Origin: Orobanche coerulescens
Lineage: Eukaryota > Streptophyta > Magnoliopsida > Lamiales > Orobanchaceae
Length of the DNA: 64,000 nt
Direction of reading: 5' to 3'
Assembly: GCA_033398695.1 (NCBI GenBank)
Contig: CM065815.1
Coordinates: forward strand, 13,298,501 to 13,362,500
Shown here one piece after another: positions 1-64,000 of this stretch. The position numbers and the translations under genes are program-made. The notes beneath the pieces were generated by a model that did not search any database, had not been told where the DNA came from, and saw only the letters and a program-made list of their open reading frames with translations. How positions within the stretch are numbered: the first letter of the stretch is position 1; every line of letters begins with the position of its first letter.

Positions 1-1083
1 GACAACCACGAACTGATCCAAATAGTCGATGAAAACCTAATTCATTAACTCCATGAATACCGCAGGTGCATTAGTCAACCCAAACGGCATAACCACAAAC
101 TCATAATGACCATAGCGTGTTCGGAACGCCGTCCTTGTGATATCCGACTCTCGAATTCACAACTGATGATATCCAGATCTTAAGTCGATCTTGGAAAATA
201 CTGAAGCTCTCTGAAGTTGATCCAAAAGATCATCGATACGGGGTAGAGGATATTTATTCTTGATCGCCACCCGGTTCAATTCCCGGTAATCAATACACAA
301 GTGGAACGAACCATCCTTCTTCTTGACAAATAACACTGGTGCTCCCCACAGGGATGTACTCAGTCGAATATAACCCTTCTCGGTCAAATCCTCTAATTGA
401 TTTTTCAACTCTAGCATTTAGGTCGAGGCCATCCGGTATGGTGCCTTCGATATTGGGGACGTACCGGGCTCCAACTCAATCGTGAATTCCACGTCTCTAT
501 GTGGAGGCAAACCAGGTAAATCTTCTGGAAATACATCGGCATATTCTATCACTAAAGGAATATCCGTCAACATTACTAATGGTTTCTCGGTCTTGGTCAT
601 ATAGCACCAATAACCGACACACCCTTGATTGAGTAATCTCACTGCTTTCATCAAGTTAATGACTCTCCCAGAACAGCTGGGATTACCTCCCTGAAATACA
701 CATTCGACCCCATCATCTGAAATAATAGTGACCATACGCTTACGGACACTAATGACGGCATCGTGACGATCCATCCAATCAATACCCAGAATGACGTCGT
801 CTCTCGGTAAATCTACCACGATTAGGTCGGCTAACCAATCACGGCCATGAAGCTGAATCGGACAATCCTTAATCTCACGATTCCCGATAATTCTTCTACC
901 ATCAGGTAGACCAATGACATAAGGCTCACAACTAGTAGCACTACCCAGACGTAGTCTACTCAAACATGACTCGGAAATGAATGAATGTGATGCACCAGTA
1001 TCAAAAAGGGTACACACAGGTTGAGAGAGAATATCGAGTGTACGTGATTTCATCTGGGCCTCTGGATCGTCGGTCTTCTTCAT
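1..1083 (-). pseudogene. G1 pol: aspartic protease and N-terminal reverse transcriptase, broken
   Basis: The protease contains the catalytic box LFDTGASHSFIS near its start, followed by the typical gypsy linker (DVFPEDLPGLPP) and the RT entry motif. An in-frame TAA near 418-420 splits protease from RT. RT then shows [22 protein letters not shown] and [16 protein letters not shown] (157-417). Homology continues to position 1 (the [13 protein letters not shown] block is recognisable at about 95-60) but with further stops and a frame change. RT would copy the element's RNA and the protease would cut the polyprotein. Only a partial pol is present because the window starts here. Confidence 0.88.
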
Positions 1084-1158
1084 CTCATAGATTTGGGGCT
1101 TGCCGGCCCCCGAACCGGACGCTCCTATCTGATAGCTCTTGGCTCCGTCTTTATTAGC

Positions 1159-2385
1159 TCATGTCGTCTTGAATGAAGCGGACTGAGTGGCCTGATTCTG
1201 CACCGCTGAATGTCTCGGGGTCTGAGATGACGCCGGAGTAGGTTTAGAGTCTCTTCGGCAAAAACGGGCCTTATGCCCAGCAATCCCACAGTTATGGCAT
1301 GTGACAGTCTGCCTCGGACACTTGGTGCTGAAATAACCCTGTTCTTCACAGTTGAAACAGGTGATGGCCGAACTGGCCGCTCGTGACTGAGATTCCGCGG
1401 GTCTAGGCACCATAGGGGGTCGCTCAGAAAAAGTAGAGCCCACACGTGGTTTCTTGAAAGTGGCCTGACTGCCGTCAAACTGATTATGATTCTTAGACTT
1501 CTTGCCAGCAGATGAAGGTTGTTGCTTGGCAATTTCCTTAGCAGTAAGCTCATAAGTAAGAGCTTTCTCAATGAATTCGGCTAGGGTGGTGCAATTGTGA
1601 TTAAGCAACTACATCCGCATACGAGGCTTCAACCTCTTGCTGAAGTACTTGATCTTGTCCGCCTCGGAGTGAATGATGGACGAGGCGAACGGAAGTAGCT
1701 CCTGAAATTTCTCGGCGATGGCGAGAACATCATCGTCTGCTGAGAGGTCGGGAGTGAGTAATTCTGACAACTTGGCCTCCCTGAGTGGGTCTGGATAATA
1801 CCTCTCCATCATGAGAGTCCTGAATTGATCCCATCTACAAGATCCGTCGGTGGGCTTCAACGATAACCACCATGAATGTGCGCCCTTACCAAGATAGTAA
1901 GCCGCAACTGAAACTTTGTGTCCCTCAGGACAGTCCACCATAGCAAATAGTTTCTCGAAATGTTCAAGCCAGTGAATGATATCTGCCGGCTCAGATGAGT
2001 CCTCGAAGGTAGGTGGCCTCTGGCGAGAGATGTCGCCAATGATACTGCTCACACCCCTCTCTTGCCTCTGAGGTGGCGGCGGAGGAGCCTGTTGATTTTG
2101 AGTAGTTGAGTTATGCATTGTCTCCATTAGTTGTGCCATCTGAGTCATTTGGGCCATCATGCTCTGCATAAAAGCGAGTGGATCAACCCGAACACCTTCT
2201 GACCGAGCTGTGTCCCGGGTACGACTCCCCGATAGTGAATGATTATGTCCAGGTGAATGAGTGGCAGCGTCACTGCTCGATGAGTAGCATTATTCCTGGC
2301 ATTAGCGCGTGTATTCACACGAGCTCTCGGGTTTCGGACCGCACCACGGCCTCTTCCCCCGCATCCTCTGCCAGCTCTTTCCATA
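1159..2385 (-). pseudogene. G1 gag (retrotransposon capsid and nucleocapsid), broken
   Basis: The N-terminus is Arg/Gly-rich (starting MERAGRGCGGRG near 2385), in a different frame from the capsid domain, so a frameshift lies near 2160-2200. The capsid part (2169-1609) has the retrotransposon gag signature: FEDSSEPADIIHWLEHFEKLF, then YYLGKGAHSWW and FRTLMMERYYP. An in-frame TAG near 1611 separates it from the nucleocapsid part, which holds two zinc knuckles, CFNCEEQGYFSTKC (first His replaced by Tyr) and CHNCGIAGHKARFC. The family normally makes one Gag protein that packages element RNA. Confidence 0.85.
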
Positions 2386-2866
2386 CTGAAGTGGAAAGTC
2401 ATATGATGATTATATATCTCGCATGAATATCACATTATGATTAGATTATGAAATGATGAGAATGAGCATACGCGCTCAAACACAATGATTACATGAATGA
2501 TCAACTGAAGTGACGTGATTATCTGATAAAATTCTTGAAATGAATATCTTGAACAAGCTAACAATATTAATGATATGATCCTCAAGATCAACAACTGAAC
2601 AATGAAATGAACTGAGTGATTAATGAATTAACATGATCGACTTGATCAAAAATGAAAATGATGAAAGAGGATTGTTGACTGTTGAATGATGAATGAGTGA
2701 TTCTATTGGCAGAAATTATACCATGGCGTCAGAAATCTTACTGTTCTTTGGTTTGAGGGGCTCGGCTCTTGCACAGGTCACACGTGACGCGAAAGTCCAA
2801 TGATACTAGTCTGATGAACGATGATTTCAAATGAGACATAACTCGGAAGGTAGTATTCAAAACCAC

Positions 2867-2879
2867 GCTCCGATACCAA
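2867..2879 (-). other. G1 primer-binding site (tRNA-iMet type)
   Basis: On the minus strand TTGGTATCGGAGC lies three bases inside the LTR end. It differs by one base from the TGGTATCAGAGC core complementary to plant initiator tRNA-Met. Confidence 0.85.
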
Positions 2880-2882
2880 CTC

Positions 2883-5300
2883 TGTAACACCCCAAACTAG
2901 GCGAATATTACAGTGTCGTGGACCCCCGACTGGGACCCACTAGGCGGATGAAAATTAATGAATTAAGTGATATAATTATAGTACCGAACCACAATATATC
3001 AATAATTACTCCGATGAGGAGTTTCATTACAACACACCTAAGATAAATACCGAATACATGTATATTTTATATGAAGATAAAATATACAACAATAAATGAA
3101 ACGAAGATCCAAGTGGAAGTCTACAGCGGAAATAAAATAAAGAAAACACGAGTGAATGAAAGGACTGGGGACCCCTACTAATATCACTGGGACTCTTCGC
3201 CGTCAACGTTCTCTTCCCGTGCTTTAACCTTGCCATGACCTGAAAACAATATTTCCCAGCGGGGTCAGTTACACAGAACAACAATCCTCAAGAGTTGAAT
3301 AAACACAAACATGATATAACTTAATTATGAAATGAAGCTGAAGAGAGGCATCATAGTACACTCGTAATGTAATGTGCACGTGCACAAGACAGATGTACGG
3401 ACACACCCGCCATTGTACCTAATTAGTCTCATGGAGGTACATTACCGTGTGCACAGTCCAATGTGTCGGTGAACCCAACACATGACCATCACGTGCCCGA
3501 CTAAAAATCCCACACATCCACACCAGGCCGCGCAATATGAACCCAGAAGGTCATATGAACAAGAATGACCATGAAGAATAATAATGAATAACAATCTGAC
3601 AAAGTCAAGAATGACTCACCGAGATGAAATGATAGTGAAATGAATTATAGCTCAATGAAATGATTGGAACCGTCGTTCCTCGTGAATGAAGTAATTAATT
3701 GATAATTACAAGTCTCAATACGGTTAATACATTATGAATGAATTATGATTATGAATGAACAACAACGAAAGGAATGAAAATCCTTTTAACCGAGTAAGAA
3801 TTAACTTACCCAATACCGGTGATGAAATGTCCTTCCACGAATAAACGTCCTTAAAGAAAGTCGGTTGCTCAAACAACCTTGAATGACAATTACCAATAAA
3901 CGCTCAATATACGAATCAAACACGATTATAACCAACTCAATCTTCGATACAACAATATCCAAACTCATTGAGGCATTCTAGCGAACACTTAGCAACCACA
4001 CAACTTTCGATAATATCCAAGTCCCGAATATATCAAAACCAACTCCAAAATGAGTATTTCAAACCATCAAAACACTTTCAATGATATCAATAATCCCATA
4101 GGAATCCACAATTCGAGTTAACGACAACATCTAATCGAAAACCCCTAAAGTGTTCTTGAATCAAACCTCAACAATTCATGAAATCCGAAATTTACACTGA
4201 ATAATCTGTGGGAAAATATTTATCCAAGGTAGATCATCCATATCTAACATATTCCAACAACAATCCAAGCTTACACGAAGAAATCAGAAGGAAAAACCCA
4301 AAATCCAAAATTCTAGATCCAAGAAGATTATTACCTTGATTTGATGTGATGGGGATGATGAAATGACGATTAATCCAAATGATAATCTTGAAGGTGATGA
4401 TTGATGATTGCACCTCGAAGAATACTTTCCAAAACGCCCGATATCGTCCAAAATCGTCGAAGGAATGAAGAGAAATGACAAATGACGAAGAAAGGACTAG
4501 ACTGTCCTATATATAGCAAGTCCCAGTTAGCGTGCGCTAACGGGTGAACTGGGTAGTCCAGTACCCTCTGCTCGCAACGGTAGCGTGCGCTACATACCTT
4601 TTGTAGCGTGCGCTACAACCATTTAATTAGCGTGCGTTAATACAAATGGTTAGCGTGCGCTAACGAATTATCTGATGCCCAGTACTGGAGTCCAGAACCT
4701 CCTGTTCTCTGATCTGATCGCGGTAGCGCGCGCTACACACAAGATTCAGCGTGCGCTACTTACACCGATTAGCGTACGCTAATCTACTCGTAGCATGCGC
4801 TAGGCATTTATCCAATGCAGTCCAGTAGCCACTGGACTCTGCCTGGTCCGTCCTTAGCGCGCGCTACACCGGCTGCATAGCGTGCGCTACTCCGACCTAC
4901 TAGCGCGCGCTACTTACCATTCATAGCGTGCGCTACTTATAACCCAACTACAGTCCAGTGCCTTCTGGACTGCCTGCTTGAAACATACTAGCGTGCGCTA
5001 GTGTTGAGAGGCGGCGTGCGCTACCCGTACTCAATTAGCGCACGCTAAAGAGAGTACGTAGTGTGCGCTACTCCTCATACACAGCACACTATGAAGATGA
5101 CAACGATGATAAACACGGCACGATTCTCCAACTAGGTTGATGATGAATGACGATTGATACACGATACAATTATTCTGAATGATGAATACAATGATTGAAT
5201 ATGAGTGACAAATGATCATTAATGAGTGAAAATTACTGAGTGACAATTACTGAACGATAAATACTGACTGATAATGACTGAATTACAACCGGGTATTACA
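2883..5300 (-). repeat. G1 5' LTR
   Basis: About 2.4 kb, bounded by TGTAATACCC and GTGTTACA in sense orientation. It holds a palindrome array (4527-5070) upstream of a TATA box (CTATATATAG in minus sense, about 4507-4516). The copy at the other end of the element lies outside the window, so divergence cannot be judged. Confidence 0.85.
4527..5070 (-). repeat. Array of about 17 palindromes TAGCGTGCGCTA, 23-bp period, in groups of four
   Basis: Twelve-base self-complementary or near-complementary units start at 4528, 4581, 4604, 4628, 4651, 4724, 4747, 4770, 4791, 4855, 4878, 4901, 4924, 4989, 5012, 5036 and 5059. Within a group the step is 21-24 bp. Groups of four are separated by longer spacers of about 50 bp that contain TCCAG/CTGGA inverted words. 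The array ends about 10 bp from the LTR TATA box, so it occupies the promoter-proximal part of U3. Confidence 0.95.
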
Positions 5301-6137
5301 CTTCGGCCCTCATGTTATAGCTTCGGGCTGTTTGGCTTCGGGCCATTGTGATGATTGGCGGTTTCGGCTGAGTGGTTTTCAGACCATTATGATATTTCGG
5401 CAGTTTCTATTAAGTGGCCTTCACGCCATTGTGATGTATTGGTATTTCTGTTGGAGCCTTCGGGCATTGTGATTCGTGTTTATTTCAGTTTCTAGTTTGG
5501 TTTACCTTCGGGTAGTTCATGGTTGTGTTCCATATTGATGATTCGCCGTTGAGCACTTGTGTTCTAACCTGTTGAGCAGGTACCGATCGTATGCCGCGGG
5601 CATAATATTTCACGAATGCTCGATTCTTACTTTGGTTTGTGAGCATCCCGTATTACCATTGTTGTACCATTTTATTCTGCCCTTGGATGCATATCATGTT
5701 GTACATGTATTTGATATTCATTATCTGGATGACTGACCCCGTGAGGACGGAACATGTTGACATGTTTTAGGTGCTTGCGAGGAGCGAGTTGAGACACAGG
5801 GGAATGACGATGGTGATGAGGCATTCGAGCGATATTAGTCCGAGTTGGTTTGGTGTTCATGTCGGTTAGACAGTTTGGAGTACTCCGGTTTTGTCAATTG
5901 TTGTCATTTTGTATTATCCGAGCAAGGCTCGTGGATGTTGTTGTATTTTTATTTGGCCATGTAGGCTCACTTTTGTCGTTGAAATTCCATATAGGAATAT
6001 TATGTTGGATGTCAGTGTAGGGATTGTGATCCCCCTTTTTGGTCAGTTTATTGTATTTTAGTCATGTTCGCCTGGTGGATCTCCTGGCGTGGGGCCCACG
6101 GCACTGTAATAACCCAATGGGATTTGGGGGTGCTACA
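5301..6137 (+). repeat. Partial LTR remnant (gypsy type) hosting G1
   Basis: The right end reads as a gypsy LTR 3' end: GTGGGGCCCACGGCACTG... then GGGGGTGCTACA, ending at 6137, like the LTR ends of G1, A and B. No PBS follows, so it is a 3' LTR or solo LTR. Its left part (5301-5560) contains diverged repeats of a TTCGGGCCATTGTGATG-type unit. The rest of the LTR would lie beyond G1, outside the window. Confidence 0.65.
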
Positions 6138-6557
6138 GCTATTGATTTGTAATTTTCTGTCTTTGTAATAAAATTTCAAGTTCACTTTATTGGTCTTGAA
6201 TTTATAAATTAATGTTGCTTAAGTGATTTGTGACTTAGTGGACTAATTACTTAATTAGCAAGGGCACCAGGTTTATGTTTTTGAGGATTATGTTTTTATT
6301 ATTAAGTTCACCAGGTTTCACATTAAGGTTTTATTTGGTAGCAGGTTTATTATGTCTTACAATGAAAAAAATGTTCAGCCCGGCCCGGCCCGTGAACACA
6401 GTGGGTTGTGGGCCGTATAGGGCCTTGTGTTTGTAAAAAAAGACCGGCCCAGACCGGCCCGCCAAAAGGAAGGACCGGCACGGTCCTGCCCTTAAATGGA
6501 GCGGGCTTTATCAGCCCGGTCTGGACCGGCCCGGCCCCGGCCCGAATGCCACCTCTA
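6138..6557 (-). mobile_element. hAT-like DNA transposon terminus, partial
   Basis: At 6557 the minus strand begins TAGAGGTGGCATTCGGGCC and continues through about 170 bp of short GGGCCGG-rich repeats (6373-6556), then AT-rich DNA. A TAGRGRTGGCA start is typical of Ac-like hAT terminal inverted repeats, and GGGCCGG-rich subterminal DNA is common in plant copies. The terminus abuts S1 gag exactly, at 6558. No transposase and no second terminus are visible; the other end would lie left of the window, beyond G1. The assignment is inference from the end sequence. Confidence 0.45.
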
Positions 6558-7517
6558 ATTTAGCGCCCTCATCGGGTCATTTATGAATTACGAAATCATT
6601 CTTAAATCCAGAGGCTCCAAACCTAAGCCTCGTGAGAAAGTAGTCGCTTTCAAAACAGATAGCGATACTGAGGAAGAAGTTCCCGAAGACGAAGATGACG
6701 AGGAACTTGCTCTATACGCCAAGAATCTTAGAAGATACAATAATTTAATTCAAAAAAGGCGGAACTTTCTTGGTCGGGATGTCAACACGGAACAAAAGAA
6801 AAATATGTATGCTCCTATAAAGAAATTCGACAATAATTATCGAAAATATGGCAAAGCAGACATTATGCCAAAGAATGCCTAGGATCTACTTTCAAATCTC
6901 AAAACGAAAGATTCAAAAAGAAGGAAGTCCTAATCGCTTCTTGGAGTGATGACGAGGAAGAAATCGAAAGATCATTAGATGCAAATCTCGCATTATGGCA
7001 CTTGATTCGGAAAATGATATCGAGGTACGCTCTAAACCAAATGATGATTATGATTTATTTGACTTTTGCAATTCTCAAGAAACACATCATGACAATGAAT
7101 TATTAAATGCTTTTGAGTCATTGAACATGGAATACGATGAAATGGTTAAATTAAATATGTCTTTAAAAAGAAAAATAAATGCGTTAGAACTCGAAAACAA
7201 AACTTCAAAATAAAGGCAAAACCATTGAAATAGACCATACGTCGTGCCTTGAGAAAGAAAATAGTTTGAAAATCGAATTGTCTAACACTCAAAAAGAGTT
7301 GAAATATATAACGAATAAATTTACTCTTGGAAACGAGAAGTTAGAAAAACTCTTATCTATTCAAAAATCTCCATTGTCTAAACATGGTCTTGGTTTTGAT
7401 CCATTTAAGAGAAAACAATCTCTTATAAATCCTGACAAGATAAAAGTACAAAAATCGAGAATTCAAAAACTCCTCCAAAACAACGAAATCATCATGACAA
7501 AGCTCATTCAAAATTGA
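6558..7517 (+). pseudogene. S1 gag, 5'-truncated and broken (copia)
   Basis: The coding trace starts inside gag. NYEIILKSRGSKPKP matches NYEIVLKSRSIKPKP of the intact C2 gag in this window, so the two are related. An acidic stretch (TEEEVPEDEDDEE) and a basic segment follow. The CCHC knuckle is destroyed, since the expected CRKCGK reads YRKYGK, consistent with G-to-A changes. Frameshifts or stops lie near 6882, 7213 and 7517. The coiled-coil C-terminal part (ELENKTSK, SLKIELSNTQKELKY) is recognisable in separate frames. Confidence 0.82.
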
Positions 7518-7640
7518 GAACTATAAAATTTCGACAAATTTGGGTTCCTAAAGGAACGATTGTCCCGAATGCCATTAGCATTATTAACTATGGAGGACCC
7601 AAAAGGGCTTGGGTACTAAAACAACCACAACGCACTAATT

Positions 7641-7967
7641 TTGCAGGTACCATATTCAAAGAAAAGCAAGTGGTACATAGATAGTGGTTGTTCGAGGCAC
7701 ATGTGTGGCACCAAAGAGCTATTCGAAGAACTCGAATATCAAGAACAAGGACATATAACCTTTGGTGACAACAAAAATGGGAAGATTAAGGGCACCGGTA
7801 AGGTCGGTATGGAACCTTCTCCGTCTATTAATAAAGTTTTATTTATTGAAGGTTTGCATCATAATCTTTTTAGTGTCTCTCAATTGTGCGATGAGGGTTT
7901 TAAAATCCTTTTTGAAGAAACTCATTGCACGGTTTTAAAAATAATAAAATTGCCTTTATCGTTTTGA
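7641..7967 (+). pseudogene. S1 pol: copia aspartic protease
   Basis: The segment has the copia protease signature SKWYIDSGCSRHMCG (catalytic DSG), followed by ITFGDNKNGKIKGTGKVG and the conserved LHHNLFSVSQLCDEG end block. A frame change near 7925-7960 joins it to the integrase frame. The family protease processes the Gag-Pol polyprotein. Confidence 0.88.
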
Positions 7968-8690
7968 GATGCGGAAATATTTATATTGTCGATCTTAATG
8001 ACAAAAATTCATTCAATGAAAAATGCCTTATTACTTTAGATGAAAATGTATTTTTGTGGCATAGAAAATTGGGGCATACATCTCTACCGATCATTTCAAA
8101 ACTCTCGAGATATGATTTAATTCGTGGCTTACCCGAACTTAAATTTGATCGTAAACATTTGTGTGAATCTTGCATAAAAGGGAAACATACTCGGGAATCT
8201 TTCAAACCAAAATTTGAGATTTCCACTAGTTGCATTCTTGAACTTGTGCATATGGATCTAATTGGTCCATCTAGATATGTTAGCCTAAATGGCAAACTTT
8301 ATATGTTGGTAATTGTTGATGATTTTTCTCGATTTACTTGGGTCAGATTTCTTGCTCATAAAGATGATACTTTTTCTGAGTTTTCTAAATGGTGCCGTTT
8401 GGTACAAAATGAGAAATACCTTTCCATAATCTCTATTCATACCAATCACGGAGATGTATCTGATTGCACCCCGTTTGAACTTTCCTGTGACAAGTATGGA
8501 ATTAACCACAAATTTTCGGCTCTTAGAACTCCTCAACAAAATGGAGTCGTTGAAAGAAAAAATTGGTCTTTGGAAGAAATGTCGAGAACAATGTTAAATG
8601 AATACTCTCTTCCAAAATATTTTTCAGCCGAAGCGATTTTTATGGCATGTTATGTTATCAATCGGGTTTATCTTCGTAGAGCCTAACTTA
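7925..8690 (+). pseudogene. S1 pol: copia integrase, broken
   Basis: The GAG-pre-integrase zinc domain is visible as LWHRKLGHTS ... CESCIKGKHTR. The catalytic core starts MDLIGPSRYVSLNGK and YMLVIVDDFSRFTWV. The second acidic block reads IHTNHGDVSD where the family usually has a T/SDxGxEF motif, so the second catalytic Asp appears lost. The third block, TPQQNGVVERKN, keeps its Glu. A TAA follows at about 8685. Inactive as it stands. Confidence 0.85.
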
Positions 8691-9199
8691 AAACCCCTTA
8701 TGAGATCTCGAAGGGCAAAAAGCCGAATATTTCATATTTTCATCCATTCAGTTGCAATGTTTTTAATATAAATAATAGAAAGGAAAATTTGATGCAAAAT
8801 CCGATTCCGGTATATTTCTTGGCTAATCTACAAATAGTAAATCTTTTCGTGTTTATAATATTAGAACTATAAAGTTGAAGAATCCATTCATGTTAAATTC
8901 AATGATATGATCTCACCCCCGGGAAAGGTAGATTGTTTTGATGATGCAGGGATTCTTCCGGATTCTCATTCCTCAAATGAAAAGGAAAAGATTTCAGAGT
9001 CTCAAAAGAGAAAAATCTATGAGCTGCCTAAAGATTGGAAGCATAACAAAGATCATCCAAGAGACCTGGTTATTGGGAATATCGAAGATGGTGTTCAAAC
9101 ATGAAGAAGAACTACCGAATATATTGCTCACTATGCCTTCGTTTCAGAAATTGAATCCAAAAATGTGTCGGAAGCTCTTAATGATGAAAGCCGGGTAAT
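8691..9199 (+). pseudogene. S1 pol: integrase C-terminus to RT N-terminus, degenerate
   Basis: Residual copia pol in shifting frames. KTPYEISKGKKPNISYFHPF-like text (8691-8750) is followed by the proline/serine-rich linker and PKDWKHNKDHPRDLVIGNI (9024-9090), the usual block just before copia RT. It ends in EALNDES at the AT1 insertion point. Several frameshifts are needed to read it through. Confidence 0.75.
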
Positions 9200-10528
9200 T
9201 GTTGTTGGTTGATTCTTTAGTCTAATACTCGCAAGCGCACGATTTGTTCGATGTAGATATGCGGTGCAAGGTCGATTCCACAGGGAGGACTATACTAGTG
9301 AAGTCAAATTATTCCTATCGTTTTGAACCAAATTATATTAAATTCTAACCTAGTCCCAAATAATTTGATTTTTGATTGGTTAAAATAATTGCATTAAATA
9401 ACAGTAATTTTTAAGTAGATTTTAGATAAATTGATTTTAAATAATTTACTAGGGTTTAGAATCCACCAATGTCTATTTATTATTTATTTTATATTTTAAT
9501 TCCAAGAAATTCAGGGAATAGATTCTGAAATCAATCTCACTATTTCCCTATAGATTTGACAATAAGTACAAAATTATAATTCAAATATAGATTTTCCTTC
9601 GCTTGAAAAATGTAATTTCTAAGCATTATATGTATCGATTTAATGGAAAACAAATAATCAAAGAAATTAACTAATATCAATAATCACAAAGCAATGGGAA
9701 TTTATAACTATAAAAAATACGTGATATAATTGATGAAATAATATTCCCCTATTGAAGCGAAAATCATAATCGTTAAAAATATTTATTTGGAATTATTATA
9801 TAAATATTAATAATAATATAGACATGGTTTCATCATAACCTTGATAAAGAAAATTACTCACTCATAATAACAACACAAATAAATAAATATTCCATAATAT
9901 TATTACACAAATATAATTTTATTACACAATATTTTTATTTCTCTCCCTTACAATAATATCTCTCTATTTTTTCTCCTTTTTTCTCCTCCTCAAACACTAC
10001 ACATTCATCCCCTATTTATACTACTTCAAAATCAATAAAATAATCATTTTTACAATTTTAAAATCCCACCACCTAATAATTCACGGCTGCCCATGAGGTG
10101 CTGATGTCATGGATGACATCAGCATAGAGTTGAAATTCCGGTCCAATCAGGTGTTGACATGTGGCACAATATGGTCTCTCTATTTAATTGTCATTCGAAC
10201 GGTCAGAACTTCTTCATACGAACTCGGATTCGGATGATTTTTTTTTAAAATGATCCTCTCGATGAGACGAATAAAGTGAGACCAGTCGTGACTATATTTG
10301 AATTTTGTAAAACTATCGCCCTTGAACCAATTGATCTGTCTTGTACCGGTTGGTTAACCTGCAGATATAATTTAATTCCAATTAATTATCCAAAAATGAC
10401 ATAAAATTATAGAAAATTCTAACAAAATGAAATAATATAAATATATGGTAAAACGAATAAATTATCACACAACACACAATTATATATATAAAATACTAAT
10501 AAAAATATTACTCAAAATATACTAAACA
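9200..10528 (-). repeat. AT1 3' LTR
   Basis: About 1.33 kb, with sense-orientation ends TGTTTAGTAT and CAACAACA. A TATA box (TATAAATAG, minus sense) lies at 10012-10020. Two 12-bp arms, tgctgatgtcat (10099-10110) and atgacatcagca (10113-10124), form a near-perfect palindrome about 80 bp upstream of it. It matches the 46530-47849 copy with scattered differences. Confidence 0.93.
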
Positions 10529-11830
10529 AATTCCCCAACACTTATCTTTTGCACGTCCTCGGGCAAATCTTATACTCGAGTTATAATACTCATATGCTGA
10601 AAAAATCATGACAAAACCAATATCAAGAGAGAACAAGTGATCATGACCCAAGTGAGATCAGAGAAAAATAGGATGCCGCACCAAATTCTAACAACTTCAT
10701 TGAGAATCGAATGCCAAATGATTCAATACCCTCACAGTGGATATCACTCTTCACTCAAGTGTATATACGGGATATTCGAGAAGAGTTCACTCATATCAAA
10801 GCATAATGTGTCATTACCATATGCTTGGTCAAAAATCAAATCCCCACTACTTAAAAATAAACTCATGCATAAATCAAAAGGTCTTTCTTTTGGTTGTAAC
10901 GTGGCTTTGGGTATGGGTAGGATAAAGGGAAAATTATGAGGTTTGCTAGCCAAGATCAATTGTGAATTTAGATGCATAACAAATCCTACAAATAACAATC
11001 AACACCCCCCCTTCTGTAATGAAAACTCTCAACCCATCATCCCCAAGTTATTCTGTACATGGTATTTGAATATTCATCTGGTATGGTCATACTCTTGTGT
11101 AAGGAAAAGTATGCAATGGATCTTCTGGAAGGATTTATGTATCACTTAAGGGATAGTTCAAGTGCTATTTTATGTATATATAGTGATGATTTTCGCACTT
11201 GACCTCCCTTTTTTTTTATCAGGCCGTTTTTTTTTATATATATTTTTTTTGGCCTTTATTTATATTTTTTTTTTGGTTCAATACTCCAATGTACTTCACA
11301 CCCTTTCACTTTCAACAAAAGCTCTTAATCTCCACAATACTCTTATGAACATCGGCCCCTATTTGTCACACATCTAGTTCACAATTAAATCTTTGACTAG
11401 AGGGTGCAAATGGATGAGTCATCAACAAGAATGGATAATGGCTAAAGTAATGTGCTTGATCAAAGAAATAGGCTCAGGCTCAATGGGGCTTCTAAGGATA
11501 AAATGTAATGGGTGGGAAAATATAAGCCAACAAAGGGTTAATCCTAATTGCCTTTATCATCTTAATGCAAGAGTTTATGAATGTAGTCTCGAAATGTATA
11601 AATGAGCAAGTTCTAGAATGAACACAATATGTTTGACCACACAACAAAAAATATAGAGCGTATATATAAGGATTGCTCTAAGGCTCAAAACTCACAAAAA
11701 GGGTGTTGTGTACTGAATCACATACACCTTCATCCAAATCCATTATCAAAACCAGTGAAACATCCCAAAAAATAATTTTTCCACCAACGTTTTCTCAAGA
11801 AAATGGTGCCGTGATTTTCAACATTTTTTT

Positions 11831-11873
<43 letters not shown>

Positions 11874-11900
11874 ATATAGATATAGATATACACCTTCCCC
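10529..11900 (-). other. AT1 non-coding 3' region between insertion T and the 3' LTR
   Basis: Starts with the PPT context (aattccccaacacttatc on the plus strand). No credible coding sequence: the short open frames on either strand match nothing I recognise. It includes poly-T tracts (11210-11275) and a (TA)n microsatellite at 11835-11871. Confidence 0.6.
11835..11871. repeat. (TA)n microsatellite
   Basis: About 18 uninterrupted TA units, continuing into imperfect tatctatatagata, just left of insertion T. Confidence 0.95.
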
Positions 11901-14071
11901 TGTAACACCCCAAAAACCTTACGGGAGTATTACACGCCGTGGGCCCCACGCCGGAACCCACCAGGCTAAAAACCAATTACAAAAACGCCCAAAAAGGCCG
12001 ATGACGGTAGTATTTTCCAAAACTCACAAAATCATTTGAAAACACCAACCACCGTCAAGATAATCAAGGCCAAAAACTCGGTTAAGGGAATCGGTTTTCG
12101 AAATCAAACTCAGTTGGCATAAAGCCGAAAGCCATTTGAAAGAACTCACACAGCGGATAAAAATACAGTCGAAGATACATATACATCAATAATGATATAC
12201 ACAAACAGAATACACGATTCCCCAACAATATGCCATAGCCAGTATCGTCCGGAATCCTCGCTTCACGACCGCTACCATCAAAGTTCTCAATACCTGAAAA
12301 ACAAGTCCCTCAACGGGGTCAGCAATAATGCCCGACAAATAACCGCAAGTACATAAACATAAATATTCACATGTCATGCATCATGAGAATAATAACCTCA
12401 ACGATACACTTCCGGTAATCCAACGATTCTCATCAAAATCCCAATATCATGATAATACCACATAATACCTCAATACCGAATACTTTCCCGTACATAATCT
12501 TCTATGTACGATTGCCATAAAACATACCTCTATCCGGACTTCCTTCCGGAATGCATACCACATACCAAGAATATCCAAAATGACATCAACAATATCCGAA
12601 TACTACAATCTTCCCAAGATTGTCCAAGTATCTCAACAATCATCAACTGTGCATTCTAATCCTTTTAGAACATCACTGAACATTCGTCAATATGCAATAC
12701 AACATAAAATACTTATGAAATGTAAATGGAATTACTCATCAAAACATTACAACCGAACAAGTAAACACTTGCCTGGATACCAACATGACAAAACCAACAT
12801 CGAACTCATCGCCCTCGTCTACGAGCTCTTCAGCCCCGACTAGACGGAATCTACGGCCTTTCACCGCGGCAAAACGATTATACCTATTGGTTAATCAACC
12901 TAGAACAATAATCATATCAATAATCGAACCAACTTGGTAACAATGATCATAACATATTCAATCCGGAATTCAACCTCATATCAAGATTCATCTCATCTAA
13001 ATCAACCACTATCATCACTATGATTTAGAATACCATCTTAAATCAGTTAAACGAATCACCAAATCATCATAGTCATCATATGGCCTCAAGAACATCAAGA
13101 ACTCTATGATTCCATAATCATAATCAACATATTCAAAGCATATCATTATCTTCCTTCAACATAAACCTCATATATCCTCAAGAATCGCAATAACAACATC
13201 ATAATCATCTTCATACGAATCATTCATCAACTATAACATCAAAATTCCGAAACGAAAAGGAGAAATATCCAACATACCTCATAGAATATGGATAACACAA
13301 GAAATCACTTCAAGAATCAACAATAGTTCCATAACCAAGCTCTAATTCCATGATTCCAAGCTCACAATCATGTTAGAAGTGTTTAGAACACTCTTAGAAG
13401 TGAAGAGGGACGAGTTTTGGAGAGAAATATCTCAAACGATCGTGAGAGAAATGAAAGGCAACACTTCAATATATAAACTGCACTCTCATTACGTACGTAA
13501 GTGTCCTTTCTTAACGTACGTAACAACTTTAACGTACGTAATCCAAAATCCATAACGTACATAACCAACTCACTGTCTCATTCCGTGCAGTCCATTACGT
13601 ACGTAACCCATACCATATAACGTACGTAATATACCAGTTGACTTGCTACAGTACAATGGTCGTGTTACGTACGTAACACGTCCTGTATAACGTACGTAAC
13701 ACGTACGTTGACTCACCTGTCAACATCCTCTGCCGAAAGTTGCCGACACAGGGTCCCACCTGCCGACCAGGACTCGGTCCTGTCCGATGCCTTCGTTACG
13801 TACGTAATACCTTAGCCTTAACGTACGTAACCATGCCAATCTTACGTACGTAATCTCACCTTATTAACGTACGTAACAATTCCATACTTAGCCAATTTCA
13901 ACAACTCCTGTCCAAAGTCACGACATACCAAATACGAGCATACGACAAAATCAATACATATACTCAATTCAATAACATTATCAAACGTTCACAACGTCCT
14001 CGAGCATAATTAACCATCCACGATATCCAATATATAAACGAAAAATATATCCGAAAAATTGGGGTATTACA
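11901..14071 (-). repeat. T LTR, copy 1
   Basis: Sense ends TGTAATACCCC and GTGTTACA. TATA-like TTTATATAT in minus sense at about 13469-13478, with the palindrome array 13489-13876 upstream of it. Very similar to the two other copies. Confidence 0.93.
13489..13876 (-). repeat. Palindrome array TTACGTACGTAA in T LTR copy 1
   Basis: ACGTACGT cores start at 13491, 13514, 13532, 13555 (acgtacat), 13597, 13620, 13667, 13690, 13701, 13798, 13821, 13844 and 13867. The steps are 23, 18, 23; then pairs 23 apart; then a final group of 23, 23, 23. The same array is at 16326-16713 and 19160-19548 in the other LTR copies, with a few unit mutations. Confidence 0.95.
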
Positions 14072-14739
14072 CTCTACCCCCCTTAAAAATAAGTTTCGTC
14101 CTCGAAACTTGCAATAACTCGTACAAACAACATTTCAACGGAAAATCCAAAATCACCAAGATAACCAAGAATTATCGAATAATCCGAACAACATACTTAC
14201 AGGTCAGTGAAGACGAAGATCTCCCGTGATACTAGCATATGACACCATTTCAAAAATCTCGACACAACAAGAATGCCAAAACAGGAATAATCACAATTTG
14301 AAAACGATTGGTCTCCGCCAAAACCACAACAAGTTTAGAGCACTGTCGAGTTTTGTGGGATCTGTGACGCTGTGTCTCCTCACCTAAAGCGCATGAGCCT
14401 CTCCTTGTCACATGCACGTATCACCGGCGTTCCACTCCACATCGAAAGCCGCACATTGCACGTGCCTCGCACCGGCGTTCACTTCCCGATTGGAGCCGCA
14501 CATTGCACATGACTACGGCACCGGCGTTCACTCCCTGCCTCGTCGGTCTCGGAAACACCAACAATCCCCAAACCCACACATCACCATGACAGTACTCAGA
14601 AAATCACACAGAACCAAAACAACACAGTCCAAAATAGCCAGAAATCCAGATACACAAAAATCATGCAACTACCACACTGGTAGAGCCACATAACACACAT
14701 GCCCGGTTATCACAAAACCATGGGCTCTGATACCATATT
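14072..14739 (-). other. T internal region 1 (non-coding, with PBS and PPT)
   Basis: 668 bp. At its left end (the 3' end in sense) is a PPT, plus strand ctctaccccccttaaaaa, next to a hairpin aagtttcg/cgaaactt (14091-14110). At its right end is the PBS (gctctgatacca, 14724-14735). The middle has three caccggcgttc repeats (about 14429-14532). The open frames are short and show no retrotransposon motif. Confidence 0.85.
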
Positions 14740-16908
14740 TGTAACACCCCAAAAACCTTACGGGAGTATTACACGCCGTGGGCCCCGCGCCGGAACCCAC
14801 CAGGCTAAAAACCAATTACAAAACGCCTAAAAAGGCCGATGACGGTAGTATTTTCCAAAACTCACAAAATCATTTGAAAACACCAACCACTGTCAAGATA
14901 ATCAAGGCCAAAAACTCGGTTAAGGGAACCGGTTTTCGAAATCAAACTCAGTTGGCATAAAGCCGAAAGCCATTTGAAAGAACTCACACATCGGATAAAA
15001 ATACAGTCGAAGATACATATACATCAATAATGATATACACAAACAGAATACACGATTCCCCAACAATATGCCATAGCTAGTATCGTCCGGAATCCTCGCT
15101 TCACGACCGCTACCATCAAAGTTCTCAATACCTGAAAAACAAGTCCCTCAACGGGGTCAGCAATAATGCCCGACAAATCACCGCAAGTACATAAACATAA
15201 ATATTCACATGCCATGCATCATGAGAATAATAACCTCAACGATACACTTCTGGTAATCCAACGATTCTCATCAAAATCCCAATATCATGATAATACCACA
15301 TAATACCTCAATACCGAATACTTTCCCATACATAATCTTCTATGTACGATTGCCATAAAACATACCTCTATCCGGACTTCCTTCCGGAATGCATACCACA
15401 TACCAAGAATATCCAAAATGACATCAACAATATCCGAATACTACAATCTTCCCAAGATTGTCCAAGTATCTCAACAATCATCAAATGTGCATTCTAATCC
15501 TTTTAGAACATCACTGAACATTCGTCAATATGCAATACAACATAAAATACTTATGAAATGTAAATGGAATTACTCATCAAAACATTACAACCGAACAAGT
15601 AAACACTTGCCTGGATACCAACATGACAAAACCAACATCGAACTCATCGCCCTCGTCTACGAGCTCTTCAGCCCTGACTGGACGGAATCTACGGCCTTTC
15701 ACCGCGGCAAAACGATTATACCTATTGGTTAATCAACCTAGAACAATAATCATATCAACAATCGAACCAACTTGGTAGCAATGATCATAACATATTCAAT
15801 CCATAATTCAACCTCATATCAAGATTCATCTCATCTAAATCAACCACTATCATCACTATGATATAGAATACCATCTTAAATCGGTTAAACGAATCATCAA
15901 ATCATCATAGTCATCATATGGCCTCAAGAACATCAAGAACTCTATGATTCCATAATCATAATCAACATATTCAAAGCATATCATTATCTTCCTTCAACAT
16001 AAACCTCATATATCCTCAAGAATCGCAATAACAACATCATAATCATCTTCATACGAATCATTCATCAACTATAACATCAAAATTCCGAAATGAAAAGGAG
16101 AAATATCCAACATACCTCATAGAATATGGATAACACAAGAAATCACTTCAAGAATCAACAATAGTTCCATAACCAAGCTCTAATTCCATGATTCCAAGCT
16201 CACAATCATGTTAAAAGTGTTTAGAACACTCTTAGAAGTGAAGAGGGACGAGTTTTGGAGAGAAATATCTCAAAAGATCGTGAGAGAAATGAAAGGCAAC
16301 ACTTGATATATAAAGCGCACTCTCATTACGTACGTAAGTGTCCTTTCTTAACGTACGTAACAACTTTAACGTACGTAATCCAAAATCCATAACGTACGTA
16401 ACCAACTCACTGTCTCATTCCGTGCAGTCCATTACGTACGTAACCCATACCATATAACGTACGTAATATACCAGTTGACTTGCTACAGTATAATGGTCGT
16501 GTTACGTACGTAACACGTCCTGTATAACGTACGTAACACGTACGTTGACTCACTTGTCAACATCATCCGCCGAAAGTTGCCGACACAGGGTCCCACCTGC
16601 CGACCAGGACTCGGTCCTGTCCGATGCCTTCGTTACGTACGTAATACCTTAGCCTTAACGTACATAACCATGCCAATCTTACGTACGTAATCTCACCTTA
16701 TTAACGTCCGTAACAATTCCATACTTAGCCAATTTCAACAATTCCTGTCCAAAGTCACGACATACCAAATACGAGCATACGGCAAAATCAATACATATAC
16801 TCAATTCAATAACATTATCAAACGTTCACAACGTCCTCGAGCATAATTAACCATCCACGATATCCAATATATAAACGAAAAATATATCAGAATAATCGGG
16901 GTATTACA
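14740..16908 (-). repeat. T LTR, copy 2 (shared middle LTR)
   Basis: Full-length LTR in the middle of the tandem. Its palindrome array is at 16326-16713, with one unit mutated to acgtccgt. There is no TSD on either side of it, so it is shared by the two units rather than belonging to a separate insertion. Confidence 0.92.
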
Positions 16909-17576
16909 CTCTACGCCCCTTAAAAATAAGTTTAGTCCTCGAAACTTGCAATCACTAAATAAACAACATTTCAACGGAAAATCCAAAATCACCAAGAAAA
17001 CCAAGAATTATCGAATAATCCGAACAACATACTTACAGGTCAGTGAAGACGAAGATCTCCCGTGATACTAGCATATGACACCATTTCAAAAATCTCGACA
17101 CAACAAGAATGCCAAAACAGGAATAATCACAATTTGAAAACGATTGGTCTCCGCCAAGACCACAACAAGTTTAGAGAACTGTCGAGTTTTGTGGGATCTG
17201 TGACGCTGTGTCTCCTCACCTAAAGCGCATGAGCCGCTCCTTGTCACATGCACGTATCACCGGCGTTCCACTCCACATCGAAAGCCGCACATTGCACGTG
17301 CCTCGCACCGGCGTTCACTTCCCGATTGGAGCCGCACATTGCACATGACCACGGCACCGGCGTTCACTCCCTGCCTCGTCGGTCTCGGAAACACCAACAA
17401 TCCCCAAACCCACACATCACCACGGCGGTACTCGAGAAAATCACACAGAACCAAAACAACACAGTCCAAAATAGCCAGAAATCCAGATACACAAAAATCA
17501 CGCAACTACCACACTGGTAGAGCCACATAACACACATGCCCGGTTATCACAAAACCATGGGCTCTGATACCATATT
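16909..17576 (-). other. T internal region 2 (non-coding)
   Basis: Same 668-bp length and content as 14072-14739, including PBS and PPT. The pre-PPT hairpin has lost one arm match (tttagtcctcgaaac). This points to some decay since duplication. Confidence 0.85.
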
Positions 17577-19742
17577 TGTAACACCCCAAAAACCTTAGGG
17601 GAGTATTACACGTCGTGGGCCCCGCGCCGGAACCCACCAGGCTAAAAACCAATTACAAAACGCCCAAAAAGGCCGATGACGGTAGTATTTTCCAAAACTC
17701 ACAAAATCATTTGAAAACACCAACCACCGACAAGATAATCAAGGCCAAAAACTCGGTTAAGGGAATCGGTTTTCGAAATCAAACTCAGTTGGCATAAAGC
17801 CGAAAGCCATTTGAAAGAACTCACACAGCGGATAAAAATACAGTCGAAGATACATATACATCAATAATGATATACCAAAGCGAATACACGATTCCCAACA
17901 ATATGCCATAGCGATGTAAATCAGGAATCCTCGCTTCACGACCGCTACCATCAAAGTTCTCAATACCTGAAAAACAAGTCCCTCAACGGGGTCAGCAATA
18001 ATGCCCGACAAATAACCGCAAGTACATAAACATAAATATTCACATGCCATGCATCATGAGAATAATAACCTCAACGATACACTTCCGATAATCCAACGAT
18101 TCTCATCAAAATCCCAATATCATGATAATACCACATAATACCTCAATACCGAATACTTTCCCGTACATAATCTTCTATGTACGATTGCCATAAAACATAC
18201 CTCTATCCGGACTTCCTTCCGGAATGCATACCACATACCAAGAATATCCAAAATGACATCAACAATATCCGAATACTACAATCTTCCCAAGATTGTCCAA
18301 GTATCTCAACAATCATCAACTATGCATTCTAATCCTTTTAGAACATCACTGAACATTCGTCAATATGCAATACAACATAAAATACTTATGAAATGTAAAT
18401 GGAATTACTCATCAAAACATTACAACCGAACAAGTAAACACTTGCCTGGATACCAACATGACAAAACCAACATCGAACTCATCGCCCTCGTCTACGAGCT
18501 CTTGACCATTTGGGACGGAATCTACGGCCTTTCACCGCGGCAAAACGATTATACCTATTGGTTAATCAACCTAGAACAATAATCATATCAATAATCGAAC
18601 CAACTTGGTAACAATGATCATAACATATTCAATCCGGAATTCAACCTCATATCAAGATTCATTTCATCTAAATCAACCACTATCATCACTATGATTTAGA
18701 ATACCATCTTAAATCGGTTAAACGAATCATCAAATCATCATAGTCATCATATGGCCTCAAGAACATCAAGAACTCTATGATTCCATAATCATAATCAACA
18801 TATTCAAAGCATATCATTATCTTCCTTCAACATAAACCTCATATATCCTCAAGAATCGCAATAACAACATCATAATCATCTTTATACGAATCATTCATCA
18901 ACTATAACATCAAAATTCCGAAATGAAAAGGAGAAATATCCAACATACCTCATAGAATATGGATAACATAAGAAATCACTTCAAGAATCAACAATAGTTC
19001 CATAACCAAGCTCTAATTCCATGATTCCAAGCTCATAATCATGTTAGAAGTGTTTAGAAAACTCTTAGAAGTGAAGAGGGACGAGTTTTGGAGAGAAATA
19101 TCTCAAAGGATCGTGAGAGAAATGAAAGGCAACACTTCAATATATAAACTGCACTCTCATTACGTACGTAAGTGTCCTTTCTTAACGTACGTAACAACTT
19201 TAACGTACGTAATCCAAAATCCATAACGTACATAACCAACTCCTTTGTCTCATTCGTGCAGTCCATTACGTACGTAACCCATACCATATAACGTACGTAA
19301 TATACCAGTTGACTTGCTACAGTACAATGGTCGTGTTACGTACGTAACACGTCCTGTATAACGTACGTAACACGTACGTTGACTCACCTGTCAACATCCT
19401 CTGCCGAAAGTTGCCGACACAGGGTCCCACCTGCCGACCAGGACTCGGTCCTGTCCGATGCCTTCGTTACGTACGTTATACCTTAGCCTTAACGTACGTA
19501 ACCATGCCAATCTTACGTACGTAATCTCACCTTATTAACGTACGTAACAATTCCATACTTAGCCAATTTCAACAATTCCTGTCCAAAGTCACGACATACC
19601 AAATACGAGCATACGGCAAAATCAATACATATACTCAATTCAATAACATTATCAAACGTTCACAACGTCCTCGAGCATAATTAACCATCCACTATATCCA
19701 ATATATAAACGAAAAATATATCCGAAAAATCGGGGTATTACA
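17577..19742 (-). repeat. T LTR, copy 3 (5' LTR in sense)
   Basis: Full-length LTR, with its palindrome array at 19160-19548. It ends at 19742 and is followed by the right TSD tcccc (19743-19747). It carries its own small substitutions relative to copies 1 and 2. Confidence 0.92.
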
Positions 19743-19747
19743 TCCCC

Positions 19748-20148
19748 CACACTTAATGATAAACAATATCCTTATTGTGTAAAAAGAACAATGGAGTAAG
19801 GGTTTAAATAAGGCTTCCCTGTTTATGAAAGACGACGCTTTGCTCAAGCCTTTTTTTTTGGACCTGCAAGAAATAAGTGTGGCAAAACAACAAAAGAAAA
19901 TATATACCCGGAAGTATAACACAAACAACCTAGATGCGCTTCAAGAGAGTCCGAAGAGTCGCCTTACGCTGCCATCAATGCTTTTATTAAAAACAAACAG
20001 AAAAAGTACAGTAATAGAAATAACAATACATAAATCGTGGATAGATGCGCGTCAAGAGATCGAAAAGAAAACTCCTTAAGCTGCCATCATTTTCACGAAT
20101 TTTACACTCGCTAAAAAGTAAAAACAACAAGAGGGATGAAATGGGATA
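19748..20148 (-). other. AT1 region downstream of LOG
   Basis: About 400 bp between the LOG stop codon and insertion T. It contains two diverged copies of a unit starting agatgcgc(t/g)tcaagaga and ending (c/a)gctgccatcat (about 19932-19980 and 20043-20092). I see no coding sequence. Any LOG 3' UTR or polyadenylation site would be here, but none is clear. Confidence 0.55.
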
Positions 20149-20805
20149 TCAGAGGGAAAGGAATGTATCAATTTTGCGTTTCCGCACAGTGAAATCTTCC
20201 ATCCAAACAATATTAGCAAGAGCTAGGTCTGGTTCAGGAACAAATGCAATAAGTTTTTTGATCAGCTCTTCTAGTGGTGTTGCAACAACTATGATTCGTT
20301 TAGCACGCTCAGAAATAAAACCTTTTTTAGAAGAGTAGTTGATGAAAGATAGTAAACCATCGAAGAAACCATTGACATTTAGCAGACCTATTGGTTTCGT
20401 ATGAATATTTAGCTGGGCTCTGGTAACCACATGAAAAAGTTCCTCAAGAGTGCCAAAACCACCGGGAAGGGTGATAAAGGCATCAGCATTATTTATCATG
20501 TGAGTTATGCGGTCTTGCATATTCATAGCTCTGAACTCATCTCCAATGGTTGCTCCAGTGATTTTACTTTCAGCCAGAGGTTTTGGAATGATTCCCAACA
20601 CTTTTACTCCTTCCATATAGGCAGAAGCAGCAGCACGTCCCATTAATCCTAGACTTCCTCCTCCGTAAACTACATGAATGCATTTTTTTCCTAAGGTACG
20701 ACCCAAGTTGTGGGCTTCTTCAGTAAAGCAAGCCTCTTTCCCATGACTAGCTCCACCAAAAATGCAGATGGAGTTAAATATTTTTGTGAAAGATGATGAT
20801 TCCAT
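20149..20805 (-). CDS. LOG-family cytokinin riboside 5'-monophosphate phosphoribohydrolase, captured in AT1
   Basis: The ORF is intact and intronless, 218 codons, close to the usual plant LOG length of about 215. LOG enzymes cleave cytokinin nucleotides to free, active cytokinin and ribose 5-phosphate in the cytosol. Seen here: CIFGGAS near the N-terminus, GGGSLGLMG at 48-56, MQDR at 96-99 (catalytic Arg position), LPGGFGTLEE at 113-122 (signature PGGxGTxxE), and KPIGLLNV at 137-144. The ATG at 20805 is the first on the transcript side; the frame is open further upstream but begins with TTG. It is in AT1 sense orientation, between the cysteine-rich ORF and the 3' non-coding region. Plant LOG genes normally have several introns, so this is probably a captured cDNA. 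Substrate specificity cannot be judged. Confidence 0.92.
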   Translation of the reverse strand: MESSSFTKIFNSICIFGGASHGKEACFTEEAHNLGRTLGKKCIHVVYGGGSLGLMGRAAASAYMEGVKVLGIIPKPLAESKITGATIGDEFRAMNMQDRITHMINNADAFITLPGGFGTLEELFHVVTRAQLNIHTKPIGLLNVNGFFDGLLSFINYSSKKGFISERAKRIIVVATPLEELIKKLIAFVPEPDLALANIVWMEDFTVRKRKIDTFLSL

Positions 20806-20887
20806 TTTTTTGAAAAGAAAATTACTTAGAGAGAAAATGAAAAGAATACAAGTTTGAGGGATGCAGAAAAGAAACAACTGCAATGTT

Positions 20888-20896
20888 TATTTATAG
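20888..20896 (-). promoter_or_regulatory. TATA box candidate for the captured LOG gene
   Basis: Minus-strand CTATAAATA lies about 85 bp upstream of the LOG ATG. It is followed by a CT-rich stretch (tttcattttctctctaag in sense) that looks like a plant 5' UTR. This is a sequence match only; transcription is not shown. Confidence 0.5.
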
Positions 20897-21117
20897 ATGC
20901 AAAATAAAGTAGAAAGATTTATCAAATCTGTGACCGCGTTAATTGCGCTTCAACTACTCAATAGAATAATGAATGCATTTATTGCGTATCACATTTTTTA
21001 TTCAGAAAATCTAAAAAAATGACAAAAAGTAAAGATACTCACATGTATGTACAGTAGTTGTGATTGTGGCTCACATCTTCCTCTGATTTTACGTTCAGAA
21101 ACGGCTTAAACGCCTTC

Positions 21118-21664
21118 TTATGAGTCGGGGAGAAGCTTCCCATCCAATTTTCTTACAAATTGGCAAACAGGGTCTTTTAACGTCAGATTCCCAAGACGTT
21201 GTTCATATTCTGGTTTGAATTTATTCCACAAACATCGAATCCCATAATGTACGAGTCCACTAGGATGCGTGTCAAGAGAAATTTCGATATCATCTAAATT
21301 CTCCTTATTCAGACCATCCTTGATGAACTGAATTTTATCTTCTCTATTTGTGGAAGGAATTCCTAAAGATCGACATCTTGAATCACAGTTCCACCTAGCA
21401 CATTTGTAGCAAACGGCGATTTTCTTTGCTCGTCGTTTCTTGGCATATGAACTTTTTCCAAGCCCTGGTAAAAATCTAGTTGGTGTTTCCGTGAATTCAC
21501 CCGCTATTCTCACTTTGGCTTCAATAATGAATCGAATATCAAAAGGTATGCCGTTATTCATAAGAAACCTCATCCTTTCAACTCTGGCTTGGTAAAGTTT
21601 CAAAATGATTTTTTTTACTAAGAAAGGGAAATCTTTTTTCAATTGTTTTCAAAGTTTGTTCCAT
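21118..21664 (-). pseudogene. Cysteine-rich basic ORF in AT1, possibly related to plant-virus CRP
   Basis: I do not recognise this with certainty. The long frame (21642-21118, 174 codons) lacks an ATG until 21573. An ATG at 21664 lies in another frame, one base off, and the two would be linked only by a slip in the A8 run near 21610. Seen: a helical N-terminal part (KLYQARVERMRFLMNNGIPFD), then GKSSYAKKRRAKKI, then a putative zinc finger CYKCARWNCDSRC (C-x2-C-x4-C-x3-C), then RSLGIP and a charged C-terminal part. A small S/T-YA(R/K)xRRA basic box directly before a Cys cluster recalls the cysteine-rich nucleic-acid-binding proteins of carlaviruses, some of which suppress RNA silencing. That is a resemblance at motif level, not an established homology. 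It starts about 120 bp after the integrase stop. Confidence 0.5.
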
Positions 21665-21781
21665 AATTAAAATTAAAAAAAATATCTACAAAATCAGTTG
21701 TTGTGGGAAACTGAAAAATCCGACTTTACTAGCCACGGAGTACCGTTATCCGCCACTTGACCAGGCAAACACAATGGAGTA

Positions 21782-22719
21782 TTAATCCACAATATCGGGG
21801 TCCTTAAGAAGAATTTCTTCTACCTCAAAAGATTTTAATTCCAAATATGGTTTTAACCGTTGACCATTTACTTTGAAAATATTACCATTTTTTGGATTTT
21901 CAATTTCTACAGCTCCGTGAGGATAGACCGTATGAATAATAAATGGACCAGACCATCGTGAACGCAACTTGCCTGGAAATAATAACAAACGAGAGTTAAA
22001 AAGGACTTTTTGACCAGGAGAAAAAGTTTTTCTCAAAATGTGTTTATCATGAAAAAATTTCATTTTGTCCTTATATTTCCTTGCACAATCGTACGCATCA
22101 TTTATGATTTCTTCCAATTCATTTAGTTGAAGTTTCCTATGAATTCCAGCCATATCTAATGAAAAATTTAATCGTTTTATGGCCCAGTATGCTCTATGTT
22201 CCAATTCAACAGGCAAATGACATGATTTTCCAAAGACAGGCCTAAATGGAGACATTCCGATGGGAGTTTTAAAAGCAGTACGGTAAGCCCACAATGCATC
22301 ATTCAATCGCAAAGACCAATCTTTCCTTGTAGGATTAACAGTTTTTTCAAGAATATGCTTGATTTCTCTGTTTAAAATTTCAACTTGTCCACTTGTTTGA
22401 GGGTGATAAGGAGTAGCAACTTTATGTGTAACACCATATTTTTTAAATATATGATTCAAATTTATTACAAAAATGTTTTCCTCCATCACTTATAATTGCT
22501 CGTGGTGTTCCAAATCTGGAAAAAAATATTTTCTTTCAAAAATTTTACCACGACTTTGTGGTCATTTGTTTTGCAAGCAATTGCTTCTACCCATTTTGAA
22601 ACATAATCGACGGCCAGAAGGATGTAAAGATTGCCAAAAGAAATTGGAAAAGGTCCCATAAAATCTATGCCCCAAACATCAAATATTTCAATAATTAAAA
22701 TTGGGTTTAAAGGCATCAT
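21782..22719 (-). pseudogene. AT1 pol: integrase, broken
   Basis: The catalytic core begins [16 protein letters not shown] (first Asp) and continues [15 protein letters not shown]. The second acidic block falls at the break near 22490, where a frameshift or stop separates the two frames, so it is disrupted. The third block, [20 protein letters not shown], keeps its Glu. Then come the Athila-type signatures [16 protein letters not shown] and [18 protein letters not shown], and the C-terminal domain [20 protein letters not shown]. The family enzyme inserts element cDNA into the genome. There is no chromodomain, as expected for this lineage. Confidence 0.9.
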
Positions 22720-22739
22720 ATTTCTTTTAGAAATTCGAC

Positions 22740-23468
22740 CTAATCTTTGACATCTATCACATGTGCTGCAATATGAATGTGTATCTTTGAAAAGTGTTGG
22801 CCAATAAAAACCACATTGCAGAATTTTAGCAGTTGTTTTCTTTGAGCTAAAATGACCTCCACATGCATGATTATGACAAAAGGAAATGATATGATTTGAT
22901 CAGGACAATATTTGAACAAATATGGATCATCCCAAAAGAATTTTTTTACTTCGTTTAAAAATTTTGTTTTATCTTGATTATTCCAATGAGATGGCATGTT
23001 ACCAGTGACAAGATAATTGACAATGTCGGCATACCAAGGTATTTGAGAAACAGACATGAGTTGTTCATCAGGGAAAGTTTCATTAATGGGAGGTTCTTTA
23101 TCAGTAAAATTCACGATTAGCCTAGACAAATGATCAGCAACAACATTTTCAGCACCTTTTTTATCTCGAATTTCTAAGTCAAACTCTTGTAACAATAGAA
23201 TCCAACGGATCAAGCGAGGTTTAGCATCTTTCTTAGAAAGAAGATATTTTAATGCAGCATGATCAGAGTAAATTATGACTTTCGAACCAATCAAGTAAGG
23301 TCGAAATTTGTCTAAGGCAAAAACGACTGCAAGCAATTCTTTTTCAGTTGTAGAATAATTTAATTGGGCATCATTTAGAGTTCTGCTTGCATAATATATT
23401 ACAGTTGGCAATTTATTTTCTCTTTGACCCAATACTACACCGACGGCATAGTCGGATGCATCGCACAT
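22740..23468 (-). pseudogene. AT1 pol: RNase H and integrase zinc-binding region
   Basis: RNase H begins [14 protein letters not shown] (first catalytic Asp). [27 protein letters not shown] follows with the Glu, then [12 protein letters not shown] and DHLSRL. The C-terminal part is the linker to integrase ([34 protein letters not shown]). The HHCC zinc region of integrase, at about 22900-22745, is in a shifted frame. The domain removes RNA from the RNA/DNA hybrid during reverse transcription. Confidence 0.9.
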
Positions 23469-23486
23469 TATTTCAAAAGGAAGATT

Positions 23487-24380
23487 TCAGTTTGGAGATT
23501 TGATGATAGGTGCAGAGCTTAACATTGATTTGAGTGTCTTAAAAGCTTTTAGACAATGATCATCAAATACAAAAGGTGTGTCTTTTGAAAGTAAATTACA
23601 AAATGGCCTTGAGATTTTGCTAAAATCTTTGATGAATCGACGGTAAAAATCAGCATGGCCTAAGAATGACCGAATTTCTTTAATCGTTCGTGGGGGTGGA
23701 AGACTGGATATTAAATCAACTTTAGATTTGTCCACCTCAATTCCTTTTTCAGAAATCACATGTCCTAAGACAATTCCTTTTTTAACCATAAAATGACATT
23801 TTTCCCAGTTTAGGACAAGATTTTTCTCCTTACACCTAACCAACAGTTGGGTTAAGTGGTGTAAACATTCATCAAAGCTAGACCCGAATACAGAAAAATC
23901 ATCCATAAAAATTTCCAAAAACCGCTCAACCATGTCAGAGAAAATGCTCATCATACACCGCTGAAAAGTAGCAGGTGCATTACATGACCAAATGGCATTC
24001 GTCGGTAAGCAAAAGTTAGAAAGGACGGGTAAAAGTGGTTTTTCTTGATCTTCGGGAGCAATGGGAATTTGGTTATAGGAATATCCATCAAGAAAACAAT
24101 AATAAGCATGGCGGCTAACCTTTCTAGCATTTGATCAATAAAAGGAAGTGGAAAGTGATCTTTTCTTGTAACGAGTTCAATTTTACGTAATCAATACTGG
24201 ACTCTCCATCCGATTTGAATTACGGTTGGAACAAGTTCATTTTCTTCATTCGTGATTACGGTTATGCGATTTCTTTGGAACTATATGAGCAGGTGACCAA
24301 GAGCTATCGAAATAGAGTAGATGATCCTACATCTAAGAGTTTGATTATTGCAGCTCTTACAACTTCTTTCAAATTAGGAT
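23487..24380 (-). pseudogene. AT1 pol: reverse transcriptase, broken
   Basis: The clean part (23954-23487) has the catalytic box FLEIFMDDFSVFGSSFDECL, then VLNWEKCHFMVKKGIVLGHVIS and IRSFLGHADFYRRFIKDFS. Upstream (24380-23955) only pieces are readable (YSYNQIPIAPEDQEKTTF-type and CNAPATFQRCM-type blocks) in shifting frames, so the N-terminal palm is damaged. It belongs between protease (24710 and upward) and RNase H. Confidence 0.88.
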
Positions 24381-24804
24381 TTAGTCTTCTTTGAAATTCT
24401 CGGGAAGTTTTCGCATTTTCTTCAAGGTGAATTCGATGCATGCATATAGAAGGACTAATACCTTTAATATCGGAGATGGTCCATTTATTGCTTCTTTATG
24501 TTCTTTAAGAACATTTATTAACTTATCTTCTCGTTCTTCATCTAAATCAGATGCTATGATGACAGGCAGGGTTTCTGATGGTCCTAAAAATGCATATTTT
24601 AGAGATTCAGGTAATGGATTAAGCTCTATTTTTGAATCGTCAATAGGTACTTCTTTATTCATTTGACTCTCAAGTGGTTCAGTTTTAGCTTTCCATTTAT
24701 CATTATCCAATAATGGTGTAGACTCTAGTAAAGAATTTACTTCATTAATTGAACTGTCGATATCAAAATCTGAGCCAAAATGAGCAAGACAGCTTTCAAA
24801 AAGA
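24381..24804 (-). pseudogene. AT1 pol: protease-RT linker
   Basis: Carries the conserved Athila-type block LPESLKYAFLGPSETLPVIIASDL and EEREDKLINVLKEHKEAI just before RT. It joins the protease segment at 34118-34554 once element A is removed: the Asp-rich run at the A insertion site continues directly as DDLFESCLAHFGSDFD. A frame slip occurs in the GPSPILKVLVL stretch. Confidence 0.85.
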
Positions 24805-25053
24805 TCATCTGTAATATCCGCTTTTTTCTTTCCCTTGTATTTTTATTTTTGATGTATTTCTCGGTCGTAGTGACCCTCGTGTATCTTACAGTGTATCTTT
24901 TCCGTCATCTATTGATCTGATTCTCGTTATTGTTATACGGAACCGCTGTTTCGGGGTTGCCGTGTATCCATTCTATGTTTCGATGCGTCTTGAGATGTTC
25001 CGTTTAACGTCTCGTTCATATTCCGGTGTTTTGGACCGTTTATATTTCGTACC

Positions 25054-25602
25054 TAGCGCACGCTATCTTTTCTGCATAGCGCACGCTAGGGGTCACTTAG
25101 TAGCGCATGCTACGATTTGTTTAAATGGCGCGCTAGAGGCAAGCCACAGGAGTGGCGATCGATTCTAGCCATCTGGTGGTGGATTAGCGTACGCTATGTA
25201 TGCTAGCGCACGCTAATGTTGGGAGTTAGCGCCTGTTGAGATGCCGTAGCGTGCGCTAGTGTGGATGTCGATCTTGGGCGATGCGCCTTTGGACTCTCGA
25301 TGCCCGGTAGCGTGCGCTATTGGTCGATAAGCGCGCTACCAATATACTTTAGCGCCACGCTACGTTTGGTCGATAAGCGCGCTAACCGGATCAGTGTGTC
25401 TTGCGACGATTTAGCTTCGGACTCGGTGATGTCGGTAGCGCACGCTATTGGTCGATAGCGCGCTCTGAGAGGTTATTAGCGCACGCTACGTTTGGAGTAA
25501 GCGCACGCTAACGGCGAAGTCGCTCTTGGGTGGGCGCTAACTATTTTGGCCTGTAATTTTATCCCGTTAGCGCACGCTAACCTTGAGGATTAGCGTGCGC
25601 TA
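25054..25602 (+). repeat. Palindrome array TAGCGCACGCTA in A 5' LTR
   Basis: Units start at 25054, 25077, 25101, about 25124 (2 bp short), then 25185, 25204, 25227, 25247, more up to 25460-25510, and a final pair at 25568 and 25591. The commonest step is 23 bp. Several units are damaged by small indels. The copy in the other LTR is 32156-32705. Confidence 0.93.
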
Positions 25603-25605
25603 ACA

Positions 25606-25630
25606 CTCCCTGGCTATATAAACCAGGGAG
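25606..25630 (+). promoter_or_regulatory. A LTR core promoter: TATA box framed by an inverted repeat
   Basis: ctccctgg, then ctatataaa, then ccagggag: perfect 8-bp arms around a TATA box, 3 bp after the last palindrome of the array. The same structure is in the 3' LTR at 32709-32733. Confidence 0.75.
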
Positions 25631-27028
25631 TTGACCCAGATGAACACATCATTTTCATTTCTTCTCTCCCCGCGACGCAGAACCTCTCCAGGCGATTTCC
25701 AAGCAATTCTTCCCTTCGATTATTTCAGGCATCCTCTACCTTGAGTTTTTGAAGTAGATTAACAACACCTACTTATGTTCTTCATCATCAATCCAAGGTA
25801 AATCTCTTAGAACCCTACTTTTGGGCGATTTGGGGGTTTTGGGATTTTCTTCCGATCCGTTCCATTTTGTTGGTGGATTCATGATGAATATGATTAAACT
25901 TGTCAATATCATTAGTTTCCCTACGGATTCATGGTATATTTTCATGGTTTTGCGGAATCGAGAGGGTTTGGTTCTGATCCGCCCTCGTTGTTATTTTTGT
26001 ACGAATATACATGAATCGTAGGCGCATTTTCGGGTGTATTCTATTTCCGTATTCGTCTAGAGTTGGTTGTAATTATGTTCTTCGAATCGTTAGGTTCGGT
26101 TCCGTTGATTCCTAGCGTTCGTCGGTGATTATCCTTTCCATTCGTTGCGTCGTCAATTATTCAAGGCAAGTATTTTTGGAAACCTTTATGCTTAACGTGA
26201 AATGGTAATGTATATTGTGTGTAATTTGCTGACCTCGGGAGGGTCCGACGGGATCACGGAGGGAATCTATGGCTTCGTCCTGGATTCATGAGTTTGATTT
26301 GCTAGCCAGCTCGGGAGGGTCCTTAGAGGCCTCGAGTGGGATTCGTGGCTTCGTCCCGGTCCTAGGTGACGTGTGGTGCTTGGTTTGTTTTATGAATGTG
26401 GCCAGCTCGGGAGGGTCCTTAGAGGCCTCGAGTGGGATTCGTGGCTTCGTCCCGGTCCTAGGCAATTTAATTGTGACTGTTTGTTTCCGGAAAAGACATG
26501 TCTGGTTTTGGTTTGTGAAATGATATTGGTGCATGTACTATGAAACGTGTAAGCGATTGGTTTGCCTTGATTACTTGTACTAGCGTAATTGCTAACCCCT
26601 TTGGGGACCCGTTTTGGGGAAATTCTTGTTATGGATTTCAGGTTATGATTATCCGGACGAGCGAGAACCGGGACAGTACGAGGAAGTGGGCAAGTTTCGA
26701 TGACATGTGCATTTGGGTCTTCTTATTTCTTTTGTTCATTTCGATTTGGTTGTTTCCACAGTTATAAACTTATAGATTGTACTCGCGAGTACTTAGACTT
26801 TTCATTTCAAACTCCGTGTTGTATTATCATAAATTGCTACATTGTCAATTGTTACTCATTTCGTCGGTTATTTCGGGTGTACTTTCATGTGATGTATTAT
26901 TTGATTGTGTATCCTCGCTAACCGAGATGGTTAGTCGAGGGGTGTTCGTTTGTTGTAGCCTGGTGGGTCCAATGTAGGGGTCCACTGCGCTGTAATATAC
27001 TCCGAATATCTCGGGGTGTTACAGAAAA

Positions 27029-27040
27029 TGGTATCAGAGC
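27029..27040 (+). other. A primer-binding site (tRNA-iMet)
   Basis: tggtatcagagc, an exact match to the common plant iMet-complementary PBS, 5 bp after the LTR end. Confidence 0.92.
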
Positions 27041-27259
27041 TCTAGGTTTATGGATACCTAGGCTTGTCGGTTATTTGGGTCTAGTCGTGTTTTGTTTCGC
27101 ACATTGTCACACCGCTGCCGGCATCTCAGTACTTCCAGTTTTCGTAAGTTTCCTTACTCGATTCTTTACTTTCTCGTACTGTATTCCGTTTCTTGGACTG
27201 TGATTATTCTCCATCTTTTACTTATCATCGAGTTGCTTTTGCCACCTCTTATCACCAGC

Positions 27260-28357
27260 ATGGATGCTGGAAGGGGACGTGGTCGTGGCCGTGGACGCGG
27301 TCGAGGACGTGGGGCAGCCGGTGGGGCGACCACGTCGCATTCTTCGGGAGCCGGCAGTACCGGCGACCGTCACAGTCATGCTTCCTCTCAGGAGCGCGCC
27401 GACCTTGGTATTGCGGCCGTTATGCAGCAAATGTTAAACCAAATGGCGGCGATAGCTCAAGTGGTTCAAAACCCCGATCAGGCCCATGCTAATCGGGGCG
27501 GAGCAGACCGTTGGCTCTAAGATGTCATCAAGATGTACCCTCCTCAGTTTTCGGGAGCATCAGACCCGGTCGGCTGGGAGGGGTGGATCAAGGAGATATC
27601 TAAGGTCTTCGTTGCCACCAACTGTCCCGAGGACCGTAAGGTCCCCATCGCCCAGTACTTTCTCACTGGGGACGCTATGGATTGGTGGGAGGCCATGGGC
27701 CCCAAGGATCATGTTGCTTCGTGGGCCGAATTTCAGGAGTTGATGGAGACTGAATATTGCCCGTGGCCGGTCAGACAGGCTCGAGTGCATGCTTTCTATG
27801 ATGCTCAACCACGGGATATTCCCGTATCTCAAGCTATTGCCGATTTTAACAAGGAGTTGGGCTATGTGAAGACCCAAGTTGTCGAAGAGAGCGACAAAAT
27901 TTTCCATTTTTCCAGGAGGATGAAACTGTCCATTCGGGACTATATGTCTGGGCTCGTCTGTACTACCTTGAAGGATTATCAGAGTCGAGATCTTGCTTAT
28001 GATATGTCGGTGACGGATAGCGATTTGGCTCGTGAGAGCAAGAAGCAGAAGTCGGTCGGAAATTTTTCTGGTCCCAAGAGTGGAGGCCAGCAGAAATCTC
28101 AGGCTGCAAATATTTCTACGGGCGGTTCGGCTCGTTTCTCTGGGAGCTTTCGGAGTGCCGCCGAAAACGTCGTCCGGGACCCCAGATGCTTTAACTGTGG
28201 CAAGCCAGGCCACGTGAACCGGGATTTTCCTCGTCCACCTTTGACTTGTCATACTTGTGGTCAGTCGGGCCACAAAGCTTCTTTTTGCGAGAAGCTCAGA
28301 CAGTTTCGCAGCGCCCGTTCTTCTCACCCAGCACCTATGGAGCCGAGTGTGAACTAG
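27260..28357 (+). pseudogene. A gag, with two in-frame stops
   Basis: Starts [16 protein letters not shown] (Arg/Gly-rich, likely RNA-binding), ATG at 27260. A TAA at 27518-27520 falls between RWL and DVIKM; the frame continues with the capsid domain (FSGASDPVGWEGWIKEISKVF, YFLTGDAMDWWEAM). Two zinc knuckles follow: CFNCGKPGHVNRDF (last Cys replaced by Phe) and CHTCGQSGHKASFC. A TAG at 28355-28357, where B has CAA, ends the frame before protease. Gag would form the capsid. B has a stop at the equivalent first position. Confidence 0.9.
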
Positions 28358-29884
28358 GGCTCATTTGCTCCGCCGCCTCCACCGAGTGCCGGCCGAGGTA
28401 GGGGTCGGGGTCAGCCCGCTAGAGGAGGAGCTTCCAGTGCCGGCTCTGCCCAGCCGCATATCTACGAGATGAGGAGGACCGATGATCCAGCAGCTACTGT
28501 GACGACAGGTACCGTCCATATCCATTCCCATCCTGTCAGTGTGCGTTTTGATTCGGGTGCTACGCATTCATTCATTTCTCTAGAGTGTGTACGCCGTTTG
28601 AGTCTCGACTGCTTGTCACCTTGCGAGCCTTTCATCGTTAAACTTCCTAGCGGTGATAGAATTGTCGGTGATCGAGAAGTCCGGGACTGTTCTGTGATTA
28701 TTTATGAGAGGGCTTGGCTCTCTAATCTTATTGTCGTGGGTATCGAAGGTGAGGATTTGATTCTCGGGGATGATTGGCTCGAGCGGCATGGTGCAATCAT
28801 GAACTACCGCACGAGGATCATTACCATGTTAGCCGAGGACGGCACTGAACACTCTTTCGCGGGGCGAAAGAGAAACCAGAAGTTTGTTATTAACGCCTTG
28901 AAGGCGGTGAAACTCCTGCGAAAGGGGTGTACTGGTTATTGGTGCTACCCCTTGAAGGCGGAGAAATGTGGAGTCGAGCTTTCGTCGATTCCAGTCGTTA
29001 GTGAGTTTCCTGATGTATTTCCTGACGAGTTGCCGGGATTTCCACCGGATCGTAAGGTTGAGTTTTTTATAGAATTAGAGCCGGGCGCGGCTCCGATTTC
29101 GAAGGCGTCGTATCGCATGGCACCTTCAGAGATGTCAGAGTTGAAGAAGCAGTGGAGTGAGCTTCTTGAGTCAGGGTATGTTCGACCGAGCGCCTCGCCT
29201 TGGGGTGCACCGGTCCTGTTTGTGCGGAAGAAGGATGGTTCACTACGTTTGTGTATCGACTATCGCGAACTAAACAAAGTGACCATCAAGAACAAGTATC
29301 CTTTGCCGAGGATTGATGACTTGTTCGATCAGTTGCAGGGAGCTGCGGTATTCTCGAAGATTGATTTGAAATCGGGGTACTATCAGCTCCGAGTGAGGGA
29401 GTCCGACGTGCCGAAAACGGCTTTTCGGACGAGATACGGACATTATGAGTTTGTAGTTATGCCTTTCGGGTTAACTAATGCGTCGGCGGTGTTCATGCAG
29501 TTGATGAACAAAGTCTTTATCGAGTATTTGGATAAGTGTGTCGTCGTCCTCATTGACGATATTCTTATTTATTCGAGGAACGAGGAAGAGCATGCCCATC
29601 AGTTGCGGGTAGTGTTAGACATTTTGAGGACCGAGCAACTCTATGCAAAGTTCTCGAAATGTGAGTTCTGGCTGAAAGAAGTGATGTTTTTAGGTCACGT
29701 GATTTCATACGAGGGGGTTCGTGTGGATCCGCAGAAGATTGAGGCAGTGTTAGATTGGGCACCGCCCAAGAATGTGAAAGAGATCCGTAGTTTCTTGGGA
29801 TTGGCTGGCTATTATCGTAGGTTCGTCGAGGGTTTCTCGAAACTAGCTCGGCCACTTACACAGTTGCTCCAAATCAGAAGTTAA
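28358..29884 (+). pseudogene. A pol: protease and reverse transcriptase
   Basis: In frame with gag. The protease box is [13 protein letters not shown] (catalytic DSG) and the [12 protein letters not shown] block follows. The linker is [19 protein letters not shown] has [50 protein letters not shown], and the catalytic box [11 protein letters not shown] (usually F-I-D-D; the two Asp are kept). It ends [21 protein letters not shown], then a small rearrangement near 29870-29890 that removes a few codons and shifts the frame relative to B. Confidence 0.92.
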
Positions 29885-29889
29885 ATGCG

Positions 29890-30467
29890 GGACCGACGAG
29901 AGGCAGTCGAGTTTTGAGGAGCTGAAGAAGCGTTTGACTTCAGCCCCGGTTTTGGCGTTGCCATGTGGCAACGAGGGATTCGCCATTTATAGCGATGCTT
30001 CGGGTCAGGGTCTTGGGTGCGTATTGATGCAGCACGGCAAGACCATTGCCTATGCGTCGAGACAGTTGAGGCCGTATGAGTTTGACTACCCTACTCACGA
30101 TTTGGAGTTAGCGGCAGTTGTCTTTGCGCTCAAGATTTGGCGTCACTATCTTTTCGGCTCTGCATGTCAGATTTTTACCGATCATAAAAGTCTGAAATAC
30201 ATATTTACTCAGCGGGAGTTGAATATGAGGCAGAGAAGGTGGCTAGAGCTGATTAAGGATTATGACCTCGAAATCCTTTATCATCCGGGCAAGGCGAACG
30301 TCGTGGCCGACGCCTTGAGTTGGAAACCGATTGCGTTGCGAACGCTTGAGGTCCTTACGTCTCAGTCTGAGCTTCGGCGGGCTTTGATTGAGTTTGATGT
30401 TGAGGTTTGTTGCCTGGGCTGTCGGGCAACTTTGTGCTTTAGAGGTTTCATCGTCTTTGATCGATGA
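29890..30467 (+). pseudogene. A pol: RNase H
   Basis: [18 protein letters not shown] carries the first Asp. Then [40 protein letters not shown] and the end block [11 protein letters not shown] frameshift near 30400 breaks the link to integrase; B shows the uninterrupted version. The domain degrades the RNA template in the RT complex. Confidence 0.9.
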
Positions 30468-31877
30468 GATTAAGCTGAAGCAGTTAGAGGATCCGATGAT
30501 CACTCAAATCCGAGAGAACGTTCTTAAGGGAAAGTCCCCTGGGTTTGTGATTCATGAGGTTGGTGTTTTGAGATTCCAGAGTCGACTTTGTGTGTCGAAC
30601 GACTCCGAGATGAGATAGAGTATTCTGCGCGAGGCCCATGCTACACCTTACTCCGTTCATCCTAGTTCGAGTAAGATGTACAAGGACCTAAGGAGGAATT
30701 TCTGGTGGAATGATATGAAGGAAGAGGTCGCGCAGTTTGTGGCGAGATGTTTGACTTGTCAGCAGGTCAAAATTGAGCATCAGCGACCGGCTGGATTATT
30801 GCAGTCACTTCCCGTTCCGGAATGGAAATGGGAAGACATATCTATGGACTTCATTACGAGTTTGCCGAGATCGAGATCGGGCATGAATATGGTTTGGGTG
30901 ATTGTCGATCGCCTGACCAAGTCGGCACATTTTCTGGGCATCAAGGACACTTGGGGCCCGGAGAAGTTGGCTCGTGTATTTATCGCGCAGATTGTGAGGC
31001 TTCACGGTACTCCGAAGTCTATTGTTTCGGATCGTGATGGCCGTTTTGTATCGCACTTTTGGCAAGCTGTACATAAGGCGTTGGGTACTCGTTTGCGTTT
31101 GAGTACCTCTTTCCATCCTCAGTCAGATGGACAGTCGGAACGCACTATCCAGACGTTCGAGGATATGTTGCGTGCGTGCGCTCGATTGAGCGGCGGGAGG
31201 AGCATTTGCCATTGATCGAATTCACGTACAACAATAGTTGGCACACGTCGATTCGGATGGCACCGTACGAGGCACTTTATGGGCGGCGATGTCGATCACC
31301 GATTTGTTGGAATGAGGCGTCCGATTTGGTCGGGACCGAGCCGGATGTCGTTTTAGAGACGAGGCGGAAGATAGAATTAATTCGGGAACGGATGTTGACG
31401 GCCCAGTCGGCGAAGTCATATGCCGATGTCCGTCGTCGACCTTTAGAATTCGAGGTGGGAGACCACGTTTTGCTTAAGGTGTCGCCGACGAGAGGAGTTT
31501 TCCGTTTCGGGAAGAAGGGGAAGTTGAGTCCGAGATTTATTGGACCCTTCGAGATTCTCGAGCGAGTCGGTGGGTTAGCATACCGTTTGGCGTTACCCCC
31601 GGCCCTGAGTCATGTTCATAGCGTTTTTCATGTTTCCCAGCTGAGGAAATATGTCCCGGATCCTAGTCACATCATCGATTATGGTGAGATTGATATCGCC
31701 GAGGATATTACCTTCGAGGAGCGTCCCTTGAAGATTTTGGAGCATCGCGAGAAACGACTGAGGCATAAGACCATCCCTTTGGTCAAAGTGCAGTGGTCAA
31801 AACACAGAGTCGAGGAGGCAACTTGGGAAACCGAGGATAGCATGCGTGCTAGATACCCTGAGTTGTTAGTTTCTTAA
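30468..31877 (+). pseudogene. A pol: integrase with C-terminal chromodomain-like block
   Basis: The zinc region is partly visible ([26 protein letters not shown]). The core has [11 protein letters not shown] (Asp), IVSDRDGRFVSHFW (Asp) and SFHPQSDGQSERTIQ (Glu). A TAG near 30616 (CAG in B) and a frameshift near 31170 interrupt it. The C-terminal end (HVSQLRKYVPDPSH, ILEHREKRLRHKTI, VQWSKHRVEEATWETEDSM) matches the chromodomain-like tail of plant Tekay/Del chromoviruses, thought to direct insertion to heterochromatin. Confidence 0.9.
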
Positions 31878-31912
31878 GTTTCGGGACGAAACTTGTTTTT
31901 AGAGGGGTAGAA
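31876..31912 (+). other. A pre-PPT hairpin and polypurine tract
   Basis: aagtttcg-gga-cgaaactt (31876-31894) is a perfect 8-bp stem directly after the pol stop. PPT agaggggtagaa abuts the 3' LTR. The same arrangement is in B (59406-59442) and T (14072-14110). Confidence 0.8.
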
Positions 31913-34117
31913 TGTAATATCCGCATTTTTCTTTCCCTTGTATTTTTATTTTTGATGTATTTCTCGGTCGTAGTGACCCTCGTGTATCTTACAGTGTATC
32001 TTTTCCGTCATCTATTGATCTGATTCTCGTTATTGTTATACGGAACCATTTGTTTGGGGTTGCCGTGTATCCATTCTATGTTTCGATGCGTCTTGAGATG
32101 TTACATTTAACGTCTCGTTCATATTCGGTGTTTTGGACCGTTTATATTTCGTACCTAGCGCACGCTATCTTTTACGCATAGCGCACGCTGAGGAGTCACT
32201 TAGTAGCGCACGCTACGATCAAGTTTAAATAGCGCGCTAGAGGGCAAGCCACAGGAGTGGCATTGCGATTCCGACCCTCTGGGTGGTGGATTAGCGTACG
32301 CTATGTATGCTAGCGCACGCTAATGTTGGGAGTTAGCGCACGCCGAGATGCCGTAGCGTGCGCTAGTGTGGATGTCGATCTTGGGCGGTTGCCACCTGGA
32401 CTCTCACGATGCCGTAGCGTACGCTATTGGTCGATAGCGCGCGCGCTACCAATATACTTTAGCGCACGCTACGTTTGGTCTATAGCGCGCTAACCGGATC
32501 AGTGTGTCTTGCGGTTGCTTACGGACTCGGTGATGTCCAGTAGCGCCGCGCTATTGGTCGATAAGCGCTACCGAGAGGTTATTAGCGCACGCTACGTTTG
32601 GAGTAGCGCACGCTAACGGCCAGAAGTCTGGCTACTGGACTGGACGCTATGGCCTGTAATTTTATCCCGTTAGCGCACGCTAACCTTGAGGATTAGCGTG
32701 CGCTAACACTCCCTGGCTATATAAACCAGGGAGTTGACCCAGATGAACACATCATTTTCATTTCTTCTCTCCCCGCGAGAACCTCTCCGGGCGATTTAGA
32801 GCGATTCTTCCCTTCGATTATTTCAGGCATCCTCTACCTTGAGTTTTTGAAGTAGATTAACAACACCTACTTGTGTTCTTCATCATCAATCCAAGGTAAA
32901 TCTCTTAGAACCCTACTTTTGGGCGATTTGGGGGTTTTGGGATTTTCTTCCGATCCGTTCCGTTTTGTTGGTGGATTCATGATGAATATGATTAAACTTG
33001 TCAATATCATTAGTTTCCCTACGGATTCATGGTATATTTTCATGGTTTTGCGGAATCGAGAGGGTTTGGTTGTGATCCGCCCTCATTGTTATTTTTGTAC
33101 GAATATACATGAATCGTAGGCGCGTTTTCGGGTGTATTCCATTTCCGTATTCGTCTAGAGTTGGTTGTAATTATGTTCTTCGAATCGTTAGGGTTCCGTT
33201 GATTCCTAGCGTTCGTCGGTGATTATCCTTTCCGTTCGTTGCGTCGTCAATTATTCAAGGCAAGTATTTTTGGAAACCTTTATGCTTAACGTGAAATGGT
33301 AATGTATATTGTGTGTAATTTGCTCACCTCGGGAGGGTCCGACGGGATCATGGAGGGAATCTATGGCTTCGTCTTGTATTCATGAGTTTGATTCGCTAGC
33401 CAGCTCGGGAGGGTCCTTAGAGGCCTCGAGTGGGATTCGTGGCTTCGTCCCGGTCCTAGGTGACGTGTGGTGCTTGGTTTGTTTTATGAATGTGGCCAGC
33501 TCGGGAGGGTCCTTAGAGGCCTCGAGTGGGATTCGTGGCTTCGTCCCGGTCCTAGGCAATTTAATTGTGACTGTTTGTTTCCGGAAAAGACATGTCTGGT
33601 TTTGGTTTGTGAAATGATATTGGTGCATGTACTATGAAACGTGTAAGCGATTGGTTTGCCTTGATTACTTGTACTAGCGTAATTGCTAACCCCTTTGGGG
33701 ACCCGTTTTGGGGAAATTCTTGTTATGGATTTCAGGTTATGATTCTCCGGACGAGCGAGCACCGGGACAGTACGAGGATGTTGGCCAGGGTCGTTGACAT
33801 GTGCATTTGGGTCTTCTTATTTCTTTTGTTCATTTCGATTTGGTTGTTTCCACAGTTATAAACTTATAGATTGTACTCGCGAATACTTAGGCTTTTCATT
33901 TCAAACTCCGTGTTGTATTATCATAAATTGCTACATTGTCAATTGTTACTCATTTCGTCGGTTATTTCGGGTGTACTTTCATGTGATGTATTATTTGATT
34001 GTGTATCCTCGCTAACCGAGATGGTTAGTCGAGGGGTGTTCGCTTGTTGTAGCCTGGTGGGTCCCATGTAGGGGTCCACGGCGCTGTAATATACTCCGAA
34101 TATCTCGGGGTGTTACA
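31913..34117 (+). repeat. A 3' LTR
   Basis: 2205 bp, aligns over its length with 24810-27023. The differences are concentrated in the palindrome array, where each copy has its own small indels. The tandem 62-bp segment is present here too (33399 and 33495). Confidence 0.95.
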
Positions 34118-34564
34118 TCATCATCGTCCATTTTTGGAAAGAAATAAGGACCCATACTCTCTATCATATTTACCTCACAGACATCATCAAGATCATCATG
34201 TTGTTGAGAAATGTTAAACATATTTAGTTCAACAGTCATATTTCCAAAAGAAAATTTTATGATGCCATTTCTACAGTTAATTAATGCATTTGAAGTAGCT
34301 AAAAATGGCCTTCCTAAAATGACAGGGATTTGATCTTTGGTATTCTCAACAGGTTCAGTGTCTATGACTATAAAATCAACAGGAAAGTAGAATTTATCTA
34401 CTTGAATCAGAACATCCTCTACGATTCCTCGAGGTATTTTTATAGATCTATCAGCTAGTTGAAGTATCACAGATATTGATTTTAGCTCCCCTAATCCAAG
34501 TTGTGTATAAACAGAATATGGTAATAAATTCACACTGGCTCCTAAATCAAGCAAGGCTCGTTTA
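34118..34564 (-). pseudogene. AT1 pol: aspartic protease
   Basis: Carries ALLDLGASVNLLPYSVYTQL, the Athila-type protease site (D-L-G in place of D-S/T-G), then LQLADRSIKIPRGIVEDVLI and ILGRPFLATSNALIN. It is flanked on both sides by younger insertions: A (with TSD) at the 3' side and C2 at the 5' side. The protein chain reads through once they are removed. Inferred role: processing of the AT1 polyprotein. Confidence 0.9.
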
Positions 34565-35611
34565 TGTTGGGTACGGGGTCGGATATTTGCGCCGTTTGCG
34601 GAAGCGTAAATAAAATTGCGGAAAATAAATGACGCAAGGATTTATAGAGGTTCAGCTATAAACGAGCCTACGTCCTCTCTTTATCTTTTTCAATAGGTTA
34701 AAGATAGCAACCTCTACGCCTCTCTTCTATCGGTTGAGGTATAACCGTTTACAATCACGTCTTCTATTGGTCCGTGATAAACCACTCGTACTTGTCTTTG
34801 CGTCGGTCCAAGTTAAACCGTTTTCCTTTTCGTAGGACAAGGAATCAACCTCTCTAGCTTTCTATGGGTACCAGATAAACCTCACTCGATAGCGATTGCG
34901 ATTCTAATAATGCCGGATCCTTGATCCTAATAACACCGAATCCAATCGTATCTTTTCTTTTACCACTCGTGTATGTTTTCGTGAATTCTCACTCAAACAC
35001 TTACAATTAAGCTCAATATCAACAACAAGAATGTGTATAATAATATCACAAGAATAGACTATTTGCTCAAGGTTGTTGTACTCAAACAATACCATAAGGA
35101 TGGTATTTATAGGCTCCATCTTCAAACTAGCCGTTAGCTGCTGAACACTGCATTACGTACACTATCACATTCATATTACGTACGTAAGCTACATTACGTA
35201 CGTTAACCTCCCCAGGTTACGTACGTTAGCCTAGTCCAGTTTCAGTCCAGTGAGTTTCGTCATTTTGAGTTACGTACGCTAGCATAGACCTCGTTACGTA
35301 CGTTAACATTACATCACTGATGACGTCATTATCCGTTGCATGCTTTTCTGACTTTGACTTCTCCAACGTTCACTTGGTTGAACTGTGTTACGTACGTTAT
35401 ATTACTTCCATTACGTACGTAAGGCTGCTTCATTTACGTACGTTAATCATGCTGAGTTACGTACGTTAAGCTTGTGCAGAACACTATTTTCCAGCTTTTT
35501 GCACTTCTTTTTCTTCGATGCTTGGCTTCGTCTCTTCTTTGTTTTGTTTTGCTTATCAACATTAATCATCAAAACACTTTTAATTTATGTATGGAACAAA
35601 ATGTTCCAACA
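34565..35611 (-). repeat. C2 3' LTR
   Basis: 1047 bp, TGTTGGAACATT...ACCCAACA in sense. TATA box CCTATAAATACC (plus 35102-35113), with palindrome array 35153-35470 upstream of it. Nearly identical to 37707-38754, which suggests recent insertion. Confidence 0.95.
35153..35470 (-). repeat. Palindrome array TTACGTACGTTA in C2 LTR
   Basis: ACGTAC cores at 35155, 35178, 35196 and 35219 (steps 23, 18, 23); 35272 and 35296; and 35390, 35413, 35436 and 35459 (steps 23, 23, 23). The same 23-18-23 and 23-23-23 groups occur in T, a gypsy-type element. The spacer near 35230-35255 has two tccagt words. The other LTR copy is at 38294-38611. Confidence 0.95.
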
Positions 35612-35625
35612 ATCTCCCTCTTTTT

Positions 35626-36106
35626 GATGATTACAAAACAATACTTCGTCAATGGGATTTTCCTGCAAAAATACAAATATATGTATATCTTTACAGACCA
35701 AAGTTTTCGACTTTGTCCATTTCGTTAGAATCTTCTCCCATTTCTTTTTCGACTCCTTCTTTTCTTTTCTCCTTTTCTTTTCTCACTTTCATTAATTTTT
35801 CATCGTCTTTTCGACGTCTCCTCATTTTTCTTTTTCTGTCATTTTTTCGACTTCTCCTTTTCATTTTTCAACTCCTTCGTTTCTCCCCTTTTAGGGTAAA
35901 TCCCATTTTTCTTATTTTCCTCCTTTCTCCCCCCCTTTTTGTTTTCATCAAAAAGTAAAAAAGATAGCAATTGAATTTAATGATACCAAAATGTAGAATA
36001 TGCACGATATCAATTTATGATAAATAAACGCATAAAGAGTAAAAACTCCCCCTGAAAATATTATCTCCCCTTTAAAAAAGTACTCCCCCTGAGTAAAATA
36101 CAAAAA
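35626..36106 (-). other. C2 non-coding stretch between gag and PPT
   Basis: T/C-rich on the plus strand (A/G-rich in sense). It contains a further purine tract near 36045-36095 (ctccccctg and ctcccc repeats), resembling spare PPTs. No pol trace. Confidence 0.7.
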
Positions 36107-37648
36107 TCAATTTTTGGGGATCCAACCTATAGTTGGTTTTTCTTTTGAAACATAAACAATATTTGAAATATTTGTTCCTTTAGGAACCCAAATTTTCTTA
36201 ATTTTTATCGTCCGGCGAGGGCTTTTGCAATTTGAAACGTGATGCCCGATTTTGAAACACTTTTCGCAATGGGGTATTTTAAAATTAACGGATTCGTTTT
36301 TCGAACGAGGTTTGAATCCTAACCCCTCTTTATTTAAAGTATATTTTTGAACACATAACATTTGTTCAAATTTATCGTTGCCGCACGAGAATTTTCTTGT
36401 CAAAGATTTTAGTTCATCTTGAACTTTTAAAAGATCATTCTTCAAAATATTTTCATTTTCAATGCATTTCGAATGATCGATTTCAACAAATTTTCCCTTC
36501 TCGATAATTTTGGAATTTTCAATTTCCAAAGATTTAATTTTAGACTTAAGGGATTTGATTTCCGATAATGCATTTTGAAAATCCGTATGAAGTAATTCAA
36601 ATGCATCAAAAAGTTCATCACGGGAGGATGTACTAACCTGACTTTCGACGTCGCTGTCGTCGAACGAACTCCGGGCCATAAGAGCGAGATTATTTTGATT
36701 GATGAAATCATCGTCTTCATCTTCATCGCTCCAAGTAGCCACGAGAACCTCTTTCTTGGGTTTGACACGGCAATGCTTAGCGAAGTGGCCTGGTTTTCCA
36801 CATTGTCGACAAGAGTTGTCGAACTTCTTCGTTTCGCTCGAGATATCCTTCTCCCTCCGGTTTAATAAGGTTTGGAATTTATTAATATTTTTGGCATAGT
36901 ATGCCATTTCTTCATCGCTTTCTTCCACCGGGATTTCTTCCTTCTTTCTCGATATCTTAGCCTTCATGGCTAGCGATTTTTCTTTCGGTTTTGGCTTGAT
37001 ACTTCGTGATTTTAACACGATCTCATAATTAATTAGCGAACCAACGAGGGCGCTAAAATCGAGTGTATTGAGATCTTTAGATTCCATAATTGCGGTCACG
37101 GTGCCGTCCCATTCGCTAGGTAGTGATCTTAAAATTTTCTTGACTTTTTCACTACTAGATAATGGTTTTCCGAATGACGCAAGTCCATTTGTGATGACCG
37201 AGAATCGGTCGAGCATATTGGTGATGGACTCGTCACCTTTCATCATGAATAACTCGTAGTCATGGAGAAGCATATTGATTTTCGTCTCCTTGACTTGAGT
37301 CGTCCCTTCGTGTGTGATTTCAAGAATTTTCCATATTTCTTTCGCACTTTCACACGACGAGATTCGATTGACCTCTTCGGGATTTAAGGCACAAAATAAA
37401 AGTTGGGTGGCCTTACAATTTAGATGGTCATTTTTCCAATCGGCATCATCGTATTCTTCAAAAGTTTTGAGCGTACCGTCGGATTTGATAGGAACTTTCG
37501 GGCCAAGGCAAATGATCTTCCAAATCTCGATGTCGTATGCTCGGAAAAATATCGACATATTCTTCTTCCACGTCAAATAATTTGAGCCATCAAAGAATGG
37601 TGGTCGGTTGAGAGCAAGGCCTTCGACTGGAGAGAATTGAAACGCCAT
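36107..37648 (-). CDS. C2 gag (copia Gag, UBN2-type capsid with zinc knuckles)
   Basis: Intact ORF of 513 codons from the ATG at 37648. The upstream open frame has no ATG. Seen in order: PPFFDGSNYLTWKKNM near the N-terminus; the capsid block with WKIICLGPKVP, LLFCALNPEEVNRI and SAKEIWKILEITHEGT; KILRSLPSEWDGTVTAI; a basic/acidic linker; CRQCGKPGHFAKHC (CCHC knuckle); a coiled-coil stretch (about 355-425); and a second Cys/His cluster CEKCFKIGHHVSNC. Gag packages element RNA. It is the only protein of this element, still open when every other gag in the window is broken, so it may have been expressed recently. Confidence 0.93.
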   Translation of the reverse strand: MAFQFSPVEGLALNRPPFFDGSNYLTWKKNMSIFFRAYDIEIWKIICLGPKVPIKSDGTLKTFEEYDDADWKNDHLNCKATQLLFCALNPEEVNRISSCESAKEIWKILEITHEGTTQVKETKINMLLHDYELFMMKGDESITNMLDRFSVITNGLASFGKPLSSSEKVKKILRSLPSEWDGTVTAIMESKDLNTLDFSALVGSLINYEIVLKSRSIKPKPKEKSLAMKAKISRKKEEIPVEESDEEMAYYAKNINKFQTLLNRREKDISSETKKFDNSCRQCGKPGHFAKHCRVKPKKEVLVATWSDEDEDDDFINQNNLALMARSSFDDSDVESQVSTSSRDELFDAFELLHTDFQNALSEIKSLKSKIKSLEIENSKIIEKGKFVEIDHSKCIENENILKNDLLKVQDELKSLTRKFSCGNDKFEQMLCVQKYTLNKEGLGFKPRSKNESVNFKIPHCEKCFKIGHHVSNCKSPRRTIKIKKIWVPKGTNISNIVYVSKEKPTIGWIPKN

Positions 37649-37706
37649 TGGATCTTTTTCTCCTCGGATGTTAAGCCGCGTATTGGAGTACCGCTGCGAT
37701 ACCAAT

Positions 37707-38754
37707 TGTTGGGTACGGGGTCGGATATTTGCGCCGTTTGCGGAAGCGTAAATAAAATTGCGGAAAATAAATGATGCAAGGATTTATAGAGTTTCGGCTA
37801 TAAACGAGCCTACGTCCTCTCTTTATCTTTTTCAATAGGTTAAAGATAGCAACCTCTACGCCTCTCTTCTATCGGTCGAGGTATAACCGTTTACAATCAC
37901 GTCTTCTATTGGTCCGTGATAAACCACTCGTACTTGTCTTTGCGTCGGTCCAAGTTAAACCGTTTTCCTTTTCGTAGGACAAGGAATCAACCTCTCTAGC
38001 TTTCTATGGGTACTAGATAAACCTCACTCGATAGCGATTGCGATTCTAATAATGCCGGATCCTTGATCCTAATAACACCGAATCCAATCGTATCTTTTCT
38101 TTTACCACTCGTGTATGTTTTCGTGAATTCTCACTCAAACACTTACAATTAAGCTCAATATCAACAACAAGAATGTGTATAATAATATCACAAGAATAGA
38201 CTATTTGCTCAAGGTTGTTGTACTCAAACAATACCATAAGGATGGTATTTATAGACTCCATCTTCAAACTAGCCGTTAGCTGCTGAACACTGCATTACGT
38301 ACACTATCACATTCATATTACGTACGTAAGCTACATTACGTACGTTAACCTCCCCAGGTTACGTACGTTAGCCTAGTCCAGTTTCAATCCAGTGAGTTTC
38401 GTCATTTTGAGTTACGTACGCTAGCATAGACCTCGTTACGTACGTTAACATTACATCACTGATGACGTCATATATCCGTTGCATGCTTTTCTGACTTTGA
38501 CTTCTCCAATGTTCACTTGGTTGAACTGTGTTACGTACGTTATATTACTTCCATTACGTACGTAAGGCTGCTTCATTTACGTACGTTAATCATGCTGAGT
38601 TACGTACGTTAAGCTTGTGCAGAACACTATTTTCCAGCTTTTTGCACTTCTTTTTCTTCGATGCTTGGCTTCGTCTCTTCTTTGTTTTGTTTTGCTTATC
38701 AACATTAATTATCAAAACACTTTTAATTTATGTATGGAACAAAATGTTCCAACA
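37707..38754 (-). repeat. C2 5' LTR
   Basis: 1048 bp, paired with 34565-35611. Palindrome array at 38294-38611. PBS immediately inside (37693-37705). Confidence 0.95.
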
Positions 38755-38759
38755 GTTTA

Positions 38760-38905
38760 ATGATGTGATCTCCAATGACACAAGATATTGTAGGACTACC
38801 AGGATCTTTATACTTAACGGGAGTTTTATTTTGGATTATTGAGCTAACATATTCAGCTAAAAATGCCTTTCTTGGAACATTTGTTCTTCTTTTTACAGTG
38901 CAAAG
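38760..38905 (-). pseudogene. AT1 gag-protease linker fragment
   Basis: About 145 bp of AT1 left between insertions C2 and N. On the minus strand it reads KRRTNVPRKAFLAEY... and SPTISCVIGDHIIK, the block before the protease in Athila-like elements. It joins the 43311-43396 fragment upstream and the protease downstream. Confidence 0.82.
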
Positions 38906-40006
38906 TGTTGTTGCCCAAAATATTTATCCGAAGATTAATACTGCTGGAAGACGGACAACAAACAACAATTTGCGGGAGCACTTCCGAGAGAAGATAAATA
39001 ATACAAGATTTGCCGGGGTTGTTAGTCCCGGGCTTGAATGCTCTCGCGAGATGTTATTAATACAAATATTCGTGGATACAAGTATTAATGAGAGAAATCT
39101 AACTACAATGAGTGTAAAAAGACTCTGTTAATCCGGCTCTTGAGTGAAGCTCGGTGTTCTTCGTCCCTGCCGATCGTCTGCTTGGTGAGAGAGGCCGGGA
39201 GAAGTAAGTACCGAATGATAGCTGTTGCCAAGAGTTGGAGATTAGCCAAGTGTATGTATTGATTCTGTATAGTGTACTGAAATCGCGATAATGCGAGGCC
39301 GTTGGCCGAGTGCAGAGTGCCTTGTATATATAGGGGCAGCCGGGTCTTGTCTTCTGGCGGGCGATCGCCTTCCGGCCATTATAATAATGGGGCGATCGTC
39401 TGCCGGCCAATATTATAATGGGGCGATCATCCCCGAGTCACACGGGCTGTCGGCCTAAAGTCCAAAGCTACAGCCGGCTGCCAGCTGGGCGGTCTAATGA
39501 GGAGCCAGCACGCGTCCGGAATCTCTGTCACAAGCGGCCCTACTGACAACTTTCGGCGGCTTGTCGGCTGGTAGAAAGATTCTGCCAGGCTGTGGTCAAT
39601 GATCCGCGATATGCGGATCTTGTCTCGGCTCTGCACGTGGGCTCTGTCCTGAGGCTCGGCCTTTGCCGACTCGAAGGCCATCGGCATGATGCGGTCGTCT
39701 CTAGCTGGTCACTGAGGGTCGGCATCGGTCGGCCACCAAGGGTCGGTCGGCAGATGCCGAGAGATGGTCGTCCGCTTGTCGGTCGCCAGGAGTCGGTCGC
39801 CGAGTACCGAGTGACGATCATATTTGATGTCGATCGATCGGCACCGGGACTTGTCCTGGGACCTTCGGTTGGCCGATTCATCTTGTCTGCGGGGCTAAGG
39901 CTAGGCCGCCTGTTGGTCGCCAGATTCTGCCTCATTGCTCGCGATGGCTAGGTCGCCCGACCTCCAAGGCGATCGCCGGTCGGAGAGTGTAATTCTTGAC
40001 ACAACA
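38906..40006 (-). repeat. N 3' LTR
   Basis: 1101 bp, TGTTGTGTCAAG...GGGCAACAACA in sense. TATA box CCCCTATATATACAAG (plus 39321-39336). About 2.7 copies of a 31-bp tandem unit (39360-39440) lie just upstream of the TATA. Confidence 0.94.
39360..39440 (-). repeat. 31-bp tandem repeats with gcgatcgc palindrome upstream of N TATA box
   Basis: gcgatcgc at 39361, gcgatcgt at 39392 and gcgatcat at 39423, each followed by ccggcc and tataatg-type words in the two full units. Also present in the 5' LTR at about 42653-42733. The same promoter position as the palindrome arrays of the other LTRs, but a different unit and period. Confidence 0.85.
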
Positions 40007-40732
40007 ATTGCCCCCCAGCTTGCTCCTATGTTGAAGACATGGGGCGAGGTGGTTCTTGCTGGCGATCGTGTATGATGAGGACGGGCGATCTTGTTGAGCC
40101 GACTTTGAATTTGGACTTGGGCTATCATGGTCGATTGGCTAGCTATCTATCGGTCTTGTACCTGCAAAAAACAACATTGGCCGATCCCCCTCGGAAACTT
40201 TGATGGTTTCGCTTGTTCGAGGAATCGTGCACAGTCGAGAAGTTCGATGGACCGACTCCATGACCGTGTCTTGGTGCGCGAATACATTGAGTGTCTCGTG
40301 ACTCACTTTATTATGAGGGTCCTCTGTTAGGCTGTGCCTCGCCTCGTATTTAAACGAAGGGCGTGCGGTCTCGGTCTAGAGGAGTCCTTGCGCGGGGCAG
40401 CATCGGATGAATCAACTCCACCTCCGCGGCTTGTTTGGCTCTGCTTCCACCTCGGCCCGCCATGGAGATGGCCGACCTCGACGGTGTACGTTGAGACGGG
40501 GGTTGTGGCATGTGTCGCATTGTCCGGGTTGATCATTTCTGATGGTGAACCTTGAGGACGGGCGATCGTGTCCACTGATTAAAGTTGGAGGGCCCTCTGA
40601 CTACGCCGGCCTCGTATTTAAACGAAGGGCGGGCGATCTCGGCCGAAAGGGACCTTGCATGGCCGAAGCAGCCGGTTCCATCGACTACCAGGACCATGGC
40701 CGTTTGATGCGCGGTGGAGGCGATCGCGAGCC

Positions 40733-41998
40733 TTAGTCCCTCATGTTAAATGGTGGACTGTAGGTGGCGAGCGAGTCCTCCGGCTCTGCTGGATAATAGC
40801 GATCGAGCTGGGAGACCGGAGGTCGTCGCTCGGGCGCCGATCGCTCTACTCCTAGGCTAAGAAGAAGCCTTTGCCTGGCCAGGAAATCTGCGGCTTTATC
40901 TCGGAAGACCGCGTAGGTCGTGGGCTGGTCCTTCGTAAGATGCCTGAACATAGGCGAAAGACCATGGAATCCTGCTAGGACCACGTGGAGGGCGATCTCA
41001 TCGCTTACGGGCTCGCCGTTGAGGATGATCTCGTCTACCCGGTCGATGTAGTCCGAGTCGGATTCTTCTTTCCCTTGCTTGACTCGCAGCATGTGATGGG
41101 GACCTTCCGGTCAAGCGACCTTGGCGGCGAAGTACTCTGTGAAGACGTTCGCCAGTTTGTTAAAGGAGCTGATGGACCGAGGCGGCAACGAGGCGTACCA
41201 CCTGTGGGCGAGGTCGTCTAGCGTCAGAGGGAACATTCGGCAACGGGTCGCGTCTGATGCCCCACACCCGGTCATGTAGATGTTGAACCTGCTCAGGTGC
41301 ATTTGGGGGTCCGATCGCCCCTCGTACAAGGGTGTTTGCGGGGGAGCGATCTTGTGCTGCACAGGGGCGAGCTCGATGTCGACCGCGAGCGGCTCGCTTG
41401 GCTCGGCGATCGTCTTCTTGGCGCCTGCCCTGGATTCCAGGAGCGCCTTCATGTCGTTGAGTTGACGTTGCAATGCGGCAATCGCCGTGGCTTGGCCGCT
41501 CGCTGATCGGCTTTGGGAGCGGGAGCCGAGGCGATCGTGTACCGATCTCCGGACTCCGCTGCTGCCGACCTCGGCTATTTGGCGAGGGGGAGCCAGACGG
41601 CTGGGCTGCCTTCTGGGAGTCGGGTAGGCCGAGCTCCTGGTGACGGACTCAAACTCCGTCGTCTCGTAGCTGGGGCCGGACTGCCCCGGTCGCCAGGTCG
41701 GGTCACTTCCAAGGCGGTCGAAGACAGAGGTGCCCCGGCTGGCGAGCGTCTCTTCTTGCGGACGAGAGCCTCCTGGCGATCGCTCGGCCAGTAACGCCTT
41801 GAGCTTCCGCTTGGACTTCCGGCGGACGGCCGAGGGGGTGATAGAGGGAGGCGCGTTGAGAGCACTCCGTCACTCCTGAAGGGCGGCTATGGCCTCTTCG
41901 ATCTGTTCATTGGTTCGGAACTGATCGAGCGATAGGCTTGGGCCGCCGTCCAGGGATGGGATCGAGCGTCTCTGACCGCGGCGGCTACCTTCCACCAT
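40733..41998 (-). pseudogene. N gag (retrotransposon capsid), two in-frame stops
   Basis: From an ATG at 41998 the frame runs through a Ser/Arg/Pro-rich N-terminal half to the capsid domain: YEGRSDPQMHLSRFNIYMTGCGASDATRCRMFPLTLDDLAHRWYASLPPRSISSFNKLANVFTEYF is spread over 41330-41120. It then passes a TGA at about 41108 and continues with LRVKQGKEESDSDYIDRVDE and LAGFHGLSPMFRHL. A second stop lies in the N-terminal half near 41870. No zinc knuckle, protease or RT follows. With functional Gag supplied in trans it would be packaged by a related autonomous element; none is in this window. Confidence 0.8.
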
Positions 41999-42199
41999 CG
42001 GCTGTGGCTCGGATCGATGGAGCAGGCGTCGGCCGGCCAGCGGCTTTCTTCGACGCGGAGGCGGAAGACATGATTTCTGAAAGATTTCTTTGAAGCGCAG
42101 TGAGTGTCACTTCAAGTATATGCCCCGAGAATAGTGAGTGTTCTTCGAGACGGTAGGAATAAAAATTTGAGGGTTAGATGCCCTCCTTCTAGCGCCAAT

Positions 42200-43305
42200 T
42201 GTTGTTGCCCAAAATATTTATCTGAAGATTAATACTGCTGGAAGACGGACAACAAACAACAATTTGCGGGAGCACTTCCGAGAGAAGATAAATAATACAA
42301 GATTTGCCGGGGTTGTTAGTCCCGGGCTTGAATGCTCTCGCGAGATGTTATTAATACAAATATTCATGGATACAAGTATTAATGAGAGAAATCTAAATAC
42401 AATGAGTGTAAAAAGACTCTGTTAATCCGGCTCTTGAGCGAAGCTCGGTGTTCTTCGTCCCTGCCGATCGTCTGCTTGGTGAGAGAGGCCGGGAGAAGTA
42501 AGTACCGAATGATAGCTGTTGCCAAGAGTTGGAGATTAGCCAAGTGTATGTATTGATTCTGTATAGTGTACTGAAATCGCGATAATACCAGGCCGTTGGC
42601 CGAGTGCAGGGTGCCTTGTATATATAGGGGCAGCCGGGGCTTGTCTTCTGGCGGGCGATCGCCTTCCGGCCATTATAATAATGGGGCGATCGTCTGCCGG
42701 CCAATATTATAATGGGGCGATCATCCCCGAGTCACACGGGCTGTCGGCCTAAAGTCCAAATCTACAGCCGGCTGCCAGCTGGGCGGTCCAATGAGGAGCC
42801 AGCACGCGTCCGGAATCTCTGTCACAAGCGGCCCTACTGACAACTTTCGGCGGCTTGTCGGCTGGTAGAAAGATTCTGCCAGGCTGTGGTCAATGATCCG
42901 AGATATGCGGATCTTGTCTCGGCTCTGCACGTGGGCTCTGTCCTGAGGCTCGGCCTTTGCCGACTCGAAGGCCATCGGCATGATGCGGTCGTCTCTAGCT
43001 GGTCACTGAGGGTCGGCATCGGTCGGCCACCAAGGGTCGGTCGGCAGATGCCGAGAGATGGTCGTCCGCTTGTCGGTCGCCAGGAGTCGGTCGCCGAGTA
43101 CCGAGTGACGATCGTATTTGATGTCGATCGCTCGGCACCGGGACTTGTCCTGGGACCTTCGGTTGGCCGATTCATCTTGTCTGCGGGGCTAAGGCTAGGC
43201 CGCCTGGTCGTTGGTCGGCAGTTCTGCCTCGGCTGCTCGGCAGTGGCTAGGTCGCCCGACCTCCAAGGCGATCGCCGGTCGGAGAGTGTAATTCTTGACA
43301 CAACA
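42200..43305 (-). repeat. N 5' LTR
   Basis: 1106 bp, paired with 38906-40006. The tandem repeat region is near 42653-42733. Confidence 0.94.
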
Positions 43306-43310
43306 CAAAG

Positions 43311-45035
43311 ATCTTTCAAGAACTTAGAATAAGCAGGCACTTGTTTAATAGCATCAAGGAATGGAATATTTATTCGAACTTGTTTAAATATTTCCATTAT
43401 ATCTTTGTATTGCGCAATTTATCTTTTGGAATAAGTCTTTCAGGAAAAGGAGCTTTTGGAACGTAAGGCTTTTCTTTTTCTTTAGAATCTTTTGATTTTG
43501 AAACTTGTGGTTCATTTGATTTTTGTTCCGGATCATAGTCAGTCTTTCGTATTTCTTTTCCGCTTCTAAGGGTAGTTATGGACTGAACTTCTGCGTTAGA
43601 AGAGTTTACTTCATATTGTCCTTTAGGATTAGGGATGGACTGACTTGGAAATTTTCCCTTTTCTCTTTCAGCTAAAGTTGTTGCAAGTTGGCCAATTTGT
43701 ATTTCAAGCTTAGAAATAGCCTGTGAGTTTGATTGTACAGCTTGCTGAGTTGATTGGAACATTTGTTGAGTAGATTGCATGAATTGTTGCAACGTATCTT
43801 CCAAAGATGGTTTCTTTGGCACTGTAGAAGGATACTGATAAGTATTTGGAGGATATTGATTAGGACGAACATTTTGTTGATTTGACATGTTCATTTGATG
43901 TCCTCCTTGATTCATTGGAGGCATGTTTTGCTTCCAGGAAAAATTTGGATGATTCCTCCAATTTGGATTATAAGTTGGGGCATATGGACTGTCCGAAGAT
44001 TTTCCATATGAATGTAACACATTGACTTCTTCATTAAAAATTTCTTGATTTTGTGGACCAGAGGGACAAGATTGAGATGAATGAAATGATTCCGCACATG
44101 AAATGCAAAATTCATTTTTTGAGTTTGACGAGGGGATGGGTTGCTTCAAGACTAACGCATCCACTTTTCGTACTAAATCATCTATAGTAGATTTTATTTC
44201 AACATCTTGTTTAACCTCGTAAATTCCACCTTTTTTGGGGGTCGTATGCATCGATTTCGCTCTAGAGTCTAGTGAATTCCATTGTTGTGAATTAATTGAC
44301 ATATTTTCTAGTGCATTCCAAGCTTCGTCTCCAATAAGGTGAAGAAATTTTCCACCATGCATTGATTGGATTAATTGGCGATTGTTTGGAGTTAAACCGT
44401 CATAAAAATATTTTACCAAACGCCATATTTCAAAACCATGATGGGGACACTTAAGGATTAAATCATTAAATCTTTCCCAACACTCGTAAAATTCTTCATT
44501 TTCTTTTTGGAAAAATTCGGATATTTCTCTTCTAAGACTATCAGTTTTTGGACATTAGAAAAAATTTTACGAGAAATTTATTCACTAGTTGGTCCCAACT
44601 AGTAATTGTTCTTGCTTGAAGAGAATTTAGCCACAACTTTGCTTTATCTTTGAGAGAAAATGGAAATAATCTAAGTTTGACAGATTCATCAGAGAAATTT
44701 TGGAATCGGAAAGTAGAACAAATGTCGAGAAATTCCTTGACATGCATATACGGATCTTCTCTTTCCAAACCGTGAAAAGATGGAAGAAGTTGAATTATTG
44801 ATGGTTTAAGTTCGAAATGAGTTGCATTAGTCGTAGGCAACACTATGCAAGAGGGAGAATTAGCACTCACTGGAGAAAAATATTCTATTAAAGTTTTTTC
44901 TTTTGCAACTTGATTATTCCGATTTTCGATTTCGTCCATTTTTGGTATCGGTTTCGTTTGTTGAACTTCAATTTTAGTTAAAGACAATCTTCTTCTCGTT
45001 AATCGACCTTTATTATTTCGTTGCCAAACTTGCAT
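43311..45035 (-). pseudogene. AT1 gag (Athila-like), broken by frameshift and by N
   Basis: The ATG at 45035 opens MQVWQRNNKGRLTRRRLS. The capsid region has FSPVSANSPSCIVLPT, LLPSFHGLEREDPYMHVKEF, LRLFPFSLKDKAKLWLNSL and ITSWDQLVNKFLVKFF. A frameshift near 44550 moves it to the frame that continues VKYFYDGLTPNNRQLIQSMHGG (44419 down to 43397), with a degenerate CCHC-like C-x2-C...H-x4-C cluster and a Gln-rich stretch. The 43396-43311 piece reads EIFKQVRINIPFLDAIKQVP, the usual end of Athila-type gag/start of pol, and is interrupted by N. Confidence 0.88.
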
Positions 45036-46505
45036 TCACCGATATTTCAATTTTTTTAACTTTGCATACAAACCAAATTATGATAGTCGATCGAACTTCC
45101 AGATTGTTGGAGGCGTCACAACGGTCGCACTTAAAATCCAACTTTCTTCGGCATGTACAACAGAGGCCTTTTTGCCAAAATTCAATCGATTTTCAAAATC
45201 AGTTTGTACAAGATTGATATTTAGCTTTTCTCTATTCAAATCGAACAAAGTAGTGAGTGAAAAATATCAATCCCTTGTTGAATCTTTTAAAGGATTTTAT
45301 TGTTTAATTATTATTTTTTTGAGTTTTTATATTTTTATTATTATTAATAATAATGATAATTATTATAATTATTACTAAAATTAGAGGATGTAATAGATTG
45401 CAAAGGAATAAATTTACTAATTGATCTACGGAAGCAATATCTATTGATAAACTAAATTGTCTGACGAGAAATATTGCAACTAAACTAAATGTCTAAGAAT
45501 ATCAAATAGAAAATAACAGCTAAAAACACAATCTAAATTTACCACTACAAGATTCTATTAAAACTAAAGACAAGATATAAAAATTAAAACAAAAAATCTT
45601 ATTTTTTTTTGTTTTTTTATATTTTATATTTTTTTCTAGTTTTTATATTTTTATATTTATTATAATTTTATTATATTTTTAGACTAATAATATTGAGCTA
45701 ATATATATATATATATATATATATCCAGATATATTGTTTATTTTTTTCACAAAAAAAAAATTCAGATTTTTTTTTAGGAAAAAAAAATAAAAATTACAAA
45801 CTTTTATTTTATTTATGCAAACAATAAAAATAGTTTTTTTTTATTACAGATTTTCGTTTCTGTTTTTATTTTTTTAATTTTCAGCTTTTTAATTTTTTTT
45901 TTAGTATTTCCCCTTTTTTATTAAAATATTGTAATTTATTTTAAAAAATTCTGTTTTTATTAAAAAAAAATTCAAAGTTCAGAAAGTTTATTTTATTATA
46001 TATATTCCAGATTATTTAAATTATTAATTCTTAATCTGATTTTATTTTTATTATTTTTTTCGAATTTAAATTAAAAATATTTATTATTTAAATATTAATA
46101 TTCCAAAATTACAAAAATATTACCTTCAAGTCTGAAACTTTTTTTTTTATTTTCCAGATATTTTTTTAAAATAAAAATAAATAAGTTCTGCTTTTTATAA
46201 ATTTTTTTAGATTTATTATATTTTTATATATTTTTGGACTTTTTTTATTTTTTATTATTTTATTATTATTTTTACGAAAATGAACAGTAGCTTTTATTAT
46301 TATTATTAATTATATTTTATATTTATTATTATAAGTTTTTATTATTTTTTAGAATTTTTTTTATGAACGTAAAAAGAAAATAAATTCTACTACTAACGGA
46401 TATTAAAAAAGACAGATAATAATAAAGAAAAGCAGTCAAATAAATAACTAGTAGAAGAATTTAACTAACTTGGTGACGACAGTCTTCTTGTACTTTGTTT
46501 GCGCC
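45036..46505 (-). other. AT1 AT-rich 5' leader between PBS and gag
   Basis: About 1.47 kb, extremely A/T-rich, with poly-A/poly-T runs and a (TA)n tract at 45701-45724. No coding sequence seen. Long AT-rich untranslated leaders are common in Athila-type elements. Confidence 0.7.
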
Positions 46506-46523
46506 TCCCCGGCAACGGCGCCA
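46506..46523 (-). other. AT1 primer-binding site (tRNA-Asp type)
   Basis: Minus-strand TGGCGCCGTTGCCGGGGA, the PBS known from Athila and Calypso elements as complementary to the 3' end of tRNA-Asp. It starts 6 bp inside the LTR end. Confidence 0.85.
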
Positions 46524-46529
46524 AAAACT

Positions 46530-47849
46530 TGTTGTTGGTTGATTCTTTAGTCTAATACTCGCAAGGGCACGATTTGTTCGATGTAGATATGCGGTGCAAG
46601 GTCGATTCCACAGGGAGGACTATACTAGTGAAGTCAAATTATTACTATCGTTTTGAACCAAATTATATTAAATTCTAATTTAGTCCCAAATAATTTGATT
46701 TTTCATTGGTTAAAATAATTGCATTAAATAACAGTAATTTTTAAGTAGATTTTAGATAAATTGATTTTAAATAATTTACTAGGGTTTACAATCCACCAAT
46801 GTCTATTTATTATTTATTTTATATTTTAATTCCAAGAAATTCAGGGAATAGATTCTGAAATCAATCTCACTATTTCCCTATAGATTTGACAATAAGTACA
46901 AAATTATAATTCAAATATAGATTTTACTTCGCTTAAAAAAATGTAATTTCTAAGTATTATATGTATCCAATTTAATGGAAAATAAATAATCAAAGAAATT
47001 AACTAATATCAATAATCACAAAGCAATGTGGAATTTATAACTATAAAAAATACGTGATATAATTGATGAAATAATATTCCCCTATTGAAGCGAAAATCAT
47101 AATCGTTAAAATATTTATTTGGAATTATTATATAAATATTAATAATAATATAGACATGGTTTCATCATAACCACAATAAAAGAAAATTACTCACTCATAA
47201 TAACAACACAAATAAATAAATATTCCATAATATTATTACACAAATATAATTTTATTACACAATATTTTTATTTCTCTCCCTTACAATAATATCTCTCTAT
47301 TTTTTCTCCTTTTTTCTCCTCCTCAAACACTACACATTCATCCCCTATTTATACTACTTCAAAATCAATAAAATAATCATTTTTACAATTTTAAAATCCC
47401 ACCACCTAATAATTCACGGCTGCCCATGAGGTGCTGATGTCATGGATGACATCAGCACAGAGTTGAAATTCCGGTCCAATCAGGTGTTGACACGTGGCAC
47501 AATATGGTCTCTCTATTTAATTGTCATTCGAACGGTCAGAACTTCTTCATACGAACTCGGATTCGGATGAATTTTTTTTAAAACGATCGTCTCGACGAGA
47601 CGAATAAAGTGAGACCAGTCGTGACTATATTTGAATTTTGTAAAACTATCTTTCTTGAACCAATTGATCTGTCTTGTACCGGTTGGTTAACCTGCAGATA
47701 TAATTTAATTCCAATTAATTATCCAAAAATGACATAAAATTATAGAAAATTCTAACAAAATGAAATAATATAAATATATGGTAAAACGAATAAATTATCA
47801 CACAACACACAATTATATATATAAAATATTACTCAAAATATACTAAACA
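46530..47849 (-). repeat. AT1 5' LTR
   Basis: 1320 bp, paired with 9200-10528. The palindrome arms tgctgatgtcat (47432-47443) and atgacatcagca (47446-47457) are intact here as well. The right target duplication is ataat (47850-47854). Confidence 0.94.
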
Positions 47850-49341
47850 ATAATGGCTATGCAAGAAGAGCTTGTCCAATTTGAACGAAATAATGTATGA
47901 AATTTAGTTCCATCTCCTAAAGATAAAACAATTATCGGAACTAAATGGGTACATAAAATCAAGTGTGACGAAGACGGGTACCCAGTAAGAAATAAGTCTC
48001 GTCTATTTGCACAAGGTTAGAATCAAGAAGAGGGTCTTGATTTTGAGGAAAGTTTCGCACCCGTGGCCCGTCTTGAAGCCATTCGTTTGCTTTGTGCTTT
48101 TGCCTCTCACAAGAAAATCAAGTTATATCAAATGGATGTGAAAAGCGCATTTCTAAATGGCTTTATTCAAAAAGAATTTTTCGTCAAACAACCTCCAGGA
48201 TTTGAAGATCATCGATTTCCAGATCATGTCTTCAAACTCAACAAAGCTCTCTGTGGACCGAAGCAAGCACCACGAGCCTGGTACGATCATTTAAGTCAAT
48301 TTCTTATTGCAAATGACTACGAAATAGGTAAAATCGACAACATCTTATTTGTGAAAATTTTGAATAATGATATGCTTATTTGCCAAATATATGTGGACGA
48401 TATTATTTTCGGTGCTACTAACGAATCTCTTTGTCAAGATTTTTCAAATTTAATGAAGGGAGAATTCGAAATGAGTATGATGAGAGAATTAACATTCTTC
48501 CTCGGGCTTCAAATTAAACAATGTAAAGATGGGATTTTTATCCATCAAACCAAGTATACTCACAACCTCCTCAAAAAGTTCAAAATGGAGAATAGCAAAA
48601 TAATTTCAACTCCGATGTCTTCTACATTAAAATTAGACAAAGACGAAAAAGGAAAACCCATTGATCAAAAGTTTTATCGAGGTATGATCAGATCTCTACT
48701 CTGCTTGACAGCATCTAGACCAGATATAATTTTCCCTACATGTTTATGTGCTAGATTTCAGTCGAATACTAAGGAATCACATTTGACTGCTTGCAAACGT
48801 ATCTTTCATTATTTAAATGGAACTATTGGTCTTGGACTATGCTATCCATCATGTTTGGTTTTTAATTTAATTGCATACAGTGACACCGATTTTGGCGGCT
48901 GTAAAATTGACAAGAAAAGCACTAGCGGCACTTGTCATTTTATCGGTTCAAGCCTAATCTCATGGGCAAGTATAAAGCAGACGAGTGTATCAATGTCTAC
49001 AGCTGAAGCTGAGTATGTGGCCGCAGGTAGCGCTTGTGCGCAAGTGCTATGGATCAAAAATCAACTCCGAGATTACGGTATTTATTTTGAAAATACTCCT
49101 ATTCTGTGTGATAATACGAGTGCAATCAACCTCAGTAAAAATCCTGTTTGCATAGTATAACCAAACATATTGATATTAGACATCATTTTTTGCGCGATCA
49201 TGTCCAAAAGAAGGATATATGTTTAATATTTGTCGGAACTAAAGACTAACTTGCAGATATCTTCACAAAACCCTTACCTGAGGAATCCTTTAATTCTATC
49301 AGATTACAACTTGGTATGGGACATCTCGATAATTTTTGAAA
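47850..49341 (+). pseudogene. S1 pol: reverse transcriptase and RNase H (copia)
   Basis: Begins AMQEELVQFERNN at the AT1 junction. Two stops (about 47898 and 48018) precede the long open part, 48063-49160. RT: SFAPVARLEAIRLLCAFA, YQMDVKSAFLNGFI, KALCGPKQAPRAWYDHL, catalytic YVDDIIFGATN, FFLGLQIKQ. RNase H: AYSDTDFGGCKIDKKSTSGTC, SMSTAEAEYVAAGSACAQVLW, CDNTSAINLSKNP. A frameshift or stop near 49160 separates the end block ADIFTKPLPEESFNSIRLQLG, which stops at 49341. Only a few lesions, so the core was functional until recently in evolutionary terms. Confidence 0.93.
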
Positions 49342-49387
49342 TTCTTTTTCTTACAAGAAATTATTTCATGAGATACTTTTCCTAACC

Positions 49388-49590
49388 TAGCGCGCGCTAG
49401 CCTTGTATACTTAACGCGCGCTATCTATTCTCACGATAGCGTACGCTACTGGCAATTATTTACGTACGCTAATCAACGTCCATTAAAATTCCCTGAAGTT
49501 ACTGGACAGTCCAGTAGGCTATCCAAATGTTCATAACGTATGCTATACTTTGTATAGCGCATGCTAACAGGTCGGTCTTTCACTTATAAA
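49388..49590 (+). promoter_or_regulatory. Promoter-like region of S1 ORF3: palindrome array plus TATA
   Basis: Palindromes TAGCGCGCGCTA (49388), TAACGCGCGCTA (49412), TAGCGTACGCTA (49437) and a TTACGTACGCTA unit (49460) are spaced 23-25 bp. A spacer with ggacagtccagt follows, then two more units (49534, 49555), and a TATA-like ttataaa at 49584-49590. It lies inside the element, 115 bp before the ORF3 ATG, not in an LTR. Confidence 0.75.
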
Positions 49591-49705
49591 CCAAAAACTG
49601 ACAGATCCCCTTTTCATTATCATAAACCCTAATCTCTCTGCCGACAGAAAAACCTCAAAATTCTTCATCCATCTCTGAAATTTCACCAAAAATGTTCATC
49701 TAATC

Positions 49706-50968
49706 ATGGCTAGTGGATCCAGAGCCCAGAGCCCCAATGAAGAAACAATATAAAAGCTCCCCAAGCGTACTCGCGAGCCTGAATTCGATCCAAACCGATT
49801 TATCTCCTCCGTGGAATACAAAGTATTCTCAGAAATTCTTCCACAAGAGAACTTAACAGATTGTTACTACTTTAATTTCGGAAGTTTAGAAAGATCTAAG
49901 GTACAAATTCGTGAATTTTTCTCGACTTTGGGTATTGACCGATTTGTAGAATATAAAGAGACGATTTTTCCTGGACTTGCTCGTGAATTCTATGCTAATC
50001 TGCATATTAGAGAGAGCGAGGGATCCCCGTCGTTAGTTCTTAACAGTTTTGGTGAAACGGCTATGAAAGTTTCATCGGAAATTTTGAATGAGTTGTTTGG
50101 TTTATCTATGGACGGCTATGCTTGTTCTGGGAAATCGGTTGCTGAAGAATCTGATTTATCTGAGCTCGAAGTAACGAAATTTTTGAGCTCGAAGGCGGTT
50201 ATCGAAATAACCGACGACGTCTTCGAGAACAACGATTTTGGAATTCAAATTCGATTACTATTGGTTTCTCTCACAAAATGTTTGATATCTAAAGTGAATA
50301 CTCAACACAAGCTTGTGGGAATTGACAAACATGTCGTGTATTGGGTTTTGAACGATAATAAAATGGACTTTACAGCGATTGTGTCTAGTTGGATGAAAGT
50401 AAAGGGAGACACATTTCGTTCCAAACACTACGTGTCTCGATCACGAAAGGTAGAGTTGCCTTTTAGCTCGATTCTTATGGTCCTTTTCAGGTATTTTAAT
50501 GTGGACTTACCGGGAGAGGCATCGGTTCCGGTTTATCGGGGACATGAAATCTCCAATTCATCACTAAAGGCAATGCATTACATCGAGACACTTAACCGTG
50601 GATGGGTCTTGTTTTCCTATCTCAAGGAAGACGATGAGGTTCCTAAAGGAACTCGGGTGCCGACCCCGGCTGAACGTGTCACAAGAAGGGGGCTGGAAAC
50701 GTTGGTGTAATTGCAATCGGGATCCTTTGTTCGTCATCCGAAGGTAAAAGGAAAGAGGAAAGTGAACATTGAAGAGAATTAAGAAGATGATCTAGTAGCC
50801 CGGATCCGTAGCCTCGAAACTACGCAAATCGAGATCCGTGATGATGTTGGGACTCTACGTTCCGAAGTCCGAGAAGCTTCCCAAGAAATTCACTCCGTTA
50901 AGACTCTTTTGGAAGACTTTATTCGTTTTCTCCAACCCGTCTTTTCCGTTTCCTACTTCCCATTCTGA
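49706..50968 (+). pseudogene. S1 ORF3: env-position protein of unknown function, three in-frame stops
   Basis: The frame from the ATG at 49706 (MASGSRAQSPNEE) runs 420 codons to the TGA at 50966. It has in-frame TAA at 49751 and 50708 and another TAA near 50780. After KRTREPEFDPNRFISSVEY comes a domain with FPGLAREFYANLHIRESE and LNELFGLSMDGYA. Such FYANL-containing domains occur in the extra ORF of Athila/Calypso and SIRE elements and in 'putative plant transposon protein' entries. The C-terminal tail (RIRSLETTQIEIRDDVGTLR...) is heptad-like and probably coiled coil. I see no clear signal peptide or transmembrane segment, so a true envelope role is not supported. The function is unknown. Confidence 0.8.
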
Positions 50969-51370
50969 CCAAGCACCATAGTCTCTCGTGTTTTGATTCT
51001 CGTTAAAGACGAATTAATTGATGTATCTTGATGACTTTGGATTTAGTTTGACTTCTTGGTGTGATTGAATGTGTGATTTGTTGGTTAATCTTGTTTGCAT
51101 TTGTTGTTGTTTAAACTTTTGCATTATCAATGAAGTTGGCTTTCACATTATTTATTCATGACCTTTGATTTGTCTTATGTCTTATTCTTATCTATACAAA
51201 ATATAGCTTCGATTCAGGGGGAGTACCTTTTTGCTTATGTCAAAAAGGGGGAGAAAAACACTCAAAAACTGAAAATACTAACTCAATCGAACAAAAATCT
51301 TTGATTCGAATTTTCTTTACAATTTTTGCAGGTATTTATTAAATGTTTGACATCATCAAAAGGGGGAGAT
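50969..51370 (+). other. S1 region before the 3' LTR with three polypurine tracts
   Basis: Non-coding. Purine tracts caggggga (about 51216-51224), aaaaagggggagaaaaa (51242-51258) and aaaagggggagat (51358-51370); the last abuts the LTR. Repeated PPT-like tracts before the 3' LTR are a known feature of SIRE-type elements. Confidence 0.75.
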
Positions 51371-52679
51371 TGTTGAACAAATTATTTTGATGATGAACGT
51401 TTTCAAAACATTTAAACAAAACTCAACAAAACGGCGTGAATCTCATCGAAGACAATATTTTCAGAACACAAATAGTGCATGCTCCACATATGTGTTAACG
51501 CACGCTATATGGATTAAATTAACGCATGCAAAGAGGTGCCTAGCGTACGCTATCTGTTCTATGTTTAAACAAGACAGTAAGGACAGTGAGTTCTGAACTG
51601 AAAAAGGAACAACAGGTAACGCACGCTAAGAAGAAATTTGCGCACACTATAAAAAGGAGTAACGCACGCTACGGGATATAATTACGCACGCTACCTGTTA
51701 GTGTGTCCGAGACAGAAGGCTCTGGAGTTTAAATGAAGCAACAGGTAACGCACGCTACAATGAAGACTAACGCACGATACCTGAAGACCATTAGCGCACG
51801 CTATCTACTACATGTTAGTGCACGCTAACTGTTCAAAATACTACCGTTAGTCATTCAACCGTTGAATCTACAAAGTCAACACAAAAATCTCTCTCAAATA
51901 TGGAAAACATATCTTGAACGTCTAGCGCACGCTAGGAATGATTATTAGCGCACGCTAAGTTCAAAATTTATCCGTTGGAAAGAGACATTAAGAGACAAGC
52001 CCGTTTCATGTCAACATCAGAAGAAAAGTTGGTTGACTAAGCTGCTAGCACACGCAACGCATAAGAGTTAGCGCACACTAAACTCCACAAGTCAGTAACG
52101 TCTATAAGGCTCAAAATACCTATAAATACCATCACATTTGGAACGGATGAACACACAACTTCAAGCTATCAAGCATACATTTTGAGCTCAAGTTATTATC
52201 ATCTTCAAGCAAGTTTATTTCATTAAGTTGTGTACGAAAAAAATACAAAGCATTGTACTTAATTTTCCATATCAAATACTGTATTTTTCATTGTGATAGA
52301 GTGTCGCATCGCTCTTTCACGAGTCGAATCATGAATTTCGATCCGGTGCTATTAAGATCAGTGATCTGGCATTGTTAGGATTGAATTGTTAGATTCAAAG
52401 TGAGGTTATTCTAGTTCCGATAGAATACTAGAAAAATAATTGTATCAATTATAGTCGGTTGTGCTTAAACCAATAGAAGACAAGAAATTTGTATCGGTTG
52501 TGCCCGGACCAATAGAAGACGAGGCAAAGTGAAGTGTGGTTGCTCCTTAAGCTAATAGAAAAAGGAAACGGAAAGAGGACGTATGCAAGTTGCCGAACCT
52601 CTATAAATCTGGTGTCATTTATTTTCCGCATTACTTTTAATCTCCCGAGAAATTTTATTTATCCGCAACACCACTATTC
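51371..52679 (+). repeat. S1 3' LTR (main part)
   Basis: Begins TGTTGAACAAAT directly after the PPT. It has an array of TAACGCACGCTA-type palindromes (51496-52080) followed by a TATA box (tataaata, 52121-52128). The last five bases, tattc (52675-52679), are the B target duplication. The LTR continues briefly after B; its exact end (about 61328) is uncertain. Confidence 0.83.
51496..52080 (+). repeat. Palindrome array TAACGCACGCTA in S1 3' LTR
   Basis: Units at 51496, 51520, 51541, then 51617, about 51638, 51660, 51682, and further units to about 52080 (several TAGCGCACGCTA). Steps within groups are 21-24 bp. Some units are degenerate, as expected for the oldest element. Confidence 0.88.
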
Positions 52680-54540
52680 TGTAATATCCGCATTTTTCTT
52701 TCCCTTGTATTTTTATTTTCGATGTATTTCCTTCGACTGTAGTAACCCTCGTGTATCTTTCAATGTATATTTTCCTGTCATCTATCGATCTGATTCTCGT
52801 TATTGTTGTGCGGGACCGCCGCTTTGGGGTTGCCATGGGTTCATCTCGTGTTATTGTTTCCCCGATGTTGATTCCTATCGCTTTTATTCTCTTTCCGGAT
52901 CATTTTTTATCTTTTTGGGACCAAAAGGGGGTGTGAGCCGCGGTACAAGGTGTGTGCGCCGCGGCACACACATTTCTCCAGTTGTTGGTCGAGCAAACTG
53001 TACTGTGTGCCGCGGCACACCCATCCGGTGCCGCGGCACAGCACCCGTCCGGTGCCGCGGCACACTCGTGTGACATCTGCGACCAAAACCCGACTGTACC
53101 GGGTGCCGCGGCACACGCAGGCCGTGCCGCGGCACACTGCCGAAACCTGGGAGTAATTTTTTGGCCTGTGCCGCGGCACACCAAGCGGTCAATTGTATAA
53201 TCTCGTTCTTATTAGACGAGATCGGCCATTTCCTTCATTCTTCACCTGCGCGAGAGAGAGAGAGAGGACTAAGGGGGAGAACTTCTCAAGCATTCTTCAT
53301 TTGGGGGTTGATTTTCATCATTCTCCTTCGGTTGTGAGGCCCGAATTATCAATCTAACGCGTGTTCTATGGATCTTAGCACTTGAATCTCCAAAGGTAAT
53401 ATCTCTTAGAACCCTATTTTCGATTAATTTGGCGGTTTTGGGATTTTCTTCCGATTCGTTCCGTTTTGTTGGTGGATTCATGATGAATACGATAAATATT
53501 GTTCGTATCTTTAGCTTTCCTACGGATTCATGGATATTTTGTGGATTTTTATGGAATCGAGAGGGTTTGGTTGTGGTCCGCCCTCGTTGTTATTTTTGGT
53601 ACGAATATACATGAATCGTAGACGGGTTTCCGGGTGTATTCCATTTCCGTAATCGTCTAGAGTTGGTTGTGATTGTGTTATTCGAATCATTAGGTTCATT
53701 TCCGCCAGTTCCTCGCGGTCGTGTTCGATTCTTCCTTTCCGTTCGTATCACCGTCTATTAACCGAGGCAAGTACCCTTATGAACTTACAATCTTAATGTA
53801 TTAGTATTGCATGAGAATTGTGCGTGTGTGTGTGTGTATGCTCACTATGGGTTAGACCCGACGGGGTCTCGGTAGGGGTCCACGGAGGGGTGGATCCGCG
53901 AGCTTGCTTTTAACCACTATGGGTTAGATCCGACGGGGTCTCGGTAGGTGTCCACGGAGGGGTGGATCCACGGTTAATTGTGGTGCATTTTTACAAATGT
54001 GACTTGATTATGGTATTTCCGGAAATGAGTGATTTGGAACTATGTTTTCTTGAATTGCATGCATTACTATATGTGTAAGATGTAAGTCGTTCATTTGGTT
54101 ACTTGTACTAGCGTAATTGCTAACCCCTTTGGGGACCCGTTTTGGGGAAATTCGTTTTATGAATTTCAGGTCAGGTTCATCGAGACGAACGGGTGCTGGA
54201 CCAGTATGCGGATGATGGCCGTGCGTGATGATTGTGCACGAGTGGTGTCTTATTGCTTCTATCTTTTTACCTTTTGTGGTCTTTAAACTAATAGAAGTAC
54301 TCGAGTACTTAAGAACTTTTACTCGTCGGGATTGTATTGTTGTTTATTATGTTTGTGTCGGATTATGGAGTTATGTTAGACCGGTTGAACCGGGTGGGTT
54401 ATTTTGTTGGGCGTCTTTATGACGAGGTATTTATCTGTTGTTTCTGTGAGTCGATGAGTATGATGCTTGATCAGTCTGGTGGGTCCCATATAGGTACTCA
54501 CGGCGCTGTAATATACCTCGGATATCCTGGGGGTGTTACA
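52680..54540 (+). repeat. B 5' LTR
   Basis: 1861 bp, TGTAATATCCGC...GTGTTACA. Its first ~150 bp and its part after about 53395 align with the A LTR; 52840-53393 does not. It contains the GCCGCGGC palindrome array, a (TG)n tract near 53822-53838, and a ~55-bp segment repeated at 53843 and 53914. Confidence 0.95.
52936..53178 (+). repeat. Palindrome array TGTGCCGCGGCACA in B 5' LTR
   Basis: ccgcgg cores at 52938, 52959, 53010, 53031, 53055, 53106, 53127 and 53171; steps of 21, 21, 24 and 21 within groups and about 44-51 between groups. Flanking arms TGTG/CACA make perfect 14-bp palindromes in most units. A degraded copy is at 59698-59934 in the 3' LTR. Confidence 0.93.
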
Positions 54541-54544
54541 GAAA

Positions 54545-54557
54545 ATGGTATCAGAGC
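54545..54557 (+). other. B primer-binding site (tRNA-iMet)
   Basis: atggtatcagagc, identical in core to the A PBS, 4 bp after the LTR. Confidence 0.9.
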
Positions 54558-54775
54558 ACTAGGTTTATGGATACCTAGGCTTGTCGGTTTATTGGGTCTT
54601 GTTGTATTTTGTTTTGCACATCATCACGCTGCCATGATTCCGGTACTACCAGTGCCCGTAAGTTTTCCTTCCTCTGTTCCTTATATCCTCGTATCGTACC
54701 TTTGATTCTCGATTTGTGATTGTTCTTTTCTCGTACTTACCATCGTATGGCTTTTGCTACTTATTTAACTCCAGT

Positions 54776-55824
54776 ATGGATGCTGGAAGAGGTCGTGGTC
54801 GTGGTCGCGGTCGTGGTCGTGGACGCGGCCGGGGACGTGGGCAGCCGGTGGGGCGGCCACGTCACGGATCTTGAGGCAGCGTCTGCGGCGACCGTCACAG
54901 TCATGCTTCTTCTCAGGAGCACGCCGACCTTGGTATTGCGGCTGTTATGCAGCAAATGGTGAATCAAATGGCGGTGATATCTCAGGCGGTTCAGAACCCG
55001 GATCCGGACCATGCTAATCGGGGTGGAGCGGATCGTTGGCTTTAGGATGTCATCAAGATGCATCCTCCTCAGTTTTCGGGAGCCTCAGACCCGATCGGCT
55101 GGGAAGGGTGGATCAAGGAGATATCTAAGGTCTTTGTTGCCACTAACTGTCCCGAGGACCGTAAAGTTCCTATTGCTCAATACTTTCTCACAGGGGACGC
55201 TACGGATTGGTGGGAGGCCGTTGGGCCCAAAGACCATGTGGCTTCGTGGGCCGAATTTCAAGAATTGATGGAGACCGAATATTGCCCGTGGCCGGTCAGA
55301 CAGGCCCGAGTGCATGCCTTCTATGATGCTCAACCACGGGATATTCCCGTATCTCAGGCTATTGCCGATTTTAATAAGGAGTTGGGTTATGTGAAGACCC
55401 AAGTTGTCGAGGAGAGTGACAAAATTTTCCATTTTTCCAGGAGGATGAAATTGTCTATTCGGGATTATATGTCGGGGCTCGTCTGTACTACCTTGAAGGA
55501 TTACCCGAGTAGGGCCCTTGCTTACGATATATGCACGTGGCAGTGAGGCGGCCGCGAGAGCAAGCGAAGTCTGTAGGAATTTTCGGGCCACAAAGGTGGA
55601 GGTCAGCAGAAATTCCAGTCTGCTAACTTTTCCGCTGGCGGTGGCCCAGCTCGATCTACTAGGTTTCCCCGCAGGGCACCCAGTGCCCCTTCTCGAGAGG
55701 TGAAGTGTTTTAACTGTGGCCAGCCAGGCCACATCAGTCGTAATTGTCCGAGTCCTTTGCTGACATGTAATCAGTGTGGCAGTAGGAGCCACAAGGCGGC
55801 TTCTGTCTTTGAGAGGAGAGAATC
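54776..55824 (+). pseudogene. B gag, broken
   Basis: ATG at 54776, [15 protein letters not shown] one-base deletion near 54841 relative to A shifts the frame. A TAG after RWL (55034-55048 region) sits at the same codon as the TAA of A. The capsid part is open (55058-55530: FSGASDPIGWEGWIKEISKVF, YFLTGDATDWWEAV), then another frameshift near 55530. The knuckles CFNCGQPGHISRNC and CNQCGSRSHKA (second one damaged) are at about 55705-55815. Confidence 0.88.
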
Positions 55825-56637
55825 GTGGGTGACCGGACTTCCATTCTAGCGCCTAGGGAACCGAGTGTGAATCAAGGATCGTTTGCTTCTCAATCTCCGC
55901 CGAGTGCTAGTCGAGGGAGAGGACGGGGTCAGTCCGCTAAGGGGGGAGCTTCCAGTGTCGGCTCAGCCCACCCGCGTGTTTATGAGATGCGGAGAGCCGA
56001 CGACCCAGCGGCTACCGTGGCGACAGGTACCGTTCATATTCTTTCTCATCCTCTCAGTGTGCTTTTCGATTCTGGTGCTACGCATTCGTTCATATCTCTG
56101 GATTGTGTGCGCCATTTGAGTCTCGACTGTTTGACGCCTTCTGATCGCTTCATCGTTAAGCTTCCTAGCGGTGATAGGATCGTTGGTGATCAGGAGGTTG
56201 GAGACTGTTCTGTGTTTATTTGTGAGAGGGCTTGGCCCTCTAATCTTATTGTTGTGGGTATTGAGGGTGAGGACTTAATTCTCGGGGATGATTGGCTCGA
56301 GCGGCATGGTGCAATCATGAACTACCGCACGAGAATCATCACTATGCTAGCCGAGGACGGCATCGAGCACTCTTTCGCCGGGCGAAAGAGGGGGAACCAG
56401 AAACTCGTTATTAACGCCTTGAAGGCGATGAGACTCCTACGAAAGGGGTGTATTGGCTATTGGTGCTACGCCTTGAAAGCGTAGAGTGGTGGAGTCGAGC
56501 TTTTGTTGATTCCAATCGTTAATGAGTTTCCTGATGTATTTCCTGACGAGTTACCGGGATTGCCACCGGATCGTGAGGTCGAGTTTGCTATAGAGTTATA
56601 GCCGGGCGCGGCTCCTATTTCGAAGGCGCCCTATCGC
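55825..56637 (+). pseudogene. B pol: protease
   Basis: The protease box [13 protein letters not shown] is intact, and [20 protein letters not shown] follows. A TAG at 56482-56484 replaces a codon after YALKA, and a second TAG near 56598 interrupts the linker ([19 protein letters not shown]). Otherwise the frame continues into RT at 56638. Confidence 0.88.
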
Positions 56638-58428
56638 ATGGCACCTTCAGAGATATCCGAGTTGAAGAAGCAGTTGAGTGAGCTTCTTGAGTCGGGGTAT
56701 GTTCGACCGAGCGCCTCGCCTTGGGGCGCACCGGTCCTGTTTGTGCGGAAGAAGGATGGTTCACTACGTTTGTGTATCGACTATCGCGAACTAAACAATG
56801 TGACCATCAAAAACAAGTATCCTTTGCCGAGAATTGACGACTTGTTCGACCAGTTGCAGGGAGCTGCGGTATTCTCGAAGATTGATTTGAAATCGGGGTA
56901 CTATCAGCTCCGGGTGAGAGAGTCCGATGTGCCGAAGACAGCTTTTCGGACGAGATACGGACATTATGAGTTTGTAGTTATGCCCTTCGGGTTGACTAAT
57001 GCGCCGGCGGTGTTCATGCAGTTGATGAACAAAGTATTTATCGAGTATTTGGATAAGTGTGTCGTCGTCTTCATTGACGATATTCTTATTTATTCGAGGA
57101 ACGAGGAAGAGCATGCCCATCAATTGCAGATAGTGTTAGACATTTTGAGGGCCGAGCAACTCTATGCGAAGTTCTCGAAATGTGAGTTGTGGCTGAAGGA
57201 AGTGATGTTTTTGGGTCATGTGATTTCAGCCGAGGGAGTTCGAGTGGATCCGCATAAGATTGAGGCAGTGCTGGATTGGGCACCGCCCACAAGTGTGAAG
57301 GATGTCCGTAGTTTCTTGGGTTTGGCTGGCTACTACCGTAGGTTCGTCGAGGGTTTCTCGAAACTGGCTCGACCACTTACACAGTTACTCCAGAAATACG
57401 AGAAGTTCGTTTGGAATGACGAGAGGCAGTCCAGTTTTGAGGAGCTGAAGAAGCGTTTGACTTCAGCTCCGGTTTTGGCGTTGCCATGTGGCAACGAGGG
57501 ATTCGCCGTTTATAGCGATGCTTCGAGTCAGGGTCTTGGGTGCGTATTAATGCAGCACGGCAAGACCATTGCCTTTGCGTCGAGACAGTTGAGGCCGTAT
57601 GAACTGAACTACCCTACTCATGATTTGGAGTTAGCGGCAGTCGTTTTCGCGCTCAAGATTTGGCGTCACTATCTTTTCGGCTCTGCATGTCAGATTTTTA
57701 CCGATCATAAAAGTCTGAAATACATATTTACTCAGCGGGAGTTGAATATGAGGCAGAGGAGGTGGTTAGAGCTGATTAAGGATTATGACCTCGAAATCCT
57801 TTATCATCCGGGCAAGGCGAACGTCGTGGCCGATGCCTTGAGTCGGAAACCGATTGCGTTGCGAACGCTTGAGGTCCTTACATCTCAGTCTGAGCTTCGG
57901 CGGGCTTTGATCGAGTTAGATGTTGAGGTTTTGTTGCCGGGAACTGTCGGGCAACTTTGTGCTTTGGAAATTTCGTCGTCTTTGATCGATGAGATTAAGC
58001 TGAAGCAATTAGAGGATCCGATGATTACTCAAATCCGAGGGAACGTTCTTAAGGGAAAGTCTCCTGGGTTTGTGATTCACGAAGATGGTGTTTTGAGATT
58101 TCGGAGTCGGCTTTGTGTGCCGAACGACTCAGAGTTGAGACAGAGTATCTTGCGTGAGGCCCATGCTACACCTTATTCCGTTCATCCTGGTTCGAGTAAG
58201 ATGTACAAGGACCTGAGAAGGAATTTCTGGTGGAATGATATGAAGGAGGAGGTCGCGCAGTTTGTAGCGAGGTGTTTGACTTGCCAGCAAGTCAAAATCG
58301 AAACACCGACCAGTGGGCTTTTGCGATCACTTCCGTTCGGAATGGAAATGGGAAGATATATCGATGGATTTCATTACGAGTTTGCCGAGATCGAGGTCGG
58401 GCATGAATATGGTATGGGTGATTGTTGA
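56638..58428 (+). pseudogene. B pol: reverse transcriptase, RNase H and integrase zinc region
   Basis: One open frame of 596 codons, though it begins mid-polyprotein. [59 protein letters not shown], catalytic [11 protein letters not shown]. RNase [52 protein letters not shown]. Integrase zinc region: [17 protein letters not shown] and CLTCQQVK. A frame change near 58310 moves the integrase core to another frame. This is the best-preserved pol in the window. Confidence 0.93.
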
Positions 58429-59405
58429 TCGTCTGACCAAGTCGGCACATTTTCTGGGCATCAAGGACACTTGGGGTCCAGAGAAGTTAGCTCGTGTGTT
58501 TATCGCGCAGATTGTGAGGCTTCACGGTACTCCGAAGTCTATTGTTTCGGATCGTGATGGCCGTTTTGTATCACACTTCTGGCAGGCGGTGCATAAGGCG
58601 TTGGGTACCCGTTTGCGTTTGAGTACCTCTTTTCATCCCCAGTCAGATGGACAGTCGGAACGCACTATCCAGACGTTCGAGGATTTGTTGCGTGCCTGTG
58701 CTCTCGATTGGAGTAGTGACTGGGAGGAACATTTGCCATTGATCGAATTCACGTACAACAACAGTTGGCACGCGTCGATTCGGATGGAACCGTATGAGGC
58801 ACTTTATGGGCGGCGATGTCGATCACCGATTTGTTGGAATGAGGCGTCCGATTTGGTCGGGACCGAGCCGGATGTCGTTTTCGAGACGAGGCGGAAGATA
58901 GAATTAATTCGGGAATGGATGTTGACTGCCCAGAGTCGACAGAAGTCGTATGCCGACGTCCGTCGTCGACCCTTGGAATTCGAGGTGGGAGACAACGTTT
59001 TGCTAAAGGTGTCGCCGACGAAGGGAGTTTTTCGTTTCGGGAAGAAAGGGAAGTTGAGTCCGAGATTTATCGGCCCCTTTGAGATCCTCGAGCGAGTCGG
59101 TGGGTTGGCATACCGTTTGGCGTTACCTCCGGCCTTGAGTCATGTTCATAGCATTTTTCATGTTTCCCAGCTGAGGAAATATGTCCCGGATCCTAGTCAC
59201 GTCATCGATTATGGCGAGATTGATATCACCGAAGATATTACTTTTGTGGAGCGTCCTTTGAAGATTTTGGAGCATCGTGAGAAATGACTGAGGCATAAGA
59301 CCATCCCTTTGGTCAAAGTGCAGTGGTCGAGACACGGTGTCGAGGAGGCAACTTGGGAAACCGAGGATAGCATGCGTGCTAGGTATCCTGAGTTGTTTGT
59401 TTCTT
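58313..59405 (+). pseudogene. B pol: integrase core and chromodomain-like tail
   Basis: [14 protein letters not shown] (Asp), IVSDRDGRFVSHFW (Asp) and SFHPQSDGQSERTIQ (Glu) are all kept. The tail has RYVSQLRKY-like HVSQLRKYVPDPSH and ILEHREK, then a TGA at 59285-59287 where A has an Arg codon. The rest of the chromodomain block (VQWSRHGVEEATWETEDSM) continues in frame to the TAA at 59403. Confidence 0.92.
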
Positions 59406-59442
59406 AAGTTTCGGGACGAAACTTATTTTTAGAGGGGTAGAA
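59406..59442 (+). other. B pre-PPT hairpin and polypurine tract
   Basis: aagtttcg-gga-cgaaactt directly after the pol end, then agaggggtagaa, as in A. Confidence 0.8.
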
Positions 59443-61290
59443 TGTAATATCTGCATTTTTCTTTCCCTTGTATTTTTATTTCCGGTGTATTTCCTTCGAC
59501 TGTAGTAACCCTCGTGTATCTTTCAGTGTATATTTTCCTGTCATCTATCGATCTGATTCTCGTTATTGTTGTGCGGGACCGCCGCTTTGGGGTTGCCATG
59601 GGTTCATCTCGTGTTATTGTTTCCCCGATGTTGATTCCTATCGCTTTTATTCTCTTTCCGGATCATTTTTTATCTTTTTGGGACCAAAAGGGGGTGTGAG
59701 CCGCGGCACAAGGTGTGTGCGCCGCGGCACACACATTTCTCCAGTTGTTGTTAGAGCAAATCATCTTGTGTGCCTCGGCACACCCATCCGATGCCAGGCA
59801 GTGCAAGTCGGTCGCGGCACACCGTCTGGTGCCGCGGCACACTCGTGTGACATCTGCGACCAAAACCCGATGCAGGGTGCGCGGCACTTCTTGCCGAAAC
59901 ACAGGAGTAATTTTTGGCACATGCGCGGCACACCAAGCGGTCAACTGTATAATCTCGTTCTTATTAGACGAGATCGGCCATTTCCTTCATTCTTCACCTG
60001 CGCGAGAGAGAGAGAGGACTAAGGGGGAGAACTTCTCAAGCATTCTTCATTTGGGGGTTGATTTTCATCATTCTCCTTCGGTTGTGAGGCCCGGATTATC
60101 AATCTAACGCGTGTTCTACGGATCTTAGCACTTGAATCTCCAAAGGTAATATCTCTTAGAACCCTATTTTCGATTAATTTGGGGGTTTTGGGATTTTCTT
60201 CCGATTCGTTCCGTTTTGTTGGTGGATTCATGATGAATACGATTAATATTGTTCGTATCTTTAGCTTTCCTACGGATTCATGGATATTTTGTGGATTTTT
60301 ACGGAATCGAGAGGGTTTGGTTGTGGTCCGCCCTCGTTGTTATTTTTGGTACGAATATACATGAATCGTAGGCGGGTTTCCGGGTGTATTCCATTTCCGT
60401 AATCGTCTAGAGTTGGTTGTGATTGTGTTATTCGAATCATTAGGTTCATTTCCGCCGGTTCCTCGCGGTCGTGTTCGATTCTTCCTTTCCGTTCGTATCA
60501 TCGTCTATTAACCGAGGCAAGTACCCTTATGAACTTACAATCTTAATGTATTAGTATTGCGTGAGAATTGTGTGTGTGTGTGTGTGTATGCTCACTATGG
60601 GTTAGACCCGACGGGGTCTCGGTAGGGGTCCACGGAGGGGTGGATCCGCGAGCTTGCTTTTAACCACTATGGTTTAGATCCGACGGGGTCTCGGTAGGTG
60701 TCCACGGAGGGGTGGATCCACGGTTAATTGTGGTGCATTTTTACAAATGTGACTTGATTATGGTATTTCCGGAAATGAGTGATTTGGAACTATGTTTTCT
60801 TGAATTGCATGCATTACTATATGTGTAAGATGTAAGTCGTTCATTTGGTTACTTGTACTAGCGTAATTGCTAACCCCTCTGGGGAGCCGTTTTGGGGAAA
60901 TTCGTTTTATGAATTTCAGGTCAGGTTCATCGAGACGAACGGGTGCTGGACCAGTATGCGGATGATGGCCGTGCGTGATGATTGTGCACGAGTGGTGTCT
61001 TATTGCTTCTATCTTTTTACCTTTTGTGGTCTTTAAACTAATAGAAGTACTCGAGTACTTAAGAACTTTTACTCGTCGAGATTGTATTGTTGTTTATTAT
61101 GTTTGTGTCGGATTATGGTGTTATGTTAGACCGGTTGAACCGGGTGGGTTATTTTGTTGGGCGTCTTTATGACGAGGTATTTATCTGTTGTTTCTGTGAG
61201 TCGATGAGTATGATGCTTGATCAGCCTGGTGGGTCCCATATAGGTACTCACGGCGCTGTAATATACCTCGGATATCCTGGGGGTGTTACA
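59443..61290 (+). repeat. B 3' LTR
   Basis: 1848 bp, paired with 52680-54540. Most differences fall in the palindrome array (59698-59934), where several units have lost bases and symmetry. Confidence 0.95.
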
Positions 61291-61328
61291 TATTCAACCC
61301 CCCTTCTAGTGGTATTTTTCACTCTTCA

Positions 61329-61968
61329 ATTCCTACCGAATTGAAGCCCAGGGCCGAAGGGCAGGAATTTGGTTACTCTAGACAGCCAATATGGTAATTA
61401 GAATCCTCTCCACCAACGAGGCTTTTCTCCACTTAGAATCTTGTTGCGTAAATCATCGCACCTAACTGCTCACTACCACCACTCGCGGCCTTCTCTATCT
61501 CCTCCGCCAGATTTATCGGCATCACTCCCCTCGCATTGTCAAGATTACCTCCAAACATCTTCCTTTGTTCACAATCACAACACCACAAAACTCAAGCCTT
61601 AACACAATGGATGACTCGATGTCCCTCTTTCCTACAAACGGTGCCACTTGATGTTGTTGGGATTCGATGCCTAAAATGAAGGCGCAGTGGAAGCAAAAAT
61701 ATATTTTACTGAATCCCTAAAGAGGACCGATCATGCAACGTATATATGAATATAAAAGGACAAGAGTTAAGATATGAAAAACATACCTTTGAAGTCCTTT
61801 GATTGAATGTTGAAGTTGATGGCCGTGACCGCAAATCCGATTTGATAAGTCCTCGATGATCCAAACGCGGAAAGCACCGCGTCTCTACTAGCCACACACC
61901 GGGAGATGATCGGAACAACAACTACTCAATTACCCTCTAAGGATACGGCTAGAAAAGAGTAGTAGGAA
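61329..61968. other. Unassigned stretch between S1 and the CACTA element
   Basis: No coding sequence I can support. It contains tgttgggattcgatgcct near 61657, which could be the start of another LTR, but no partner end or PBS is visible. Confidence 0.4.
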
Positions 61969-61989
61969 CACTAATATGAAAACAGGATA

Positions 61990-62160
61990 CGACATCGGTT
62001 TTTTTAATTGATTCACATCGGTTATAAAACCGATGTCGTATCTACCGATGTCAATTTTTCACATCGGTTTTCTAATGAATTCACATCGGCTGAAAACCGA
62101 TGTTGTTACTGTTAATTCACATCGGTTGAAAACCGATGTTATTCTGATCGAATCGATGTG
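61990..62160. repeat. CACTA subterminal repeats (acatcggtt / aaccgatgt)
   Basis: At least eight copies of a catcggtt-type 9-mer in both orientations, several paired as hairpins such as acatcggttgaaaaccgatgt. Such arrays are binding sites for the element's transposase in well-studied CACTA elements. Confidence 0.85.
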
Positions 62161-62527
62161 AATGGTGCCCAAAATTTAATTTTTCACCCGGCTGATGCCA
62201 CATTGACCCAATTCCACTGTATAAAAAAATTGGGGCCAACCTACACCAACATATTTTTCTGATCACAATCAGCAACATCTCAAACGAAAACCAACCCAAC
62301 ATAATTTTTAAGCAATGAATGTATTATCAAACTTTTGTAACTATCTCTGTTTACAACAAGCATTATCAATTAACTACAAAATAAAAATACACATTCTTAT
62401 AAAAGTCCCGAAATCTTTAACTTCATGAACTTACCGGTTCGAGAATAACAAGAACCAACCGTTTGTATGTCATAGAAAAAATCTAAACAAATTTGGTAAA
62501 AAAATATTTCGCCCGTTGCATTCGAAT

Positions 62528-62915
62528 TTATTTCATGCTCTCTTGAGGAAGCGCTTGAGTATCGCTAAATATCTGTCATATAATTTATAAAAATACTTTT
62601 CAGTACAAAAACAGAAAAAAAATATATGATTAGTTTGACTTGATAAAATTACCTCCATCCAATTTTCTGCAATACCAGCCTGAACTTTGGTCCGCATCCA
62701 GTTCATGACATAATATCCACACTCCCAACCACCATTTTGTTTATTACACTAAAAAAATATTAATAATTGCAATCGGTAAAAGAATATTTGTCAAGTAAGA
62801 TAAAATCACACAAAATTATTTGTAAAAGAATAGTTGGGATTGAAATTTTACTTACTTTGGGATAAATCCATTGAATGACCTGCTTGGATTTACTCCTGTG
62901 TGCACCATCCAACAC
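62528..62915 (-). CDS. Ulp1-like cysteine protease (C48), C-terminal exons, in CACTA element
   Basis: Three exons that fit together in phase 0. 62915-62856 reads VLDGAHRSKSKQVIQWIYPK and ends at a gtaagt donor. 62748-62653 reads CNKQNGGWECGYYVMNWMRT... and ends at a gtaatt donor, with acceptor tttttttag before it. 62572-62528 reads IFSDTQALPQESMK then TAA, with acceptor tgacag. The Q-(x)n-W-E-C-G-Y-Y block is the catalytic Gln/Cys region of Ulp1/C48 deSUMOylating-type proteases, which many plant CACTA and MULE elements carry. The start of the first exon is uncertain: the frame meets a TGA just upstream. The N-terminal His/Asp part is not found in the window. Confidence 0.65.
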
Positions 62916-63039
62916 TCGAGGTCACAATACTGGAAGTAAGAAAAACATAATTGTGTTATGAATAGTACAAGAGGTCACAGGATTATAAGAATTGAAAGTT
63001 GTGAGTTGAGACTGAAATAAAAAGAATTAGGGATGTTAA

Positions 63040-63154
63040 GAATTAGTTGTGAGTTGTGCTCTGGTCGCCCAAGTCGCCCAACTGCAGCTGATAGTATATC
63101 CTTGCGACCCTCATTAACAAATGAACCCTGTGAGCACTGCTCCTGAAACTCATC
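63040..63154 (-). CDS. CACTA transposase-associated exon (plant transposase, En/Spm type), fragment
   Basis: After an acceptor ttgtag the minus strand reads DEFQEQCSQGSFVNEGRKDIL then SAAVGRLGRPEH. This is like the FxxQxxxGxFVxxGRxDxLxxAxGxPEH block of plant En/Spm-family transposase proteins. It is a fragment, and its exon limits on the 3' side are unclear. It supports the CACTA assignment. Confidence 0.6.
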
Positions 63155-63279
63155 CTACAACGAATAAAGATAGAGCATTTGAATAACTTGTAAAACAATC
63201 ATATATTTAAATAAAAATTAATTACAACAAGTCAAACAGTTGGTATTCTTGTTTACCACATATTGATATAAAAACTAAT

Positions 63280-63460
63280 GTATGCAGAAAGAAACCTGGA
63301 CAGAAAACAGTTGAAAAAAAACTAGACAGAAAACAAAAAATCTGGACAGAAAACCTGGACAGAAAACAGAAAGAAACCTGGACAGAAAAACTAATATAAA
63401 AACAGTTGCCTATGAAAAATGCAAATGCTACCCAGCACCTGAAAGAAACCTGGACAGAAA
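63280..63460. repeat. Short repeats of cctggacagaaaa inside the CACTA element
   Basis: At least six copies of (c/t)tggacagaaaa(c), irregularly spaced. A second repeated segment (tggtaagaaacacgccattaaacacaactta, split by gcatgctgggcagtt units) is at 63650-63820. Non-coding. Confidence 0.7.
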
Positions 63461-64000
63461 TATCGGAGGAAATTATTGACACAAAAGTTATCCACTTTTA
63501 GTACCTCACCTAATTAACGTATCATGAGTATAAAGAATCAAACTTGATATCAGAACGAAGGATAACATCATAGTATTTTTCAAGACAGCACCTTATATTC
63601 ATGTACTTTTTTCAATTAATCATTCATAATTCTTCTTTCGAGAAGAAACATGGTAAGAAACACGCCATTAAACACAACTTAAATATGGTAAGAAACATGC
63701 TGGGCAGTTAACTGAAGCATGCTGAAGCATATGGTAAGACAGCACCTTAAATTGCGTCTTCATGAAGCATGCTGGGCAGTTTTAAATATGGTAAGAAACA
63801 CGCCATTAAACACAACTTATCCCTAGTTAACAAGTTGTTTTTCTAAAGTTTACATAAAATAACAAAAGATTGATGCTCATTCACACAAGGCAAATACATA
63901 TTTGGGATAATTACAAATAGTACCCCTAAGATCAATAATTACAAAAAAAGACCATGTGAAATTGGCCGTTGCTACCTCTGAAATTGACTATTGCATCAAG

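Follow-up and report, generated by a model that had tools for sequence, protein, structure and literature searches.

Arrays of short motifs in the non-coding parts of mobile elements are known from the VANDAL DNA transposons of Arabidopsis, where they are read by the element-encoded anti-silencing protein VANC. In the copia element Tnt1, the LTR boxes are symmetric or repeated activator motifs, present in few copies in a single family. The closest described system is that of the Sireviruses (Bousios et al., 2010; PMC2829016, which also names the Tnt1 LTR box I). According to the available text of that paper, each element carries 8-32 copies of a CpG-rich palindromic 10-20-mer (RM) in the LTR upstream of the TATA box, with further copies on the 5' side of the envelope gene. 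Except in Tnd-1, the RM palindromes share a CGG-CCG core, and the paper describes them as specific to Sireviruses. The LTR palindromes of maize Sireviruses were interpreted in terms of small-RNA targeting by a 2016 study, as cited in the accessible part of PMC10760457. U3 tandem repeats are reported in PMC3601003, whose accessible text does not mention palindromes. The Retand elements (PMC11963269) resemble the elements described below in forming a gypsy lineage, in carrying repeat arrays that differ from family to family and in having an extra ORF with a presumed DNA-binding product, but the repeats follow pol and precede the 3' LTR, and the available text describes no palindrome array upstream of the LTR TATA box.

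For a 64-kb stretch of Orobanche coerulescens DNA (the window, i.e., the whole stretch analyzed), a preliminary description had reported phased palindrome arrays in the LTRs of the elements G1, T, A, C2, S1 and B. With the exception of S1, these arrays were confirmed, and they are more extensive than first noted; two arrays of a Sirevirus-like copia element, one internal and one in the 3' LTR, had been overlooked (Table 1). CpG palindromes of 12 bp are arrayed in LTRs of both Ty3/gypsy (G1, A, B) and Ty1/copia elements (C2 and the Sirevirus-like element). Gypsy gag, RT and INT were found between the LTRs of A, and T was placed in Ty3/gypsy by its termini. A detector that calls an array where a palindromic 12-mer recurs as at least five near-copies no more than 450 bp away on either side found 11 arrays in the window, or 14 when counted by position order, which cuts long arrays. 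In dinucleotide shuffles, a CpG-containing array appeared in 0 of 20 and, when CpG was not demanded, an array appeared in 9 of 20. The S1 array consists of about three GATCG units spaced by 31 bp ahead of TATATATA and falls under the detector criterion.

Table 1. Palindrome arrays and associated features in the window. Site counts allow up to two mismatches.
Feature	Position	Strand	Description
G1 LTR	2883..5300	-	Ty3/gypsy; TGTAATACCC start at 5300, TG end at 2883 adjoining PBS-like site; tblastn gag/RT matches
G1 internal parts	PBS-like 2867-2878; gag 1252-2016; RT 1-432	- (all)	
G1 array	4528..5070	-	17 TAGCGYRCGCTA-type sites, mostly in fours at 23-24 bp; in the sense direction the last site is followed after 12 bp by the TATA box (from 4508)
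T array, LTR 1 (11901-14071)	13489..13876	-	12 TTACGTACGTWA-type sites; TATA 13 bp beyond last site
T array, LTR 2 (14740-16908)	16326..16713	-	12 sites
T array, LTR 3 (17577-19742)	19160..19547	-	12 sites
A array, 5' LTR (24810-27023)	25054..25602	+	13 TAGCGYRCGCTA-type sites; TATATAA 12 bp downstream
A array, 3' LTR (31913-34117)	32156..32705	+	15 sites
C2 array, LTR 34565-35611	35153..35468	-	Ty1/copia; 10 TWACGTACGTAA-type sites; TATAAATA 41 bp downstream
C2 gag	36107-37705	-	Ty1/copia element
C2 array, other LTR (37707-38754)	38295..38611	-	10 sites
RVT_2, Sirevirus-like copia element	48063-49157		copia type
Internal array, Sirevirus-like copia element	49388..49566	+	6 TWRCG-type sites; TATAAA 18 bp downstream
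ORF	49811..50710	+	sub-threshold PF20167 match; downstream of internal array
3' LTR array, Sirevirus-like copia element (LTR starts 51371)	51496..52080	+	14 TAGCGCACGCTA-type sites; TATAAATA 40 bp downstream
B array, 5' LTR (52680-54540)	52935..53179	+	Ty3/gypsy, sister to A; 8 GTGCCGCGGCAC-type sites, mode 21 bp; TATAAT 53196
B array, 3' LTR (59443-61290)	59698..59840	+	4 sites recognized

The palindromes belong to two vocabularies, TWRCG-YR-CGYWA (TWRCG type) and GTGCCGCGGCWC (GTGCC type). Of the 133 adjacent pairs of TWRCG sites, 58 were exactly 23 bp apart and 79 were 22-24 bp apart (set of 13 arrays, with C2 and L024 being one BLAST family and the four-site L017/L018 family left out), whereas 15 of 26 adjacent pairs of the GTGCC type were spaced by 21 bp. 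The modes are 23 and 21 bp, respectively; the preliminary description gave a modal period of about 21-24 bp. Its equation of one period with two helical turns is appropriate for 21 bp, but 23 bp corresponds to ~2.2 turns, so that successive sites do not present identical faces.

The arrays are not peculiar to the window. A lack of genome-wide enrichment would have spoken against a common cassette but was not the outcome: TAGCGYRCGCTA formed 514,392 exact close pairs in the genome and its reversed control 0. At least 40 matches to the G1 array were scored in the genome. TWRCG arrays were present in 17 of 25 sampled 10-kb tiles, and five tiles sampled later contained an array in 5/5 cases. In a 200-kb sample, 20 of 33 rows returned by the detector belonged to the two vocabularies; the remaining 13 consisted largely of AT-rich repeats, together with a tandem of 56 bp (L022) and a single GGCCTATCGGCC.

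With respect to the RM as described in the available text of PMC2829016, the Sirevirus-like copia element of the window appears to reproduce the same layout. An element likewise holds at least eight palindrome copies: the LTRs of G1, T, A and C2 and that starting at 51371 have 10-17 sites each, the two LTRs of B 8 and 4. The palindrome system, of which the preliminary description knew no account, is not wholly new, since palindromes upstream of the TATA box and on the 5' side of the envelope gene were published in 2010. In contrast to the RM, however, TWRCGYRCGYWA lacks the CGG-CCG core and GTGCCGCGGCAC has the order CCG-CGG, and the arrays are not confined to Sireviruses, as the Ty3/gypsy carriers A, B and G1 have coding evidence. 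TWRCGYRCGYWA is common to copia and gypsy elements of one genome, and its TAG form has a direction and is in phase with the TATA box. Searches for the exact 12-mers retrieved no retrotransposon paper by title, and among the matches listed for Orobanche palindromes or retrotransposons none dealt with these arrays by title. Within the literature searched, the occurrence in gypsy elements and the vocabulary shared across superfamilies appear to be new.

The position relative to the TATA box differed between the vocabularies. When the sense strand was fixed independently of the arrays by PBS, LTR start and coding strand, a TATAWA motif followed the last site at the distances given in Table 1 in 6/6 TWRCG arrays of the window, each element or position being counted once; A also carries a far-side TATAWA 9 bp off. 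At random points, TATAWA occurred within 50 bp downstream in 5.6%. A location upstream of a TATA box, as in the RM, is seen in the TWRCG type but not in the GTGCC type, for which TATAWA was found within 90 bp in 0/6 array rows; B has only TATAAT within this distance. Among the 28 TWRCG arrays of the tiles, direction could be tested in the 15 with CA/TG-biased centres, the other 13 showing no such bias. Within 50 bp, TATAWA lay on the predicted side in 10/15, on the opposite side in 0/15 and on neither side in 5/15, and nine of the ten motifs were 10-12 bp away, several of these arrays being copies of one family. The TTACG type was inconsistent in direction, with T and C2 flipped relative to transcription, and in the five later tiles TATAWA was absent within 50 bp in 4/8 arrays.

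Alternatively, the arrays might act as RNA: palindromes of U3 transcripts would form hairpins that serve packaging or silencing by small RNAs, a role suggested for the maize Sireviruses. The arrays are able to fold (native arrays alone were folded), and the maize palindromes are siRNA hotspots according to the accessible part of PMC10760457. In the same text, however, Ty3/RLG elements of maize generally lack such a peak, and hairpins require neither a fixed spacing nor a fixed distance to the TATA box. Furthermore, the sense-strand centres of 13 TWRCG arrays (12 families) were TA 64, CA 60 (10 of these, from L026t, on an assumed strand), CG 13, TG 8 and AA 1, although G-U pairing would need TG rather than CA, and the sense RNA fold was more stable than the antisense fold in 7/14 arrays and less stable in 7/14. 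We consider this explanation very unlikely.

Identical 12-mers occurred in gypsy (G1, A) and copia elements (LTR starting at 51371). Alignment of the spacers gave no pair above z 3.4 between coding-proven copia and coding-proven gypsy arrays. Overall, 7 of 136 array pairs reached z 5, three of them through a shared 16-mer; the highest values were those of C2-L024, which form one BLAST family, and T-L026t. This argues against a spread of the arrays between families by recombination and their sharing through descent, which would make a common factor unnecessary. Descent alone also leaves unexplained why palindromes and spacing persist where spacers differ. On the other hand, the 16-mer, a second palindrome, is common to six families, and the sense-order spacing of C2 (23-23-23-94-24-53-23-18-23) recurs in T with one extra pair. 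Within arrays, spacer identity was 0.309 for the TWRCG type (0.265 when shuffled) and 0.421 for the GTGCC type (0.285 when shuffled). The TWRCG sites thus keep their spacing although the spacers between them are little related, which fits a common reader; since spacers of both types are somewhat more alike than shuffled ones, some sites may nevertheless stem from duplication.

The sister gypsy families A and B, whose RTs are 94% alike over 252 residues (G1 RT ~76% to each), use different vocabularies within otherwise homologous LTRs. Their LTRs can be aligned on both flanks of the array, but the alignment does not extend through it, and the arrays are the fastest-diverging part. LTR homology flanking a non-alignable stretch that holds the array is what capture of a cassette could leave behind; as a sole explanation we give capture little probability, but it can be combined with an enhancer function of the arrays. 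The fast divergence and the regulatory position in the LTR are shared with the maize Sirevirus palindromes as presented in the available text of PMC10760457. In young G1 copies, variation was 5.4% at CpG and 6.7% at other positions of the palindromes and 6.5% at CpG and 3.5% at other positions of the spacers; the palindromes are thus no less variable than the spacers, and nothing points to constraint on them once an element has inserted. The proposal of a cis-regulatory cassette shared by both superfamilies is supported by the same 12-mers and spacing, the similar TATA distance, the at best weakly alignable spacers between superfamilies and the vocabulary difference between A and B; the preliminary interpretation as a whole is partly supported.

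A reader of the arrays might be encoded by the elements themselves. The ORF 49811-50710 of the Sirevirus-like element, a putative envelope gene located after pol and ahead of the 3' LTR, follows an array with its own TATA box. Its product, with a basic N-terminus and a C-terminal coiled coil, might bind the palindromes as a dimer and activate or un-silence its own and hitch-hiking families in a VANC-like manner. A profile search identified 26 related proteins, every one from three Orobanche species (among the 7996 best word-sharing candidates scored). These relatives comprise ~420 aa, and many have a basic KRAR-like N-terminus; the N-terminus and the in-frame coiled-coil tail are missing in the window copy. 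The predicted structure of one relative contains a confident C-terminal helix (353-405), but the remainder is of low confidence (mean pLDDT 40.7). Moreover, no DNA-binding domain was recognized in this ORF, the sole candidate, and tblastn found no other copy within the window or the 20 tiles. An element-encoded reader hence seems distinctly improbable. The likeness to VANDAL lies in short non-coding motif arrays that differ between relatives, whereas here the sites are common to two superfamilies and the reader is putative. The difference from Tnt1 is that several families carry many copies of another motif.

Judged from the sequence, we regard it as moderately probable that the arrays act like enhancers within the U3 promoter of the LTRs, as clusters of sites for a dimeric and probably host-encoded factor. 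A dimer of a sequence-specific protein would recognize each 12-bp palindrome in duplex DNA, and adjacent dimers would be held at a preferred distance of 23 bp, or 21 bp in the second vocabulary. With the last site 10-13 bp from the TATA box (~40 bp in some copia elements), the assembly would drive initiation by Pol II. The internal array with its own TATA box ahead of ORF 49811-50710 matches the expectation for such a promoter module. As the carriers showed no protein of their own that is common to all of them, a host transcription factor is the most likely reader; its sites would have been gained or retained by lineages of both copia and gypsy. NAC, bZIP and BZR-like cores were considered for the factor family, but none is claimed. 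The CpGs in every site could provide a methylation switch. In a broader and unlikely scenario, the LTR retrotransposons of this genome, copia and gypsy alike, would have converged on two vocabularies that can replace one another and are read by one or two regulators acting in trans. These might be encoded by a Sirevirus and exploited by gypsy and non-autonomous elements; families would then co-activate one another or compete for the reader, and the vocabulary change between A and B would be an escape move.

Assembled Orobanche genomes range from 1.46 to 3.65 Gb, as stated in the available text of PMC13192451. The arrays offer a testable case of unrelated elements with a common promoter grammar, in which the A/B pair represents a natural promoter-swap experiment. 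The sequence features suggest that unrelated retrotransposon families may be switched on via a shared DNA-binding factor; should a single factor read the sites, the transcription of several retrotransposon families, from copia as well as gypsy, would be under the control of one protein.

In the window, which spans C15:13298501-13362500, the detector found 11 arrays of 12-bp palindromes, or 14 when long arrays were cut, each defined by at least five near-copies of a palindromic 12-mer within 450 bp either side. After shuffling of the window, a CpG-containing array appeared in 0 of 20 sequences, and any array, once the demand for CpG was dropped, in 9 of 20. Two vocabularies were recognized. The first, TWRCG-YR-CGYWA, occurs as TAGCGYRCGCTA in G1, A and the 3′ LTR of the Sirevirus-like copia element, and as TWACGTACGTWA in T and C2; the second, GTGCCGCGGCWC (GTGCC type), is carried by B. 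Borders of these elements were taken from self-alignment, LTR termini and PBS (see table). No coding sequence was found in T. A related array lies in a 5.2-kb unit that is tandemly repeated on C1, outside the window (L009-L011), comparable to the tandem T; both may reflect recombination between LTRs or a satellite in formation. An AT-rich 1.3-kb stretch is also present twice, 37 kb apart and with 97.4% identity (9199-10519 and 46529-47852). The preliminary description had listed S1 among the array carriers, which did not hold: its LTRs (39359-39428 and 42653-42722) contain a 31-bp repeat with GGGCGATCGCC in about 2.3 copies, too few for the array rule used.

Positions in the window of elements, LTRs and the second motif
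Feature	Position	Strand	Class	Details
G1 LTR	2883-5300	minus	gypsy	gag 1252-2016; RT 1-432
T	11901-19742		gypsy-type termini	three LTRs, two short internal regions in tandem; PBS 14724 and 17561 (minus strand)
A	24810-34117		gypsy	PBS 27029
C2	34565-38754	minus	copia	gag; PBS-like at 37693
Sirevirus-like element			copia	RVT_2 48063-49157; PPT octamers 51216, 51246, 51361; 3′ LTR from 51371
B	52680-61290		gypsy	PBS 54546; inserted within tail of copia LTR
TCCAGTAGCYACTGGA motif	4821-4969			also at L015, L016, L020, L023, L024, L026 (outside the window)

The arrays are abundant elsewhere. In the genome searched (3,646,015,169 bases), the pattern TAGCGYRCGCTA-N{3,33}-TAGCGYRCGCTA had 514,392 exact places, compared to 0 for the backwards pattern. 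Of the 33 detector rows from a 200-kb sample, taken as four 50-kb blocks, 20 belonged to the two vocabularies, and five further 10-kb tiles from five other contigs held 8 arrays, at least one per tile, an array here being at least four sites with up to one mismatch per site. By that rule, 28 TWRCG arrays were spread over 17 of 25 tiles, and 8 tiles had none. The window and the 200 kb together contained 17 BLAST-distinct array families (13 TWRCG, 4 GTGCC).

Spacing is characteristic of each vocabulary. Adjacent TWRCG sites in 13 arrays (12 BLAST families) were exactly 23 bp apart in 58 of 133 pairs, with 14 at 24, 7 at 22 and 7 at 18 bp; for GTGCC, 15 of 26 pairs in four arrays were exactly 21 bp apart. 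When all pairs within 60 bp were counted over the 250 kb of tiles, without removing copies, the spacing was 23 bp in 96/182 and 24 bp in 33 TWRCG pairs, and 21 bp in 13/21 GTGCC pairs.

The TAG type mostly has CA at its centre on the sense strand. From CA versus TG alone, a direction could be assigned to 15 of the 28 TWRCG arrays. On the predicted side, 10 of these had TATAWA no more than 50 bp away; none had it on the other side, and 5 lacked it on both; the 15 include family copies (three F3, two F4), so that the independent number is smaller. The ten distances were 10, 10, 11, 11, 11, 12, 12, 12, 12 and 41 bp. The TTACG type showed no consistent direction, T and C2 being opposite. When 14 arrays were folded as RNA, the sense strand was more stable in 7 and the antisense strand in 7. 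In sense RNA the CA centre would mispair, whereas TG would give G-U pairs. The CA centre, the balanced folding, the fixed spacing and the TATA distance thus favour reading of the sites in DNA; small-RNA effects of the arrays may exist alongside it.

Pairwise comparison of eight G1 copies gave no sign of constraint on the palindromes after insertion: differences amounted to 102/1875 at palindromic CpG positions, 271/4062 at other palindrome positions, 62/958 at spacer CpGs and 361/10440 at other spacer bases. Conservation of the palindromes is between families.

TAGCG is common to gypsy (G1, A) and copia (the 3′ LTR from 51371), and TTACG is shared by copia C2 and T, the latter being gypsy-like only in its termini. 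With the palindromes masked, 7 of 136 array pairs reached z ≥ 5, the strongest being C2-L024 (one BLAST family) and T-L026t; three of the 7 rest on a second motif. Among pairs that combine a copia with a gypsy array, both coding-proven, the highest z was 3.4, for G1 with the internal array of the Sirevirus-like element (49388-49566); weak spacer sharing between the superfamilies may therefore exist. The second motif, TCCAGTAGCYACTGGA, is a nearly palindromic 16-mer in array gaps. Allowing up to three mismatches, 8 of its 9 occurrences in the window and the 200 kb were inside arrays, in six families; the form with T at the variable place had 8 matches, while 30 scrambled palindromes averaged 0.73 and reached at most 7. 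Variants were seen by eye in C2, A (3′ LTR) and the internal array. Also by eye, a GTACAG-like word often follows GTGCC arrays (L019, L026), and may accompany them much as the 16-mer accompanies TWRCG arrays.

The sister families A and B are 94% identical in RT over 252 residues (92% and 89% in the next two stretches), and G1 RT is about 76% identical to each over 144. The LTRs of A and B align at 24810-24971 with 52680-52844 (86%) and at 25802-26198 with 53401-53799 (80%), with further matches downstream. Across the array there was no alignment between the two LTRs, A having TAGCG there and B GTGCC. The simplest reading of these alignments is that the array region was swapped as a module while other LTR parts were retained. 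Between the two LTRs of each element, the difference was 3-6 times higher inside the array, with many small indels: 5.9% versus 1.9% outside in A (25054-25602 and 32156-32705), and 7.5% versus 1.3% in B (52935-53179 and 59698-59840). T and C2 had no such excess inside their arrays. Gene conversion, polymerase slippage or assembly error may account for the excess in A and B.

Bousios et al. (2010; PMC2829016) place palindromic RMs of Sirevirus LTRs upstream of TATA and 5′ of the envelope gene and describe them as absent from classic copia elements; the copia arrays of the window have a layout of that kind. In open-licence PMC articles, covered mostly as titles and starts of abstracts, we found no such arrays for Ty3/gypsy, no vocabulary common to both superfamilies, and neither a phase to TATA nor a swap between sister families. 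The kind of array is already known; its occurrence in Ty3/gypsy, the shared vocabulary, the TATA phase and the A/B swap appear to be new within that scope.

The copia ORF at 49811-50710, which is preceded by an array and TATA, gave a sub-threshold match to PF20167. Its relatives are about 420 aa long, with a PF20167 domain, a C-terminal coiled coil and often a basic KRAR-like stretch; in searches of limited reach, all 26 listed came from Orobanche minor, O. gracilis or O. hederae. We regard the ORF product only as a candidate reader of the palindromes. The most likely mechanism would be a putative shared DNA-binding factor.
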